From assembly GCA_963691655.1 (NCBI GenBank), contig OY829326.1, positions 88,467,235 through 88,531,234 on the forward strand: DNA of 64,000 nucleotides, written 5' to 3'. Position 1 is the first letter of the stretch, and every line of letters starts with the position of its first letter. This document shows, one piece after another, positions 1-64,000 of this stretch. Position numbers and translations under genes: made by a program. Source of the DNA: Toxonevra muliebris (lineage: Eukaryota; Arthropoda; Insecta; Diptera; Pallopteridae). The notes beneath the pieces are model-generated. The model had not been told where the DNA came from and made no database searches. It saw only the letters and a program-made list of their open reading frames with translations.

Positions 1-2080
1 TAAGTGATAAAATATTCCACAAAAATATTTGCCAAAAAATTTTACTAGGACAGTCCTTTCAAAAGAGACATTTTTAGGAACTAATGGGTTAAAATGTTCT
101 ACAGGAATGATCCTCGTAAAATTCTACTATTCGTCAGATTAAGATTTTTCTCAGATATCAATTTATAACTTTTTTTGCACTTAGTATTCAGCTCCCTTCG
201 ACCAAAAAATTAAAACTTTGACCCACTGTAAAAAAAAAAAAACTGAGATGTGCTGGAATATAAGTTTATTTTACAAAAATGGTCTATACAACATGCCCTT
301 TCAAGAATATAGGGTGGCTATTCAGTTGCAAAATGCTATTGGACTGTGTTATTTTAGCCTTGACATTCAACAAGAAATTTTGGAATTATCTCCACTGGAT
401 CAAAAATTATAGAATTCTTTCCGAAAATATCCTCTTTTTGACCACTGTGCGCCGTCTCAAACGTGTAGATATCTTTAATAAAAACAAATTCACAGGTAAA
501 ATAGGAAATAATAAAAATCACACATTTCAAACCTTTTAATTCGCTCTGGCGCACAGTGCTCCGTCGTTGGACAAAAATCAAAAAATTCATGAAAAAGAAA
601 CCTAAAATATTTGGTATCGTTTTAAAGGGAATTGTCCAAATAAGAGAAAACAATAACATTTTCAACATTTAAATCATTTTTGTGGGTACTGCAGCCAAAA
701 TGCATTCCTAGCTGTAATATAACAAATTAACTTTTATTGAAAAGATAAAAGACAAAACAAAAATATGTTTATCATTTCATTACGAAATAATAAAAAATAA
801 AAATGTATTATATTGTTAAACAGAATTTTTTTTTATAAATATATGAAATTTTACCATTTTTAAAAGTCGATAAAAAACGATTCCTTCGTTTTCCCTAAAA
901 AGTAAATACTGTGTCGTTTAATATCGACCTTTAACTAATGGGAAAACGTAAAATTTTATCCGCTTTTTAAATATTACCTTTTTTATAAATGCCTATAAGG
1001 CCATTTTTTTTCTTCTTCCGCATGTATTTATGTAAGGCAAATGAACTTTTTATCATTGAAAAAAAAAAACTGTTTATTTGCATTCTTTTTTTATTTATTT
1101 TTTATAATAAAATTTAAATTTTTTCAGGAAACGGTAAAAAAAAGGTTTTTACTTACTTATATGTACATTTAAAAATTATTTTTTGGAAATAATATGCTAT
1201 TATATAATAAATTTTTCAATTTTGAGTTATGTCACTTTTGTTGTTGGGGTGCGATGTGTTCAGAATGACTAACTATTTCATAAACATTGCTATTTTCGTT
1301 TTCTATCTTCTTCGCATTACCGTTACTTTTTCTATAAACGTAAGTAAACTATATTTAGAGTGTTTTAAAAAATTAATTAAAAAATGACGTTGAAAATAAC
1401 TTATAAAATTCTGACTTGAACAGTTGCAATAGGGGAGTTATATATAGGGGAGCTGGGGGTTGTGTTGTGCGAAGAAAAGTGTGGAAACTAAGACACAATA
1501 ATTATTTAGGAAACTGCAATAAATTATATTGTAGAAAAAAATGCTGCTGTATAACTTACAACTTCTTAAGACCACAAAAAAGGCATTCGGAGCCATAGTT
1601 TAAACGACATTTCTGAACAACTTAATAATATGGAAACAGCTTTTCAATTGTTTCTATTTCTGCATCTAATTATGTAGAACAAAAAATGAAACATATAATT
1701 GGCCGACTTTAATTGCCTAGAACAGGGAAGAGTTGGCAAAAAGTACGGTTTTCTTAAAAAGCGTAAGGTTTACAAAAAAACCGATTTCATTTTTGAAATC
1801 AGGATACTATTATTTATTGAGAAACGAAATTTTATTAAATTCTGACAAGTTCTTTTATTTTTGTTCCTCGCTTGTATGGAAACGGAGCACTGTGTGGCGG
1901 GAAGTGGAGCGTGAAAAAATTTTATGGCGGCGGATTTCCTTTTTTGGAATCCTAAAACAGATTCTCACAATGTTTGAGTAAAATCCGAAGTACCCTAACT
2001 TTGCCGACTAGACGATTTTACATATGTTTATGAAATTACTTAAAGGAAAAAATGAAAAAGTTTTTTTTTTTGTTGGCCTG
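1..2080. other. AT-rich intergenic DNA, no gene recognised
   Basis: No coding region, RNA gene or known element was recognised here. The only clear structure is a short inverted repeat (CACTGTGCGCC at 443-453 against GGCGCACAGTG at 548-558), about 115 bp end to end, which could be a small MITE or its remnant. The open frames in this stretch are short, overlap one another and show no motif. Confidence 0.5.
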
Positions 2081-2085
2081 TGTTA

Positions 2086-2091
2086 TTTATT
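2086..2091 (-). terminator. Polyadenylation signal of small-peptide gene copy 1
   Basis: AATAAA on the minus strand, 81 bp beyond the stop codon. The other three copies have the same signal at a similar distance. Confidence 0.45.
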
Positions 2092-2171
2092 GTTTAATTT
2101 TTTTGGAAACATTATTACAAAAATGAAATATACTCCAATAAAATTTCAATTTAATAGTAACGGTTGGTGTG

Positions 2172-2322
2172 TTACCCAATACAATTACAATCATCAGCGC
2201 AAGCCGTAAAAACGAGGTAACAGGTAGCCATGATGGCTCCAATCTAAAAAACATAAATTTAAGATTTAGTATTCAGAATGCTAGCAATTTTTACTTACAG
2301 TAACTTTTAGTGCAGTTTCCAT
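2172..2322 (-). CDS. Tiny secreted-peptide gene, copy 1 (two exons)
   Basis: Predicted 31-residue precursor. Exon 1 is 2322-2299 (METALKVT). The 55-bp intron 2298-2244 starts GTAAGT and ends TTTTTTAG. Exon 2 is 2243-2172 (IGAIMATCYLVFTACA, then DDCNCIG and TAA). The first 24 residues are hydrophobic with small residues at the end, like a signal peptide cleaved after A-C-A, leaving a seven-residue peptide with two cysteines. A TATA box (TATAAAAA, 2384-2377) lies about 55 bp upstream and AATAAA (2091-2086) about 80 bp after the stop. Exon structure, spacing and leader match three other minus-strand copies near 10.0, 51.7 and 56.5 kb, which is the main evidence that the gene is real. The very short tail may mean this copy is truncated. 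Function unknown; a secreted peptide is an inference from the leader. Confidence 0.55.
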
Positions 2323-2376
2323 TTTAAACCGGCTAGAAACTGAATTCTTAATGATTTCAAAATGAAAATACTCGTA

Positions 2377-2390
2377 TTTTTATATTTAAA
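2377..2390 (-). promoter_or_regulatory. TATA box of small-peptide gene copy 1
   Basis: TATAAAAA directly preceded by a TTTAAA-type sequence, about 55-65 bp before the ATG. The motif and spacing are kept in the other copies. A TTTTCATT stretch just downstream is a possible initiator. Confidence 0.5.
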
Positions 2391-2548
2391 TTTAACTTAA
2401 AGTTTTTCGTCATAACTAATAAAGTTTGTTACGGTTGCTATTATAAAGCAAACAATATCGGCTTGATTATTAAAAGAATTTCTCAAGCTATAAAACATTT
2501 ATCGATTAGTTCCAGAAACTAGAGCACTTGACATTTTAAGTATTGCAC

Positions 2549-2568
2549 GTGTACTTGAGAGCTCGGAT
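2549..2568 (-). promoter_or_regulatory. Conserved upstream block, copy 1
   Basis: A block containing GTACTTGAGAGCTCGGAT about 230 bp before the ATG. It aligns with GTACTCGAAAGTCGGGAT at 10314-10331 and GTACTCGAGAGTCTGGAT at 56840-56857, at nearly the same distance from their genes. It may be a cis-element or simply residual duplicate similarity. Confidence 0.3.
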
Positions 2569-2629
2569 AGCTTACTGACATTAGCTATTTAGTAACAGCG
2601 ATATCAATGTAGTATGAGGTGATAAGTTT

Positions 2630-2880
2630 ATTCAAAATAATGCAAATCAAAGGATTAGTTTATACTTGAGAGATAGATTTTAGAGGGCGATTTTAAAGAG
2701 CTCTTTATCATTGAGGTTTCATCTGGAGTACCTCAAGGTAGTCATTATGGTCTAATTTTATTCCTTATTTAAATTAATGATCTTCCATCTGTAATCGGTC
2801 ACTCAAAAATCTTATTGTATGCTGATTATGTAAAACTATTTCACATTATATACTGAAGAAGAGTAATGTTAAATGTAATA
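2630..2880 (+). pseudogene. Non-LTR reverse transcriptase fragment (CR1/Jockey type)
   Basis: Plus-strand reading gives SSGVPQGSHYG, then an INDLPSV block and LLYADYVKLF. These are the conserved GVPQGS and FADD blocks of non-LTR reverse transcriptases. The catalytic ADD is changed to ADY and stops interrupt the frame, so it is a dead scrap. It lies just upstream of small-peptide gene copy 1 and marks where the duplicated gene flank is cut off. Confidence 0.7.
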
Positions 2881-3395
2881 TTCTTGACCAAATTGCTAAA
2901 CGATGACATACATTTTGAGTTTCTGCTGTCAAAGGTCGAAATGCACAGAAAAGTATGGAGGATATTTCACCATAAGTAGCTGACCCCCTACCTGCGCTCT
3001 ACAATCTACCTGCGTGCAACAATCGCTAAATTCAAAAAAATAGATTAGACCTTAGTGCAAGTCTTGCATCATTGCAAATGCAAAATACGTTTATTGTTTT
3101 AAATCATGCAAGTATTTTCATACTATGTAAAATGTAAGAATAACTGTAACGTAAGTGTAAGATAACTATAACGTCCAGTTCCCCTCTCGCTCACACTTCT
3201 GCGCGGCATGACTGTGCTACTCTAAACAACAAAGAGAAGAGAGAAAAGAAGAAGAGAGGGAGAAATTAAAATACGAGCGGAGTTTGTTTGTTTATGTTTC
3301 GATCAATTTACTCACACATATATGTACATTTGAAAACAAAATGTGTGTGTACATTTATTATTTGTTGGTGTTAAACGTGTGGAGATCGACTATAC

Positions 3396-4072
3396 CAGTG
3401 CTGTCGTTGTCACTTCAATTGAAGTTTTTCACTTCACTTTCAAGACACTTAGTCACTTCCTCTTTCATAAAAACACTTCGGTTTCCCAGTTTCAATGAAA
3501 GACTAAAATCAATAAGAAAAAATCAAAATATGCTCATCTCTGTAATATGCTCCGACTGTAGCCAGATCGGTGTGTTTGAATTTATATCCCCTATAAAAAG
3601 TAAAATGATACCATTTAGCATCCTTTAGTATATTCTGAGACCTTTTGTGTTTATTTAAATACCAATGTAGCAACACGGATGACGCACTGTCATATAATTT
3701 ATTAGAATTTTGTTGAAAATTAAGAGGTAGACGATTTAGAAGGCGAGTAGAGGATTTTATTTCTAAATGATTTTATGCAAAAAACGCAACAGTTTCGAAG
3801 AATTCTCCCATTTTGTTTTTGGCTTGAAAAATTCCCTAAAACAAATTATGTACCCACATTCAAAAAGTTTTGTCGGAGCCTTATCGTGTCTGCCACACGG
3901 TAACGCTCAACCAAAAGTTTTTTTTTTCGCAAACTAAGCACATAAAACCAGATAAATTGTGAAAAAATGTCAATTTCTTATTACGCATCAAAAAACACTT
4001 CACTTTTTTAAAAATCACTTAGATTTTTTAAGAATTTTCACTTCACAAAAAAATTTCAAAACGACATCCCTG
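3396..4072. mobile_element. hAT-type MITE inside Rpt-A copy 1
   Basis: Starts CAGTGCTGTCGTT and ends AACGACATCCCTG, imperfect inverted termini. It is flanked by an exact 8-bp direct repeat GACTATAC (3388-3395 and 4073-4080). Rpt-A copy 2 has the empty site with a single GACTATAC. The 8-bp duplication and CAG terminus fit the hAT superfamily. The interior carries many CACTT/AAGTG motifs and no coding region. Confidence 0.85.
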
Positions 4073-4657
4073 GACTATACCATATAAGCAGAGAAGTCGC
4101 CGTAGCAAAGTTTGGTAGGTTTTGTATTCCGTTAGTTAGACTGGATTAAAATTAAATATTTTTTAAAATATAAAAACAATACAAAATGATAAGTAGTAAG
4201 GAATCAAGGTTTCAATAAAGGTATAAACAAAATGTAGTGATAATGATAGCAAACCACGACATTATAAAAATTTTGCTTTGTACATTAACCTTAGAAAGGC
4301 AATGCATTTTTTAACTATGTAAAAGCAAAAATGTTAAACAGAGAAAATCAAACTTATTTATTATAAAATCACTTATTTACTTCAATAAAAACACATTGTT
4401 TCTTATTTTTATTAAACAAGTTAAGACAACTCTGCTCGGTGCTTTTAAAAAGTAGTGGGGTGACTGGTCACCCCTGTTGCCTTTCTAAGGTAAAATGCGG
4501 AAAGCACTTACCGTCGCCTGAGAATTGATTTGTCGGATGTGTGTACAAATTCATATACCTATATGTCAAATCAATTCTCAGGCGACGTTATGTAAAATTT
4601 TCACATCTAATAAAATTTCAAATCGACAGGAAGAAAAACTTAAAGCGCGGAAAAAAA

Positions 4658-4837
4658 ATGCAATTGCGTTTATGCGAGCATATCATACCCAATGCTTTGA
4701 GTAAAAGAAAAATAATGCAACTACAAAATATCAGCCCTATTTACAATTTGGTGCAAATGCAAAATATTTCTGCTATCACAACAACAAATATTTGCATTTG
4801 CAAATTTTTATTCCATATCGCAAGATATGGAATATAA
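4658..4837 (+). other. Small open frame conserved inside Rpt-A (copy 1)
   Basis: A 59-codon frame starting MQLRLCEHIIPNALSKRK. The homologous part of Rpt-A copy 2 (8468-8686) is also open, starts MQLQLRIYEHIVPDAFSKR, and differs by an in-frame 6-bp indel. The frames then diverge near their ends. No domain recognised. It may be a captured exon or chance. A degenerate, non-open relative of the 3' part appears near 54480-54600. Confidence 0.25.
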
Positions 4838-5564
4838 ATTGCAAGACCGTTTGCAATTTATAGTGAATTGGGCTATTTTATATAAAAGATAATAATATCT
4901 AATAAATTTTTAAGTTTGTAAAAGAATTGTTTATCTATATATATTATTATATATTTGATTATAGATTAAATCCAGATATATGGCTATACGTACCTACGTG
5001 AGCTTATGAATATGGCATTCAGTTGGCTTAACTGTTTACAGATCAAATATCTTGCGTGCCTTGCACGCATCCATTGTTTTTTTCTTCACTTTAGTGCCTG
5101 CGATAACTACACTCATACTGATTGTAACTTATTTTTGTTTGTTTTGTTTTAGATCTGTGGAAAATCCAAAACATGTCCCACCAGTAAGATCCGTTTTTTT
5201 TGAAGAGGGCAACTGTAATACCAATTTTAGTTTACTTAAAATTATAATATTTTTTTTTAACATTTTTGTATATTGTTAAAGTAATAAAATATACTTTTCA
5301 TTTAAAAACAAAAGTCTTAAAAACTCGTCAAATTCAAAGGCGCTAGGCCAGAAGGTCCCCTTAAGTATGTCTTATTATAGGAGAGCCACTCTAACCTAAT
5401 CTAGGGTTTTGCGACTATCCCAAAAATCCCATTTTCCCCAATAAAACGCTCTTTTTATTCCATTAAAAACCAAAATAAAAATGCCGGAAAATCCCATTTA
5501 CAAATATTAATTAAAAAATGTGTTTTCAATAGCAATTCATAAAAATTTAAATAAACAAAATGTT

Positions 5565-5845
5565 AATATGCCCCGTTTTTAAAACGGACTGAAAGCAATG
5601 GAAGTACAAAATAATTTCTTCTAGCCCCATAGAGATTTATAGCCTCATACAGATTCCTAACCCCATACAGATTGTCCTGAAAATTTGTATTTGTGAATTT
5701 TAGTAGGTATTGATTTGATTTTAAACAAAAAACGTGGGTCGCATACGATAGAAAATTGATTGATGTATAGTTCACCTAAGCCTCTTGCAATTTTATCTCT
5801 ACCATATGCGTCCCACGTTCCCTTTGGAATACCAAAATCAGTCGA
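5565..5845 (-). repeat. Dispersed repeat Rpt-C, copy 1
   Basis: Minus-strand copy of a repeat seen at 24455-24612 and 58700-58925 (both plus). Landmarks are ATGCGTCCCACGTT, a TTTAAATCA block and two or three degenerate copies of CTGTATGGGGTTAGGA. Noncoding, boundaries approximate. Confidence 0.65.
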
Positions 5846-5849
5846 TTGC

Positions 5850-7570
5850 CGGCAGAATGTTCTAGGAAAATCCAATCAAATATTTGTTTTTATGCGCCAA
5901 AACTTATTTCAGTATTTTCAAACGATTCCATTTTTAATAGATTTTGTATTTTTCTGCACAAAAATTTTATATTTATATCGCAAACAAAAGAAAGAACAAT
6001 TGAAAAAAATAAACTGCAAAGTTGCATTGTTTTAAGTTGTTGTTGCAAAGTTGTATTTTGTATAAGAGCCAACAAATTTTTAAACTATTGTGAAACTTTA
6101 CAGCATTACACCTTGTGAATCACCTAAATATCTCACAAAATGATCCATAAAAAATTTTAGCCATGATTTTCGAATTCAGCGTACAGTGTTTCGAGTAGAA
6201 CAAGCTAGCTGTACAAAATTGTTTTTGTACTTTTTTATATTCTTTGGGTCGAGATAAAAAATTGTATTGGAGCAAGGGCTGCAAATGCACCCTTGAACTG
6301 CAATGGGTTAATTAATGTTGTTATTTACTTTGCTAACTTAAAAACGCCATAATTTTGAAAGTTCTAAAGCTAGGGAACCAAGAAAACATATTAAATAAAA
6401 CAATGTTTATAACATTGGGTTACAAAAAAACAAAGTTACAGGTGATGCAATTGCAAAAATTACATTTTTCTTGCAATTTTTGATTTTCCGGTGGACTTTA
6501 CTCCCAAAAAAGTAAAAGAATTGCTTTTTTAGGATGCAGTTTTTTTTCGTAATATATTTTCTGCAAATTTTCCGTACAATGTTTCTACCATCGACAAACA
6601 GGTAAATCAGATAAATATTTACATTTTATGTATTTTAAGACCTCAATATTGAAAATAGTGACAGGGAAATTTTTCTGATACATTTCCTTTGCATACAAAG
6701 TTTGTATAAAATTAAAAAAAATAATAATAGCACTTACAATTAAACTCAACAAAAATATTTATTAATTTTTCCTTCAAAACAAAGCACATTTCTGGTGCTA
6801 AATTACAACTCAAAAATAAACATAGGAAAGAAATTAAACTCTGCTCGTTAGAAGTTCAGGAATATTCACTTTACTTTTCAACTGATTTTAGTTCTTTTCT
6901 AAAAATCGCTCCTTTAACCTTACGCTAATGCCCCACATTTTGTTAATATTCTCTGAAAACTTTGCAATTTTTTTTTTTTGCAGCTCTCTTAGGGAATTTT
7001 CATTTGCATCGAAAAGATCGACTTTGTAGCGAATAAATCGAAAAAGGTTTGAATTTTTTGTAATAGAATATTCACATTCTAGAAAATTGAAAAAAAAATT
7101 GTTTAACTTTGCCCAATAACAAAAATTTAACTATAAGTAACTATAATCTGGCTAGACCGACTATAACTTTCTTATTAGTTTCCAATAAGTTTAGCCATAA
7201 CTCTCTTTCTTTTACAGACCCTACTGTAAATAAATGCATTAAATAAAGTAAACATTAAAAACAAAGAAACAAACAGAGAAACAAGAGTTTTAGAGTATTT
7301 AAGGATGTAGTCTGGTGTTCGAGTTTCAACAAATCGATTACTTTTTTAATGTATTTCAAGTACAATATACCATATTGAGATTATATTGTAAAAATTTCAG
7401 ACCAAAATATTAACAAAGTTATAGCACATAATCTGGAGCGCCTGATAAATGCGCACTGCAAGTTGTTGAAACTTTAAAAGGGTTTTTCTAGAAAATATTG
7501 GTTGCTGAGCCAATATAAGCTTAATTTTGATTGTTGTGAGTTTTTCTGAATTTTTACTGCGCTATCTCGC
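5850..7570. other. AT-rich intergenic DNA, nothing recognised
   Basis: No element termini, splice-supported exon or coding similarity was seen. The few open frames overlap in opposite directions and lack motifs. Confidence 0.5.
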
Positions 7571-8893
7571 TTTTTGATGTGTAAACATTTTAGCTCACGG
7601 TATGGGCAAAATTTCAAATGTGTAAAATGTAACAATAACTGTATCGTAAGATGTAAGATAACTGTAACGTCCAGTTCCCGTCTCGCTCACACTACTGCGC
7701 GGCATGACTGTGCTACTCTAAACAACAAAGAGAAGAGAGAAGAGAAGAAGAGAGGGAGAAATTAAAATACGAGCGGAGTTTGTTTATGTTTCGATCAATT
7801 TACTCACACATATATGTACATACGAAAACAAAATGTGTGTGTACATTTATTAGTGGCAGAATTATTTGTTGGTGTTAAACGTGTGGAGATCGACTATACC
7901 ATACAAGCAGAGAAATCGCCGTAGCAAACACAAGCGTTTGATAGGTTTTGAATTCGGTTAGTTAGATTGGGTTAAAATTACATATTTTTTAAAATATAAA
8001 AACAATACAAAATTATAATAATAAAGAATCTAGGTTTCAATATATGTATAAACCAATTGTAGTAATAATGATAGCAAACCACGGCATTATAAAAATTTTG
8101 CTTTGTACATTAACCTTAGAAAGGCAACACTTTTTTATCTATGTAAATAGCAAAAATGTTAAACAGAAAAAATCAAACTTATTTATTATAAAATCACTTA
8201 TTTACTTCAAAGTAAATACATTGATTATTATTTTTATTAAATGCAGTTAAGGCAAATCTCTTTGCGGTGCTTTTAAAAAGTAGTGGAGTGACTGGTCACC
8301 ACTGTTGCTTTTCTAAGGTTAAATAAGGAAAGCATTTATCGTTGCCTGAGAATTGATTTTGCGTATGTGTGTACAAATTCATATACCTATACGACGTTAT
8401 GTAAAATTTTCAAATCTAATAAAATTTCAAATCGACAAGAAAAAAAACTTAAAGCGCGGAAAAAAAGATGCAATTGCAGTTGCGTATATACGAGCATATC
8501 GTGCCCGATGCATTCAGTAAAAGAAAAATGATTCAACTACAACATATCAGCCCTATTCACGATTTGGTGCAAATGCAAGATATTTCTGTTATCACAACAA
8601 CAACCACATACGATATGGAACAAAAATTTGCATTTGCATTGATGAAAGGCCATTTGCAATTTATAGTGAATTGGGATATTACATAAATGTATATAAAAGA
8701 TAATGATATCTAATAAATTTTTAAGTTTATAAAAGAATTCTTTTAATTTGAATTATTTACCTAAGCATATAGATTATACATCAAATCCCTATAAATGACT
8801 ATACATATGTGAGCTTATGTATATGGCATTCAGTTGGTTTAACTGTTTACACATCAAATTTCTTGCGTGCCTTGCACGCATCCATTGTTTTTT
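7571..8893 (+). repeat. Dispersed repeat Rpt-A, copy 2 (most complete)
   Basis: The fullest copy and the one without the MITE, so it provides the empty target site (single GACTATAC). It begins with GATGTGTAAACATTTTAGC and near its end has AACTGTTTACACATC, suggesting short inverted ends. It ends like copy 1 with GCGTGCCTTGCACGCATC. A GTGACTGGTCACC palindrome occurs in the middle of both plus-strand copies. Confidence 0.75.
8468..8686 (+). other. Small open frame conserved inside Rpt-A (copy 2)
   Basis: A 72-codon frame starting MQLQLRIYEHIVPDAFSKR, homologous to the frame at 4658. The copies share LSKRK/FSKRK, QLQ.ISPI and LVQMQ.IS blocks. No domain or signal peptide is visible. Coding status is unproven; it may be an old captured exon. 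Confidence 0.25.
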
Positions 8894-9830
8894 TTTATTC
8901 CATTTTTCTTTAAGTTCATCGTTAACTTGTTTTCTTTTGGCATGTTACAAAGAACGTTTTAAGATATGTTATCCGCATTTTGTTATCTTGGTGGCTTGGT
9001 AGCATGACTTGGCTAATTAACTTGAATTCCTTGATGGCTTCCAAAAGGAATCTGGATGAAGTCATCAGGTTTGCCAATTGTTGTATATATTTGTTTTTGT
9101 TGTTGTTGCTGCATAGTCGCTGCAGTTTTTTAATTTAATTTTGATGTATCTAACAATATATTACCTTTGGGCGACACTCATGGTTACTTAAAGTATTTTT
9201 ATACCCGTTTTCCTATTAGTTAGTTTGTGCACAAATCCAGAAAATTTAATGCTAAACTTTCACACCACGCGGCGCTGCTTACTGCATTGATATCAGCAAT
9301 TACAGATCAGACAACTGATCGGATTAACACTTCGAATTTGAGTGGAAATAAAAGCAAAAATTTTGCGCGGGAATATTTAGTTATTTTTGAGGCGAATTTA
9401 ATTAATTGTTCACCGAAAATTCAGTAAATATTTTATATTTTTTATTATAGTGTGCAGGTTAACGATCATGGATAGAATTTAAACGCGTCGTTAAACCATC
9501 GCAGATCACTTTGAAGACGAATTACAGTTTAATATGTAGAATTTCTGTCTGAAACGACCTTGAAATGGAACAGAAAAATTACACACCTTTCCGTAGTTAG
9601 TCGGTTGCCGAATGACTTATGGACTGACCTGATAATTATTTAATATCAAAATCTATAGGTTTTTTTCCCTAAAAATGCCAAATTGAAGGTTTTTTTTGGT
9701 ACATATAAAGGAAAATAGCTTTCGCAATCTGGCAACAGTGATTTTAAATAATTAATCTGAAATGTGAACTGCCAAATTTGGAAGAAATTTGTAAAAATAT
9801 TTTCCAAATTAAATTTTGTTTTGTTAATTA

Positions 9831-9840
9831 TTTATTTATT
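9831..9840 (-). terminator. Polyadenylation signals of small-peptide gene copy 2
   Basis: Two overlapping AATAAA hexamers on the minus strand, about 75-85 bp after the stop codon, matching the position in the other copies. Confidence 0.45.
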
Positions 9841-9914
9841 TTTTTCCTTTTTGGGAAATATATTACAAAATTGTAAGATATTCCAATGAAAATCATATTT
9901 AAGGAAATCTTCAG

Positions 9915-10100
9915 TTAGTGGGGGAAAAAAGGTGGGAACACGGGCGGACGAGTTGTGTAAGCGTAAGTTGTTGCGAGGTAACAAATTACCATGATGGCTC
10001 CAATCTAAAAATAATAAACATTCAATATATCAAATATTAATTTTTGGTATTCAAAATGTAAAGAACTTTTACTTACAGCAAATTTTAGTGCAGTTTCCAT
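9915..10100 (-). CDS. Tiny proline-rich secreted-peptide gene, copy 2 (two exons)
   Basis: Predicted 37-residue precursor, the best preserved member. Exon 1 is 10100-10077 (METALKFA). The 72-bp intron 10076-10005 starts GTAAGT and ends TTTTTAG. Exon 2 is 10004-9915 and ends in TAA. Its first part (IGAIMVICYLATTYA) completes a hydrophobic leader with an A-X-A-like end. The remainder is YTTRPPVFPPFFPH, 14 residues with five prolines. Proline-rich short secreted peptides in insects are often antimicrobial, but no known family is recognised and that role is only an inference. A TATA box is at 10172-10155, AATAAA is 75-85 bp past the stop, and a conserved block lies about 220 bp upstream. The copies at 51.7 and 56.5 kb share promoter, splice sites and 3' end, which supports transcription. 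The start is the only ATG that gives the shared leader. Confidence 0.65.
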
Positions 10101-10154
10101 TTTAAATCGACGGTTAACTGAATTCTTTATGGTCCCACAATGAAAATACTCACA

Positions 10155-10172
10155 TTTTTATACTTAAATATA
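10155..10172 (-). promoter_or_regulatory. TATA box region of small-peptide gene copy 2
   Basis: TATATTTAAG followed directly by TATAAAAA, 55-72 bp before the ATG. A TTTTCATTG initiator-like sequence sits about 31 bp downstream of the first motif, the usual TATA-to-start spacing. The same arrangement occurs at copy 3. Confidence 0.55.
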
Positions 10173-10311
10173 ACCAAAGATTTAAACTAATAAATTTTAT
10201 TACAATTGTTAGTAACTATTAAAGAATTTATCACGCTATTAAAAAATTTTTAACATTTATTGATTAGCTACACAAACAATGTGAGTGTCACGGATGTTTT
10301 TGGTATTACCC

Positions 10312-10331
10312 GGGTACTCGAAAGTCGGGAT
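10312..10331 (-). promoter_or_regulatory. Conserved upstream block, copy 2
   Basis: Contains GGGTACTCGAAAGTCGGGAT, 212-231 bp before the ATG. It aligns with blocks upstream of copies 1 and 4. A candidate cis-element. Confidence 0.3.
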
Positions 10332-11216
10332 GGCATTAGTTGATTACAGGAATATTAATTCAACAAGATCTGATATGTGCTTTTAATGGACGTCTCCACT
10401 TAGGAAACTAAAAATACTTCTTATTTTTTTAAGAGAAAAGTCATGACTTGACTGAGATAATATCTTCAGTTTTGTTACAAAATGAATTTAACTGGCTTTT
10501 ATAAATGTTTATAATCAAGACAACAACAGTGTATTTAGGAACAGGCATATCAGATGGCTGTTTCGAAAGCCCGCACGATTCCTCGTCAGTGATCTTAGCG
10601 ATAGCTCTTAGAGGTATTTCAACATTCTATATAATCTGCGTTTTATTCGCCACTTGCTTCTAGTTTTGTATAACTAGCAGCTATAATAATTGTATGGGAA
10701 AACAGCAACAAAAGCCCCAGAGATAACATGTATAATTATAGCTGTTATATATACTTAAAAAGTTGTTTAACTACATCAAATTCTATTGTGAACTGCTGGC
10801 AAAAAAACAAAAAAGAAAAAGATTCATGTCTGCTGGTGAAAAGAAGCTAAAATCATCGTTAAGTATTCTTATAAAGAGTAAAAACTAAAAACAATGCCCA
10901 CGATTGACAGAATGGCTGGGATTTTTCACCTCAAGCTGCTGAGCAGTTTCATTGTGAATAAAAATATATTGAAAAAGAGACTTAACAACTTGATCGTTTT
11001 ATTCGCACATGTTAAACTAGCTGGCGAATACAACGCAGCTATAAGTTACCCCCTAAAATGAATTTTCCAAATTTTACAGGTTTTTACCTTTTGATATTTG
11101 GAGTACTGTTTCCAGAATTTGTAATTTAAACTGAAACAAAGACAGATAGTAAGTTTTCGGTGTATGTCTCAAAAACTTTCGGTACAAATGGAAGTGGGCA
11201 CGGTTAATCATAATCC

Positions 11217-11300
11217 AGCGGTTCTCAACTGTTTTCGTCCTGCGCCCCCCTTTTTGAATTAGTGCCAAGCCCGCGCCTCCCCCACTTTGATTTTTACACA
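11217..11300. mobile_element. hAT-like element terminus
   Basis: CAGCGGTTCTCAAC followed by a C-rich CTGCGCCCCCC stretch. CAG-GGTTCTCAA termini are typical of hAT elements related to the Charlie group. It interrupts the duplicated block directly after TAATCATAATC, where the paralogous copy near 57365 continues uninterrupted. The opposite end was not found, so the element's extent is unknown. Confidence 0.5.
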
Positions 11301-11790
11301 ACATATTTTGTACTGGTTCATTATTTATAAATTAAATCATACCCGCCTGGGAAAATATCTAGTTGCTGTCTACTTTGGAGAAGACTCTGGTTAGTCTGTG
11401 TTAAGGATAAACTAAAATTGTAAACTTATCTAGTAGTTAAATAGTTTCTCGAGAGGAAAACTAGGATGGTGAAGTTTTAGTGAGGTTGTAGTTGGAATAT
11501 CGCTAGCAAAACTAACCAATTAATTAATAAATCGAATCAAGATGCATTCTCTGAAGTGATTCTTAATGTTAAAGTTTATATAAAAGGCAGTTAAGAAACC
11601 TACCAAAAAAACTGTAGGTATTTCACATTCGAATTAATTTTTTTTGATAAATATTTTCGCGGTTAAAGTCAAAAATTTAAAATGTGAAACTAAAAATAGA
11701 AGTGAAACTATGTTGTTTATTAAAAAATTGTTAAAAAACATTTATAAAACATTCTGTTGAAGTTTTTGCTGTTTTTTTTTTTTTTTGTTG
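11300..11790. other. AT-rich DNA, nothing recognised
   Basis: No open frame with motifs or clear repeat was seen. It may be interior of the hAT-like element that starts at 11217. Confidence 0.35.
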
Positions 11791-11796
11791 CTTTTC

Positions 11797-12310
11797 CTCT
11801 ATTCATACTATCTACACTTATCGGCACAAACACGACTTAGTACACGTATGTAACACATGAAAGGAAAGCTCAGTTATATGCAATCAAGCCGAGACTTCTA
11901 TATAAACTCTCTCACTAAAGCACATGCGTTAAAACTGCGAGAAGTCTTCTTTCTGCTTAATTATATGTAGCCGAATAAAAATTGCATAACTTCATTTCTC
12001 ACTGATTTTGTTAGAGTGCAACAAAAACGAGATTTTTCACGTGACCGTTGTTGTTGAAGCTTTTGCACTCTTCATCTTTCTATTTTCTAAAGTTTTTTTT
12101 TTCTTTTGATATTCTCTACGATTATCTGCACAATAATGACGTAGCACACGTATATTACACATGAAAGGAAAATTCAGCTATAAGGAATCAAGCTCTCTCA
12201 CTAAAGCACATTGAGATAAAACTGCAAGGAGTCGACTCTCTGCATGATTGTATGCAGCCGATGACCTTGTTCGCTAACCACTAACAACAGCATAACTTCG
12301 TTTCTTATTT
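11797..12310. repeat. Two-copy direct repeat, period about 300 bp
   Basis: Unit 1 (about 11797-12010) and unit 2 (about 12096-12310) share ACACATGAAAGGAAA, CTCTCTCACTAAAGCACAT, AAAACTGC and CAGCATAACTTC-type blocks in the same order. Noncoding. Confidence 0.6.
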
Positions 12311-12529
12311 GTTTCGTGTGAGTGAAAATTTATCCTCGCTAAAGAAGTTTCACTTCGATAATACGTACCGCAATTTTCTTCGAGGTTTTGAGATCAGTAA
12401 AAGCAATAGAAATAAAAAAAAAATTATTTTAAGTAAAAAACAAAACTAATCTTCATCATAAAGACAAAAACCTAAATAAATAATAATAAATTTTAGACAA
12501 GTGTTAACCTAGCAGACCCAAAATGGAAA

Positions 12530-12895
12530 ATTGAAAAAATAGTGATGCCATAATTAGGTGCTAATTAGTTGCTGTGATTAAAAATTAGGTGCTCTTTTAG
12601 TTTCTATGTTTTTAGTGGAACTTAGTTCTTATAAAGCTAGTGGTCCCAGAAGTTAAAATAATAGAAAAATAAAAAAGTAATGATGCAATAATTAGGTGCT
12701 AATTAAGTGCTTATTAGGTGCTCTTTTAGTTTCTATGTTTTTAGTAGGACCTAGTTTTCATAAAGTTTTAAAATTAAATTAAAATTTTAGAAAAAAAGTG
12801 TAATGGTGCCATAATTAAGAATTAATTAGGGGTGCTGCAATTAAAAATTAGATACTCATTTAATTTTTATGTTTTTAGTCCCGTTACATCCACTC
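12530..12895. repeat. Degenerate tandem repeat, three units
   Basis: Units begin near 12540, 12678 and 12803. Each carries CATAATTAGGTGCTAATTA (decayed in the third), a TTTTAGTTTCTATGTTTTTAG block and an A-rich spacer. Noncoding minisatellite-like array of roughly 130-bp period. Confidence 0.65.
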
Positions 12896-14150
12896 CAAAA
12901 CCATTATAAGCAATAAGAAAAAACCGAAAATTAAAATTTTTTTTTGAATTTTATTTAGTTGATCGTCAACAAAAATAATTTTTGCTTTTTAGCTCAAATA
13001 TCTTGATTTTTATTTATTTACTCCAACATAACAACTATTTTCTAATTTTGTTTTTTTGATGCCCGATAATCATTAATGGTTCTTTGTTGTAAACGTATTG
13101 ATGAGTACAACATTTCCTTTTTAAGTGTTATTCATCTCTGAAGTTATTTCACTAGTGAAGTCTGTTATTTAAAGTTCTACCACCTAAATGCAATTTTATT
13201 TTTCGCAAAATTAAAACCCTTAAAAAATCATTAAGTTTTCAACTAAATCCACAAGCAAACAAGTTATAGCTACTTAAAATTTTTATGCAATTCTAATTTT
13301 AATTAAGTTCGAATTTTTTGTTGTAGCTCAAAACGCCAGATGATCAACGAAATTTAATATTTATTGTTCTTTAAAAAATCATAAAATTTTGTGACTCACT
13401 GTATTTGTACTGCAATAATTTAACCTATCTTAACTAATTAGATATAAAGAAGCCAACTGCTGTTATTTCAATACAAATAATTTTTTTTTACTTTATGGAA
13501 TATGAATGATTTTATGAATTACAATAGTTACATATATACGAATATAGTTTCATATTTTGTTTACTTTTTTTTATTGTTAACTTTTAAATGAAAATTACAT
13601 GTCTTAAACGATGAACCATGAACGATGAAGTACATATACATTCATGCTCATTTATGTAAAACTTTGGTAAATTAGGTTCAATTTGAAATTTGGAAATTTC
13701 ATCACTGATGGGCACTGGTATATCCATAACCCTATATATCATATTGAATAATGCTTACAATTTCTGGAAAGGAGGGTCTAGAAATTATATCTGAACAACC
13801 GGAAGAGCATATACACTGAGAGTTTTTAAAATAAAATGAAATAAATATGATCGAAGATCTAGCTTATGTACACGGTAGGCAGGAAGCGAAGATAGGTCGC
13901 ATAAAAATGTCGACAAAAACTAAAAACAGGGATGTATTGATTGATGATTACATGTGAAAAATACGTTTCAAAGATATCCCCGTTTTACATAGGTGGAGAA
14001 AGTAAGTTGTCAAAATGAAAACAAAATTTTAGGACCACCTTTTTCGCTAACAATTTTAATAAATTCGCCTTTTATAAATTAAACTACAAATCCCAATTGA
14101 CTCCAAGTGACTTCAAGTAACTTCAATTGACTTCAAATCCTTAATTGTCT
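12896..14150. other. AT-rich intergenic DNA
   Basis: No gene recognised. Near 14095-14165 there is a run of GACTTCAA/GACTCCAA motifs of the same kind as those at 25.2, 26.5 and 59.1 kb. Confidence 0.45.
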
Positions 14151-14154
14151 ACAA

Positions 14155-15724
14155 ATGACTTCAACTGACTCTTACTTTTACAGTCTGGCTCACAATCACA
14201 AATATGTGTATTTAAGTCTAAAATTACACAGTAATCTGCCGTGTGATGTTAACTCTGTGTCAAGTCCCCAGCAACTAGATCTAGGAATTAAAATATTTAC
14301 CAAAAGTATCATGGGTGCAACACAAACTTCGGTTCTCAAAATCAATATTGAGGTAAAAGCAAAAAAAATCCATATCACATTAAAGATTTAATTAAAAATA
14401 GAAACTATTTTCGTCTTCAATAAAAAAGGTATAAAAATATATCTGACCTCAATACAATGAACAGATACGCAACAAAAACATGGAATGAAAAAATAAAGCT
14501 TCTTGATAAATCCTCAAAACCATTTTGGAACATTGCTAAGTTTATGAGAAAAAAAGAAACCTATCATTCCACCACTAATTGGTGCCAATAAAACAATCTT
14601 TAATGACTTGGAAAAAGTGCATAAATGCTCCCTAAATTTTCTGCAAAACCACGGGGTTGCTCAAAGTTTAGGGCAGCCACAGCATAATAAAATAGTGGAC
14701 AATGTGTACGAAAATTTTGTTGCAATTCCGTCTGCCATTGACTTCAACGACTACATAACTGTCGAAGACACCAAGGCACACATAAAGGAATTACGTCCTA
14801 GAAAGGCTTCTGGCATAGAGGGTGTACAAAATGTCACGTTGAAGCAACTTCCCCGTTCAGCCCTGGAGTACCTCACCTTCATCTTAAACTGCTGTCTAAA
14901 ACTAGAATACTTTCCAAAATCATGAAAGATAGCTAAAGTGGTTCCAGTGCACAAGCCAAACAAACCTTTAAACATGACCCAAAACTACCGCCCGATAAGC
15001 CTACTCAGTAGCTTAGGTAAAGTGTTAGCAAAAGTAATTAAGAAGAAAGTGTGGAATGTTGTCGAAACGCAAAACATCATACCTGACCAGCAATTTGGTT
15101 TCAGGCCCTACCATAGTACTGTTCACCAAACTAATAGCGTTTTCTTTCCTTAACAAAATGTTTTAATGTTGCCCTCAACCCTGCCAAAATGTTGCATTTT
15201 AAGTGCAAGAAAAGAACATAAAATGCTACCCTGTCAGAATCAACTAATTTGCAGGGCAACATTCTTACCCCGTCATTTATTTGAGTGTAAAAAGTGTAAC
15301 ATTTTTCCCCGCTCAGAAGGCAACATTTTTTAGAAAAGAACACAATACTCTCTGAAAAGGCTGCCTCTTTTTCAGAAAAGAACACAAAATTTGACAGCCC
15401 TCGCACGGTGCAGAAAAAATGCAACATTTTATCGAGAAAAAAAAAACGCTATAAGCAAATTTATAACTATACTAGCGAAAGTTTTACTCAACAGAAACCC
15501 ACAGTGTTAGTAGTTCTAGACGTTGAAAAGGCTTTCGACACAGTTTGGTACAGAGGCTTAATATATAAACTAATAAATTATTCTTTTCCCCCCCACTTAA
15601 TAAAAATTATAAAAAGCTTTATAATGGACAGGTACTTTTGTGTATGTTTAAACGAGAACTATTCTGATCTTGTTGAAGTCCCTGCCGGGGTTCCACAAGG
15701 GTCAGTTTTGGGTCCCCTTCTTTA
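14155..15724 (+). pseudogene. Decayed Jockey-type non-LTR retrotransposon ORF2
   Basis: Plus-strand remnant in several frames. 14260-14400 resembles the linker after the endonuclease. 14608-14925 holds the start of the reverse transcriptase (RPRKASGIEGVQN). 14938-15120 has NYRPISLLSSLGK and QFGFRPYHST. 15480-15724 has LVVLDVEKAFDTVWY and AGVPQGSVLGPLL. These blocks are the order seen in Jockey-clade polymerases. The FADD block and everything after it are missing: the element stops right after GPLL. An unrelated segment of about 320 bp (15132-15450) splits the finger domain. Frameshifts and stops make it non-functional. Confidence 0.85.
15132..15450. repeat. Insertion inside the Jockey-type remnant
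   Basis: Interrupts the reverse transcriptase between RPYHSTVHQ and the VLDVEKAFD block. It contains repeated GCAACATTTT and AGAAAAGAACAC motifs in both orientations. Termini and target duplication were not resolved. Confidence 0.5.
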
Positions 15725-16680
15725 AATTAAACTGTTCAACAGCCAAAAATGAGCAGAGACGGGACAAATGTCGTTAAGGTAATGGGGAGTCGCTGAGTCC
15801 GAATCCGTTTTGCTCTGCTTCGTCACAATTTTTTTTTTTGACATCAAAATTTTTAAAATTGAAAAAAAACAAAAAAATTAAAAATGCAGTTCGTATTTTT
15901 TTCATCAAAACATACATTTTTACAAAAAAATTATTCTCGATTTTTTTTATTTTTTAACTTTAAAATTTGTTTTTTTTAATTAATTTATTTTTTCGTAATT
16001 TTTTTCATCCTCATTATCATCGTTAGCTTTTATCTCGTTGTTAGCTTAACCCAGTAATGCCTAGCGGTGCCTATAGCACCTTGTCGATTAGCCGTTCCTG
16101 AACCAGGTTCAAAAACAGTTTTTTTCTCGATCTATCTACTTTGTGTTCTTGAACAATTAAATCCTAAAAATTTATATATTGTTGTTTCCTTTTTGACACG
16201 TTCACGTATTCATTTTTAAACACATTGTACGTAAGTAAGTACTTATGAACATAGTTTTTGGCAAGAGAAATATTTATTATTCAATTTTAGATTTTATTCA
16301 TAATTTGTCCGAAGATGTTTTATTTTAGGTTCAAACACGGTGGATTCCATTTTTGCACACCTCGCGATTTTCAAAACACTAATCGGTAACAAATAGTTTA
16401 TACAAAAATAAAACCGGTGACAGCCTACTCCAAGCTTGCTTCGAAATTTAACAACAAAATCTAACTTAATTTTTACGATTTAATTGTTCAAAAACACATT
16501 AAATTAAAGTCAAACTTTTATACTGCTCTGCCTTTGCAATATTCAAACGAAGACGAAGGCATGGTTGTGGAGACGTAGTTTTGCAAACGCAGTGGCTTTT
16601 AACATTCTAAAAACGGTACAACTTATGCTGTTGTTGTTGCTTTCTTTCTCTAACTACGTACTGAACATCTTATTCAAGTA
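15725..16680. other. AT-rich DNA with a duplicated 100-bp segment
   Basis: No gene recognised. 16050-16145 (CCCAGTAATGCCTAG, AGCCGTTC, CAGGTTCAAAA, GATCTATCTACTTTG) is paralogous to 18043-18145, which suggests a short dispersed element. Confidence 0.45.
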
Positions 16681-16689
16681 CGCCAATCG

Positions 16690-17255
16690 CATTCTTAGTA
16701 AGAATTGAAATTTTTCAATCGCATAATTTTTTACTACATTGGCTTGTGTTTTTTAATTTCATTTGCTTGTTAATTGCTTGTGTTTCGTTTAGTTCAGAAG
16801 AAGTTTCAATTCTGCCTTGTGTTCGTTAATACACAACTAATTTTATTTTGGCATTAATGCTAGAACAAAAATTGCAACTCTGTACCGATAATGTCGATGA
16901 CAATTGTAGCGAACTCTTTTTGTGTGCGACATCTTCATGTAATTCCTTGGACATTTGCGCCATCTGTATGTGAAATGTATAACTGTCATAAACTTTAAGA
17001 TGGCGACGCTACACATTGTTCTTTCTGCCACAGGCGTGTGTGTTTGTGTGTAATTAATATGTTATATTGAATTAAAACTATTTATGAATCGTTTATTATA
17101 TAGTTTGCTCGTGAATTCAGTTACGGAATATTGATATTTAGCACCTCATGCACATTGCTCGACCAAACTATGTCGCATTGCAAATTTACGCGCGACCTCA
17201 CATCCGGTTGGTTTTACTCTAGGACAAGAGAAAAGAAGTTTCACTTCAAAAATTG
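16690..17255 (+). repeat. Dispersed repeat Rpt-B, copy 1
   Basis: Shares almost all of its length with 29838-30407, including TTCTGCCTTGTGTTCGTTAA, AAGATGGCGACGCTACACAT and a closing AAAAGAAGTTTCACTTC. Open frames within it are not conserved with the other copy, so it is treated as noncoding. Confidence 0.75.
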
Positions 17256-18042
17256 GTGTATGCGCACTCGAATTAAAAAAATCTATTGCTTCGGCGGTCA
17301 CCAAAGAACTGACTTTTAACAAAGAACAAAGAGTATAGATAACAAAGAGGTCGCAATTCACTCTTAAGGTTTTTGGAACTTAAAAAGCTAGAAACCATTT
17401 ATGACGTGCCATCAGCGTTGCCATATTGACAGATTTGTATGTAAATTACAGTTTTTTCGGTCGACATGCAGTCTTACAGATTTCCCTCAAATATTACAGT
17501 TTATTCCCCAATTTTACAGTTTTTGCAATAATATGCAGAATAGACTTAAATATGTTTTGGTTATCATAAAAATGTAATTGTATTTCAGGGTAGCACTTTC
17601 AGGTAGCGAATGTGGAAAGAATATTTCCCCAAATTAATCTTAACAACATTAAAATTCGAAAATTAGCTGAAAAGAACAAAAGACCCAGGAATGTTCATTT
17701 AGTTTTTTAACTAGTCATAACAAAAATGTTATTTCGTGTTTCTTATTAATAATAATAATAACATATATTTGTTTTATACATTTTTAAATGAATTTGTTTC
17801 TTTTTTTATTGACTTATTTTACTTAACTTTAAAGGAATCAGTTTTTTTTTTGATTTTATTAATATTATTACATATTTATTTAAATAAATTAATTTTATTT
17901 CCAGAGCTTTTTAGCGAGTAGAATCTGACACCAGTTAAATGCTATTTTTTCAAACAAAAACAATGGCTGATTGTTGTATACGTTATATAATAACGCAAAT
18001 CAAATAACTTAATTTTTAAAAATTTTTTTGTTTTTTTGGGTG
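17256..18042. other. AT-rich DNA, nothing recognised
   Basis: No gene or element terminus identified. There are short repeats of TTACAGTTT near 17440-17520. Confidence 0.4.
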
Positions 18043-18144
18043 ATGACCCAGTAATACCTAGTGGTTCCATATGGCACCCTGAGCCGTTCTTGAGGCAGGT
18101 TCAAAAAAAAAATTTTTCTCAAGTTACTTTTTTGATCTATCTAC

Positions 18145-19213
18145 TTTGGTTTTATATTTTAAAAAATATTTAATTTTAATCCAATCTAACTAACGGAATA
18201 CAAAACCTACCAAACGCCTCTGCTTGTATGATATAGTCCAGGGTTGTCGTTCTGAAATTTTTTTGTGAAGTGAAATTCTTAAAAAATCTAAGTGATTTTT
18301 AAAAAAGTGAAGTGTTTTTTGATGCGTAATAAGAACGTGACATTTTTCACAATTTATCTGGTTGTATGTGCTTAGTTTGCGAAAAAAAAACTTTTGGTTG
18401 AGCGCTACCGTGTGGCAGACACGATAAGGCTCCGACAAAACTTTTTGAATGAGGGTACATAATTTGTTTTAGGGAATTTTTCAAGCCAAAAACAAAATGG
18501 GAGAATTCTTCGAAACTGTTGCGTTTTTTGCATAAAATCATTTAGAAATAAAATCCTCTACTCGCCTTCTAAATCGTCTACCTCTTAATTTTCAACAAAA
18601 TTCTAATAAATTATATGACAGTGCGTCATCAGTGTTGCTACATTGGTATTTAAATAAACACAAAAGGTCTCAGAGTATACTAAAGGATGCTAAATGGTAT
18701 CATTTTACTTTTTATAGGGGATATAAATTCAAACACACCGATCTGGCTACAGTCGGAGCATATTTTGATTTTTTCTTATCGATTTTAGTCTTTCATTGAA
18801 ACTGGGAAACCGAAGTGTTTTTATGAAAGAGGAAGTGACTAAGTGTCAGGCTTGAAAGTGAAGTGAAAAACTTCAATTGAAGTGACAACGACAGCACTGG
18901 TATGGTCGATCTCCACACGTTTAACACCAACAAATAATAAATGTACACACACATTTTGTTTTCAAATGTACATATATGTGTGAGTAAATTGATCGAAACA
19001 TAAACAAACAAACTCCGCTCGTATTTTAATGTTTCCCTCTCTTCTTCTTTTCTCTCTTCTCTTTGTTGTTTAGAGTAGCACAGTCATGCCGCGCAGAAGT
19101 GTGAGCGAGAGGGGAACTGGACGTTACAGTTATCTTACACTTACGTTACAGTTATTCTTACATTTTACACATTTGAAATTTTGCCCATAAAGTGAGCTAA
19201 AATGTTTACACAT
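18145..19213 (-). repeat. Dispersed repeat Rpt-A, copy 3 (inverted)
   Basis: Minus-strand copy with the same 5' end as copy 2 (GATGTGTAAACATTTTAGC near 19200) but truncated after the first half. It carries the same MITE at the same place as copy 1. Copies 1 and 3 therefore derive from a common MITE-bearing ancestor rather than from independent insertions. Confidence 0.75.
18239..18899. mobile_element. hAT-type MITE inside Rpt-A copy 3
   Basis: Starts CAGGGTTGTCGTT and ends AACGACAGCACTG on the plus strand. Flanks ATATAGTC (18231-18238) and GTATGGTC (18900-18907) are a decayed version of the exact 8-bp duplication seen in copy 1. Confidence 0.8.
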
Positions 19214-21430
19214 CAAAAAGTTGTTGTACACCTCCAAATATTTATCTCGATTTATTTTATGATGATTCCCAAAATATTTCAGCTCTACCGATTACAGTTC
19301 CATTTTGAAAAAAACTCTAAAAAAATCGCATTTTCTCGAGTCTGCTTGCAGATTTAAAAAAAATTGTATGCAGAACCCTAGCATTTTTCAGTATCTATAA
19401 TTTGTGAACTTTTAATTGGTCAAACAATTTTCCCCAAGTCAGTGTGGCAAATTTGAAAATAGCAATAAGTTTGTGAAAAATCTTATAAAACGACAGTTTT
19501 GCAACTAATAAGTATGTGTGTAATTAGTGTTGCGAACTTTCAAGCTAAAGGCAATGGATTTTTCGTATAATTTCATGTGAATATCAAACTTTTTGCAAAA
19601 AAGTCTCAAAAGCTGCAAGGATTTAAAAAAAAAGTCTCAAAGTTTGGTTATTTTCGAAAAGTCCTGTCAAAGTCTCCAAGCAGTCAAAAAGGTTGCAAAT
19701 CGCAACTTTGGTCTCATAACGGCCATGCTGCAGACGGTCATTTGATCGTCGGCCACTAGTTCGTTTTTGTATAGTTTTAGTACTGTTTGCTACTATTTTA
19801 TTAGGAATTCATAGTTATTAAAACAGTAACATTTGGTTGCTACTGTCAACACTTTTATTTATTTTTAATAAAAATTAAATAGAAAATGAACAATATTGGC
19901 ATTGTGGTTTAAAAGCGCTAAAATTTGCATATGCAGAAAAGTTATATTTTGGAGAGATAAACATAGACAAGTTATAAGAAAGTGCTTAAAAATATATATT
20001 TCTGAAATAAATTATAATAATTCATTACAAATATTGTAATAACTACTTACATATTCAATTTTGTTTGCAAGTATAACTATTAAAAAACGTTTATTTTTAT
20101 ATATTTACGTAAATTTTTTTTATTTCGTGAAAAACTAAGCAAATATAAACGTAAACAAATGTAAGTGTTACTATTAAGCATTTTTCTTGTTTTTTGCATG
20201 CATTTTTACATAAGGTGTACTATTTTGCTCCTAAAAGTGAATTATTGTTAATAATTTTACAACGTAACCCTATTTTGATCTCATGATTCGGCTTCAAAAG
20301 CCAAATCATTTGGTGATCGTGCTGGTCAAATTTTACTCTCCCGCTCTCTCTCTCAAATTTTCGTTTTATATTGAAGCAAAAACAAATCGTGCCCATGACG
20401 TGACCATGACCGTCTGCATAACAGGGCACTTACATGGCGAAAAGCCTGATGAGATGCGTCGGTGGTTAACTGGATTTTACCTATTTACAAAAACAAATCC
20501 TTATGCTCTATTTAAGATGTTAATAAATTCTCTTCCTAAATAGATATTTTTTTTTCCTTTTTCACCTTTTTTTTTTGTGCTCTCACTAAGCAAAAGTAAA
20601 AATGATAGTTTTAGATTTCTTTCCACTCTTTTTGTTGTTTTAGAATTTTAAAGAGATTTATAAACAAAATATACTACTTATTTTTAACTTATACTAGGTA
20701 GATTTAAGATTTATGTTAGAAATTTAATAATAAGGTAGGATTAAAACTTAGTAAGATATTTAATAATTGCTTTAGGTAAATTTAAGATTTTGCTAGAAAT
20801 TTATTAGTTCTTTAAGTAGATTTAAGATTTTTGTTACAAATTTAATAATTCTTTAGGCAATTTTTAATTTTTACAATCTTAAACCCTTCTTTTTTTTTGT
20901 TTTTCGTATTAGGATAGAAAGCATAGCTAATCTTGTGGAGATTTAGATGGATTCAGTAGGATTGATGAATGACCGTACTACTATTATTTACTACTATTTT
21001 TATCAAATTGTATACCTGGAAATCCTAGGTTTTTAAAATTAAAAATCAATGATTAGATATTGCATACATATCAAAATACTAGTAAAATCTCACCTTTTGG
21101 AAAAAACTGTATATAAAAAAATTAAAATAATCAGGCTGTCGTTTTAAATTGATTGTGTGCATGCGTGGTGTGATGGATCACTATTCCAGGCCGATGCTTT
21201 GATCATAAACTTGAATGCACGTGGTTTGGTATGGCCTCTTAGGGCTCCACCTCACACGATGTGAACTTTTCACAATTTATTTAAACTAATTTATGGTTTA
21301 TTTTTCACAATTTATTTAAACAAATTAGGTTGCAGCTTATTTTTTATTGTATTTAGTTGAAATGTAGTTAGTTGTATCAAAATCAAAGGTTTCTTCCTAT
21401 TCTTTATTTTTCACTTAGATAAATTTTATA
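19214..21430. other. Intergenic DNA with a short tandem array
   Basis: No gene recognised. About 20690-20880 contains three to four degenerate units of roughly 55-60 bp (AGATTTAAGATTT..., GAAATTTAATAATTCTTTAG). Confidence 0.45.
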
Positions 21431-21599
21431 TATACAGTGTCGGACAAAACTAAAGCACGGATTCTTTCTTGTTTGCATTTTGCTCAGTAATATTGTAAAA
21501 CATGCTTGGACTTTTTTGTGAATGTAGTAAGAATATAAACTCGTTATAATAAAATATAAGAAAATGCAGTAACAAAATGCATAAAACTGGAGCGACAAA

Positions 21600-24000
21600 A
21601 CTAAACCACATATGGAATATATTAATAGAAAAGTTCGATTTCTCCACTATTTTGTAGCGTATCCATTATTTTTCAGAGCTGTTGTACATTTACTCAATAA
21701 AATTCATCAAAACGTCCACAGAAATGTTATTCCTTGCAATCTCCGATTGGTAGAAAATGGAATCCTTGTTTTTATCTTTTATGCGCTGAATTTTACGATC
21801 TATAATTTCCTATACATTTTTTGGGATTGAGATTGAGTAAGTGGGTGGGCCACTATAAAATAATGATCTTATTGACAACAAACCACTCTCTTACACACCG
21901 TGCTGGGATCGTCATTGTGCTGGTAACATAAGGTAACATAACATTCTGGGGAATATCTTTACACATCAGACAGTTCATTATACCTCCTATTTTATGAATT
22001 GAACCGATTCCATGGCTGAAAAAAATCACCAGAGCACTACGTTGTAGTGTCCGACCGATTATTCGGCTTCGGTTCTTCGGCCTAAAATTGCACCTTCGGC
22101 TTCGGCAAAAAGTGGCCGAAGTTTTGGCCGAAGTATTTGCCGAAGCCGAAGATTATAAGCATTTTATTTTTTAATAATTTTTACTATAGATTGGCAGTAA
22201 AAATTTATGCAAATAAATAAATGTGAAGTGGTTATATAAAGTATTTACATTAGAATTTCTGTGTTATATTTTCTCCGTTTGCTTTTTCCATTTTTACTTT
22301 TGAAGCAACAGATTTACAACCATACAAACAGTTATCAATGATTTTTTTTTAACGAACAACCTGCTTGAGCTAATACAATTAGAGGCAGCAGAAGCCAGCC
22401 AAACTTTTTTACTTTTTAAGGAAGACTTGAAGCGTATTGAAAAGAAGCGTGAATTGTTAGAGAAGCCGACATTTTCCATTACTTAACTTAACTTTTTTTT
22501 TTGCTTTTAAAGAGGTCAAAAAAATAGAAAATTGTTTTGGCTAAAATCGCTCTACAATATATGTGTAAAGGGATTCTTTGAAATTCACAGTCGATTGAAA
22601 GTTACAGATGTTTATTTGCAGGCCCTGCTAGAGCAGTCATGCATATTTGAACTTTGAAACTAGTTTTTCTCAAAACAGCATTTTTCGAAATGGCTTCCAC
22701 GATATCTCCAAAACTAATGAACTGATTGCGCTTAAATTTTCATCGTATCTTTAATAAATAAAATACTTTCCTTCATACTTGCCAGATAAAATAACTAGCT
22801 GTGAGTAGCTAGGAATTAAAAGTTTTTATACAAAATATTTAGTTATTTAAAAAAAATTGATAAAAAGTTTATTCAACAACAAATACTTTAAGGCATTTAA
22901 CTTTTCTGGCTTCATGAAACCATACATTAAAATTTATCAATCCCAATTTTTTTTAAATCAATTAAAAATTTTGGAACTAGAGGGTTCTGGTTCCGGCTAC
23001 AGTTCTATCGATTAATACGCTGTTTCAATCTTTGATTTTAGATAAGCAGAATCATGGCAGCCATCGGCCAACTTTTTTGGCACAGGTTTCGTTGAACGAC
23101 AGTCGTTCTACAGATATATAGTCGATGTTACTGTATATTTTGACGTAAACAAATTTTTAAATGATTCTTGAAATAAATAATATTTGTCAGCTTCTTCGAC
23201 AGTGAACAGTTATTTAGTGTTACTAGTCAGCTTTTTATTTTGAGTATCTACTATTTATATTTTTCTGTATATGCTTGCAAATACATAGGTAAAAAATATT
23301 TACTTTCAGATTTTTGTTTTTAATATATTAAAAATCCTTCGGTCTTCGTTCGGCCGAAGTTCGGCTTCGGCATCTGCCAAAAAATCACCTTCGGTCGGGC
23401 ACTACAACGTTGCCTCCCCCGTATTATATCAAATAACGCGGATTTCATCGTTGCCCTTTTGGTCAGCACACTAGCTTTAATCCTTCGCAACCTTTCGTGT
23501 TAAATATAGATTCATCACTAAGAAGCACGGTCTTTCATTTGACAGTAGTCCAGTTAAAGTGCGCGATTACAAATTCAAGCCTTGCCTGTAGATTCTTTCG
23601 AGAAATAAATGCCTTTTTTACGCTTTGGTATGTTGCTAAGTCACCCTACACAGCTCATCGTTGGATAAACTTGTGTGAAATGTTTAAACGCAATTTATTT
23701 CCAAAATATATAAGGATTTTTTTTATAACCCGAATGATGACCAGATCTTTACGTTTGGTTGTGCCCCGCGGTCTGCCACCTCCATATTTAGTGTTAAAAA
23801 AATGAGAAGAGCGAAAATGGCTTATAGCTCGGGAATTAACGCAATAGCGAATACAAACTTTTTTTGACAATCCATGTCACTGATTCAGCTTTATTAAATC
23901 CACTTAGAATATTTTCTCTAAATTGTGCAGAATACTTATTTCGAGCAATTTTGTTAAGCGAAATTTTGAAATGCGTACGATGCCGGTGAATGATATAACC
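21600..24000 (-). pseudogene. Tc1-like transposase pseudogene (split)
   Basis: Minus-strand remnants occur in order. Helix-turn-helix-like residues lie near 23880-23970. A GGRPRGTTKR sequence near 23750-23775 matches the GRPR motif between the two DNA-binding subdomains. FNWTTVK followed by VLLSDES near 23500-23560 carries the first catalytic Asp. YGGGNVV near 23400-23430 corresponds to the KYGGGSVMVWG block and is interrupted there by the hAT insertion. Decayed catalytic C-terminal sequence continues at 21610-22040. Several stops and frameshifts are present, so it cannot make transposase. Family assignment is strong because the order and the termini agree. Confidence 0.8.
22045..23404. mobile_element. 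hAT non-autonomous element A, inside the Tc1 element
   Basis: Begins TAGTGTCCGACCGATTATTC and ends CGGTCGGGCACTA, with many CTTCGGC/GCCGAAG subterminal repeats. Flanks CTACGTTG (22037-22044) and CAACGTTG (23405-23412) match at seven of eight positions, as expected for a hAT 8-bp target duplication. No transposase domain was recognised. It is closely related to element B (44494-46274) along most of its length. Confidence 0.85.
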
Positions 24001-24454
24001 AACAACTTATATACGCTACCAATTTTTTTTAAAACCTGCTTTTTGTTTTCCAATATAACGGATTTCTAGTTTAAAAGTGGTTGTTGTTGTTTATTTCTAA
24101 CAATTGATTGTAATTGAAACCGAAAAAGATTATATGCTTTAGTTTTGTCACGGCAGGTTTAGCCATATTGCGCAATGTTAGTAAAAAATAGAAAAACGTT
24201 ACCCAGTTTTGAATGTAATTTTGTTTCAACAAGTGCATAAATATACTAAATTTATAAAAAAAAAAATATGTGCATACTTGCATATTTTTAAATTTTATTG
24301 AACTAAATTTTGACAAGGAAGAGTTCGTGCTTTAGTTTTGTCCGACACTGTATGTATACCACTTGTCTCGTTGTAATCTACAGAACAAAAGAAACAATGA
24401 TTTAAGCGGAAATCGGATTCGTTAGATGATTTTGCTTTTCAACACGTGTTGAAA

Positions 24455-24612
24455 GCATCGATTTTACCTCTATCCATAAGCGTCCCACTCTTTTCGTTTT
24501 AAATCATGCAAATATTTTCAGACCCACTAAAACTCGCAATTACATATTTTCAGGACAATATGTATGGGGTTATAAATCTGTATGGGGCTAGGAGAAATTA
24601 TTTTATACTTTT
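24455..24612 (+). repeat. Dispersed repeat Rpt-C, copy 2
   Basis: Shares TTTTAAATCATGCAA, a CAATTACA-TTTTCAGGACAAT block and ATCTGTATGGGGCTAGGAGA with copies at 5565-5845 and 58700-58925. Confidence 0.65.
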
Positions 24613-24884
24613 TAGTTTAAATTATTATTAACAGAGAAGGTTCCCATTCACTTTTATCAGGATATTATTTCTTAATTGCCGCTATTTTTGAGAAAAGCAT
24701 ACGTTTTGAGTTGTGGGGGATTTTTTTTTCCATATTTTATTTAAATTTAAAAAACAAAAAGTTTTTATTTCAATTTATAGGTAAAAAAATTGTTTTGAAG
24801 ATTTCTTGGTTGCTCTTAATGCCGCTGCTACTTTTGTGAACATAACTGTATATATGTATATTAGCTTGCCTACGAGATATATGA

Positions 24885-25145
24885 AATGTTCAAAGTTCGA
24901 TTTTTCCTGCTCCTAGTGGGTTTTCTGAAAGATTATATGAAAAAAATCAAATTTAGAAAAAATTATACAGGTCTCTAGTAGAAAATAGCCAGTCGGTTTT
25001 GAACTAAAGGCTTTAAAATAGGCTTTGAAAAGGTAAATCGTTAATAACTTTTGAAATATTGAATTTTGAGTAATTGTTCATAACAGGATTACTAGGGCAA
25101 TATTTTGTTCTTAGAAAATTTTGATCTACAAGTGAAATTTCATCC
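24885..25145 (+). repeat. Repeat shared in inverse orientation with 36735-38015
   Basis: Contains CTGCTCCTAGTGGGTTTTCT, AGAAAATAGCCAGTCGGTTTT and TCTACAAGTGAAATTTCA. The reverse complement lies at 36735-36868 and 37869-38015, where hAT element C splits it. Confidence 0.75.
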
Positions 25146-25189
25146 AACTGACTTCTAAAAAAAATGATTGCAATAATCCAGTCTTTTCG

Positions 25190-26660
25190 TGAATGCGGAA
25201 TTAAGACTTTGAAGTCACAAGTCATATTGAAGTCAATGACTTACCCTTCATTTTTGAAGTCACGAATAATCAGTCTCTTATTTGCAGTCTCAACAAAATA
25301 TTAATTGACTTGAAGTCATTTAAAGTGAATTTAAGTAATTTGAAGTCAATTGACTTCAATTTATTTCAATGAAGTCAATTGACTTTACCGAAATAAATTG
25401 AATTCATGGAAATAACTCGGAAGTAATTTAAGTTATTTTTTCAGAATTTTACACATCTTCATGTTCACACTTTTACGAATTATTTTTCTTGTTGCAAATA
25501 TCCGCCCAAACCCAATACGCTTTATAACAAAGTATAGTGCACGTGAAACTAACATTTGTAAACTAGTGTAATCAAAATGTAATGTTATTTTTGTTTTTAT
25601 ATTGTGCCGTTAAAACTTAACAAATATATTACACTATCATCGTTAATTGAAATTTAGAATAGAGTTGAGCACATGACGTGATTTTCGTGACAGAGCGAGA
25701 ACCGAAAATTCACCATGGTGACTTTTTATGAGTGTTAGTAAAAAATTGAGACACGCGTGTACATTCGTGAACGTGACATAATTTTCACGTGAGCATGCTA
25801 GAGCGTGATTTAGTTTGTATAGAATAAAAAGACAGCGTGCGAAAGCATGCGTGAAATATTTGGAAAATATCAACGTTCGTGAACATGGGTGAAATCTTTT
25901 TTTGAACACGCGTGAGCATTAGTCAAAAAGTATTCACGCGCTCATCTCTAGTAAAAAATATTGCACCCATCTCTAAGACAGAAACTTGTTCAGGAGTACA
26001 ACGGGTAATACGTAGAAATAGAAACCGCTTATGTTTTTGTAAGGTTTTTGTGCACTACACTTTAAGATACAGCATTTTGGGTTGAGGCAGAGGTTTGTAA
26101 AAAAAAAGTTCGTGACAGGTACATAGTCCACAAAACCAGAGCTGGGAGGTAATGATTACTTTTGTAAAATAATAAAATAAAAATCATGAAGTACCATTAT
26201 TTAAAAGTACAATTTCTTCTATAGGCTTCAAAATTGTTTGAGCTGTGCCCATTACTTAATGCAGAGTATAATTAAGTCGATGAACTTGATGAACAACAAA
26301 GCTTTTATATACTTTTAGTTAAGCACATGAAGAGCGTTTTTGTTTAATTAAATAATTATACTACTTATAAATACTCTATATTTTTGATCATTCAATAACA
26401 GACTTCACTCAGTGAAGGTGAAGTCTCAATTGACTGCAAGACTTCAAACCAATTTGAAGTCATGACTGTGACTTCAAACCAATTTGAAGTCATGAGTGCG
26501 ACTTCAAGTGTAATGTGAAGTCATGTGAGTGATTGTGACTTATTAGCATTGAAGTCTCAAATTGATTGCTATAGTCAATGAGCAGTCATTGACTTCAAAA
26601 AGACTGGTGACTTAATTTTTTAAAGTCATAAGTCTCAAATGAAATCAAAGACTGTAATCA
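25190..26660. repeat. Foldback-like region of GACTTCAA/TTGAAGTC repeats
   Basis: Two arms (about 25190-25440 and 26405-26660) are made of many short direct and inverted copies of TTGAAGTC and GACTTCAA. They include a 26-bp direct repeat around ACTTCAAACCAATTTGAAGT. Arms built from variable subrepeats recall foldback elements. Boundaries and target duplication are not clear. The spacer includes a separate MITE-like stretch at 25660-25950. Confidence 0.5.
25660..25950. mobile_element. MITE-like segment with CGTGA repeats
   Basis: Starts TAGAGTTGAGC and ends GCGCTCATCTCTA, imperfect inverted termini of a type common in hAT MITEs. The interior is unusually rich in CGTGA/TCACG words. A further CACCCATCTCTA follows at 25965-25976. 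No convincing target duplication. Confidence 0.4.
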
Positions 26661-27029
26661 GAAAACGTAATTCATTTGCAGTGACTTCAATGAATGCAGC
26701 TCGCAATGACTGCAATCTTTTACAGCTCTGCCAGCAGCAACCACACACCAAGCACAGAGGGACCAAGAAAAGCTTAGCGCCTTTCGGATCAGCGTTCTTT
26801 TTATCTCGCACGGCAAATGTTTAGCAGGATACACCGCCGAAGCAATGTGAGCAAACTCAGATCGCCAAACGCAGTTCAGCAAGCGTAGGTTAGCGAGCTC
26901 AGCTAAGTAATCGCAATAGCAGCCAATGGCGGTGCAGACGGACAAAATAGCAGTTACTTCAGATGTACACCGACAACAGCAGAACAGCAAACACACCTGC
27001 CAAAACAGCACAGATTGTATTATACTCCC
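26661..27029. other. GC-richer spacer, nothing recognised
   Basis: Base composition is richer in GC than its surroundings and open frames exist on both strands, but no motif or homology was recognised. Confidence 0.35.
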
Positions 27030-29058
27030 TTAACCCCTGACCGGTTCAAACTCAGAATCGATCAAAGAATCAGATTTCTTCAATTTAGTGTTCATCAACT
27101 GCTTTAAATGATTTTTTATTTTATTTTCGATGGACACCAACTTTTTTGTGCTTCCCCCAAGGTTGCCACCAAATTTTCTAATGTATATGTATATAAATGT
27201 TCCACCTGGTGTATCACCCCTAGCACAGGCTGGGCATTCGGATAAAGATTGGAAAGGTTCATCCGAGTTTGGCTTCGCAATAGTTTTGACCACCTGTAAA
27301 ATAAACTACCATAGCAACGATGGTTTAATTGTGTCATGGAATTTTATTAGGTAATACCTGACAGTTTCAACCGTTTCGATAATGTTTCATTTTTTGTTTT
27401 GTTGATAATCATCATGGCTATCGGTTTCATTGACTTGTGCGTTATTGGCTGATTCTGAAATACATATATTTTTTCCATTATTTCCACTTGCATCTCCTTT
27501 CTTGTGTTGGAATCGTATGTCATCTTGAAATTTGCTATCAAATAACTTTATTACGCCACTTGCGTGTGATATGTGCAAGTCAACGAATTTGTCTACTAGC
27601 ATTGGCAAGGATTCGTAGCAAAGCCTGGAGGTCTTAAGATCTTTAAACTCAGCTTCCACAATGGCACTTAAAGCGGGTTGTCGTCCATAGCGAAATTTTT
27701 CTGGTGCAACACATGATCAGAGGAGCAACCATTTCAAATCTGTCATTAACTGCGAAGAAAATATTGGCAACCAGTGGGCATTGATGCCTTTGGCAGATGA
27801 ATTTTCCTTTTTGACTTCCACTTTTTTCTTTGTCGCTAACGCCCAGTCTACTAATCGATTTGACTGTAATTGATCTACTTTGGCTTCGTCTGGAATAGTT
27901 TCGGGATCAGCCTCGTCTTCTGTATCTTCGTTCGTAAGCAGGTTCTACATATATATTTTTTTGCAATTCACAGATCGAGAGTTCTCCTGCCGATTCGTAG
28001 CCATCTTTTTCAGTCAATGATACAGTCAAAAGAGCGTATACCATTTTTTCGGACTCCTTACAATTTTTACAAAGTATAAGTTTTCCAAGGCTTGCCAGAT
28101 AAAACTTTTTAATTTCCTTGGGTACACCGGAAAGTAAGTCGGCGTATATTTTAATAAAATATGCAATGTCAATTCGTATATAGCAAGAAGGCATAATGTC
28201 ATCCCAAAGAGCATCAACATATTGGTTAATGGTGAAAAAATTCGTAAATGTGCGAATGCATGCGCCTAGTATTGCCTTCGAAGCATCTGTGGCAACTTCA
28301 CCTGGTTGATCGAAAGCACCATCAGTTATCCACTCGTTTAACCAATTGCCAATTGCATTTGTCGTGTGGCGTTCTGAGAGCATTTCGGCGACAGGAACTG
28401 AGCCACTTTTGCTCTCACCGATGATTACATATAAAAAAATTGGCCCTGTTTTGGTTTTATCTGGCAATTCAATAGGTTCGAGCTAGTAGCATCAATTGAA
28501 ATTTTTATTAGTCCTTCTTTTGCGATAGCTCTATACACCGTATTTTGATGTTTTGTTTGATAGTGGACATAAAAGGGCAATATTACATATTATGCGCTTA
28601 TGCGAAAAAAGTTTCATTAAGTAAAGAGCTTTGATTGGGTCTGGATCAAGATACTGTTTTGAAGAATATTTTGATTTTGCCATTCTTAAAGCATTTGCGT
28701 TCGGTAAGATGCCAGGCTCGAGCTCGCCTTCTTCCATCAGCTTCTCAGCATTCTATAATCGGTACACATAAGTTGGTTTGTGTTGCAATAATTTTCCAGT
28801 TGCTTCACAGTTGAAACCTCTTAAATAAACTTTTCCACATTTCCCTGAGCCTTCAGTAATTGCACATTTTATAATCATAACAATTCCCTTGTTTCTCTCC
28901 AAATAAATGTCGATACGGGACCCACAATTACAGGTTCCGGGAATATTACCACTATTACCGCCTTGGCTGATATTATGGTAGCCAAAAAAGTAGGCACATC
29001 TTCTGCTTGTTATATAATTTATTCGTTCATTTATCCAACGAGTCCAATCTCCTGTCAA
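27030..29058 (-). pseudogene. Decayed MULE/NOF-like DDE transposase
   Basis: Minus-strand remnant read in several frames. The N-terminal part lies at 29058-28740, starting near TGDWTRWIN. Next comes LEPGILPNANALRMAKSKY and LDPDPIKALYLMKL (28735-28600). The catalytic core starts with ISIDATSSNLL near 28500, then a frameshift, then VAEMLSERH, WLNEWITDGA and VATDASKAILGA, followed by PSCYIRIDIAYFIK (28467-27907). The C-terminal part is at 27900-27390 (LVDKFVDLHIS...GVIKL). A last CPACARGDTPGG (near 27240) looks like half of a zinc finger. Two acidic residues in SIDAT and TDAS fit a DDE fold, and the layout recalls multicopy insect proteins of the MULE/FB-NOF type; that label is from memory and uncertain. 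Stops at 28740 and a frameshift near 28470 disable it. No terminal repeats were found. Confidence 0.6.
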
Positions 29059-29089
29059 ATCATGTTCGTGGTATAAGTTTTGTAAAATA

Positions 29090-29770
29090 TAGTAATTATA
29101 CAGTGCGACAAAAAAATAATTGAATATACTTTTTGCGAGGTTTGCACGTGTCGTAGGTCAAGTTAAGTAGAAAAAAACTGCGATCTCATTTTGAACTGAC
29201 CCTCAAAATCTAGTCTTTGGGTAGATAACCCCATTTTTGATAGGTTAAAGTAAAATACTTGTCCGTAAATTTATTTTTATTTATCCGATCAGTAAGTTTT
29301 TTATGTCAGTCAAAAGAGTCAAAAGTTTCAAATTTTAGATTTATTTAACAAAGAAAATAAAATTTAGTCTTGGATTAACACGTGTTTTTGTAAATTTGCT
29401 AAAACTGATGTAATTTTCGATTTGTAAGAGTAAGCGTTTTGTGAATTAATTGTAATTGTTTTTTGAAAACGAGTAACAAAACAAAAGTGCGTTTTGTGAA
29501 AATAAAACAAGATAAATTGAAAAAAAGAAAAAATCATCAGAGCTTTTGGGGCTCATTTGACTTTTGCCAAAGGGGCATATTTAACAAATATGGAGCAAAT
29601 CGCGTCAAATCACCACCGGAACAAAAAATCACACCGATTTTGTTGAAATTTAGTCCTACTGAACTAAATTTTTTATGCGAAAGGAGGGATTGCCTAGATA
29701 CAGTGGCGTAAAGTTCGGGTTTTTTATTTCTATGACAATTTTCAAAAATTCATATGTGAGATCAAATTAA
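29090..29770. other. Unassigned DNA with a Tc1-like terminus at its left end
   Basis: TACAGTGCGACAAAAAAATA at 29099 resembles a Tc1 terminus, but no matching inverted end was found. An 82-codon plus-strand frame at 29463-29711 has no recognised motif. Confidence 0.3.
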
Positions 29771-29774
29771 ACTA

Positions 29775-30500
29775 TTACAAAAAATTTCCAATGTTTCTAA
29801 TAGGGTTTTGTCCGATCTTTTCAATAAAAAACTAAATTGTGTATTAACGAATACAAGGCAGAAGTGAAACTTCTTGTGAACTAAACGAAACACAAGCAAA
29901 TCAAACTTTTCAATCGCTACATTTTTTACTTCATTGGCTTGTGTTTTTTAATTTCATTTGATTGTGTTTCTTTTAGTTCACAAGAAGTTTAACTTCTGCC
30001 TTGTGTTCGTTAATACACAACCAATTTTTTTTGGGATTAATGCTAGAAAAAAAATTGCAACTGGTAATGTCGATGACAATTGTAGCGAACTCTTTTTGTG
30101 TGCTACATCTTCATGTAATTCCTTGGACGTTTGCGCCATCTGTATGTGAAATGTATAACTGTCATAAACTTTAAGATGGCGACGCTACACATTGTTTTTC
30201 TGCCATAGGCGTGTTATATATGCTATATTGTATTAAAACTATTTATGAATCGTTTATTATTTAGTTTGCTCGTGAATTCAGTTAATATTGATATTTAGCC
30301 CCTCATGAATATTGCCCCACAAAATTATGTCGCATTGCAAACTTACGCGCGACGTCACATCCGGTTGATTTTACTCTAGGACAAGAGAAAAGAAGTTTCA
30401 CTTCAAAAATATTTTAAGTACAGTAATTTTTTTTTTACCAAAAAACTCAAATTTAAACAGATTTTCCAATTTTTTCGCAATGCGACAATTTTGATATGTT
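29775..30500 (+). repeat. Left arm of an inverted repeat pair, interrupted by Rpt-B
   Basis: GGGTTTTGTCCGATCTTT (about 29804) and the stretch after 30408 (AATATTTTAAGTACAGTAA, GCAATGCGACAATTTTGAT) together are the reverse complement of about 34370-34530, which is continuous. The Rpt-B copy therefore inserted into this arm after it formed. Confidence 0.7.
29832..30407 (+). repeat. Dispersed repeat Rpt-B, copy 2 (insertion)
   Basis: About 575 bp, shared with 16690-17255. Its left part has a long internal palindrome (about 65-bp arms at 29837-29903 and 29956-30020, including GTGTATTAACGAA / TTCGTTAATACAC). The uninterrupted paralogous site at 34370-34530 shows that this whole segment is an insertion. 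Confidence 0.75.
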
Positions 30501-31263
30501 TTTTTTGATAGTTGTTTATTGAATATTTCAAAATAGAAGAAGAGGATACATTTTTAAATGTTTTAAATAACATATCAATATATTTTCTAACAAATGTTGT
30601 CTTTCAAAATTTTTTTGTTTCCAACCAATTTCCTTTTTTTTCTATTTAAATTTTCTTTTTTTTTTGCCATACTTTCTTTGGCAAAGTTGAGTTCAAACGG
30701 TCAGATGGAAATTAAAACAAAATTTAATTTAAAAGGCTTAACAATATCTTACACCTCTTTACAATAATTTTCTTGATTATTGGAAATTTAGTACTTTTTT
30801 ATATAAAGGTAAATGCAACCATGTGCTATAAGTTTTTTGCCAACCATTTGACATTAAAATCAAGTGAAGTTCAAAAATTTCGTTACTTGAAAGAATATTT
30901 TTCTTAGCATAAATGTATTTTCGTTTGAGAGACGGTAAACAATTTTTTATTAAATAACACAATAATAAGTAATAATAATAAACATAATATAAATGTTATG
31001 CTTTCTGTGAAAACTCGGGTTTAATTCAGTAAACATTTCGGTAAACCATCTTAAAACATTTCGTACTGTAACAAAAATAGTTTATACTTTTAGATATTTG
31101 GAAATTACACGCAGACTTTTATTAGAGCTCCGGCATACAAGAAACATGTCATAAAAATACATTTAGAAAAAAAAAAAAATTTAAAGAAATGTGATTTAAT
31201 GACACAACATAAAAAAGGTAATTTCTTATCAATTACTAATAATTTGAATACAAATTTTTATAG
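30501..31263. other. AT-rich DNA, nothing recognised
   Basis: No gene or repeat identified. It ends in a pyrimidine-rich TTTTTATAG that could be a splice acceptor for the next entry. Confidence 0.4.
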
Positions 31264-31522
31264 AGTTTTAGAGCTGTTATAATCGTAGAAAATAACCTTT
31301 ACATAATTTGTCCGTCCAACCTTAGTGCACATTATGCTTCCTGTGACATTTTTAATGAAGAGAAAGAATCATTTGAAACGAATTGCATAGGGCTTCAAAC
31401 TATTGACATACTTGAGGATGTGCGTCAATGTAAAAATACTCAATTTACTACACACGATGAACCTTTCGCTGCTCTGCTGAAAGATTGGAATTTATTTGAT
31501 GAAACCAATGATTTCTTAACTG
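31264..31522 (+). pseudogene. Exon-like fragment of an unidentified gene
   Basis: An 86-codon frame, open from the base after TTTTTATAG (31263) to the donor GTAAGC (31523). It has ordinary amino-acid composition for coding DNA (for example TIDILEDVRQC and EPFAALLKDWNLFDETND). The closing LLKDW...F segment resembles the start of a SAM-like domain seen in multicopy insect proteins, from memory only. Possible further exons follow an acceptor TTTTCCACAG at 31602-31611 and near 31740-31840, but those frames contain stops. It probably belongs to a decayed gene or gene-like mobile element. Confidence 0.3.
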
Positions 31523-32830
31523 GTAAGCATAAAATAAACAATATTAAATTAAAAATGTCTTATTATAAGGCTAAGTGTTAAATATAATTAATATGTATTT
31601 ATTTTCCACAGCAAAACAATCAACCCTTAATAACATTTATTAAACAATAGAATGAAACTTGGTTTCACTTTTGCAGGAAACTTATTTTTTTTCAATCAAA
31701 TAAAAAACTTCCACTCAAAGGAATATTGTGGAAAGTGGAAGAAAACTGTTGACTACAGAAGGTAGCAATCTCAATATGAAATGTTGGAACATATTCTGAA
31801 TAACTGACCGCTTTTTAAATATTCTCGAGCAAAAGGACGAGTAAGTTTTTACTTATAGCAAAAACTATTACTAATTTGTAATTATTCAGGTTGAGATCGA
31901 CTATCAGCATTTCTGTCCACAAAACAAAATAAATTTTTTAAACTAAGAACGCTTTTATGGTATAGTGAACGATATTCGCAAAATGCATCAAAGATGCGCT
32001 CTGTGTTGTCTTTTTGAAGGAAGTCATCGAGAAAAAGAGAGAGGTTAAAATAGGTAATTCTTTTGTTAAAGTTATTGTATTCATAAAATAAATAATTTAA
32101 AACGCAAAATATTTTTATTTACAGACAATCTAAATATGTGCTATTTTAAGCTTCTTTATGGGGTATAATATAAATAATATTTATAATAGAATCAATACTA
32201 TTTTGCCAGATATTCGCCTTAACTAATTTATTAATTATTTAATTTGTATTAAATATTAATTTTTACGCCTTATTTACAATTACAACATATACTTACCATT
32301 ATTTATATTCACCCTAATTGAACTAATACTTATTGTTTTAAATTTCAGATTTATCTTTCACGTTTATGTATAACTAACTACATCATATTTATCATAGCAT
32401 TAATCCCTTTTCTATATATTTTAATTTTCCTGTTAAACTTAAAATATCAATAATAATAAAAAAAAAAATTATACCTATAGTTGTATTCTTTCCAAAAAAG
32501 TTTGAGAGTCATTTTGAATACGAATTCCACGAAGAGCTTAAACAAAACACCAAAGTACTTAGGCAATTTGCATTAGAACTATGAAAAATATTCACCCGAG
32601 CGCTATGGAGATTTTACAAAAAACTTAGGCAAATTGCCAAAAATTATTTGCCTAAGTTCTTGGGTGAATCACACAAAATTTTTCCATAATTTAGTATGAA
32701 ACCGATTTGGGAAAAACATTTTATGTTTTCAAATCTTTATTAATTATGTATTTATTTAGCAGAAAAAAACTAAATATAATTTCAATTTCATTTCAGAAAA
32801 ATTCAATTTTTAATATGAAGCCATTTACGA
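31523..32830. other. AT-rich DNA with doubtful exon remnants
   Basis: Several splice-like signals occur (CACAG 31611, GTAAG 31840, TTCAG 31890), but no continuous coding frame. Nothing else recognised. Confidence 0.35.
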
Positions 32831-32839
32831 AATGGTGCT

Positions 32840-33035
32840 CGGACATAACGCCCTCGGCCATAACGCCAAAAAAAAATTTTGGGTGTTATGACCGCCCTAG
32901 GAATGGCCATAACGCCCAAAATCATTTCAGGCGCTATGACCGCCCCGAAAACGTTCATAAGGCCCAGTGTAGATGCGGTCGCAACGCCTAATTTTTTTTA
33001 GGCTTTATGACCGCCTTAGAAGTGGCCATAAGGCC
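32840..33035. repeat. Palindromic GGCCATAACGCC repeat cluster
   Basis: At least three alternating copies of GGCCATAACGCC / GGCGTTATGACCGCC-type words separated by A- or T-rich loops, giving stacked hairpins. GC content is sharply higher than on both sides. It probably represents one or more foldback MITEs. Confidence 0.6.
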
Positions 33036-33569
33036 TAACAATGATTTCTTGATATATTTTTTTTTCAATAATGAAAATCGTGTTTTGGTTAAAAATTAAA
33101 AATCGCGCGATTTTTTTTAATATTTTCATTTTTTCTTCAGATTAATTGAAATGTATGATTGAAAGACGCGCGTTTTTTTTAGTTATTTTAATTTTTTCTT
33201 TATTTTTGTAAAAATTTGTCGCCTGCGGTGCTTCTTTCAAACTTACATTTTAATTAAACTGAATCAATATCTTGGTTTATTTTTGTAAACACATTTCAGA
33301 TGGCTCATTTCCATGCCATTCCCATATGAGAATATTTTTTCCCTTTTGTTTTTTATAGTTTTACCCATTCGCTTTCATACTAATGTCGAGAAAAACGGAA
33401 GAGTTTTTTATTTAAGAAAGCCAATTTGTGAAGAAGCCTGTTATGTCCGGGCACCTTACGAAATTTAGGCGCGATATAGCAAAATGGAATTCTATTAAAG
33501 AAAAAAGTTTTGTGATATGATATGGATAGGATCTAGTGACTGTTAAGACCATTTCAGAAAGTGGTATTT

Positions 33570-34145
33570 TAAATTTCATGTGTCTTTTGTTGATATGCTT
33601 GCGGTTATTATCCTGTTGCGTCAACGTATCAACAATGAGGACATATTACCCCAATCTTTCAGAGTTGTATGTCTTTATTATGTCTGTGCTCATATTTACT
33701 TCCAAATTGGATTCAATTTTGAAAGGTTTTCCAACTCTTTTTTATACAAGCATTCGATTTTCTACTAAATTTCGTTCGTAACTTTTGCCACCTTTTAATA
33801 GTCAATTTGATTTTTTTGGACGATTTTAAGTCCATAACATAGACGAGTCCAAAATTAATGTTTCTAGTACTATGGGGCCTATACGTGCAAAAAGAAAAAA
33901 TCCCACAATAAGACGACAAAATTATCTCAGCCATGTAATTCTAAGAAAGAACATTTTTGTTCCGGTGCTATTTTTGCTTAAAAAAGTTGTAAAACTGCGA
34001 AATTGGATGCATTTTGGAATCTGAATATAGACATAATAAAGACATCCTACCTTGAAAATTTGGGGTAATATGTTGTCAGTGTGAATACCAATGATAGTGC
34101 AACACTATCATGGGTAGCACCAAAAGACACATGAAATTTAAAGAA
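33570..34145. mobile_element. Foldback element with long imperfect arms
   Basis: 33570-33735 pairs with the reverse complement of about 33995-34145. Examples are AAATTTCATGTGTCTTTTG against CAAAAGACACATGAAATTT, ACATATTACCCCAA against TTGGGGTAATATGT, and GTCTTTATTATGTCT against AGACATAATAAAGAC. Target duplication not identified. Confidence 0.65.
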
Positions 34146-34369
34146 AACGAGAAAGTTATGTTGTTTTAAATGGCAACAACAGTCATCACATCTTAACCGT
34201 ATCGTAGCGCAGGTCGAGTATTTGGAATCATGCGTACAAATGACAATAACAACATATTCTTTGACTTAAGATTCTAAGTTTTCTAAGCAGTTGTTATGAC
34301 TGCTTCACGTGCCCACTACGTTTGATACATCATTTTAAAGAGAAAAACATAGGCTTTCTTTTAGTGTAA

Positions 34370-34530
34370 AGTAAAAAAAAAATCAAAATTGTCGCATTGG
34401 GAGAAAAAATGGAAAATCTGTTTGAATTTGAGTTTTTTGGTAAAAAAAAGTTACAGTACTTAAAATATTTTTATTGCAAAGATCGGACAAAACCCTATTA
34501 GAAACATTAAAATTTTTTTGTAATACTTTA
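34370..34530 (-). repeat. Right arm of the inverted repeat pair with 29775-30500
   Basis: Continuous, uninterrupted counterpart of the left arm (AAAATTGTCGCATTG, GATCGGACAAAACCCTATTA). The pair lies about 4 kb apart in opposite orientation and may bound a larger element. Confidence 0.65.
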
Positions 34531-34823
34531 ATTTACAGATTTATGTATTTACAATACAATTATCGTATTTTCGGTTTAAACATTTTTCAAGATATGGTAT
34601 GTAGCTACATAAAGAAGACAAATGGAAGCAAAATCAATGAGGCGAAAGTAAGGAGTGCCTCTGAAAAATATGGGGTAAATAGAACATATAAGGTGCTTCA
34701 TACTAAATCTTGGTGTCGTACCACAAATGGTTTTTGAAATATTCAATAATTAAATCTCAGTTTATATGGGAGATGTCACACCCCCTTTTCCAATCCCACG
34801 TTTTTCCTGTAGTATGACATTAA

Positions 34824-36031
34824 GGGTATTCCCTTGAACGTGTAATTCAGCGCGTAAATCAACTATTTGACAGTTTGATCAGGGTTCCATTTTAGTAATT
34901 GGTATTAGGGTCAATTTTTAAGTATTTTTTGTTTTTCAATCATGCATTGACACAGCAGCTGTTAAATATATTTTTAAATATAAAAAATCAAAAATGGTGG
35001 CAAGAAATGAGAAAGCAGCATTACTTCAATTTATTAACGATACTGCAATGAATGATTTGCTTATTCTGGAAATGGTTGGACCAAGTGATGTTAGCCACTT
35101 ATTTCGGTACATGTTATATTGGTATATAGACTTAAAACTATTTTTTTTCATTCGTAGAGAGTAACCAGTAAGAAAAAGAGGGTGAAATTTTTGAGAAACG
35201 GGTCTGTGCAACATTGGTTACACATTGTTCTCGATATTCGGTTCCATGACAACCTAGTTCTGTCCCGAAACCTAGAAGGTTTTTAACAGACGTTTCAAAC
35301 CTAAAGTTTTTTCCGTTTTTTGAGAAATGGTACTTTTCGAGATATGTGGTTGAAGAATAGAGTTAGCGATATGTAGTATTTTGCCAAAGACCGGGAATTG
35401 TATTAATTCTAATGAGAGTGATGTAGTGTCAGTGCTGAAAAAGTTATAAAACACGCTGAATGGAATTTAGACTGCTTAAATTAGGCCGCGTTTCATTTTG
35501 TAAAGCTATCAAAATTCATTTGGCCATATGATTTAATTCCATTCACCAATATAAATTTTCGCGGCCTTAAATTATATGGTCAAATGTATTTTAGCAACAA
35601 GGTCTTACTACATTTTTAAAATCAAGCGGTCTAATTTTATTGGGTCTGAAAGCATTACGATTGTAGTGAAATGGCTGATTGTGCCGACTACATTTCTTTT
35701 TTTTAAACAAATATTTGAATAAATAAAATTTTTTTTTTTGAATTATTTTTAAAATTCGGTTCATTATTCAGCTGACATATTTACGGCGTCTCATATTTTT
35801 ATGTAAATACACTTTGGTCCTCAGACTTAGTATTACATTATTTTAACTACAGGCAACACTGAAATACTCGTGTACTTTTTCGAGGCTGTTTACGCATCAA
35901 ATTTGCCTCGCAATATGACGAGGTGAGTGCAAACTATTTTCCGTACAAATTTTGACAGTTCGTTTTCGAAGCTCGAAAATATACAAGGTTTACAACGTTT
36001 TCGAGGCATTTACACGTTGAAGGGAATGCCC
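34824..36031. mobile_element. TTAA-flanked element, 1.2 kb
   Basis: Inverted termini GGGTATTCCCTTGAACGTG and CACGTTGAAGGGAATGCCC (two mismatches) are flanked by TTAA on both sides (34820-34823 and 36032-36035). TTAA duplication is the mark of piggyBac-type transposition, although piggyBac termini usually start CC; a PIF/Harbinger-like origin is the alternative. The interior holds a 56-codon plus-strand frame (34994-35164, MVARNEKAALLQFINDT...), possibly exon 1 of a transposase, with a possible intron from 35106 onward. No catalytic motif seen. Confidence 0.7.
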
Positions 36032-36035
36032 TTAA

Positions 36036-36734
36036 TATATGCAAATACATTTAACAAAAATTAAAGAATAATAAAAATAAAAAATTAATAAAAGGTTTTA
36101 CACAAAAAATATATATTTTTCAATCTACAAATTGACAAAAAATTTCGCCCACGAAAACGATCTCACTCCCCAATTCCCTACAATTAACTAAAATTGAACT
36201 CGATTCTTAACAATTCGGGGAATTCGTTACAAGTTGGCATCCCTACTGCCGATGCTCTCATATCTTCGGCGTTTTGGCAGAATTTACTAAGTCCATTTTT
36301 TTAATTTCTGAGATGAAAAAGTTTATGCAGTGAAAAACTTAAAAATTGAACAGATTGATATACACATTAGTATACGTTTCAACTGGATCCTTAAAAATCT
36401 AATTTATTACGTCATTCGAATTATAGAAACTAATTAATATGGATCCTATTTAAAAACGGGGTAAAAATTATCGCGATTATACTGTATAAAGATTCGCCTA
36501 CCTGTAAATAAACTCAAAATTGAAAACATCGATTTTTTTTAACTTTGAGACGGATTATTTTTCTTAAAAATAAACATTTTTAAAAAACTTTTTGTTTTTA
36601 AATCCATCTACATTTAATGCTCTATAATATAAACGTTTTAGACAGAAAATGCCACCTGTAAAAATTTGAAAAAATTCGTTTAAAAAATTTTTCTCCTGGA
36701 AATTTTGTACAAAATTGACAGCTTTTCCTCCAAA
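36036..36734. other. AT-rich DNA, nothing recognised
   Basis: No gene, terminus or repeat was identified here. Confidence 0.4.
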
Positions 36735-36922
36735 CATGGTAAAATTTCACTCGTAGATCAAAACTTTCTAAGAACGAAATATTGTTCTAGTAATACTTAA
36801 GTAAAATTGTGCTTGGATCAATTACTCAAAATTCAATATTTTATAAGTTATCAACGATTAAAGCTATTTACCGACTTTTTCGTCCCAAACCGAAACCGAA
36901 ACTTTTTAATATATATGTATAT

Positions 36923-37173
36923 ATCTGTGGTCACAAGGCATAACAGAATAAGTGTGTTTTTTGTATTTTACAGGAGAGCACTTCAAAGGTTCAAGTGCTA
37001 AGAGTAATCAGGTTGAGTTGTGCTATTTTTCCGCCCTAATATCTCGTAAACCACTGAACCGATAGTCATAAAATTCTGACACAATATGAAAACGGATATG
37101 AAGATTCAAATTAAGATAATAACTCAAATTCGACAAGATTCGAGTTGTGTTGTTATTGCTTGTGACCACAGAT
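36923..37173. mobile_element. TA-targeting MITE in hAT element C
   Basis: Termini TCTGTGGTCACAAG and CTTGTGACCACAGA are perfect inverted repeats flanked by TA. About 250 bp, noncoding, consistent with a Tc1/mariner-derived MITE. It sits at the same TA position at which a mariner element inserted in paralogue D. Confidence 0.8.
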
Positions 37174-37245
37174 ATGTTAAAAACAAAATTCAAATCATTT
37201 TAACTTTTTTTTAATTAAAACTAAAAAAAAAATCCATGTACATTC

Positions 37246-37550
37246 GGGCGTACCAATTTTTTTTTTTTTTTAAAAAAGTACGTTGACAGAAAAATTCTAT
37301 ATTCGATTCTGATCAACTTTGCCGAAGAAAGTATGGCAAAAAAATGAATCCTACCCCCCCCCCCCGTAAAATTAGAAGAAGTTTCAGTACTACGTACTGT
37401 AGTTGTTTGAATAAAAATCGATAGTTACTTTTAAAATTACTTTAACTTTTACGAATTTTACGGGGGGTAAGCTCCATTTTTTTGTCATAGAATATGGAAC
37501 TCTTCTGTCGGTACTCCGAAAAAAATTCATCCATACAAATTGGTACGCCC
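37246..37550. mobile_element. Foldback MITE in hAT element C
   Basis: GGGCGTACCAATTT at one end and AAATTGGTACGCCC at the other. The arms keep pairing inward, through a poly-C run (about 37364) and its G-rich partner (ACGGGGGGTAAG). Paralogue D lacks it between TGTACAT and ACATACTTATATA. Confidence 0.8.
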
Positions 37551-38439
37551 TAATATACATACTTATATAAGTATATATAAAATAACAAAAATATTATTTT
37601 AACAAGAAAGAAAATACATATTAAAGGCACTAAAAAAATACATTTTGTGGTATAGGTACAAATGAAATTCACATTTTTATTTTAATATTAAAAATGGAAT
37701 AACTTTATGTTATATGCTAAAAATAAAAACAGTCCTTTGCGTACTGAAATGCAATTTACAGTAAAATTTATAAAGTTTCGGTTTCGGCCAAATATTCGGC
37801 CATATTTTTTGCCGAAACCGAAACTTAGCCGAAACCGTAACCGAACCCGAATATTCGGTCGGACACTACTTTTTATAGCCCGTTTTTAAGCTTTTGAATC
37901 AAAACCGACTGGCTATTTTCCACTAGAGACCTCTATATTTTTTTCTAAATCTTATTTTGCTCATACAATCTTTCAGAAAATCCACTAGGAGCAGGAAAAA
38001 AACGAACTTTGCACAGATGGGCAATCTAATGTGTACACTAGGGTGCCATTAAGCTATATGGAGAATTTTTTTTTCGAAAAATCTATTGATGGCACCCCCT
38101 CGATCAGTTCGTTTTACTCAAAAAATGATCTGTATAAAATTTCAGGTCAATTGGACAAGAGGAAGTGGTGCCCTAAGACCTCCAAAATTTGGAAAAAACA
38201 GTTTTTGAGGACAAAATTCATATTTGATTGTTTATATCTCAGACATTTTTCATTTTACATAAAAACTGTCTGGACAAAATTTATAGATCTATCAAAGAGG
38301 AATAATTCACGCATATAAATTTTTCCGGTATTCCTAATAACTATTGAATAAAAGAAAAAATAAGCTGAAATTACTCGATTAAATTTAGCAAGTTTTACAA
38401 ATGCACAAATATCCGCACAACTGCTTTTTTTTACTTAAG

Positions 38440-38770
38440 GATTCGAGATCAGCCTACGTTTGGCGAGAGCTAGGCAATTGCAGAGGAGGTGAAATTTTCC
38501 TCCTCCTCATCAAGGCAGCTCCTAAAAAAGTCGTGTGTGGGCACTCGTATTCTATTGACATGTTAACCAAACAGACAATGCCCACTACCACTATGTTGCT
38601 AATAGGGTTATGTGAGAAATAAAAAATGTTGTGGCTAGCCTTGCAAGCTCATGGGTTTTCCTGGAATGTCCTTGTGCCCTGATACCCAATACCGGTGTAT
38701 CTGGAGCCGTTCCGATATCTCTTTAGGAGATAGTCGGCAGTTAGCGACCACCTTAGAGGTAGTAAATAAA
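38440..38770 (-). pseudogene. Non-LTR ORF2 C-terminal fragment (RNase H and Cys-rich end)
   Basis: Minus-strand reading gives YWVSGHKDIPGK then HELARLATTF (RNase H end block, WVPGH...ADELAR in relatives). Further on comes FFRSCLDEEEEN (compare FCRxCxDEEEET in the C-terminal zinc region of I/R1-type elements). The frames differ, so it is decayed. It lies just inside the left inverted terminus of the 2.6-kb element. Confidence 0.55.
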
Positions 38771-39462
38771 TATCAAGTGAATTTATGGCTGTTTGACTAT
38801 CTATTAACTAGTAGTGAAGATGGCTAGCTAAAAGCTATTAAATTTACAAAAAGAGTAAATAGGGAAATACTGACGAAGTTGGGAAACAGAAAGGTATGTG
38901 ATTTTCATAAAAAATCTAAATAATATTATCAATAACACTGCAAAATGTGGTATTGATAAGCATTTCCTTTCGATTTTAAATTAAATTTTAAAATAGGAAT
39001 GAAAAATTCATGAACCCTGTTTCACCTATCCACCTCTGGTTGTAAATCTAACGCGTCGCATCATCTGGTGCTGGAAAAATTCCAAATAGCATTGCTAAAA
39101 AATTAGAACTATTTTTTCGGTATTTACAAAGACTCGACTACTCTTTCTATTCCATATTATTTTTTTAACTTTTTAAATCTAGTGGTACTATGACAAACAT
39201 TTCAAATTCAGAGTTCTTAACTTGGAAGAGCGTTTACACAAAATTGGTTTGAAAAATTTGGAATTTTTTGTCATATAAATTGGAATTAATCTTGTATTTT
39301 TCAAAAATGTAGTCATCAGAATAATATGTGTAGCAATATCAGCTTGATAGGTTGAAAAGTCCTTAAGAAAGCAACATTTCGAAAAAAATACGTTTAAAGT
39401 TTTGAGAAACAAGAAAATTTCGTGTAACCTATCGGATCAACTCCAAAATTTTGGGAACATAA

Positions 39463-39774
39463 GATTTGGTTAGGTTGGAGTGGCTGTCGAGAGACACACT
39501 TAGGCCTGAACGACCCATTGTGATACCACATAGTTGGACCTACAGTTTAACGCCGATTCCGAACGGCGGTGTGGCAATTTTTTATCGGCTTGGTGGTTTT
39601 GCCATTACCAACCAATGTGTGTACTTGTACACTATCTTATAATTCTCATACACTTCATATTGATAGTGAATATAAGAAAGTAATGAAAATTAACCACCAG
39701 ACGACGACGGGAATCGAACCCGAACCTCCCAGATGAAAATCTAATGCACTATCCACTAGGCTATCGAGGTCGTC
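39463..39774 (-). mobile_element. tRNA-derived SINE with 12-bp target duplication
   Basis: 312 bp on the minus strand, flanked by TTGGGAACATAA at 39451-39462 and 39775-39786. The 5' head (39774-39697) is tRNA-like. Box A is TAGCCTAGTGG and box B is GGTTCGATTCC, both close to RNA polymerase III consensus, and a GACGAC...GTCGTC pair mimics an acceptor stem. The body contains CCGTTCGGAATCGGCGTTAA and ACTGTAGGTCC, a motif I recall from SINE-like repeats in other insects (from memory). The tail is CCAACCTAACCAAATC. Confidence 0.85.
39697..39774 (-). promoter_or_regulatory. Internal RNA polymerase III promoter (SINE head)
   Basis: Box A TAGCCTAGTGG near 39763 and box B GGTTCGATTCC near 39720 are spaced as in a tRNA gene. 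The anticodon stem does not pair, so this is not a working tRNA. Confidence 0.7.
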
Positions 39775-41049
39775 TTGGGAACATAAACATAAAACGTAAT
39801 TCTTTAATTCTAAGTCGTCGTTTTCCTTTAAGCATAATCTTCTGGCGTTTGGTATTCGTATTTATTTTCACAATTGCAGACATAACTTAGTTTGATTTTC
39901 GAATTTAGAATTTAAATTTTATAATTTCAGTCCGTGTTTGCTATAAGAAACAAAAAGACAGAAAGACCTAGAAAGTATACCAAAAAACATTATTAACAAA
40001 ATTTTTACTAATTACAGTGACTGGGACTGGCACAATTACTGGAACTTTCACCTCGTTTGTAACTACATTTTTTTTTATTAATACAAAGATACCATTATTT
40101 GGAGAGGGAATCATTAGAACCGGGTCCCTACAACTTTCGAGAGCTAGCGAGTGTTTCGAGTTACTCGACGTTCATTTTGATGGATAAACAAGTCTCAGCC
40201 CACTTTTGAACAGAAAAATTGGTTTCATGTTCCAATGAACGACTATGCAGGTGTTACTATGTTTTTTTTTAGCGAATAAGTAAAAGAAGCTGTTGTGCGG
40301 GCATTTGTACAACTTGCTAGATTTGATCGGGTAATTTAAGCTTATTTTTTCCTTTATTCAATAGTTATTAGGAATACCGAAAAATTTATATGCGTGAATT
40401 ATTCCTATTTGATAGATCTATAAATTTTGTGGAGACAGTTTTTATGTAAAATCAAAAATGTCTGAGATATAAAGAATCAAATATGGATTTTGTGCACAAA
40501 AACCGTTTTTTCCAAATTTTGGAGCTCTTGGGGCACCACTTCCCCTTATCCAATTGACCTGAAATTTTATACAGATCATTTTTTGAGTAAAACAAACCGA
40601 TCGAGGGGTGCCGCGGAAAATTTTCTGACTTTCGAAAATTAATGGCACTCTAGTGTACACAAAACAATAGTAACACCGCTCGCCGTTTAATTTATGTAGT
40701 GTCCGGCCGAAACCGACTTTTTCGGCCGAAACCAAAACCGAATTTCGGCCAAAACCGAATAATCGTAATGATACTATTTTTGGTGATGTATTGTTATTAA
40801 ACTTATTATTAGAGCATAATTTTGAAAGAAATATACTTTATTAATGTTTATAACAAAAATAATTTAAGATATCGGAGCATTTTTAAATTTTCTGAGACGT
40901 TACAAAAGAGTTCATTTTTGTGCTGCAATTTTATTTAGCGCATCCCATTTAAAATAAATATTTAGTACAAAATTTTCAATTATTCGTGGCTGTTCTTTTG
41001 AGACACATTTGAAATAATAAACCTTAATTACTAAAGCGAATTTTTAAGC

Positions 41050-41938
41050 ACCCATGGGTTGGAAAAAAAAGTTATAATGAGACAGAAAGGAAGATCATAT
41101 GGCAGTTGTTTCAACAGGATCCAAATATCAGCAAAATTGCTCGAAATCTTAACTGTTCTCGGAAAAAAGTGCAAAACGCTTTAAAATATTATAAAGCAAA
41201 TAGAACTTTTGCTGATAAGACACGATACAGAAGCCGAAAGACTTCAAAAAAGGAAGACTTTTTATTAGTTCGGCAAGCCTTGAAAAATCCTTTTGCCACT
41301 TCCCCTATATATATATGCTCTTATCTCAGAATACAGTTTTTCAGCAGGACAACGCGCCTTGCCATAAGTCCAGGTCAGTTATGATGTGGTTTGAGGAGCA
41401 AAATATTTCCGTAATGGATTGGCTTCCTCAAAGCCCAGACTTAAATCCTATCGAAAACTTATGGGCAATCATTAAAAGATGTGTTATGACGCTAAAGCCA
41501 AGGACTCTTGATGATTTGTGGAGCACCATTAACCAAGAATGGGATAAAATACCAAAGGAGGTGTGCAAGGACCTTGTGTCCTCCATGGGTAGACGATGTG
41601 CTGCTGTAATTTTCCAAAAAGGGTTTCCTACAAAATATTAGCTAAGTTTTAAGAACTTTTTGATTTTTTTTTTTACTTTTAACACATTATACTTATTATT
41701 TTTCTTTTTTCGTTTCAAACGATTTTCATTAGGGTTTTTGGAGTAAGATTACCTAGACGATAATTTTGTTCAGTTTTTTAATTTATTTTTTTTCAAAATA
41801 TATAAAATTAAATACTTAATGAATTATTTACTTTAATTAATAAAAATTTTGCAGAGGTTTTTCTTAAAATTTTCGAGTTTTTCCTTAATTATTTCGCAAC
41901 ATAGGTATTGAACGAGGGGTGTGCTAATTAGCTCGCCA
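41050..41938 (+). mobile_element. Tc1-like remnant inside hAT element D
   Basis: The right end reads GGTGTGCTAATTAGCTCGCC up to CAGAGCTG, followed by TA, a Tc1-type terminus. No matching left terminus was found, so the left end is lost. It carries the internally deleted transposase described next. Confidence 0.75.
41079..41641 (+). pseudogene. Internally deleted Tc1-like transposase
   Basis: 41079-41310 encodes the N-terminal helix-turn-helix (LFQQDPNISKIARNLNCSR, then RSRKTSKKED as the second DNA-binding part). A deletion and frame change near 41310-41330 remove the second helix-turn-helix and the first catalytic Asp. 41315-41641 encodes the rest: FQQDNAPCHKS with the second Asp, then MDWLPQSPDLNPIENLW with the catalytic Glu. 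It ends near RRCAAVIFQKGFPTKY and a TAG stop, typical of Tc1. The DD34E spacing of the remaining pair is kept, but without the first Asp the protein cannot be active. No internal insertion; the remaining sequence is well preserved and so relatively recent. Confidence 0.88.
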
Positions 41939-41956
41939 GAGCTGTATATGTATATA

Positions 41957-42769
41957 CCACCTTGATCAAAAAGTTTACGGAATTTATTCAGAAAATTAAA
42001 AATACAAGTTTATTCATCTAAATCTATATTGTCCCCTTCAAAGTAATCCCCATCGACTGCAACACACTTATGCCAATGCCACATATATTCGGTTTTCGGT
42101 ATGTCCATCAGTGCTTCCTGCGATTTTTCCATTACTTCCTTTCAGTTGCCGAAACGCGTAATGGTTTTTTAACTCGATTGAACAGAAAGAAGTCACAGGG
42201 AGCCAAATCAGATGAATTCGGTGGCTGTTGGATGGTATTTGTTGCATTTTTCGTCAAAAAATTACGAATAATGGCACTGTGCGACGGTGCGTTATCATGG
42301 TGCAAAATCCACGAGTTTTCTGTTTACAATTCTGGTCTCTTTCGGCGAATTGCTTCACGCAAACGCCTCATAACGCCCAAAAACACTCTCTGATGGTTAA
42401 TTTGCGGTTATTGACCAACATTTATTTTACTTTATCAACGTTTTCGTCGGTTTTCGATGTCAATGGTCTGCCACTGCGTTCATCACCTTCGATTGACTCA
42501 CGACCACTTTTGAACCGCTCGTGCCACTGATAAACGACCGGTTTCTTTAGAGAATCGTTGCCGAAACACTTTTCCAACATTTCCAACGTTCGCGCACACA
42601 GAGATAGATGTACTCTTGGCTACGTAACTTTTGCAAATGTCAAGCTATGACGCTAAGATTTAGAGGGAATATCAACAACAGATGTACCAACTTAACAAAA
42701 AAACAACTCAAACCGGAACGATGGGAGCTCCACACGGTGGTTATTCCGGGAACTTTTTGATCAAGGTAG
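41957..42769 (-). mobile_element. mariner element, internally deleted, inside hAT element D
   Basis: Termini CCACCTTGATCAAAAAGTTT and AACTTTTTGATCAAGGTAG are inverted and flanked by TA (41955-41956, 42770-42771). At 813 bp it is about 500 bp short of a full mariner. Confidence 0.9.
42000..42640 (-). pseudogene. mariner transposase pseudogene
   Basis: Minus-strand remnant. TLEMLEKCFGNDSLKKPVVY and WHERFKSGRES (42590-42500) form the helix-turn-helix and linker. DERSGRPLTSKTDEN follows. After a deletion near 42390-42340 come NSWILHHDNAPSHSA (second catalytic Asp) and SSDLAPCDFFLF (third Asp of the DD34D triad, near 42170). At least three stops and the lost first Asp make it inactive. Confidence 0.88.
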
Positions 42770-42967
42770 TATGTTAAAAACAAAATTCAAATCATTTTAA
42801 TTTTTTAATAAAAACTCAAAACAAAACAATTCATGTACATACTTATATATGTATACTTATATATAACACTTACACACATAAAATAACAAAAATACATTTA
42901 CTTATTTTAACAATAAAGAAAATACATATTAAAGGCACTAAAACAATTACATTTTGTGGTATAGGTA

Positions 42968-44163
42968 CCCTGTAGTGAAAAGTTCTAGTTCCGCACTAGA
43001 GAGTTCAATAGTTCTTAAGGGGTAGTGACTGGTTCCACATCTATCTACTTTGCTTTGATACATCTGGCGAATTTAACATGGCGTTGTCATAGAAGGTGTC
43101 GGTTGGTTACCTTATGCATAACCCAAAGGCTAGTGATTTCGCTTGTCCTTCAATAACTAGTTCTTACACTAGTTCGTTAATATCTAGTTTTTTACTACTT
43201 CTTGAATAACTAGTTTCAGCACTAGTTCTTAAATACCTTAACCTCTACATTTTACACATATAGATAATAAATGCGAATTTATAATTTTTAATAACAACTT
43301 AGAAAAAGAATACAATAGATACTAATAATTATTAAATTACATTATTCATACATAATAATAATATTATTACTTGAATATGAATAAGTGACGAATACATGTA
43401 TAAAATTTGATTTTCTGCACATATTTCTTATAAATTTCCTTCAGGTTATCTTCTGACGAGTTAGTGTGGTTACCAAGATTTTTTACTCAGCGAGTGTTTA
43501 CATTTTCGTTTTGTTTTATGCAAAAGTCATTTCTGAAAAACAATAATAAATAAATGAATAAATTTATAATTCAAAAAATAAGTAACTTAATAAATAAATT
43601 ATTAAATAAATGGCAAATAAATATATACTTATGTTGAGACTGCAAATTTGCGCCATGGGTTACGTTCATACGCTGTACTTTACGATAGGTTGATTGTTTT
43701 CATCTACGAACTTTTTGTTCAACATTTTATTAATAATTACACCTTCAGCAAATTACAAATCTTTTTTAATTTGTTTTATACAATAACACTTTTTCACAAA
43801 TTCACTTAACCTCTTGCGTCCGACTTGCTCAAAAATTTCACAATAACAAGTAAAATTAGTTGAAGACAAATTCAGTAGCTGTTAAAATAGCAGTAAATGA
43901 CGAAGAACAATTACAAAGCAAAGTTTCTTGTTTTTTTTTTTTTTTGAAACGACACAGCATACCGATCATTTAAGACTTCGAACTGGCGAATCTATAGACG
44001 TATTTGTCTCCATAATATGCACTAGTTCAAGAAAAAAAGAAAATTGTTTTGTTTCAACTGGTGAAACTTTCCATTCAGTTAGGAACTAACTACCGAACTA
44101 GTGAATTTGTTCCAACTACAGAACTAGATCTTTTTGTATCTAGTTCGCTGTTTCACTGCAGGG
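42968..44163. mobile_element. 1.2-kb element with CTAGTTC subterminal repeats, inside D
   Basis: Termini CCCTGTAGTGAAA and TTTCACTGCAGGG are inverted. CTAGTTC/GAACTAG words are clustered at both ends, like transposase-binding subrepeats. Element C has the uninterrupted sequence GGTATAGGTAC-AAATGAAATTC at this place. The flanks (ATAGGTAC and GTAACTAC) match at only five of eight positions, so the target duplication is doubtful. Noncoding. Confidence 0.7.
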
Positions 44164-44998
44164 TAACTACTAATGAAATTCACATTTTTATTTTAATATT
44201 CAAAATTGAATAACTTTGTGTTATTTACTAAAAATAATTTCACAGTCCCTTGCGCACTGAAATGCAATTTACAGTAAAATTTATAAAGTTTCGGTTTCGG
44301 CCAAATATTTGGCTATATTTTTTGCCGAAACCGTATTTTTGGCCGAAACCGAATATTCGGTCGGACACTAAATTTATGCCCCGCATCCAGCACCTTCATG
44401 CACGCGGCGCCGGCAGAGGGCAACTGAAGTGCACATCACTAATGTAAATGATCCAACTGGATTCAAAAATATTTATATATGTAATGCAGGCATTAGTGTC
44501 CGACCGATTATTCGGCTACGGTTCTTCGGCCTAAAATTGCACCTTCGGCTTCGGCGAAAAATGGCCGAAGCCGAAGATTATAAAATACTTTTTTATAATA
44601 ATTTTTAATATAGATTGGCAGTAAGAATTTATAGAAATAAATAAATGTGAAGTATTTACATTACAATTTCTGTGTTATATTTTCTCCGTTTGCTGGTTCC
44701 ATTTTTACTTTTGAAAAAACCCACAGATTTACAACCGTACAAACAGTAATCAGTGATTTTTTTTAACGAACTTCCTTCTGAAGCGTGCAAAACTTTTTTA
44801 CTTTTTAAGGAAGGCTTGAAGCGTATTGAAAAGAAGCGTGAATTGTTAGAAAAGCCGACATTTTCCATTACTGGCGCTTCAATTTTTTTTTTTTTTGCTT
44901 TCAAGGAGGTCAAAAATATTGAAAATTTTTAGGAGACTATGAAAATTAAATCTAGATGTTAATTTGCAAAGTCATGACTTAAGTTCATGTCAATTTCG

Positions 44999-45177
44999 TT
45001 ATTTGAAGTTATATTTAAACAGGTTAAAGAACAAATGTAGTCATCACAACTAAGATCACTGATGAGGAAATGTGGCGGATTCCGAAACGGCCGTCTGATT
45101 TGCCCGTCTCTATTATACATTGTTGTTGTGATGACTACATTTGTTCATTAACCTGTTTAAATATAACTTGAAATATT
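44999..45177. mobile_element. Hairpin MITE inside hAT element B
   Basis: Arms of 43 bp (45008-45050 and 45125-45167) differ at one position; they begin GTTATATTTAAACAGG and end CCTGTTTAAATATAAC. The loop is about 75 bp. Element A lacks this segment. AAATATTGAAAATT occurs on both sides, possibly a target duplication. Confidence 0.8.
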
Positions 45178-45412
45178 GAAAATTGTTTTGGCTAAAATCG
45201 CTCTAGAATATATGTGGAAAGGGATTCTTTGAAATTCACAGTCGTTTGAAAGTTACAGATATTTATTTGCAGGCCCTAATACAGCAGTCATGCATATTTG
45301 AACTTTGAAACTAGTTTTTCTCAAAACAGCATTTTTCGAAATAGCTGCCACAAAATCTCCAAAACTAATGAACTGATTGCTCTTAAATTTTCATCGTATC
45401 TTCAATGCAACT

Positions 45413-45828
45413 GTAGGTCTACTCCGTTCGAACCCGGATCATTATGATATCTCTCAATGTGTTTTATTTAAACTGAAATAGTTAAAAAAACGACAAAAAT
45501 CAAGTACTTATTTTCAAAACTAGATAGATAAAAATACAAACTTTTAATGACTTAACTAAAAGAACATAAGTACAATAAAACTATCCCAAAAATTGAATTT
45601 TCAATATTTTTACTTAACCTTCTAGTTCCCAAGCGTGTCTCTAGACAGCAATCATCAAAACGGGTTTAATTACTACCTTAATAGTTTTTTGTTGCCAAGA
45701 TGGAATTTCCTAAGCTTTTAAAATAAGGCTTACTTATTATGATGTTAGCGACAGTCAAAGCCAAAAATTGTCAAAAACAAAAAAATTAATTATTTTGTTT
45801 GAATTTGACATAAAAATAAATAAAATAC
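45413..45828. mobile_element. 416-bp insertion in hAT element B relative to A
   Basis: Element A reads directly from TTTTCATCGTATCTT to AATAAATAAAATAC. Element B has about 416 extra bases between them. No inverted termini or coding region seen, so the class is unknown; a deletion in A is the alternative. Confidence 0.55.
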
Positions 45829-46345
45829 TTCCCGTCATACTAGCCAGATAAAAAAACTAGCTGTGAGTAGTTAGGAATTTAAATTTTTCATACAAAATAT
45901 TTAGTTATTTAAAAAAAATTGATAAAAAGTTTATTCAACATACAAATACTTACGATGGCAGCCATCGGCCAACTTTTTCTTTGACACAGGTTTCGTTGAA
46001 CGACAGTCGTTCTACAGATATATAGTCGATGTGACTGTATATTTTGACGTAAACCAATTTTTAAATGATTCTTGAAATAAATAATATTTGTCAGCTCCTT
46101 CGACAGTGAACAGTTATTTAGTGTTACTGGCCAGTTTTTTATTTGGAGTGTCTACTATTTTTTACTTTCAGATTTTTATTTTTTGTATTTTAAAAATCCT
46201 TCGGTCTTCGGCTTCGGCCGAATGAATGGCTGAAGTTCGGCTTCGGCTAAAAAATCAACATCGGTCGGACACTAGAAGGCATCATTCTTGTCTACGTCGA
46301 GCCGGTAGCACATATTAGTATGTAAATGTGAAATTTAAATATAAA

Positions 46346-46604
46346 TCGCTCATTTACTAAAAGACTGTCATAAGTCAAAAAACACGATTTTTGAGTTAAT
46401 GATGCAGAATTATTCATTATGTCACGTTTCATATTGTGTAAAAATTTCATATTAATATCTTGTACATATAAGAATTGAATGAAGAATGGAGAATTATAAA
46501 ATTTCTTCTTTATTCTGCAAAGTGGTAGTCAATTGAAAATTTTAAACTCGTTTTCTGCAAAACCACGTTTTTTGAGTTATGACAGTCTTTTAGTAAATGA
46601 GCGA
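46346..46604. mobile_element. Foldback MITE, 259 bp
   Basis: TCGCTCATTTACTAAAAGAC at 46346 pairs with GTCTTTTAGTAAATGAGCGA ending at 46604. The arms extend to about 40 bp through TGTCATAA-TCAAAAAACACG with two or three mismatches. No coding content. Confidence 0.8.
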
Positions 46605-46739
46605 AATGCACATATTTTGGCTTTTTTCTTAAATATAATAAAAAATGTAAAAGAAATAATGAATAAATTTCTAAATTCTTTTTATAAAAATATTTCATTT
46701 AATTACATTGTACTATTTTTTATTTTAATTTTTTTTAAT

Positions 46740-48300
46740 ATATACATTAGGGTGGCCCTTATATTTCAACTTTCTAAAAGTTTAGCTCCCCGTCCTCTAT
46801 CTTGTTTCAATCAATAAAGAAACAATCTGTGCAAAATTTGAGCTCAAACGGACAACTGCTAGGCGGCCCTCATCAACCATGAAGTTGTACATTGTCGCCC
46901 GGAAAATCATTTTTTAGATAAATCAATTTTTTGTTCTTGGATTTGTTGAACAACACTTTTCCATGAAGAAACAACACCGATGTGATTAGCCAGGATTGTT
47001 GGAGTTAACAATGATTTGTGCGTTCAAGATATATCTTTCTCAAGACCAGTTTCAGTTATCTCATATGGGAAAAACTCTTAAAGAATTTGTATTTTTCTTT
47101 CTCGGATGTATTAAATTATTAAATCACCTTATCATTACTTTTTGTTCATGCGTAACGATCGTATCTAAACAATTTTTCGCGGTAGTATACCGTTTTTTAA
47201 CTCCAAAACCGCATACCACCTTTTTTACCAAAATACCGCGTTTATACTAAGAAAAAAATATAAAATTTTTAGCGCTACGAAATTCAAATTTATCAATCGC
47301 AATGCAAAACGTCTGAAAGAACAATGGCAAATCGTTGTGAGTATGGTTTCGAAAGAAGTGGAAACATTGAAGGCGATTCTTGTCGTCAAATGTTATTTGA
47401 AATATCCATGCGTTGATTTCTAGAAATATCTCATACCAAAGCCGGAATCGCTTCGTCAAATTTCTTCAAAGTACAAATTCAATTCAACTACAGAAGGAGA
47501 TATGAAAATGGAGAACGAAGACGATTTAGATGATGGATAAATTGCTTTCCTTGTTAATTTTCATTGAAAAAATTGATTCCGCGAAATATACATTTTTTTT
47601 AAAATCGATTTACAGTTTTTTAAAAAATTTTGTAAGAAATATACAGTTTTTGGTCGGAAAAAGATACGAGCGTTATTCATGCGTCAATTGATAAGTTATC
47701 AGCGTATTAATCGAGAAATCAGAAAGGTGCTGCGGACAAATTTGTTACCCACCTCGAGCACTTAGCTCCCCAAACTGTGGCTCTATCATTATTTGATGAA
47801 AATGTTCCAACAGCGGTTAAGACAAATAAAGCTTAATTTATACTGGAAGTTATCGAGTTTACGTCTTTTCTTCGCGAAATTTTCTATCAGCACCGATTTC
47901 TTCAACAAAGAACTTTCAGCATGGAAAGATGATTCAAGTTTCAAAAATGGAATTGAAAAACTTGAGAAGAAAGTTGTTGTTGATGAGGTTGCAGAAAAAA
48001 ATGTGAAACATCATGAAGCTGAGAAACAATTTATTTCACTAATCGTTGCCGAAGACCGGAAAATATACAAAACTAACTACTACTAAATCCTTTTTTATTG
48101 TGCGGATACACGAGGAAGAAGGAATTTGTGTTTTGTGAAAGTAAAAATAAATTAAAAGGCTGCCTTTCAATTGAATTTGGATTGCAATTGTGGTTAATTG
48201 GTAGAATAGCAATGAGTTGCTCTCCAACTACATTATTTTATTTTTTCATTCTTACTTTTGCTAATAAATCTGGCGTAAAAAGGAACAACAGCTAAAGTTT
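46740..48300 (+). other. Decayed coding-like region of unknown mobile family
   Basis: Coding-like stretches on the plus strand: 47276-47540 (RLKEQWQIVVSMVSKEVETL, one stop, ends in an acidic MENEDDLDD) and 47720-48086. In the latter, HLAPQTVALSLFDENVPTA shifts frame into STDFFNKELSAWKDDSSF and EKQFISLIVAEDRKIY. The last blocks resemble the C-terminus of an uncharacterised multicopy arthropod protein (FL...W...Y, VVND.AERGV, EEQKQF), from memory. No terminal repeats were assigned. Confidence 0.35.
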
Positions 48301-49845
48301 ATTTTCATGTCAGCCGAGTTTAATAGCTTTGAATAGAAACATTAGAGAAACTACAGCATTGTTTCAAACGACTTCATCTTAAAATCAAAGATCTTTCTGA
48401 AAACGATATATGATTCTAAAAATTGTTTAAAATGTTTAAAAACAATATCTTATATTTGCCCTGTTTTTTTAAAACCATTTGTTTAAGGGTTGCTGAGTTA
48501 CTTTCGGTATTTCAAGTAAATTTCGTTGAAATTCTTGTAAAATTCAGAATTGATTCTATGGATATTATTTCTGTAAATAAAAATAAGTTTCTTCTTTAGA
48601 AGTTGTGTGCGATATTAAAAAAACCTATTATTTCTCATATTTTTCATATTGCTTCAGAGATTGTGCGAATTTACTTTTAAAAAATTTTATTCAGAATGTT
48701 GTTACACAATTTCCTGGATGTGCCCAAATAAATTTCTCTAAGAAACAAAAAAATGGTTAAGATGGGGAAGACTATACCAGCTTTGAACGAAGTTAATAGT
48801 TGCGTTACGAAGTTAATAGTTAGTTACTTATGTTTCAACTTCAAGGCGTTTGAGGGTCACCGAGAAGGTGTCCGATGGAGCTGAAGTTTTAAGTTTTCGC
48901 TTTTAAGAAAGAACAACTTCAACCAAATTAATTTGTCGTTATCGCGTATTTTTCGGAAAAAAGAACTATTCAATTGTAGTCCAGGACGCAGCTCAAGGAT
49001 GGCATTGATCAATTGCACAATGCAAGCCAAAAAAAAAATTTATTTGAAAAATAAAAAGGATATTAATTTCTAACTTTATGATTTGTTGAAATATTTAAAA
49101 ATTCGTGTCTCCTGAACTATTTGAGTCACCACCTAGAATTAAAAAGCCAAAGAAAAGGTAAGTTAGTCTTCTTTGAGGAACACAAAATTTTAAATTTTAT
49201 TTTTCGGGACTATGGAACGAATTTTGCAATTAAATTTTAATGAATTAATTAAAAAAAATTAATAATTTTAAAAATTAACAAAATTAAATAAAATAATTGT
49301 TTGTAGCGCGTCTTAGCTTGCCAACGACATGCAGGTCGGTAGTATAATGACTGAGTTATGAACGATTCTGTAAATCGATATTGTCAATTTCGGAGATTTG
49401 GTTCGCTCTGGCAACTCCGGTGAAAACCTTACCAGAATTTTTTTGTATACTTTTTCGTTGGGTTTGGTCTAAAATAAAACCATAGGCGAAATTTGAGCCA
49501 AATCTGAAAGAGTGCGGTCGATTGCTCGGTACGTTCAATTTGGAATGGCTGAAAATATATTTAATGTAAAATTAATTCAATAAATTTCAAAGTATTTTAA
49601 AAAGTTAATTGATTGAGTGCGTTAGTTTCTATGTTCTGTGTTGTTTCGCCTGATAACGTCGATTTTTCATTTGTTTCGTATGTGTTTCGGATTTGTTTCA
49701 TGTGCTTAATAGCATGAAGTATGTAAAAACTCGGTACCAAGCAGGTGGTCCTGAGTCGGCACGTTTTTTTTTTGTTACTTTTGTTTATTATTGTGTATTA
49801 TTTTATTTTGTTGTGTTTATTAAAAAAATAAAATAAAATAGAAAG
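48301..49845. other. AT-rich DNA, nothing recognised
   Basis: No coding motif, element terminus or tandem array was identified. Confidence 0.4.
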
Positions 49846-49849
49846 TAAT

Positions 49850-50205
49850 GAATAAAAGTAATAAGAACATGATTTCAATGACTTTTTATTGAAACAACAT
49901 TGCAGAAAATATTCCCTAAATTGAGGATTTTTTCCCCTTAAAATATTTTTTCTCAAACTGAGGAAAATTTTACTTAATTTATATAACATTTCTCAGATTG
50001 AAATAAAATATTATTCATTTGAAAAACACAATTTCTTTTAAAGAAATTTTTCTCTTAAACAAAGAAAAAATATTTCCTCAATTCAAAGAAGTTTTGTATA
50101 TCCAAATGAGGAAACCAGTTCTATGCCGCCAAATCATTCCCATTTTTCATCAATTTGGTAGCCGTTTTTCTTCAAACGAGATAAGTATTTCTCTCGATGT
50201 GAGCC
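49850..50205 (+). repeat. Dispersed repeat Rpt-D, copy 1
   Basis: Shared with 54780-55217: CATTTGAAAAACACAATTTC, AAAAAATATTTCCTCAATTC, AAATGAGGAAACC, CCAAATCATTCCCATTTT and a closing AAGTATTTCTCT. The 137-codon frame that covers this copy is broken in the other copy. Confidence 0.75.
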
Positions 50206-50992
50206 ATATCTCTTTCGTTTTTGGCTGGACACATCAATTCATTTTTCTCATCTATACATTTATTAGTGTAACTACAATTTTATTCCAGAAAGAAAGAAAT
50301 TTCTTAATAGCCCCTGAAGACCTAACTTTTCCAAATTCAGGTTCATATTGTGGGAGAACTAAATGTGATGGAGTATATCTGAGTATGTTGCTTTTATCAC
50401 CGACCGTAAATTACTATAAAACAAAAAGCTGAAATTTTGTTGCACGGTATTTTTTTATTTGATTAGAATAAAAATGTTTTAAAAGAAAAAATGGTTTTTG
50501 CATTGATGTTAATAAAATGCTATAGTTTCATAAATCATGACTTTGCATACACATATGTTTGCTTAAAATATTTGTATTGAAATTTTCTATAAGATAAGTG
50601 GGCTAACTTTTTATTACCCATACATATAATTGTTTGAATTGTCAAAGTTAAAATTTATTTGAAAAATAACAAAAAAATTAAATTTTTTGTACCTATTTTG
50701 GATCAATACAGCTATATTACAGTTATTATTGACAAGTATTATGCCTGGCTCTCATCTAAAATATGCAAATATCTAAAATTCATTGGCTGAAAATTAAAGT
50801 TTTTACAAGCATTTATGTGAAGTATGTGCTCTCAACAGTGCACTTTTTTGAATTTTGCCATTTACATGGAAAATTGGGGCCAATCGAAAAAAATCATTAG
50901 GATATTCGGATTCTACCATTCGTTGTGGTGAAAGTTTTCGTAAATTTGTAGAGTAGTGTAATTAAAGGTGACCTTGGCCTTTCCCTAGCTTG
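50206..50992. other. AT-rich DNA, nothing recognised
   Basis: No gene or repeat was identified between Rpt-D and the next duplicated gene unit. Confidence 0.4.
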
Positions 50993-51575
50993 AATGCCAA
51001 AGGAATGTGGACGAAATCATCAGGTTTGCCAATTGTTATATCTATTTGTTTTTGTTGTTGCTGCTGCATGGCCGCTGCAGTTTTTTAATTTAATTTTGAT
51101 GTATCTAACAATTTATTACCTATGGGCAACACTCATGGTTACTTAAAGTATTTTTATACCCGTTTTCCTATTAGTTAGTTTGTGCACAAATCCAGAATAT
51201 TTAATGCTAAACTTTCACACCACGCGGCGCTGGCTACTGCATTGATATCAGCAATGACAGATCAGACAACTGATCCGATTAACACTTCGAATTTGAGTAG
51301 AAATAATCGCACATCATTATGAAGACGAGCAGAAAAATTACACAGCTTTTCGCGAGTTAGACGGTTGCTGAATGACTCATGGAGTGACCTGATATATATT
51401 TAATATCAAAATCTATAGGTTTTTTTTTCTAAAAATGCTAAAACTGAAGGTTTTTTTTGGTACATATAAAGGGAAATAGTTTTCGCAATCTGGCAACAGT
51501 GATTTTAAATAATTGATCTCAAATTTGAACTGCCAAATTTGGAAGAAATTTGTAAAAAGATTTTCCAAATCAAAT

Positions 51576-51581
51576 TTTATT
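51576..51581 (-). terminator. Polyadenylation signal of small-peptide gene copy 3
   Basis: AATAAA on the minus strand, about 90 bp after the stop codon. Confidence 0.45.
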
Positions 51582-51669
51582 TTGTAAATTATTTATATTT
51601 TTTTTCTTTTTCGGGAAATATTAATACAAAATTGTAAGATATGTAATGGAAACCATATTTAAGGAAATC

Positions 51670-51853
51670 CTTATTCGTATCGATCCCGGATAAAACGCGG
51701 TACACCAGTGCAAGCGTAAGTTGTTGCGATGTAACAAATTGCCATGATGGCTCCAATCTAAAAATAATAAACATTCAATATAATAAATATTGATTTTTGG
51801 TATTCAAAATGTTAATAACTTTTACTTACAGCAAATTTTTGTGTAGTTTCCAT
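51670..51853 (-). CDS. Tiny secreted-peptide gene, copy 3 (two exons)
   Basis: Predicted 36-residue precursor. Exon 1 is 51853-51830 (METTQKFA). The 73-bp intron 51829-51757 starts GTAAGT and ends TTTTTAG. Exon 2 is 51756-51670 and ends in TAA: IGAIMAICYIATTYA, then CTGVPRFIRDRYE. The leader differs from copy 2 at only four positions, while the 13-residue tail is completely different: charged, with PRF and RDR instead of prolines. TATA motifs at 51925-51908 and AATAAA at 51581-51576 are placed as in copy 2. A Tc1 terminus at 52034 has cut off sequence more than about 180 bp upstream of the ATG, so regulation may differ. The frame is intact. Function unknown. Confidence 0.6.
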
Positions 51854-51907
51854 TTTAAATCGACTGTTGACTGAATTCTTTATGGTCCCACAATGAAAAT
51901 ACTCGCA

Positions 51908-51925
51908 TTTTTATACTTAAATATA
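51908..51925 (-). promoter_or_regulatory. TATA box region of small-peptide gene copy 3
   Basis: TATATTTAAG followed by TATAAAAA, identical to copy 2, with TTTTCATTG about 31 bp downstream of the first motif. Confidence 0.55.
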
Positions 51926-52033
51926 ACCAAAGATTTAAACTAATAAATTTTATTACAATTGTTAGTAACTATTAAAAGAATTTATCACGCTATTAAAAAT
52001 TTTTTAACATTTATTGATTAGCTACACAAACAA

Positions 52034-52440
52034 TATACACTGCCGTGCAAAAGTTTGGAATCACCTCTGAAAATTTAGTTATTTCATATTTATTTCTATA
52101 TTTCATAGCTTTAATTTATTTATGATTTGTATATATGACATAAAATCAACGGTTTTGGAACTATCTATGTGTAGATATTAAATATTTTTGTAGAAAAAAA
52201 AACGATAAAATGTGAAAATATCTCTTGAGGGTTTTTTCATTGAAATATCCACCTTGCACTTTTATGATTGCTTGGCAAATTTTGGGCATTCTTTCCACTA
52301 GTTTTCGAAGTGTGCCAACTTCAAGATTTTCCAAAGGTCTGTTTGAGATTATTCCACATCGTTTCGTGGCTCGAAATAGTCATCTTCCTAACCTGGCGAT
52401 TCAGCTCAAAAAATATTTTGTTTTTATTTGCATATTTTTG
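52034..52440 (-). mobile_element. Tc1-like element 3' end with transposase C-terminus
   Basis: Starts TACACTGCCGTGCAAAAGTT, a typical Tc1 terminus. Minus-strand reading gives RMPKICQAIIKVQGGYFN near 52230-52300, the end of Tc1 transposases (MP.RCQAVI.A.GG). The rest is lost and the opposite terminus was not found. Confidence 0.75.
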
Positions 52441-54775
52441 GTAAAAAAAAAACTAAAAATATTGCATGTGATTTAACAAACCAAGGACGGAACCAATTCA
52501 TTTTAAAATATGAAATAAGTTTATAAAAAGCAACAAAAATATAAAATTAGCATAAAAAGTTTAACATAAATCGTAGTTAAGTAAATATGTAAATGATTAT
52601 GAGATCAATCCTTATTTATTGTTTATTGGCGTAAACAATAACAACTTTTTTGAAGTTTTCAAATACAAAACATTCCCGATCGGGTCTTAAAAATGTTTCT
52701 ATAAAGAAAATGATAGCTCTAAAACAACACTCGGACGATAAGAGCAAAAAATTCATTTATAGAACAATTTTCTTCATTAAATTCCAAATTTACATACCTT
52801 CCCTGGATATCAGTAGCCTCATTTATGGAAACCCGTAAGGAATGGTTTTTAAGGCGAACTTGATTTCTTTTAATAAACATGATGTTTCATGAAAAATGAT
52901 TTTATTAATACATGTTCTCAAAAACTTCTTAATTGTGAATTGTAAGATACAATGGAATATCTGCTGAAATAAAAGCTTGGCATAAATCCAATCAAAATAT
53001 TTTAAGCCCTGACCCTGCAGAGGTAGTAATCAAAGGCTATATTGTTTTTTTTGAGTGCCGATCATTCTTTATGTTTCTGCCTTTTCAAATGCTAGTCAAC
53101 TGGAAATTTTTTTTTGCAGCTTACTAAAAAGTTATCAAAATTATTAAAAATAGCATTTATTGTAAAATATAGTCATATCCGTCTCATTCAAATAATGTAA
53201 CAAGAAACATTATTTGAATAGGCACACTATTCATTATCTTCCTTATTTAAAACTATACGATCGTCACGTAATCCAATTCTGGCATACATTCGTTACAGCA
53301 TGAGATCATTGGCAATGCACTTCGCACTTCCACTTTGATGAGGGTAACATATATCATATGTATGCTATTTTTTATATAAACACACATTATATGCTATCGC
53401 TATATCTTTTTGGAAACCTAAACCTTAAGTTATAGTTCTATTGTTATGTAGACACATATGTATGTAAATGTGTATGCATACAATTGTTGATTAAGGAAAT
53501 TAAGAATAAGCAAAACTAGGATAAGAATTTTATATTTAAGATTGATATTTTCAAATAAAGATTCAGTGATGAACAAGAGTTTCATGGCTCAACATCTAAA
53601 TTAAGAAACAAGAGTTTCATGATTTAATGTATGAATGTCATTTTAAAGGAAATTTCATGATTCGTAAAGATAACTTGACTATTTCATTTTTGAGATACTC
53701 AGTAAAAATATGCATTTGCATGGAATTCCTTTCCCTATTCATAAGCATATAGCATCCTAGTCGATGCGTGGTCAGGTATATCGCAATTGACTCATTGACA
53801 AAAATTATAGATACGTTCATAATAACCGTGTCTCATTACACGAATTGTATAGAAAAATAGCGATTGGTTCCATTAAATGCAAAGACTTTCATAACGTATT
53901 CAAAAGCGTAAAACTTTTGTTTCCAGCTCAATCATTTGAAACTGAAACTAATTTGAAATTATTGAAAACCGTCGGGGTAATAAATGTGAAACTGTGTAAT
54001 AAATTTGAAAACCGTGTTAAAGCGAAAACGTGTAAATTGAAGGACAGGTGTATATTACCAAACCCGGTCTTTTTTTTTTTTATATGCTTAGCTGCTGATT
54101 TGCGCTTTAATTTATCAGCGATCTCACCTTATGGTTTACCAAATTGGCAGTTAAGTTATAAGAGGCACTCCCAGGTTATTACAATTTAAGGCGTCTATGT
54201 CGCGTGTTTCTACAATTTAATACCAAGATGAATAATTGTTACAAAATATTTGAAATTTTCCAGGAAAAACAGCAAAATATATGCCAAATAAGCCAACGAG
54301 CTCAAAATTTGCAAAACTAGTAAAATGTGTAAAATAAGCAAACACCATTTAAAGTTAAATCTATTTTTTCATTACAAAAAAAAAAAGAAAAGAAATTAGA
54401 GAAAAATTAAAAAGGTATGCAACCCACATTTCAAGATGTCAATTAATTGTTTGCAAAATTATGAAATTATATATTTTATAAAATATTTTTGCTATCACAA
54501 GAAATACATGCGATATGCAATAAAAATTGGCATTTGCAATGATGCAAGACCATTAGCAATTTATCGCAAAAATTGTTGATATAATTTATGAAAAAAATAT
54601 ATATATATTATGAAAAAAAATATATTGAAAAGATATAAATTTCAATAAACTTCATTTTATAATTTTTTGATGGCTATAAGGATCTTTCGATAATTTCAAG
54701 GCGACGACGCCTGTAGTGGATGTAAAAATACGTATGAATGTAAACCTTAATACTTATTAAAAATAAAATAATAAA
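52441..54775. other. AT-rich intergenic DNA
   Basis: No gene recognised. Small structures are a 14-bp-arm hairpin (ATTCAAATAATGT at 53187 against ACATTATTTGAAT), a short direct repeat AACAAGAGTTTCATG (53570, 53606), and a degenerate relative of the Rpt-A 3' part near 54480-54600. The 114-codon frame at 53845-54189 has no motif and is probably chance. Confidence 0.4.
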
Positions 54776-54779
54776 TGAA

Positions 54780-55217
54780 CACAAGTTAAAAAATATGATT
54801 TCTATGCCTTTTATTAAAACAACATTGTAGAAAATATTCCATAAATTGAGGATTTTTTTTCTGAAAAGGTAGTAAATTGACTTCAATTTATGGAAAATTA
54901 TTCCTCAAATTGAGGAAAATTTTACCTAAATTATATACAATTTCTATTGAAATAAAATATTATTCATTTGAAAAACGTAATTTCTGCAAATTGAAGACTT
55001 ATTTCTTTAATTTATAGACTTATTTCTTTAATTTATAGAAAACTTCCTTCTTTCAAAGAAAATTTTCTCTAAAATAAAGAAAAAAATATTTCCTCAATTC
55101 AAAGGAATTTTGTATATCTAAATGAGGAAACCGTTTCTATGGCGCCAAATCATTCCCATTTTACCTCAATTTGAAAGCCATTTTCTTCAAACGAGGTAAG
55201 TATTTCTCTGGGTGTAC
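54780..55217 (+). repeat. Dispersed repeat Rpt-D, copy 2
   Basis: Same landmarks as 49850-50205, with a short internal duplication (GACTTATTTCTTTAATTTATA twice in a row near 55005-55045, differing slightly). Noncoding. Confidence 0.7.
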
Positions 55218-55294
55218 TTATAGCTGCTGTGATATTTCATACTTTCTATAAAATAAGTTTCGTGTCGCGCAGTGAGTATAATTTTTACTTTTTT

Positions 55295-55745
55295 TTTATG
55301 GGTTTTAAGCATGGATGGCCAAAAGATTTCGTATTCTAATAGAATTAGTGCTTCAGGTAAGATACCGTGTGATAGAATATCTGCCGGATTAAATTCAATT
55401 GGAATGCGGCGCCTTTGTAAGAGTGCATCGCCATTTGCAACGAACTTTTGCCGGTTGCATGATTCCTCAATTTAATACGATGGTTGAGTCAGTCCAATGG
55501 ATGAGAATTTACAATTAACAAAACTGAAAATGGTAATTATTTGTATGTTTAGTTGCGCCACAATAACAGCAGTGCATACTTGAATTATACAAGCAACATT
55601 TGGGGCTACCCGAGTTTTAGCACCCAACAGACTTACGCTGAGAACTTTATCGCCATGTAAAATACTTCGAACGTATATGTCAGAAAAATCAAGCAGTTCA
55701 TAGTTTATCTACAGTACAAAGAATTTTCAATCCATTTGGAAGTCA
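55295..55745 (-). pseudogene. BEL/Pao-type retrotransposon pol fragment
   Basis: Minus-strand reading gives SVSLLGAKTRVAP (compare LV.AKTKVAP at the RT/RNase H junction), then HWTDSTIVLN, then QKFVANGDALLQRRR and EFNPADILSHGILPEAL. WTDS.IVL, FVAN and NPAD..SRG in this order are the RNase H-side signature of BEL/Pao pol. Stops and frame changes show it is dead. No long terminal repeats were found nearby. Confidence 0.75.
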
Positions 55746-55817
55746 TTTAAGACTGTAGTTGATTCGGAAAACTAATTCAGCTGCGGGATAAAAACTTACG
55801 ATAAAAAATTTTAAAGC

Positions 55818-55884
55818 GTGCCGTGACTTGAACCCGGGCACCTCTGCGTAGCAGCCCAACACACTAACCACTAAGGTACGGCAA
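55818..55884 (-). other. tRNA-like pseudogene, Ser-like
   Basis: On the minus strand, TGCCGT and ACGGCA could form an acceptor stem. Box A is TACCTTAGTGG, box B GGTTCAAGTCA, and the middle GTTGGGCTGCTACG resembles the anticodon arm of tRNA-Ser(GCU). The anticodon stem is broken, each box has a mismatch, and it is too short for a serine tRNA. A tRNA pseudogene or SINE head. Confidence 0.5.
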
Positions 55885-55974
55885 TCACTCAGATTAACGG
55901 TTTGAAAACAGGAGCCTCTTGCTCAAGGGCAAAGACGAAAATCTGATGACAGATATCCAATTCTCGTAGCTGCT

Positions 55975-56265
55975 TAGAGTCGATGACGACAATAATTTCA
56001 CTCGACTAAAGACCAATAAGGCAGCACGTGCAAATTGTGTGCCTGGATAGTTGCTTAAGACGGGAGGCTAAGGGCTTACTCAATTTGCGCCAACTATCGC
56101 ATAAAAGGTTCTATCAAGCGTACTATGTGAAAGACTGAGCCCAACAAAATTGGACCTTATCAGTGCAGCTTCAGGCATGGTAAATCCACCATCGACCAGA
56201 TATTCAAACTTCACCAAATCCTGGAAAAGACCCGAGTAAACGTTACACGCGCAATCTTTTCGTCG
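55975..56265 (+). pseudogene. RTE-type non-LTR reverse transcriptase fragment
   Basis: Plus strand, several frames: FTRLKTNKAARANCVPG (compare RLKNNKAAGADGLP), then a deletion, then a KVLSSVLCERL block (compare YKVLS..LCERLKP), then CSFRHGKSTIDQIFKLHQIL (compare CGFRPGKSTIDQIF.LRQIL). This order is the finger region of RTE-clade elements. Truncated right after it. Confidence 0.75.
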
Positions 56266-56387
56266 TTTGTAGGGCCATCAAGCGAATTACAATAATTGTT
56301 GAGTTGTGGCATTGATTCGTAAACAGTAATTTAAAATCTATTCTATGGAACAAATGAAATAAATAATTTTTTAATCCAAAACTAAAT

Positions 56388-56393
56388 TTTATT
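56388..56393 (-). terminator. Polyadenylation signal of small-peptide gene copy 4
   Basis: AATAAA on the minus strand, about 70 bp after the stop codon. Confidence 0.45.
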
Positions 56394-56460
56394 TGATTAT
56401 TAATTTTTTTTTATGGAAATATTATTACAAAATTGTAAGATATTCCAATGAAAATCACTT

Positions 56461-56621
56461 TTAACCAATTATATAGGGCGGAACTGAACGGTTTTCCATT
56501 GCGATGTAGCAAATTACCACGATGGCTCCAATCTAAAAATAATAAACATTCAAAATTTGGTATTTTGGTATTCAAAATGTAAACAACTTTTACTTACAGC
56601 AATTTTTAGTGCAGTTCTCAT
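56461..56621 (-). CDS. Tiny secreted-peptide gene, copy 4 (two exons)
   Basis: Predicted 31-residue product. Exon 1 is 56621-56598 (MRTALKIA). The 65-bp intron 56597-56533 starts GTAAGT and ends TTTTTAG. Exon 2 is 56532-56461 (IGAIVVICYIA, then MENRSVPPYIIG and TAA). Compared with copies 2 and 3 it lacks the four codons TTYA at the end of the leader, so the usual cleavage site is missing and a cut after CYIA must be assumed. The second residue is Arg instead of Glu. The TATA box is weaker (TATAGAAA), and AATAAA follows 70 bp after the stop. The conserved upstream block is present. The frame and splice sites are intact, but the changed leader and TATA box suggest a divergent or decaying copy. 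Confidence 0.5.
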
Positions 56622-56679
56622 TTTAAATAGACTGTTAACTGAATTCTTTCTTTATGGTCTCACAATGAAAATACTCGCA

Positions 56680-56687
56680 TTTCTATA
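56680..56687 (-). promoter_or_regulatory. Weak TATA box of small-peptide gene copy 4
   Basis: TATAGAAA in place of TATAAAAA; the adjoining upstream motif is also changed (CACATTCAAG instead of TATATTTAAG). Confidence 0.4.
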
Positions 56688-56837
56688 CTTGAATGTGACC
56701 AAAGATTTAAACCAATAAATTTTTTTATAATTGTTAGTAACTATTAAAAGAATTTAAACCGCTATTAAAATTTTTTTAACATTTATTGATTAGCTACACA
56801 AACAATGTGAGTGTCATGAATGTTTTAGGTATTACCT

Positions 56838-56857
56838 GGGTACTCGAGAGTCTGGAT
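56838..56857 (-). promoter_or_regulatory. Conserved upstream block, copy 4
   Basis: GGGTACTCGAGAGTCTGGAT, 217-236 bp before the ATG, matching the blocks at copies 1 and 2. Confidence 0.3.
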
Positions 56858-57370
56858 GGGTTATTATATTATATATTAGTTATTTGGTTACAAGAATATC
56901 AATTCAACAAGAGATTTCAATGGACGTCTCCACTTAGGAAACAAAAAATACTTTTTATTATTTTAAGAGACAAGTTATGACTAGACTTAGTTCATATCTT
57001 TAGTTTTGTTGGAAAATGTATTTAACTGACTTTGATAAACGTTTATGATCAAAACATCAACAAAGTTGTGATAGTTCTTATAGGTATTTTAACATTCTAT
57101 ATAAGTTACTAATATTTGAAATATACCCCAGAATTACAAGCATTTATTTCACTGAATAGTAATGATGAAAAAAACTACCACAACCGTTCTATATCGCTAC
57201 CTTAATCTGCTAAACCCTAACACGAATTTTTCAAATTTTACAAGAGAAGCAAAAAACATTTTGATATTTGGGGTACTGTTTCCAGAATTTGTAAACTAAA
57301 AAAGCAGATAGTAAGTTTTCGGTGTATGTCTCAAAAGTTTTCGTGAAAGTGAGCACGCTTTATCATAATT

Positions 57371-57565
57371 CATCGTAAACTCGATATTGAAATATTTGAT
57401 GTAATAGTGCGGGAACACGAGAGGGAATTTCAGGTAAATTTTACATTTCATTGAAACGCGTCTGAATTCCGCGCGGAATTTCGCCTTACAAAAACTCTCA
57501 AATGAAATTCTCCAGTTCAGACGCATTTCAACGAAGTGCAATGGTAAATGCTAGCAATCCTCAAA
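57371..57565. other. Short spacer
   Basis: Nothing recognised; lies between the duplicated unit and the hairpin element. Confidence 0.4.
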
Positions 57566-57830
57566 CAGATAAAGTTTTTTTTCGTATAATTTTTTTCGCT
57601 GAATATGAATCTAATATTATTTTTCTCGAAAAATGTTACATGTCGTCCCTAACCTCAAAAAAATGAAAAATCCCAAAAAACTTTTTTCCGTGTCTCACGT
57701 GGCGTGAGACCCGAAAAACAGCCTATTTGGACCTTTTGTGAGGTTAGGGACAACATATAACGTTCCCCGTGAAAAATAATATTGAATTCATATTCAGCGA
57801 AAAAAAATATACGAAAAAAAACTTTATCTG
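57566..57830. mobile_element. 265-bp near-complete hairpin element
   Basis: CAGATAAAGTTTTTTTTCG at the left pairs with CGAAAAAAAACTTTATCTG-like sequence at the right. Pairing continues inward through TTTTTTCGCTGAATATGAAT, AATATTATTTTTC and GTCCCTAACCTCA/TGAGGTTAGGGAC. At the centre is a second hairpin, GTCTCACG-TGG-CGTGAGAC (57692-57710). No target duplication was resolved. Probably a foldback MITE. Confidence 0.8.
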
Positions 57831-58695
57831 CTTTTTTTGATGACTTGGGTAAACGTACGTTTGTTAAAACTATTAATTTATGGTGAGGTGGTAGGCTTGC
57901 AGCTGCCATAATTGGCCGACATCATGCAAAATCAAAAAAGGCCTTATTGCATTTGAAACTAGAAATAATCTTTCATTTGAGCCCAAACATGCTCTAAAAA
58001 CCTTAACCAATTTTGGACAGGGGGGGAGGGCGGGTCTCCCATTGACAGAGAATGTCCCATATAATAAATAGAGCGCTGTTAAATGATTAGTCCTAATAGG
58101 TTTCTATATTTGGGAACGGATTGTCATAAAATTTTTTGTGTAATTGCTTTGGACATTTGCCAAGTTAAGTTGAAGTTTTTTTGAAGTTAATTTCAAATAG
58201 TTTCTTTAATATAGACCGATATTTGGACCAATGTCAACTTTTTTTTATAAAATTTAACTACTTAATGCAAAATGCTGCTTAAATTATAGGAGGTAAATTA
58301 AAATTAAGTATAAAGATGTTTATCTTATGTACTAATATTATTTTTCTTTCTAAATTATAAAAAGATTATAGATCTTATCGTTTGCTAAAATAAAGTCAGT
58401 GGTGGCATGTATCTAAAGTTAATTGTTTACCTGTAAAAATCATTTTTATTTTAAAAATTTGTTCCCCTTACATTTGTTATTGTAAATATTTTTGTTTTTC
58501 CTAGAACTAAAAACAATGATTTTTATTTAATTTTTCTCTATCTCGCCCCCTGTGATTTCCACCACACAAACACAAAACAGAATAGAATGCCAACGAGCTT
58601 TCGTTTTATATGCTTCTTCATTTGTATGAATGTAACTACCCAACGGGCTCGACTGTCAGCAGCTCGCCTGAGGAGTTCGTGGTTCGCATGCAATA
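57831..58695. other. Intergenic DNA, nothing recognised
   Basis: Contains a G-rich GGACAGGGGGGGAGGGCGGG near 58016 and AT-rich sequence; no gene or element identified. Confidence 0.4.
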
Positions 58696-58699
58696 GGAA

Positions 58700-58925
58700 A
58701 TTGATGGATGAATAGTTCACCTAATGGCTAGCAATTCTATCTCTATCCATATGCGTCCCACGTTTTTCGTTTTAAATCATACAAGTATTTTCGTCCTACT
58801 AAAATTCACAATTACAAATTTTCAAGACAATGTGTATGGGATAAGGAATCTATATGTGGTTGTGAATCTGTATGGGGTTAGGAGAAAATATTTTATACTT
58901 TTTAGTCCATTTTAAAAACGTGGTA
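58700..58925 (+). repeat. Dispersed repeat Rpt-C, copy 3
   Basis: Matches 5565-5845 (reverse) and 24455-24612 over CATATGCGTCCCACGTTTT, TTTTAAATCATACAAGTATT and AATCTGTATGGGGTTAGGAG. Confidence 0.65.
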
Positions 58926-60575
58926 TATTAAAAATATTTTTTATTTAAATTATTATTTTTTACTTTTTAGTCTTGTGTGTGAGAAATTTTGCAATAAATT
59001 TTAAGTAGATACCAGAGCTGTAAAAGAATGCATTCAATTTAATTGCAATACCTTGAAGTCATGGTTAATAACCGACAATTTGCACTAAATTGGAGTGACT
59101 TGAAGTCAATTGAGGTTTTGAAGTCACTTGAACTCAATTGGAATTTGAAATTGTTGACACATTGAATCAAAACCAATTGTCTAAGCAATGTCACAATTAA
59201 TTATTGGACTCGTGCAAGATCATTTTCCCCGGATTGCGAATAGCCCTATTCATTAAATATAACAGAATTCAAATTATATCTTCTCACATAAATGGGTACT
59301 CAATAAATACTGTTTTTACATTGCACCTTTTTGTGATTCTACATTTTGGAACAGAAATGAAATAAAGGCATTTGCCAAATACATAGTAAGAAGAAGATTT
59401 GTTGTTATGGATGTAAAAATGTACAAGAAGAATAATTTATTTATATATTAAAATATAAAATATGAAAAGCTCTAACATTTTAGCTAAATATACTTATTTA
59501 CATACATATATTTAGGTACAATGTTGAAAATAGTGATAATATTTCTTCGCATTTTGATTTCATGAAGTCAGTAGAAAAAGATTTAAAAGTACTTATATAA
59601 AATTCATAAAATCAAAACAAAACGTTTACATTTTTGTATATAAAGAATATATAAATACTGTAAATGTTGAAAGTTATTTGCTAAAAGAAATGTTAAATAT
59701 TTATTTCATCAAACACGTCAAACTCATCCATTCATACATTTTTGTCTGCTGGACGTGTTGACAACCGTCGCTGTCACACCATCGGTTTCTACGATTTTTT
59801 GTTTCGATTCCAGCAAGAGCAAATTGCGATCTCTTTACAATCTACACTCTTTGTAAGCGGAACAAAACGAAAAGAAAAGTTCGTAATTGTTTGTTTTTGT
59901 TCTCTCTCTCATTTGTCTTTGAATTTGTGTATGTATACACATATACATATATTCTACTCCCGCTAAAGTAATGATTTTAAGAACGATGAATTCAATGCTT
60001 TGATCTATGAAAAAAATTGAAAAACTTCCGATGCTAATATTTTGAATATTGTTATATTTATATATATTTTAGATATTTCATATTGCATTGTCTTCCAGTT
60101 CTGAACTATATTTAAAGTTTCAAGTCTCTAGCTCATCGGGAAGTTAGTTTAAAATCGATTACAAAATTTGTACCGAACAGACTGACAGACAGACACCATT
60201 GAAAGCGAGTTAATATAAACGTAGTAAAAAAGCTATCAAACATAAAAAACAAAAACATCTTCACTCTGTTTTTATGCGCCGAGGACTAGTACATGTCAAA
60301 CGAGATGGCAACAACGCACCCTTGCGCGTACTCACCATCCAGCTTGATCAGCTGATATACACACCAGTGCTGTCGAAGGTACTCCGATCGGAGTATTCGT
60401 ACTCCGCTCAAATCTGAATCCTCCGGTCCTCCCCAATTGGAAAAAATCCGCCTATTTCATATTCTGGAATTTTTGGGTTGTATGCAAAATAAAAGTAAAT
60501 CAAATTAAATGTATTTTGTTGGGTTATTTCCGTTTCGTTTCTGTCTGTAAAATATTTGTTACTATGACTAGCTCT
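58926..60575. other. Intergenic DNA with a GACTTGAAGTCA patch
   Basis: 59045-59150 contains several GAAGTCA/TGACTT words like the arms at 25.2 and 26.5 kb. At 60365 CCAGTGCTGTCGA resembles the CAGTGCTGTCG terminus of the hAT MITE at 3396, next to a TACTCCGATCGGAGTA palindrome. No gene recognised. Confidence 0.4.
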
Positions 60576-60576
60576 G

Positions 60577-60600
60577 TTTTATTTATTTATTTATTTATTC
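60577..60600 (-). repeat. (AAAT)n 3' tail of the CR1/Jockey-group element
   Basis: Minus-strand (AAAT)n run that follows the ORF2 stop by only four bases. It marks the 3' end of the non-LTR element. Confidence 0.8.
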
Positions 60601-60603
60601 AAT

Positions 60604-63537
60604 TCAGTCTACAGAAAATTTCTTACAGACTATATATAAAGTTCGATTAAAAATAGTGAAAAGTTTTAACTTAAATCTATAAATACTAACACTAAAATCA
60701 ATAATGTTTTTATAATTATTGCATAATTGAACGCATCTTGTGATTGGCTCATTTATAGCATAATTAGTTCTGTGCGTTGAAACGATAAATAAGCGATTTT
60801 GCCTTAAGTCTCGAGGCGAAATATAAAAATTAAATAAATCGGTTAATTGCATACAATTTATTTTGCAATTAATAATATTAAAAGCAAATATTAAAGATAG
60901 GTAAATTCTTCTCTCATATAAAGACTGAAGACCAAGTAATTTGCGTCTCCCGATGTAAGAGGGCAGACAAACCTTCCAATGCAATTTATATAATGCAAAT
61001 TTAGTAAAAACTTTTTGAACCCTTTCAATTTTATTAGAATGAACGTCATAATACGGATTCCAGATCAAAGAGTAATAGTCCAGGCGACTTCTAACTAATG
61101 AGATGTAAAGCGATTTCAATGTTAGAGGGTCAATGAAATCTTCAGTGTTTCTTCTTATAAAGCCAATCATAGCAAAAGATTTAGAAACAATGTAATCGAT
61201 ATGTTTGGAAAACGAAAGTTTCGAGTCAAAAATAATTCCTAAGTCTTTCATCTCATAGTACCTATCTAAAGAGCAGTTACCCAATATATAATCAAAATCA
61301 ATATTTTTAACCTTTTTAGAGTACGTAACAATACCGCATTTCTTTACATTAAGATATAGATTGTTTGCTATGCACCATCGCTCAAAAGCCATAATATCAG
61401 ATTGCAAGTTAAAACAATCAGATATATTACGGACCGTTAAAAAGAGTTTAACGTCGTCGGCAAACATTAAACAGTTTACAAATTTGAAATGATTAGGTAG
61501 ATCATTAATGAAAATTAAAAATAAAAGTGGACCACAATGAGTCCCTTGCGGTATACCTGACCACGCATCGACTAGGATGCTAGATTTAATTGCACAAATT
61601 CTAATAAAGAGTTTACGGCCACTTAAAAAGCTGTAGAAAAAGTCTAAAAGCTTACCATAAATACCGTATCTAGATAATTTATGTAAGAGAATCGAATGGT
61701 CGACTTTGTCGAAAGCCTTAGAAAAGTCTGTGTATACAACATCCATCTAAGCTTGTTGTTCAAATGCTTTTATTATTTGATTTGTAATTAAAGATAAGTT
61801 TGTGCATGTCGATCTTCCAGGGAAAAATCCATGCTGGCTTTCAGAAATTTTTTTATTTATGTGCTCAAATAATTTGGCATTAATTATATGGTCAAATAAC
61901 TTCGCCATCGTAGTTTGTTTAACGATAGGTCTGTAATTGCAGATGCTGTTGCGATCACCAGACTTGAATATAGGAGTTATAGAGCATAACTTCCAGGAAT
62001 CAAGAAAAATGCCTTTTGTTATGCAAGTTTGGAAAAGCAACGTAATTGGATTCACTATTGCATTAGAAAACATTTTAAAGAATATTGGAGCGAACCCCTC
62101 TGTGTCGGGACTCGAGTCCGACTTTAAATTCGAAATAGCTAATGCTACGTCTTCAGTAGTAATAAAAAAGCAAGAAATCGTATCTATAGAAGAAGTACTA
62201 TGATTTGTATTTAACGAACCATCATACTTCTCATAAACTTTCTGAAAAAAACTTCCAAACAAATTGCAGGAATCAAGCGTATTTTCGGCTATAGCACCAT
62301 GCCCATCATATTCCAATCTAGTGGGGAAGCCATTAGTTTTTCTTTTGGTATTAATATAATGCCAGAAAGAGGAAGGATTCGATTGTAATTTCGATTCGAC
62401 ATTGAGCATGTATTGCCGAAATAAAAAATGATGTAGACAATCAAACTCTTTTCTTAATTTAATGAAATTCAAATGATTAGTTTCATTGTTACTTTTTTTA
62501 AACTTTTTAAAAGCTTTATTTTTGAGATTTTTCAGATGAGAAAGTCTCGAATTGAACCAAGGTGGTTTATTTCGTAATATTAATTTCCTTCTAGGAACAA
62601 AGTTTGAGATAACTGAAGTGAATTTTTGCCGTAAAATCTCGTAAGAAGCCTCAGGACTATCTATAAGGTTCAAAAATGACCAGTTAGTATTGTTAAGAAA
62701 ATCTTTAATAGCCGTACAATTTGCCTTGGAATAATCATATATATGCGTGGCTTCTTCAGTTGTTATGCTATCAAAGTTATAAAATGTAAAATTGATAACA
62801 AGGGCTTTATGATGAATACTATTATTTGTAATTGGAGATAAGCATTCATCACAAGACAAGTTCAATTCGTCAGATGCAAATACGAGATCTAGAGTTCTAC
62901 CAATGCTGTTTGTAGTGGAGTTAAATTGGTTGAGACCATTAGATAATATATTACTACTTATTATTATATATTCAATATCAGATTTCATATTGGATGGTAA
63001 TAAATTTTTGTTGTGATATAACCATGAAATATTGAATAAATTAAAATCCCCAATGAAAATAATTTGATCGGACTGCTTAGAATTATTGATAACAGAGTTT
63101 AAATTATCTAAATGCCCTTGATAGGTCATAATATCACTATTCGGAGGGATATATGACAATAGAAGCCTAATCGACTTATTGTTTGCACACTTAATGCTAA
63201 TACAAATTTGTTCTAACTTATTTTCAGTAATATCTAAAGCAGTAACATTGCTACATAAATCAGCTCTAACAGCAATCAAAACACCACCTCCTCTCTTAAG
63301 GCCAGTAGTCTTTGGACAGCGATCCAACCGATATACATTGTAGTAATAGTCAAAAAATTCAGATGAGGAAAAATTGTCATTCAGCCATGTTTCCGTAATA
63401 GCGATTACGTCATATTCATGCAATGAGACTATTCGATGAAACTGGGAAGATTTAGTACGCATCCCGCTCACGTTCTGATAATAAATTGAATAGTTTTTAT
63501 TAGATCCAATACTTTGGGACTGAGGTTGCTGTTGCAT
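60604..63537 (-). pseudogene. Non-LTR retrotransposon ORF2 (endonuclease and reverse transcriptase), one amber stop
   Basis: A single frame of 977 codons apart from one TAG at 61749-61747. Residues 1-230 form an APE-like endonuclease: SIYYQNVSGMRTK, ITETWL with the metal-binding Glu, FIGDFNLFNISW with Asp and Asn, and NSIHHKAL with the late His. The reverse transcriptase has NYRPIVKQTTMAKLFDH, HGFFPGRSTCTN, then after the stop YTDFSKAFDKVDH, SGIPQGTHCGPLLF and MFADDVKLF, so the catalytic Asp residues are intact. The C-terminal thumb includes KDLGIIFDSKLSF and LDYYSLIWNPYY. No RNase H domain. ORF1 ends eight bases upstream and the (AAAT)n tail starts four bases after the TGA. The layout fits the CR1/Jockey group; the exact clade is not decided. 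The stop lies between FEQQA and MDVVYTDF, where related proteins continue, so one change probably inactivated a recent copy. Confidence 0.9.
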
Positions 63538-63545
63538 GTTTTCAC

Positions 63546-64000
63546 TTATGTGATTGGCGCGCTCACACCCGTCCTTGGAAAAAACTTAAACGGGCATACT
63601 TTTACATCAGCTGGCCAAAGAGTAGGATTAAAATTTTTTTCATAATTGAGCGAAGAGATACCCAATTTGAAATTAACTCTCTTCAAAGATTCAATGGGCG
63701 CATCTCTCTTAATAAGTTTAGAGCAAGAGATTTGAGTAGAGTCTATACATGCGTGCTTAGATATGTAATCTATGATATTTTGTGCAGTAACCGAAGGCTT
63801 GAAAGACGATAGGTGGATGCATTTCATAATCTAATTCAGCACTCAAGTTGCTCCCAACAACAACAGAATTGTGCTTTCTATTCTTCTTCGCACCATTAAA
63901 ATTGTTATTTTGGTTAGTTGAAGAGTTTTTGTAATTATAATTAACATTTCTAGACATAACATTTGTATGTGGAGCAATAACATCCGACGAACTTTTAACA
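63546..64000 (-). pseudogene. Non-LTR retrotransposon ORF1, frameshifted, cut by the window edge
   Basis: The C-terminal part (63827-63546) contains KCIHLSSFKPS, then FKLGISSLNYEKNFNPTLWP and VKVCPFKFFPR. This is the RRM-like region with the F-x-(V/I)G...LWP...V-x-x-F pattern common in ORF1 proteins of insect non-LTR elements. Upstream, 63960-63830 reads NYNYKNSSTNQNN and SVVVGSNLSAELDYE in another frame, polar and Asn-rich. The two frames meet at GATTATGAAATGC near 63826, where a one-base gain or two-base loss separates them. The upstream frame stays open to position 64000, so the N-terminus lies outside. ORF1 normally coats the RNA. Confidence 0.8.

Follow-up and report, generated by a model that had tools for sequence, protein, structure and literature searches.

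Constant leaders and unalignable tails in a two-exon gene family of about 25 members, probably encoding secreted micropeptides, in the fly Toxonevra muliebris

Introduction

In the portions of the literature cited here, several families of secreted peptides join a constant leader to a variable product. The small secreted salivary gland protein (SSSGP) genes of the Hessian fly, a gall midge, are conserved in signal peptide, intron, promoter and UTRs and super-diversified in the mature coding region; they form clusters of local duplicates, encode proteins of 50-200 aa found as salivary transcripts, and fall into groups described as mutually without similarity (PMC2955719). Conotoxins combine a conserved signal with a hypervariable mature peptide, many copies and TE-rich surroundings, and possess a propeptide as well as disulfide structures; the divergence of the mature exons is cited as about three times that of the flanks (PMC10561478). 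The Drosophila Bomanins are clustered, short and secreted, with a conserved 16-residue mature motif containing CxxC (PMC4411088). Ibin and Mibin, the latter proline-rich, are infection-induced, lie near diptericin/attacin loci and carry the motifs KNHEEWXG (Ibin) and RPXTLPP(N/Q)RPXXP(N/D)F (Mibin) (PMC12882233).

The genes described here find their nearest described pattern in the SSSGP families, with which they share local clustering, conserved non-coding regions and signal, and an unalignable mature region. They differ in length (31-49 aa), in being known from genome sequence alone and in their looser clusters on three contigs, the comparison being one of descriptions. With conotoxins they have in common the conserved signal, hypervariable mature part, many copies and TE-rich surroundings, but tails of 9-27 residues come directly after the leader and leave scant space for a propeptide, and cysteine is present in 5/19 tails and absent from 14/19. 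Like the Bomanins they are clustered short fly peptides, here with predicted secretion, but what varies here is the mature part, and CxxC occurs in 0/22 gene models. The resemblance to Ibin and Mibin lies in short fly peptides whose relatives have unalignable mature parts, and in the proline of Mibin; the Ibin and Mibin motifs occur in 0/22 gene models. The myticalins of mussels, multigenic linear peptides described in a paper in which the terms "conserved signal peptide" and "hypervariable mature" occur (PMC5577615), are cationic antimicrobials to judge from its title; the likeness is in the multigenic linear peptides, and the difference is in the animal and the cationic antimicrobial character.

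We propose, with a probability of roughly 0.78, that a two-exon family of about 25 genes, so far seen in this genome only, encodes secreted micropeptides, and that local duplication has been followed by recurrent diversifying selection, which has changed the tails. The signal peptide would be made up of exon 1 (8 codons) together with the 14 codons that open exon 2. It would be cut where similarity between copies stops, and the peptide so freed, of roughly 7-27 residues, would be a different one for most genes. Substitutions, indels, frame changes and, occasionally, a local duplication or an inverted copy would alter the tails; expression and export would be kept alike across copies by the promoter and leader that they share. 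Such a repertoire would be rapidly rewritten, with the likely export signal kept and the released peptide differing between most copies. The family is a very small, clear-cut example of constant leaders joined to hypervariable products, tails being unrecognisable even between copies with about 4% difference in the 5' half. Since all but the tail can be aligned, the family offers a clean test of positive selection against gene conversion of the flanks and a mutational hotspot, the same question that was left open for the SSSGP genes. It also indicates that intron-split genes of 31-49 codons can form a whole repertoire that is easily missed by protein searches.

The genes in the window

The window is a 64,000-nt stretch of T. 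muliebris contig OY829326.1 (positions 88,467,235-88,531,234). Rebuilt gene models, A to D, fall where an earlier note on this DNA had placed four two-exon genes, except that the end of C, given there as 51670, is at 51671. The features, in window coordinates, are as follows; for each protein the exon 1 residues precede those of exon 2.

2172-2322, minus strand: gene A, exons 2299-2322 and 2172-2243, intron 2244-2298 (55 nt), 31 aa, METALKVT then IGAIMATCYLVFTACADDCNCIG
2172-2201, minus strand: hypervariable tail of A, including the stop codon
2379-2384, minus strand: TATAAA at -62 of A
2086-2091, minus strand: AATAAA of A
9915-10100, minus strand: gene B, exons 10077-10100 and 9915-10004, intron 10005-10076 (72 nt), 37 aa, METALKFA then IGAIMVICYLATTYAYTTRPPVFPPFFPH
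9915-9962, minus strand: hypervariable tail of B, including the stop codon
10157-10162, minus strand: TATAAA at -62 of B
9835-9840, minus strand: AATAAA of B, with a second, overlapping AATAAA 4 nt further on
51671-51853, minus strand: gene C, exons 51830-51853 and 51671-51757, intron 51758-51829 (72 nt), 36 aa, METTQKFA then IGAIMAICYIATTYACTGVPRFIRDRYE
51671-51715, minus strand: hypervariable tail of C, including the stop codon
51910-51915, minus strand: TATAAA at -62 of C
51576-51581, minus strand: AATAAA of C
56461-56621, minus strand: gene D, exons 56598-56621 and 56461-56532, intron 56533-56597 (65 nt), 31 aa, MRTALKIA then IGAIVVICYIAMENRSVPPYIIG
56461-56490, minus strand: hypervariable tail of D, including the stop codon
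56682-56687, minus strand: TATAGA, the degenerate TATA box of D, aligned with those of A, B and C
56388-56393, minus strand: AATAAA of D
9044-10280, minus strand: duplicated unit with B, homologous to 50999-52034
50999-52034, minus strand: duplicated unit with C, homologous to 9044-10280

The common structure recorded in that note is borne out: all four genes have an 8-codon exon 1, the donor GTAAGT and a short intron, to which the acceptor TTTTTAG may be added; all frames are intact, reading as precursors of 31, 37, 36 and 31 aa; and AATAAA is present in each, 228-272 nt from the ATG. The TATA box claimed for all four is TATAAA at -62 in A, B and C, but TATAGA at the corresponding position of D. 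The single strand also holds for the window, where all four lie on the minus strand, but not for the genome, where loci occur on both. Within the window a profile made from A-D matched only these four genes (E 2.5e-62 to 1.9e-73). The homology of the C unit to B stops at a TA, followed by sequence resembling what we take to be a Tc1/mariner end.

Distribution of the family

What had been described as a four-member family has 25 loci in the genome, 21 of them beyond the window, and the identical set was returned by genome searches with two members as DNA queries. Intact precursors of 31-49 aa, 19 of them different, are encoded at 21 of the 25 loci, and 4 are broken copies; outside the window 17 of 21 loci are intact. 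Introns in the family measure 53-72 nt. A 21-nt exon-2 pattern matched 24 of the 25 loci and 4 other places, and a control pattern gave 3 matches. The loci are confined to five genomic neighbourhoods on three contigs, with copies spanning 3.9 Mb of C1 and 1.6 Mb of C4 and a cluster at 58.9 Mb on C3. In a tree of 22 gene models the C1 copies form one group and the C3 copies another, and C4 needs two changes. This clustering, like the gene architecture, is read directly from the DNA.

The boundary between leader and tail

Mean pairwise identity is 0.70 in the promoter, 0.82 in exon 1, 0.74 in the intron and 0.76 in the exon-2 leader, and falls to 0.37 in the tail; the value of 0.49 for the 3'UTR comes from an alignment that is not anchored. 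These means cover the 210 pairs of 21 genes (20 intact and the broken L023), leaving out L012, a copy of L010, and 3 broken loci without a gene model. In 45 C4 pairs the change point of similarity has both its median and its mode at nt 42 of exon 2, and in 27 of them the break is at nt 41-43, which likely coincides with the predicted signal-peptide cut. Leaders are hydrophobic, and tails are hydrophilic on average in 18/20 genes; D has no clear small-X-small cleavage motif.

The contrast is most evident in close pairs. Over 320 columns 5' of the tail, B and C show 13 substitutions, as against differences at 23 of 39 tail bases, and in the pairs W_B/W_C, L022/L024 and L015/L020 promoter and intron are 0.93-0.96 identical, the tails only 0.35-0.57. 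The earlier note's statement that the ends do not align was upheld by shuffling, residual similarity being non-significant in 6/6 A-D pairs (smallest p 0.069 for nucleotides, in B-C, and 0.137 for protein). Its conserved leader does align across the family where the tail has diverged, but in the window it is no better kept than intron or promoter; there the anomaly is the tail, not the leader. Purifying selection on the leader is weak, variant leader codons on C4 and C3 being 11 synonymous and 19 nonsynonymous (expected 44:154), and it is not seen among the window genes. The tails are unalignable, so dN/dS is not computable for them. The pattern of secreted peptides that had been suggested thus stands in part: outside the window a constant leader and diverse tails meet at the likely cut, but the window leader is not specially conserved. 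The venom, antimicrobial, seminal and toxin-like functions listed with that pattern are conjectures. The genome-wide contrast and the position of the break support secreted, fast-evolving peptides, secretion and cleavage both being predictions.

How the tails may have come to differ

The same contrast could arise if old paralogues, with tails long diverged and not unusually fast, had their flanks homogenised by gene conversion. We regard this concerted evolution as possible but doubtful. It is in keeping with a lower divergence of the 5' block than of the 3' flank in several pairs (13/307 vs 30/229 in B-C), although the 3' stretch may overrun the end of homology in some of them, and with an order of three C3 pairs that differs between the 5' and 3' sides; concerted evolution was also argued for the SSSGP genes by Chen 2010 (PMC2955719). 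However, the C1 quartet B, C, D and L009 pairs identically on both sides, copies are dispersed over megabases on C1 and C4, the duplicated units reach beyond the gene, and in L015/L020 the tails have changed even though 5' and 3' divergence are equal (16/288, 7/146).

An alternative to selection alone is a mutational process dedicated to the tail (template switching, local duplication or hypermutation), which seems to us improbable. Tail length does differ among closely related copies, and local templates stand out in L016 (a 15-nt inverted copy) and L010 (a shifted internal duplication), with a 9-nt direct match in L021 that is one base over the control maximum. The other 16 of 19 tails have no local template beyond the control range. 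When the 19 tails were compared with the DNA sampled, only family relatives exceeded the top score among 95 shuffled tails (31.5 bits), which the inverted copy of the L016 tail equals. Nor was a genomic donor found for the two tails examined, as 24-nt pieces of B and C match only themselves genome-wide at up to 3 mismatches. Further, some pairs keep their tail: L010/L012 are 98.1% identical over 1637 bp, and identical over the 340 nt examined from the gene, and L011/L025 are 94% identical over 264 bp and encode the same protein. Tail change is therefore episodic. In a stronger form, which we consider very improbable, the tail would be a targeted diversification cassette, with a germline process rewriting the mature peptide in single steps, for example by template switching that is linked to recombination or replication and kept within bounds by the conserved leader and 3'UTR; a fly population would then carry a large, individual-specific repertoire of secreted micropeptides.

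Possible role and search for relatives

The products may be exocrine effector or signal peptides, of the male accessory or salivary gland, that face a fast-changing partner. This is a guess, and as a guess we rank it the most likely, above fat-body-induced cationic antimicrobials. Immune effectors of the fat body, antimicrobial or like Bomanin, Ibin and Mibin and induced through Toll or Imd, are an unlikely identity, although the peptides are short, multicopy and probably secreted with proline-rich tails, and the mature parts of Mibin and Ibin are unalignable too (PMC12882233). Net tail charge is near neutral (-3 to +3), the three motifs named above do not occur in the 22 gene models, and attacin matches are absent from the clusters on C1 and C4 and from that at 58.9 Mb on C3, the closest lying about 1 Mb from the broken L028. 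Promoters were scanned for what we take to be the kappa-B motif, with that of C covered to 182 nt upstream; strict sites occur in 0/21 and loose sites in 2/21, compared with 1/21 and 7/21 in downstream controls. Attacin genes are present in this genome, and at 6 of 10 attacin places, one with an uncertain start, loose sites occur in 4/6 (three being tandem copies) and strict in 1/6, which makes for a small control in which the strict motif is a poor discriminator. Tail charge and promoters together speak mildly against an induced cationic antimicrobial.

The view that no known family is involved held up: no credible relative appeared in Pfam, NCBIfam, PDB or a set of 5.8 billion proteins, the last queried with a lengthened query. 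For the 19 distinct precursors Pfam gave 0 families at E 1, and NCBIfam and PDB gave weak matches only (best E 0.051 and 3.5, respectively). Precursor B had no relative among phages, and viral contigs held none. The best-ranked literature matches contain no description of this two-exon micropeptide family, and the available part of a tsetse salivary paper has nothing matching it (PMC2853526).

Composition of the tails and their surroundings

The GC content of the tail (0.46) is above that of promoter (0.23), intron (0.21), exon 1 (0.31), leader (0.40) and 3'UTR (0.26), and by codon position it is 0.55/0.42/0.37. Proline makes up 12.8% of residues in 19 tails, compared with 6.1% from shuffled nucleotides. 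The first in-frame stop comes 9-27 codons past codon 22 in 20/20 genes kept and 1-42 in the other two frames, the broken L023, with its stop 3 codons past codon 22, having been dropped from this count; the mean distance is 19.1 codons in the +1 frame and 15.1 in the coding frame, the +1 spread being far wider. The tails look coding in their GC and its distribution over codon positions, in their proline and in the spacing of stops. Openness of the tail was rejected as a coding test, since a tail is defined as ending with the first stop and the argument would be circular.

These signatures bear on whether the copies are a non-autonomous mobile element or a non-coding repeat resembling a gene. 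That the surroundings hold mobile-element remains (86/189 window and 20/140 neighbouring frames scanned) lends this some colour, but the copies occupy five neighbourhoods only, their ends vary from pair to pair (on the 5' side, from -114 to at least -799), and exons and tails carry the coding signature; we consider it highly improbable, the least probable of the readings weighed here. Among 120 of 132 and 120 of 1648 RT and transposase matches, few are named, at 24-53% identity; they are mostly from flies and mosquitoes, with others from some moths and butterflies, one beetle, one fish and bacterial bins.

Structure and divergence of the window genes

Gene models with exact ends confirm that the four tiny loci singled out in the earlier note each have two exons on the minus strand:

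window 2172-2322, minus, gene A
window 9915-10100, minus, gene B
window 51671-51853, minus, gene C
window 56461-56621, minus, gene D

In each, an exon 1 of 8 codons and an exon 2 starting with ATTGGAGCCAT flank a 55-72 nt intron whose donor is GTAAGT, and AATAAA lies downstream of all four. The TATA box that was thought common to them is TATAAA at -62 in three; in D it is TATAGA instead. A profile built from A-D and searched across the window found no fifth copy. Below, leader denotes exon 1 plus the first 14 codons of exon 2, and tail the rest of exon 2.

B and C each lie inside a duplicated unit, some 1.0-1.2 kb long (9044-10280 and 50999-52034). Their alignment holds 13 substitutions and one gap column in 320 columns 5' of the tail, and 34 substitutions and nine gap columns in 344 columns 3' of it, the latter comparison omitting some ten bases directly after the stop. 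The tails themselves differ at 23 of 39 bases, against 9 mismatches in the worst other stretch of 39 columns. Identity is lowest at the tail in the B-D and C-D pairs also. A is an older copy, with an overall identity to B or C of about 0.69; its minimum against B is at the tail, and against C the intron is just as low. That the tails do not align was borne out by shuffling, which left no significant residual similarity in any of the six pairs. Special conservation of the leader, also proposed, does not hold among these genes: between B and C leader pN is 0.091 and pS 0, compared with 0.027-0.071 in promoter, intron and 3'UTR. Within the window, therefore, the anomaly is the tail rather than the leader.

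A family of at least 25 loci

The window (G000:C1:88467235-88531234) belongs to a 491-Mb genome in which the family is not confined to four members. DNA searches with two different members returned an identical set of at least 25 loci, and a 21-nt exon-2 pattern, allowing up to three mismatches, matched 24 of 25 loci and four other places, where controls gave three. The loci lie in five neighbourhoods on three contigs:

C1 88.47-88.55 Mb, 5 loci
C1 91.5-92.3 Mb, 3 loci
C4 15.2-16.8 Mb, 13 loci
C3 58.9 Mb, 3 loci
C3 68.2 Mb, 1 locus

Of the loci, 21 are intact, encoding 19 distinct precursors between them, and four are broken:

L023, leader frameshift
L027, deletion of the donor
L028, no exon 2 found
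copy at C4:15567057, exon 1 lost

A tree built from 22 gene models places the C1 copies in one group and the C3 copies in another, nested inside the C4 copies, which require two changes.

Constant leader, variable tail

We compared 21 genes in 210 pairs, including the broken L023 and dropping L012 as a copy of L010; three broken loci had no model. Mean identity was 0.70 in the promoter, 0.82 in exon 1, 0.74 in the intron, 0.76 in the leader part of exon 2 and 0.37 in the tail; the 3'UTR gave 0.49 in an alignment that was not anchored. Among the ten C4 genes (45 pairs) the leader, at 0.90-0.93, exceeded the intron (0.82) and promoter (0.76), and the tail stood at 0.40. The likeliest change point in these pairs centred, by median and mode alike, on nucleotide 42 of exon 2, directly past the ICTA codons, and fell at nucleotides 41-43 in 27 of 45. 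Because the leaders are hydrophobic and most of them have a small residue at their end, signal peptidase is predicted to cut at this point.

Several features suggest, indirectly, that the tails are translated. GC is 0.21-0.26 in the promoter, intron and 3'UTR but 0.40 in the leader part of exon 2, and it reaches 0.46 in the tail, where the three codon positions have 0.55, 0.42 and 0.37. The first in-frame stop comes 9-27 codons beyond codon 22 in 20 of 20 genes kept, a set that leaves out the broken L023 (stop after 3 codons); in the two other frames the distance is 1-42 codons. On average the stop comes later in the +1 frame than in the coding frame (19.1 against 15.1 codons), yet in 8 of 20 genes the +1 stop is less than nine codons away. 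Proline makes up 12.8% of the 19 tails, compared with 6.1% expected from shuffled nucleotides.

Some closely related pairs have changed tails: in B/C, L022/L024 and L015/L020, promoter plus intron are 0.93-0.96 identical and the tails only 0.35-0.57. Other pairs have kept theirs. L010/L012 are 98.1% identical over 1637 bp, the gene being identical over the 340 nt compared, and L011/L025, 94% identical over 264 bp, encode one and the same protein, with 2 of 111 coding bases differing. Tail change is thus episodic. An inserted, shifted repeat displaces the stop in L010 relative to L013, the L016 tail contains a 15-nt inverted copy, and L021 has a 9-nt direct match that exceeds its control by one; no local template was found for the other 16 of 19 tails, nor a second genomic copy of the two tails searched genome-wide.

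The main rival explanation of constant flanks around a variable tail is gene conversion of the flanks. The C3 copies, whose pairing differs between the two sides of the tail, agree with it, whereas the C1 quartet pairs identically 5' and 3'. We consider it most likely, with a probability of nearly four in five, that the family genes are coding, secreted and diversifying. Under this coding and secreted reading, a similar TATA promoter would drive transcription of each gene, followed by splicing; the shared leader would export each product and a gene-specific short peptide would be released; new copies would arise by local duplication, their tails being rewritten by selection.

Comparison with known families

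None of the 19 precursors matched Pfam or had a credible match in NCBIfam, and the PDB held no credible match for family precursors. A protein collection yielded six word-sharing candidates, none at E 10 or better; since the query had to be lengthened with upstream codons, short relatives may have been missed. The best described parallel is the small secreted salivary gland protein (SSSGP) genes of the Hessian fly, which have the same conservation pattern (PMC2955719). The SSSGP proteins are larger, and their salivary expression is demonstrated (PMC2955719). Conotoxins, Bomanins and Ibin/Mibin each have a single trait in common with the family, which fails a defining trait of each. Induction of these genes by an immune challenge is less favoured: their peptides are near neutral in charge, and the strict kappa-B motif occurs in 0 of 21 promoters and the loose one in 2 of 21, compared with 1 of 6 and 4 of 6 attacin loci in the same genome (three of those four being tandem copies).

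Surroundings of the genes

Directly 3' of B and C, inside the duplicated unit, another TATA-like box and what may be a short two-exon frame were read by eye; no further copy of this segment of at least 100 nt occurs in the window. Homology of C to B ends at a TA at about 52035 and does not resume within the window; the adjoining sequence presumably resembles a Tc1/mariner end. Neighbouring features are:

window 9029-9351 and 50984-51306, minus, second TATA-like box and possible two-exon frame (eye reading)
window 41028-41641, plus, remnant of a Tc1/mariner-like transposase, spread over two overlapping frames
window 60604-63585, minus, non-LTR retrotransposon encoding endonuclease and reverse transcriptase, interrupted by a single in-frame stop
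L042:2-1846, malic enzyme gene adjoining the C3 family cluster

Fragments of Helitron, copia, endonuclease and reverse transcriptase lie near the clusters (fetched stretches L045, L029, L031, L030 and L033), from a scan of 20 of 140 long frames. Finally, the promoter consensus of 21 copies contains, at about -60 to -260, two similar blocks that run in opposite directions, CTAATCGAT and ATTGATTAG, which we take to be possible homeodomain-type sites.
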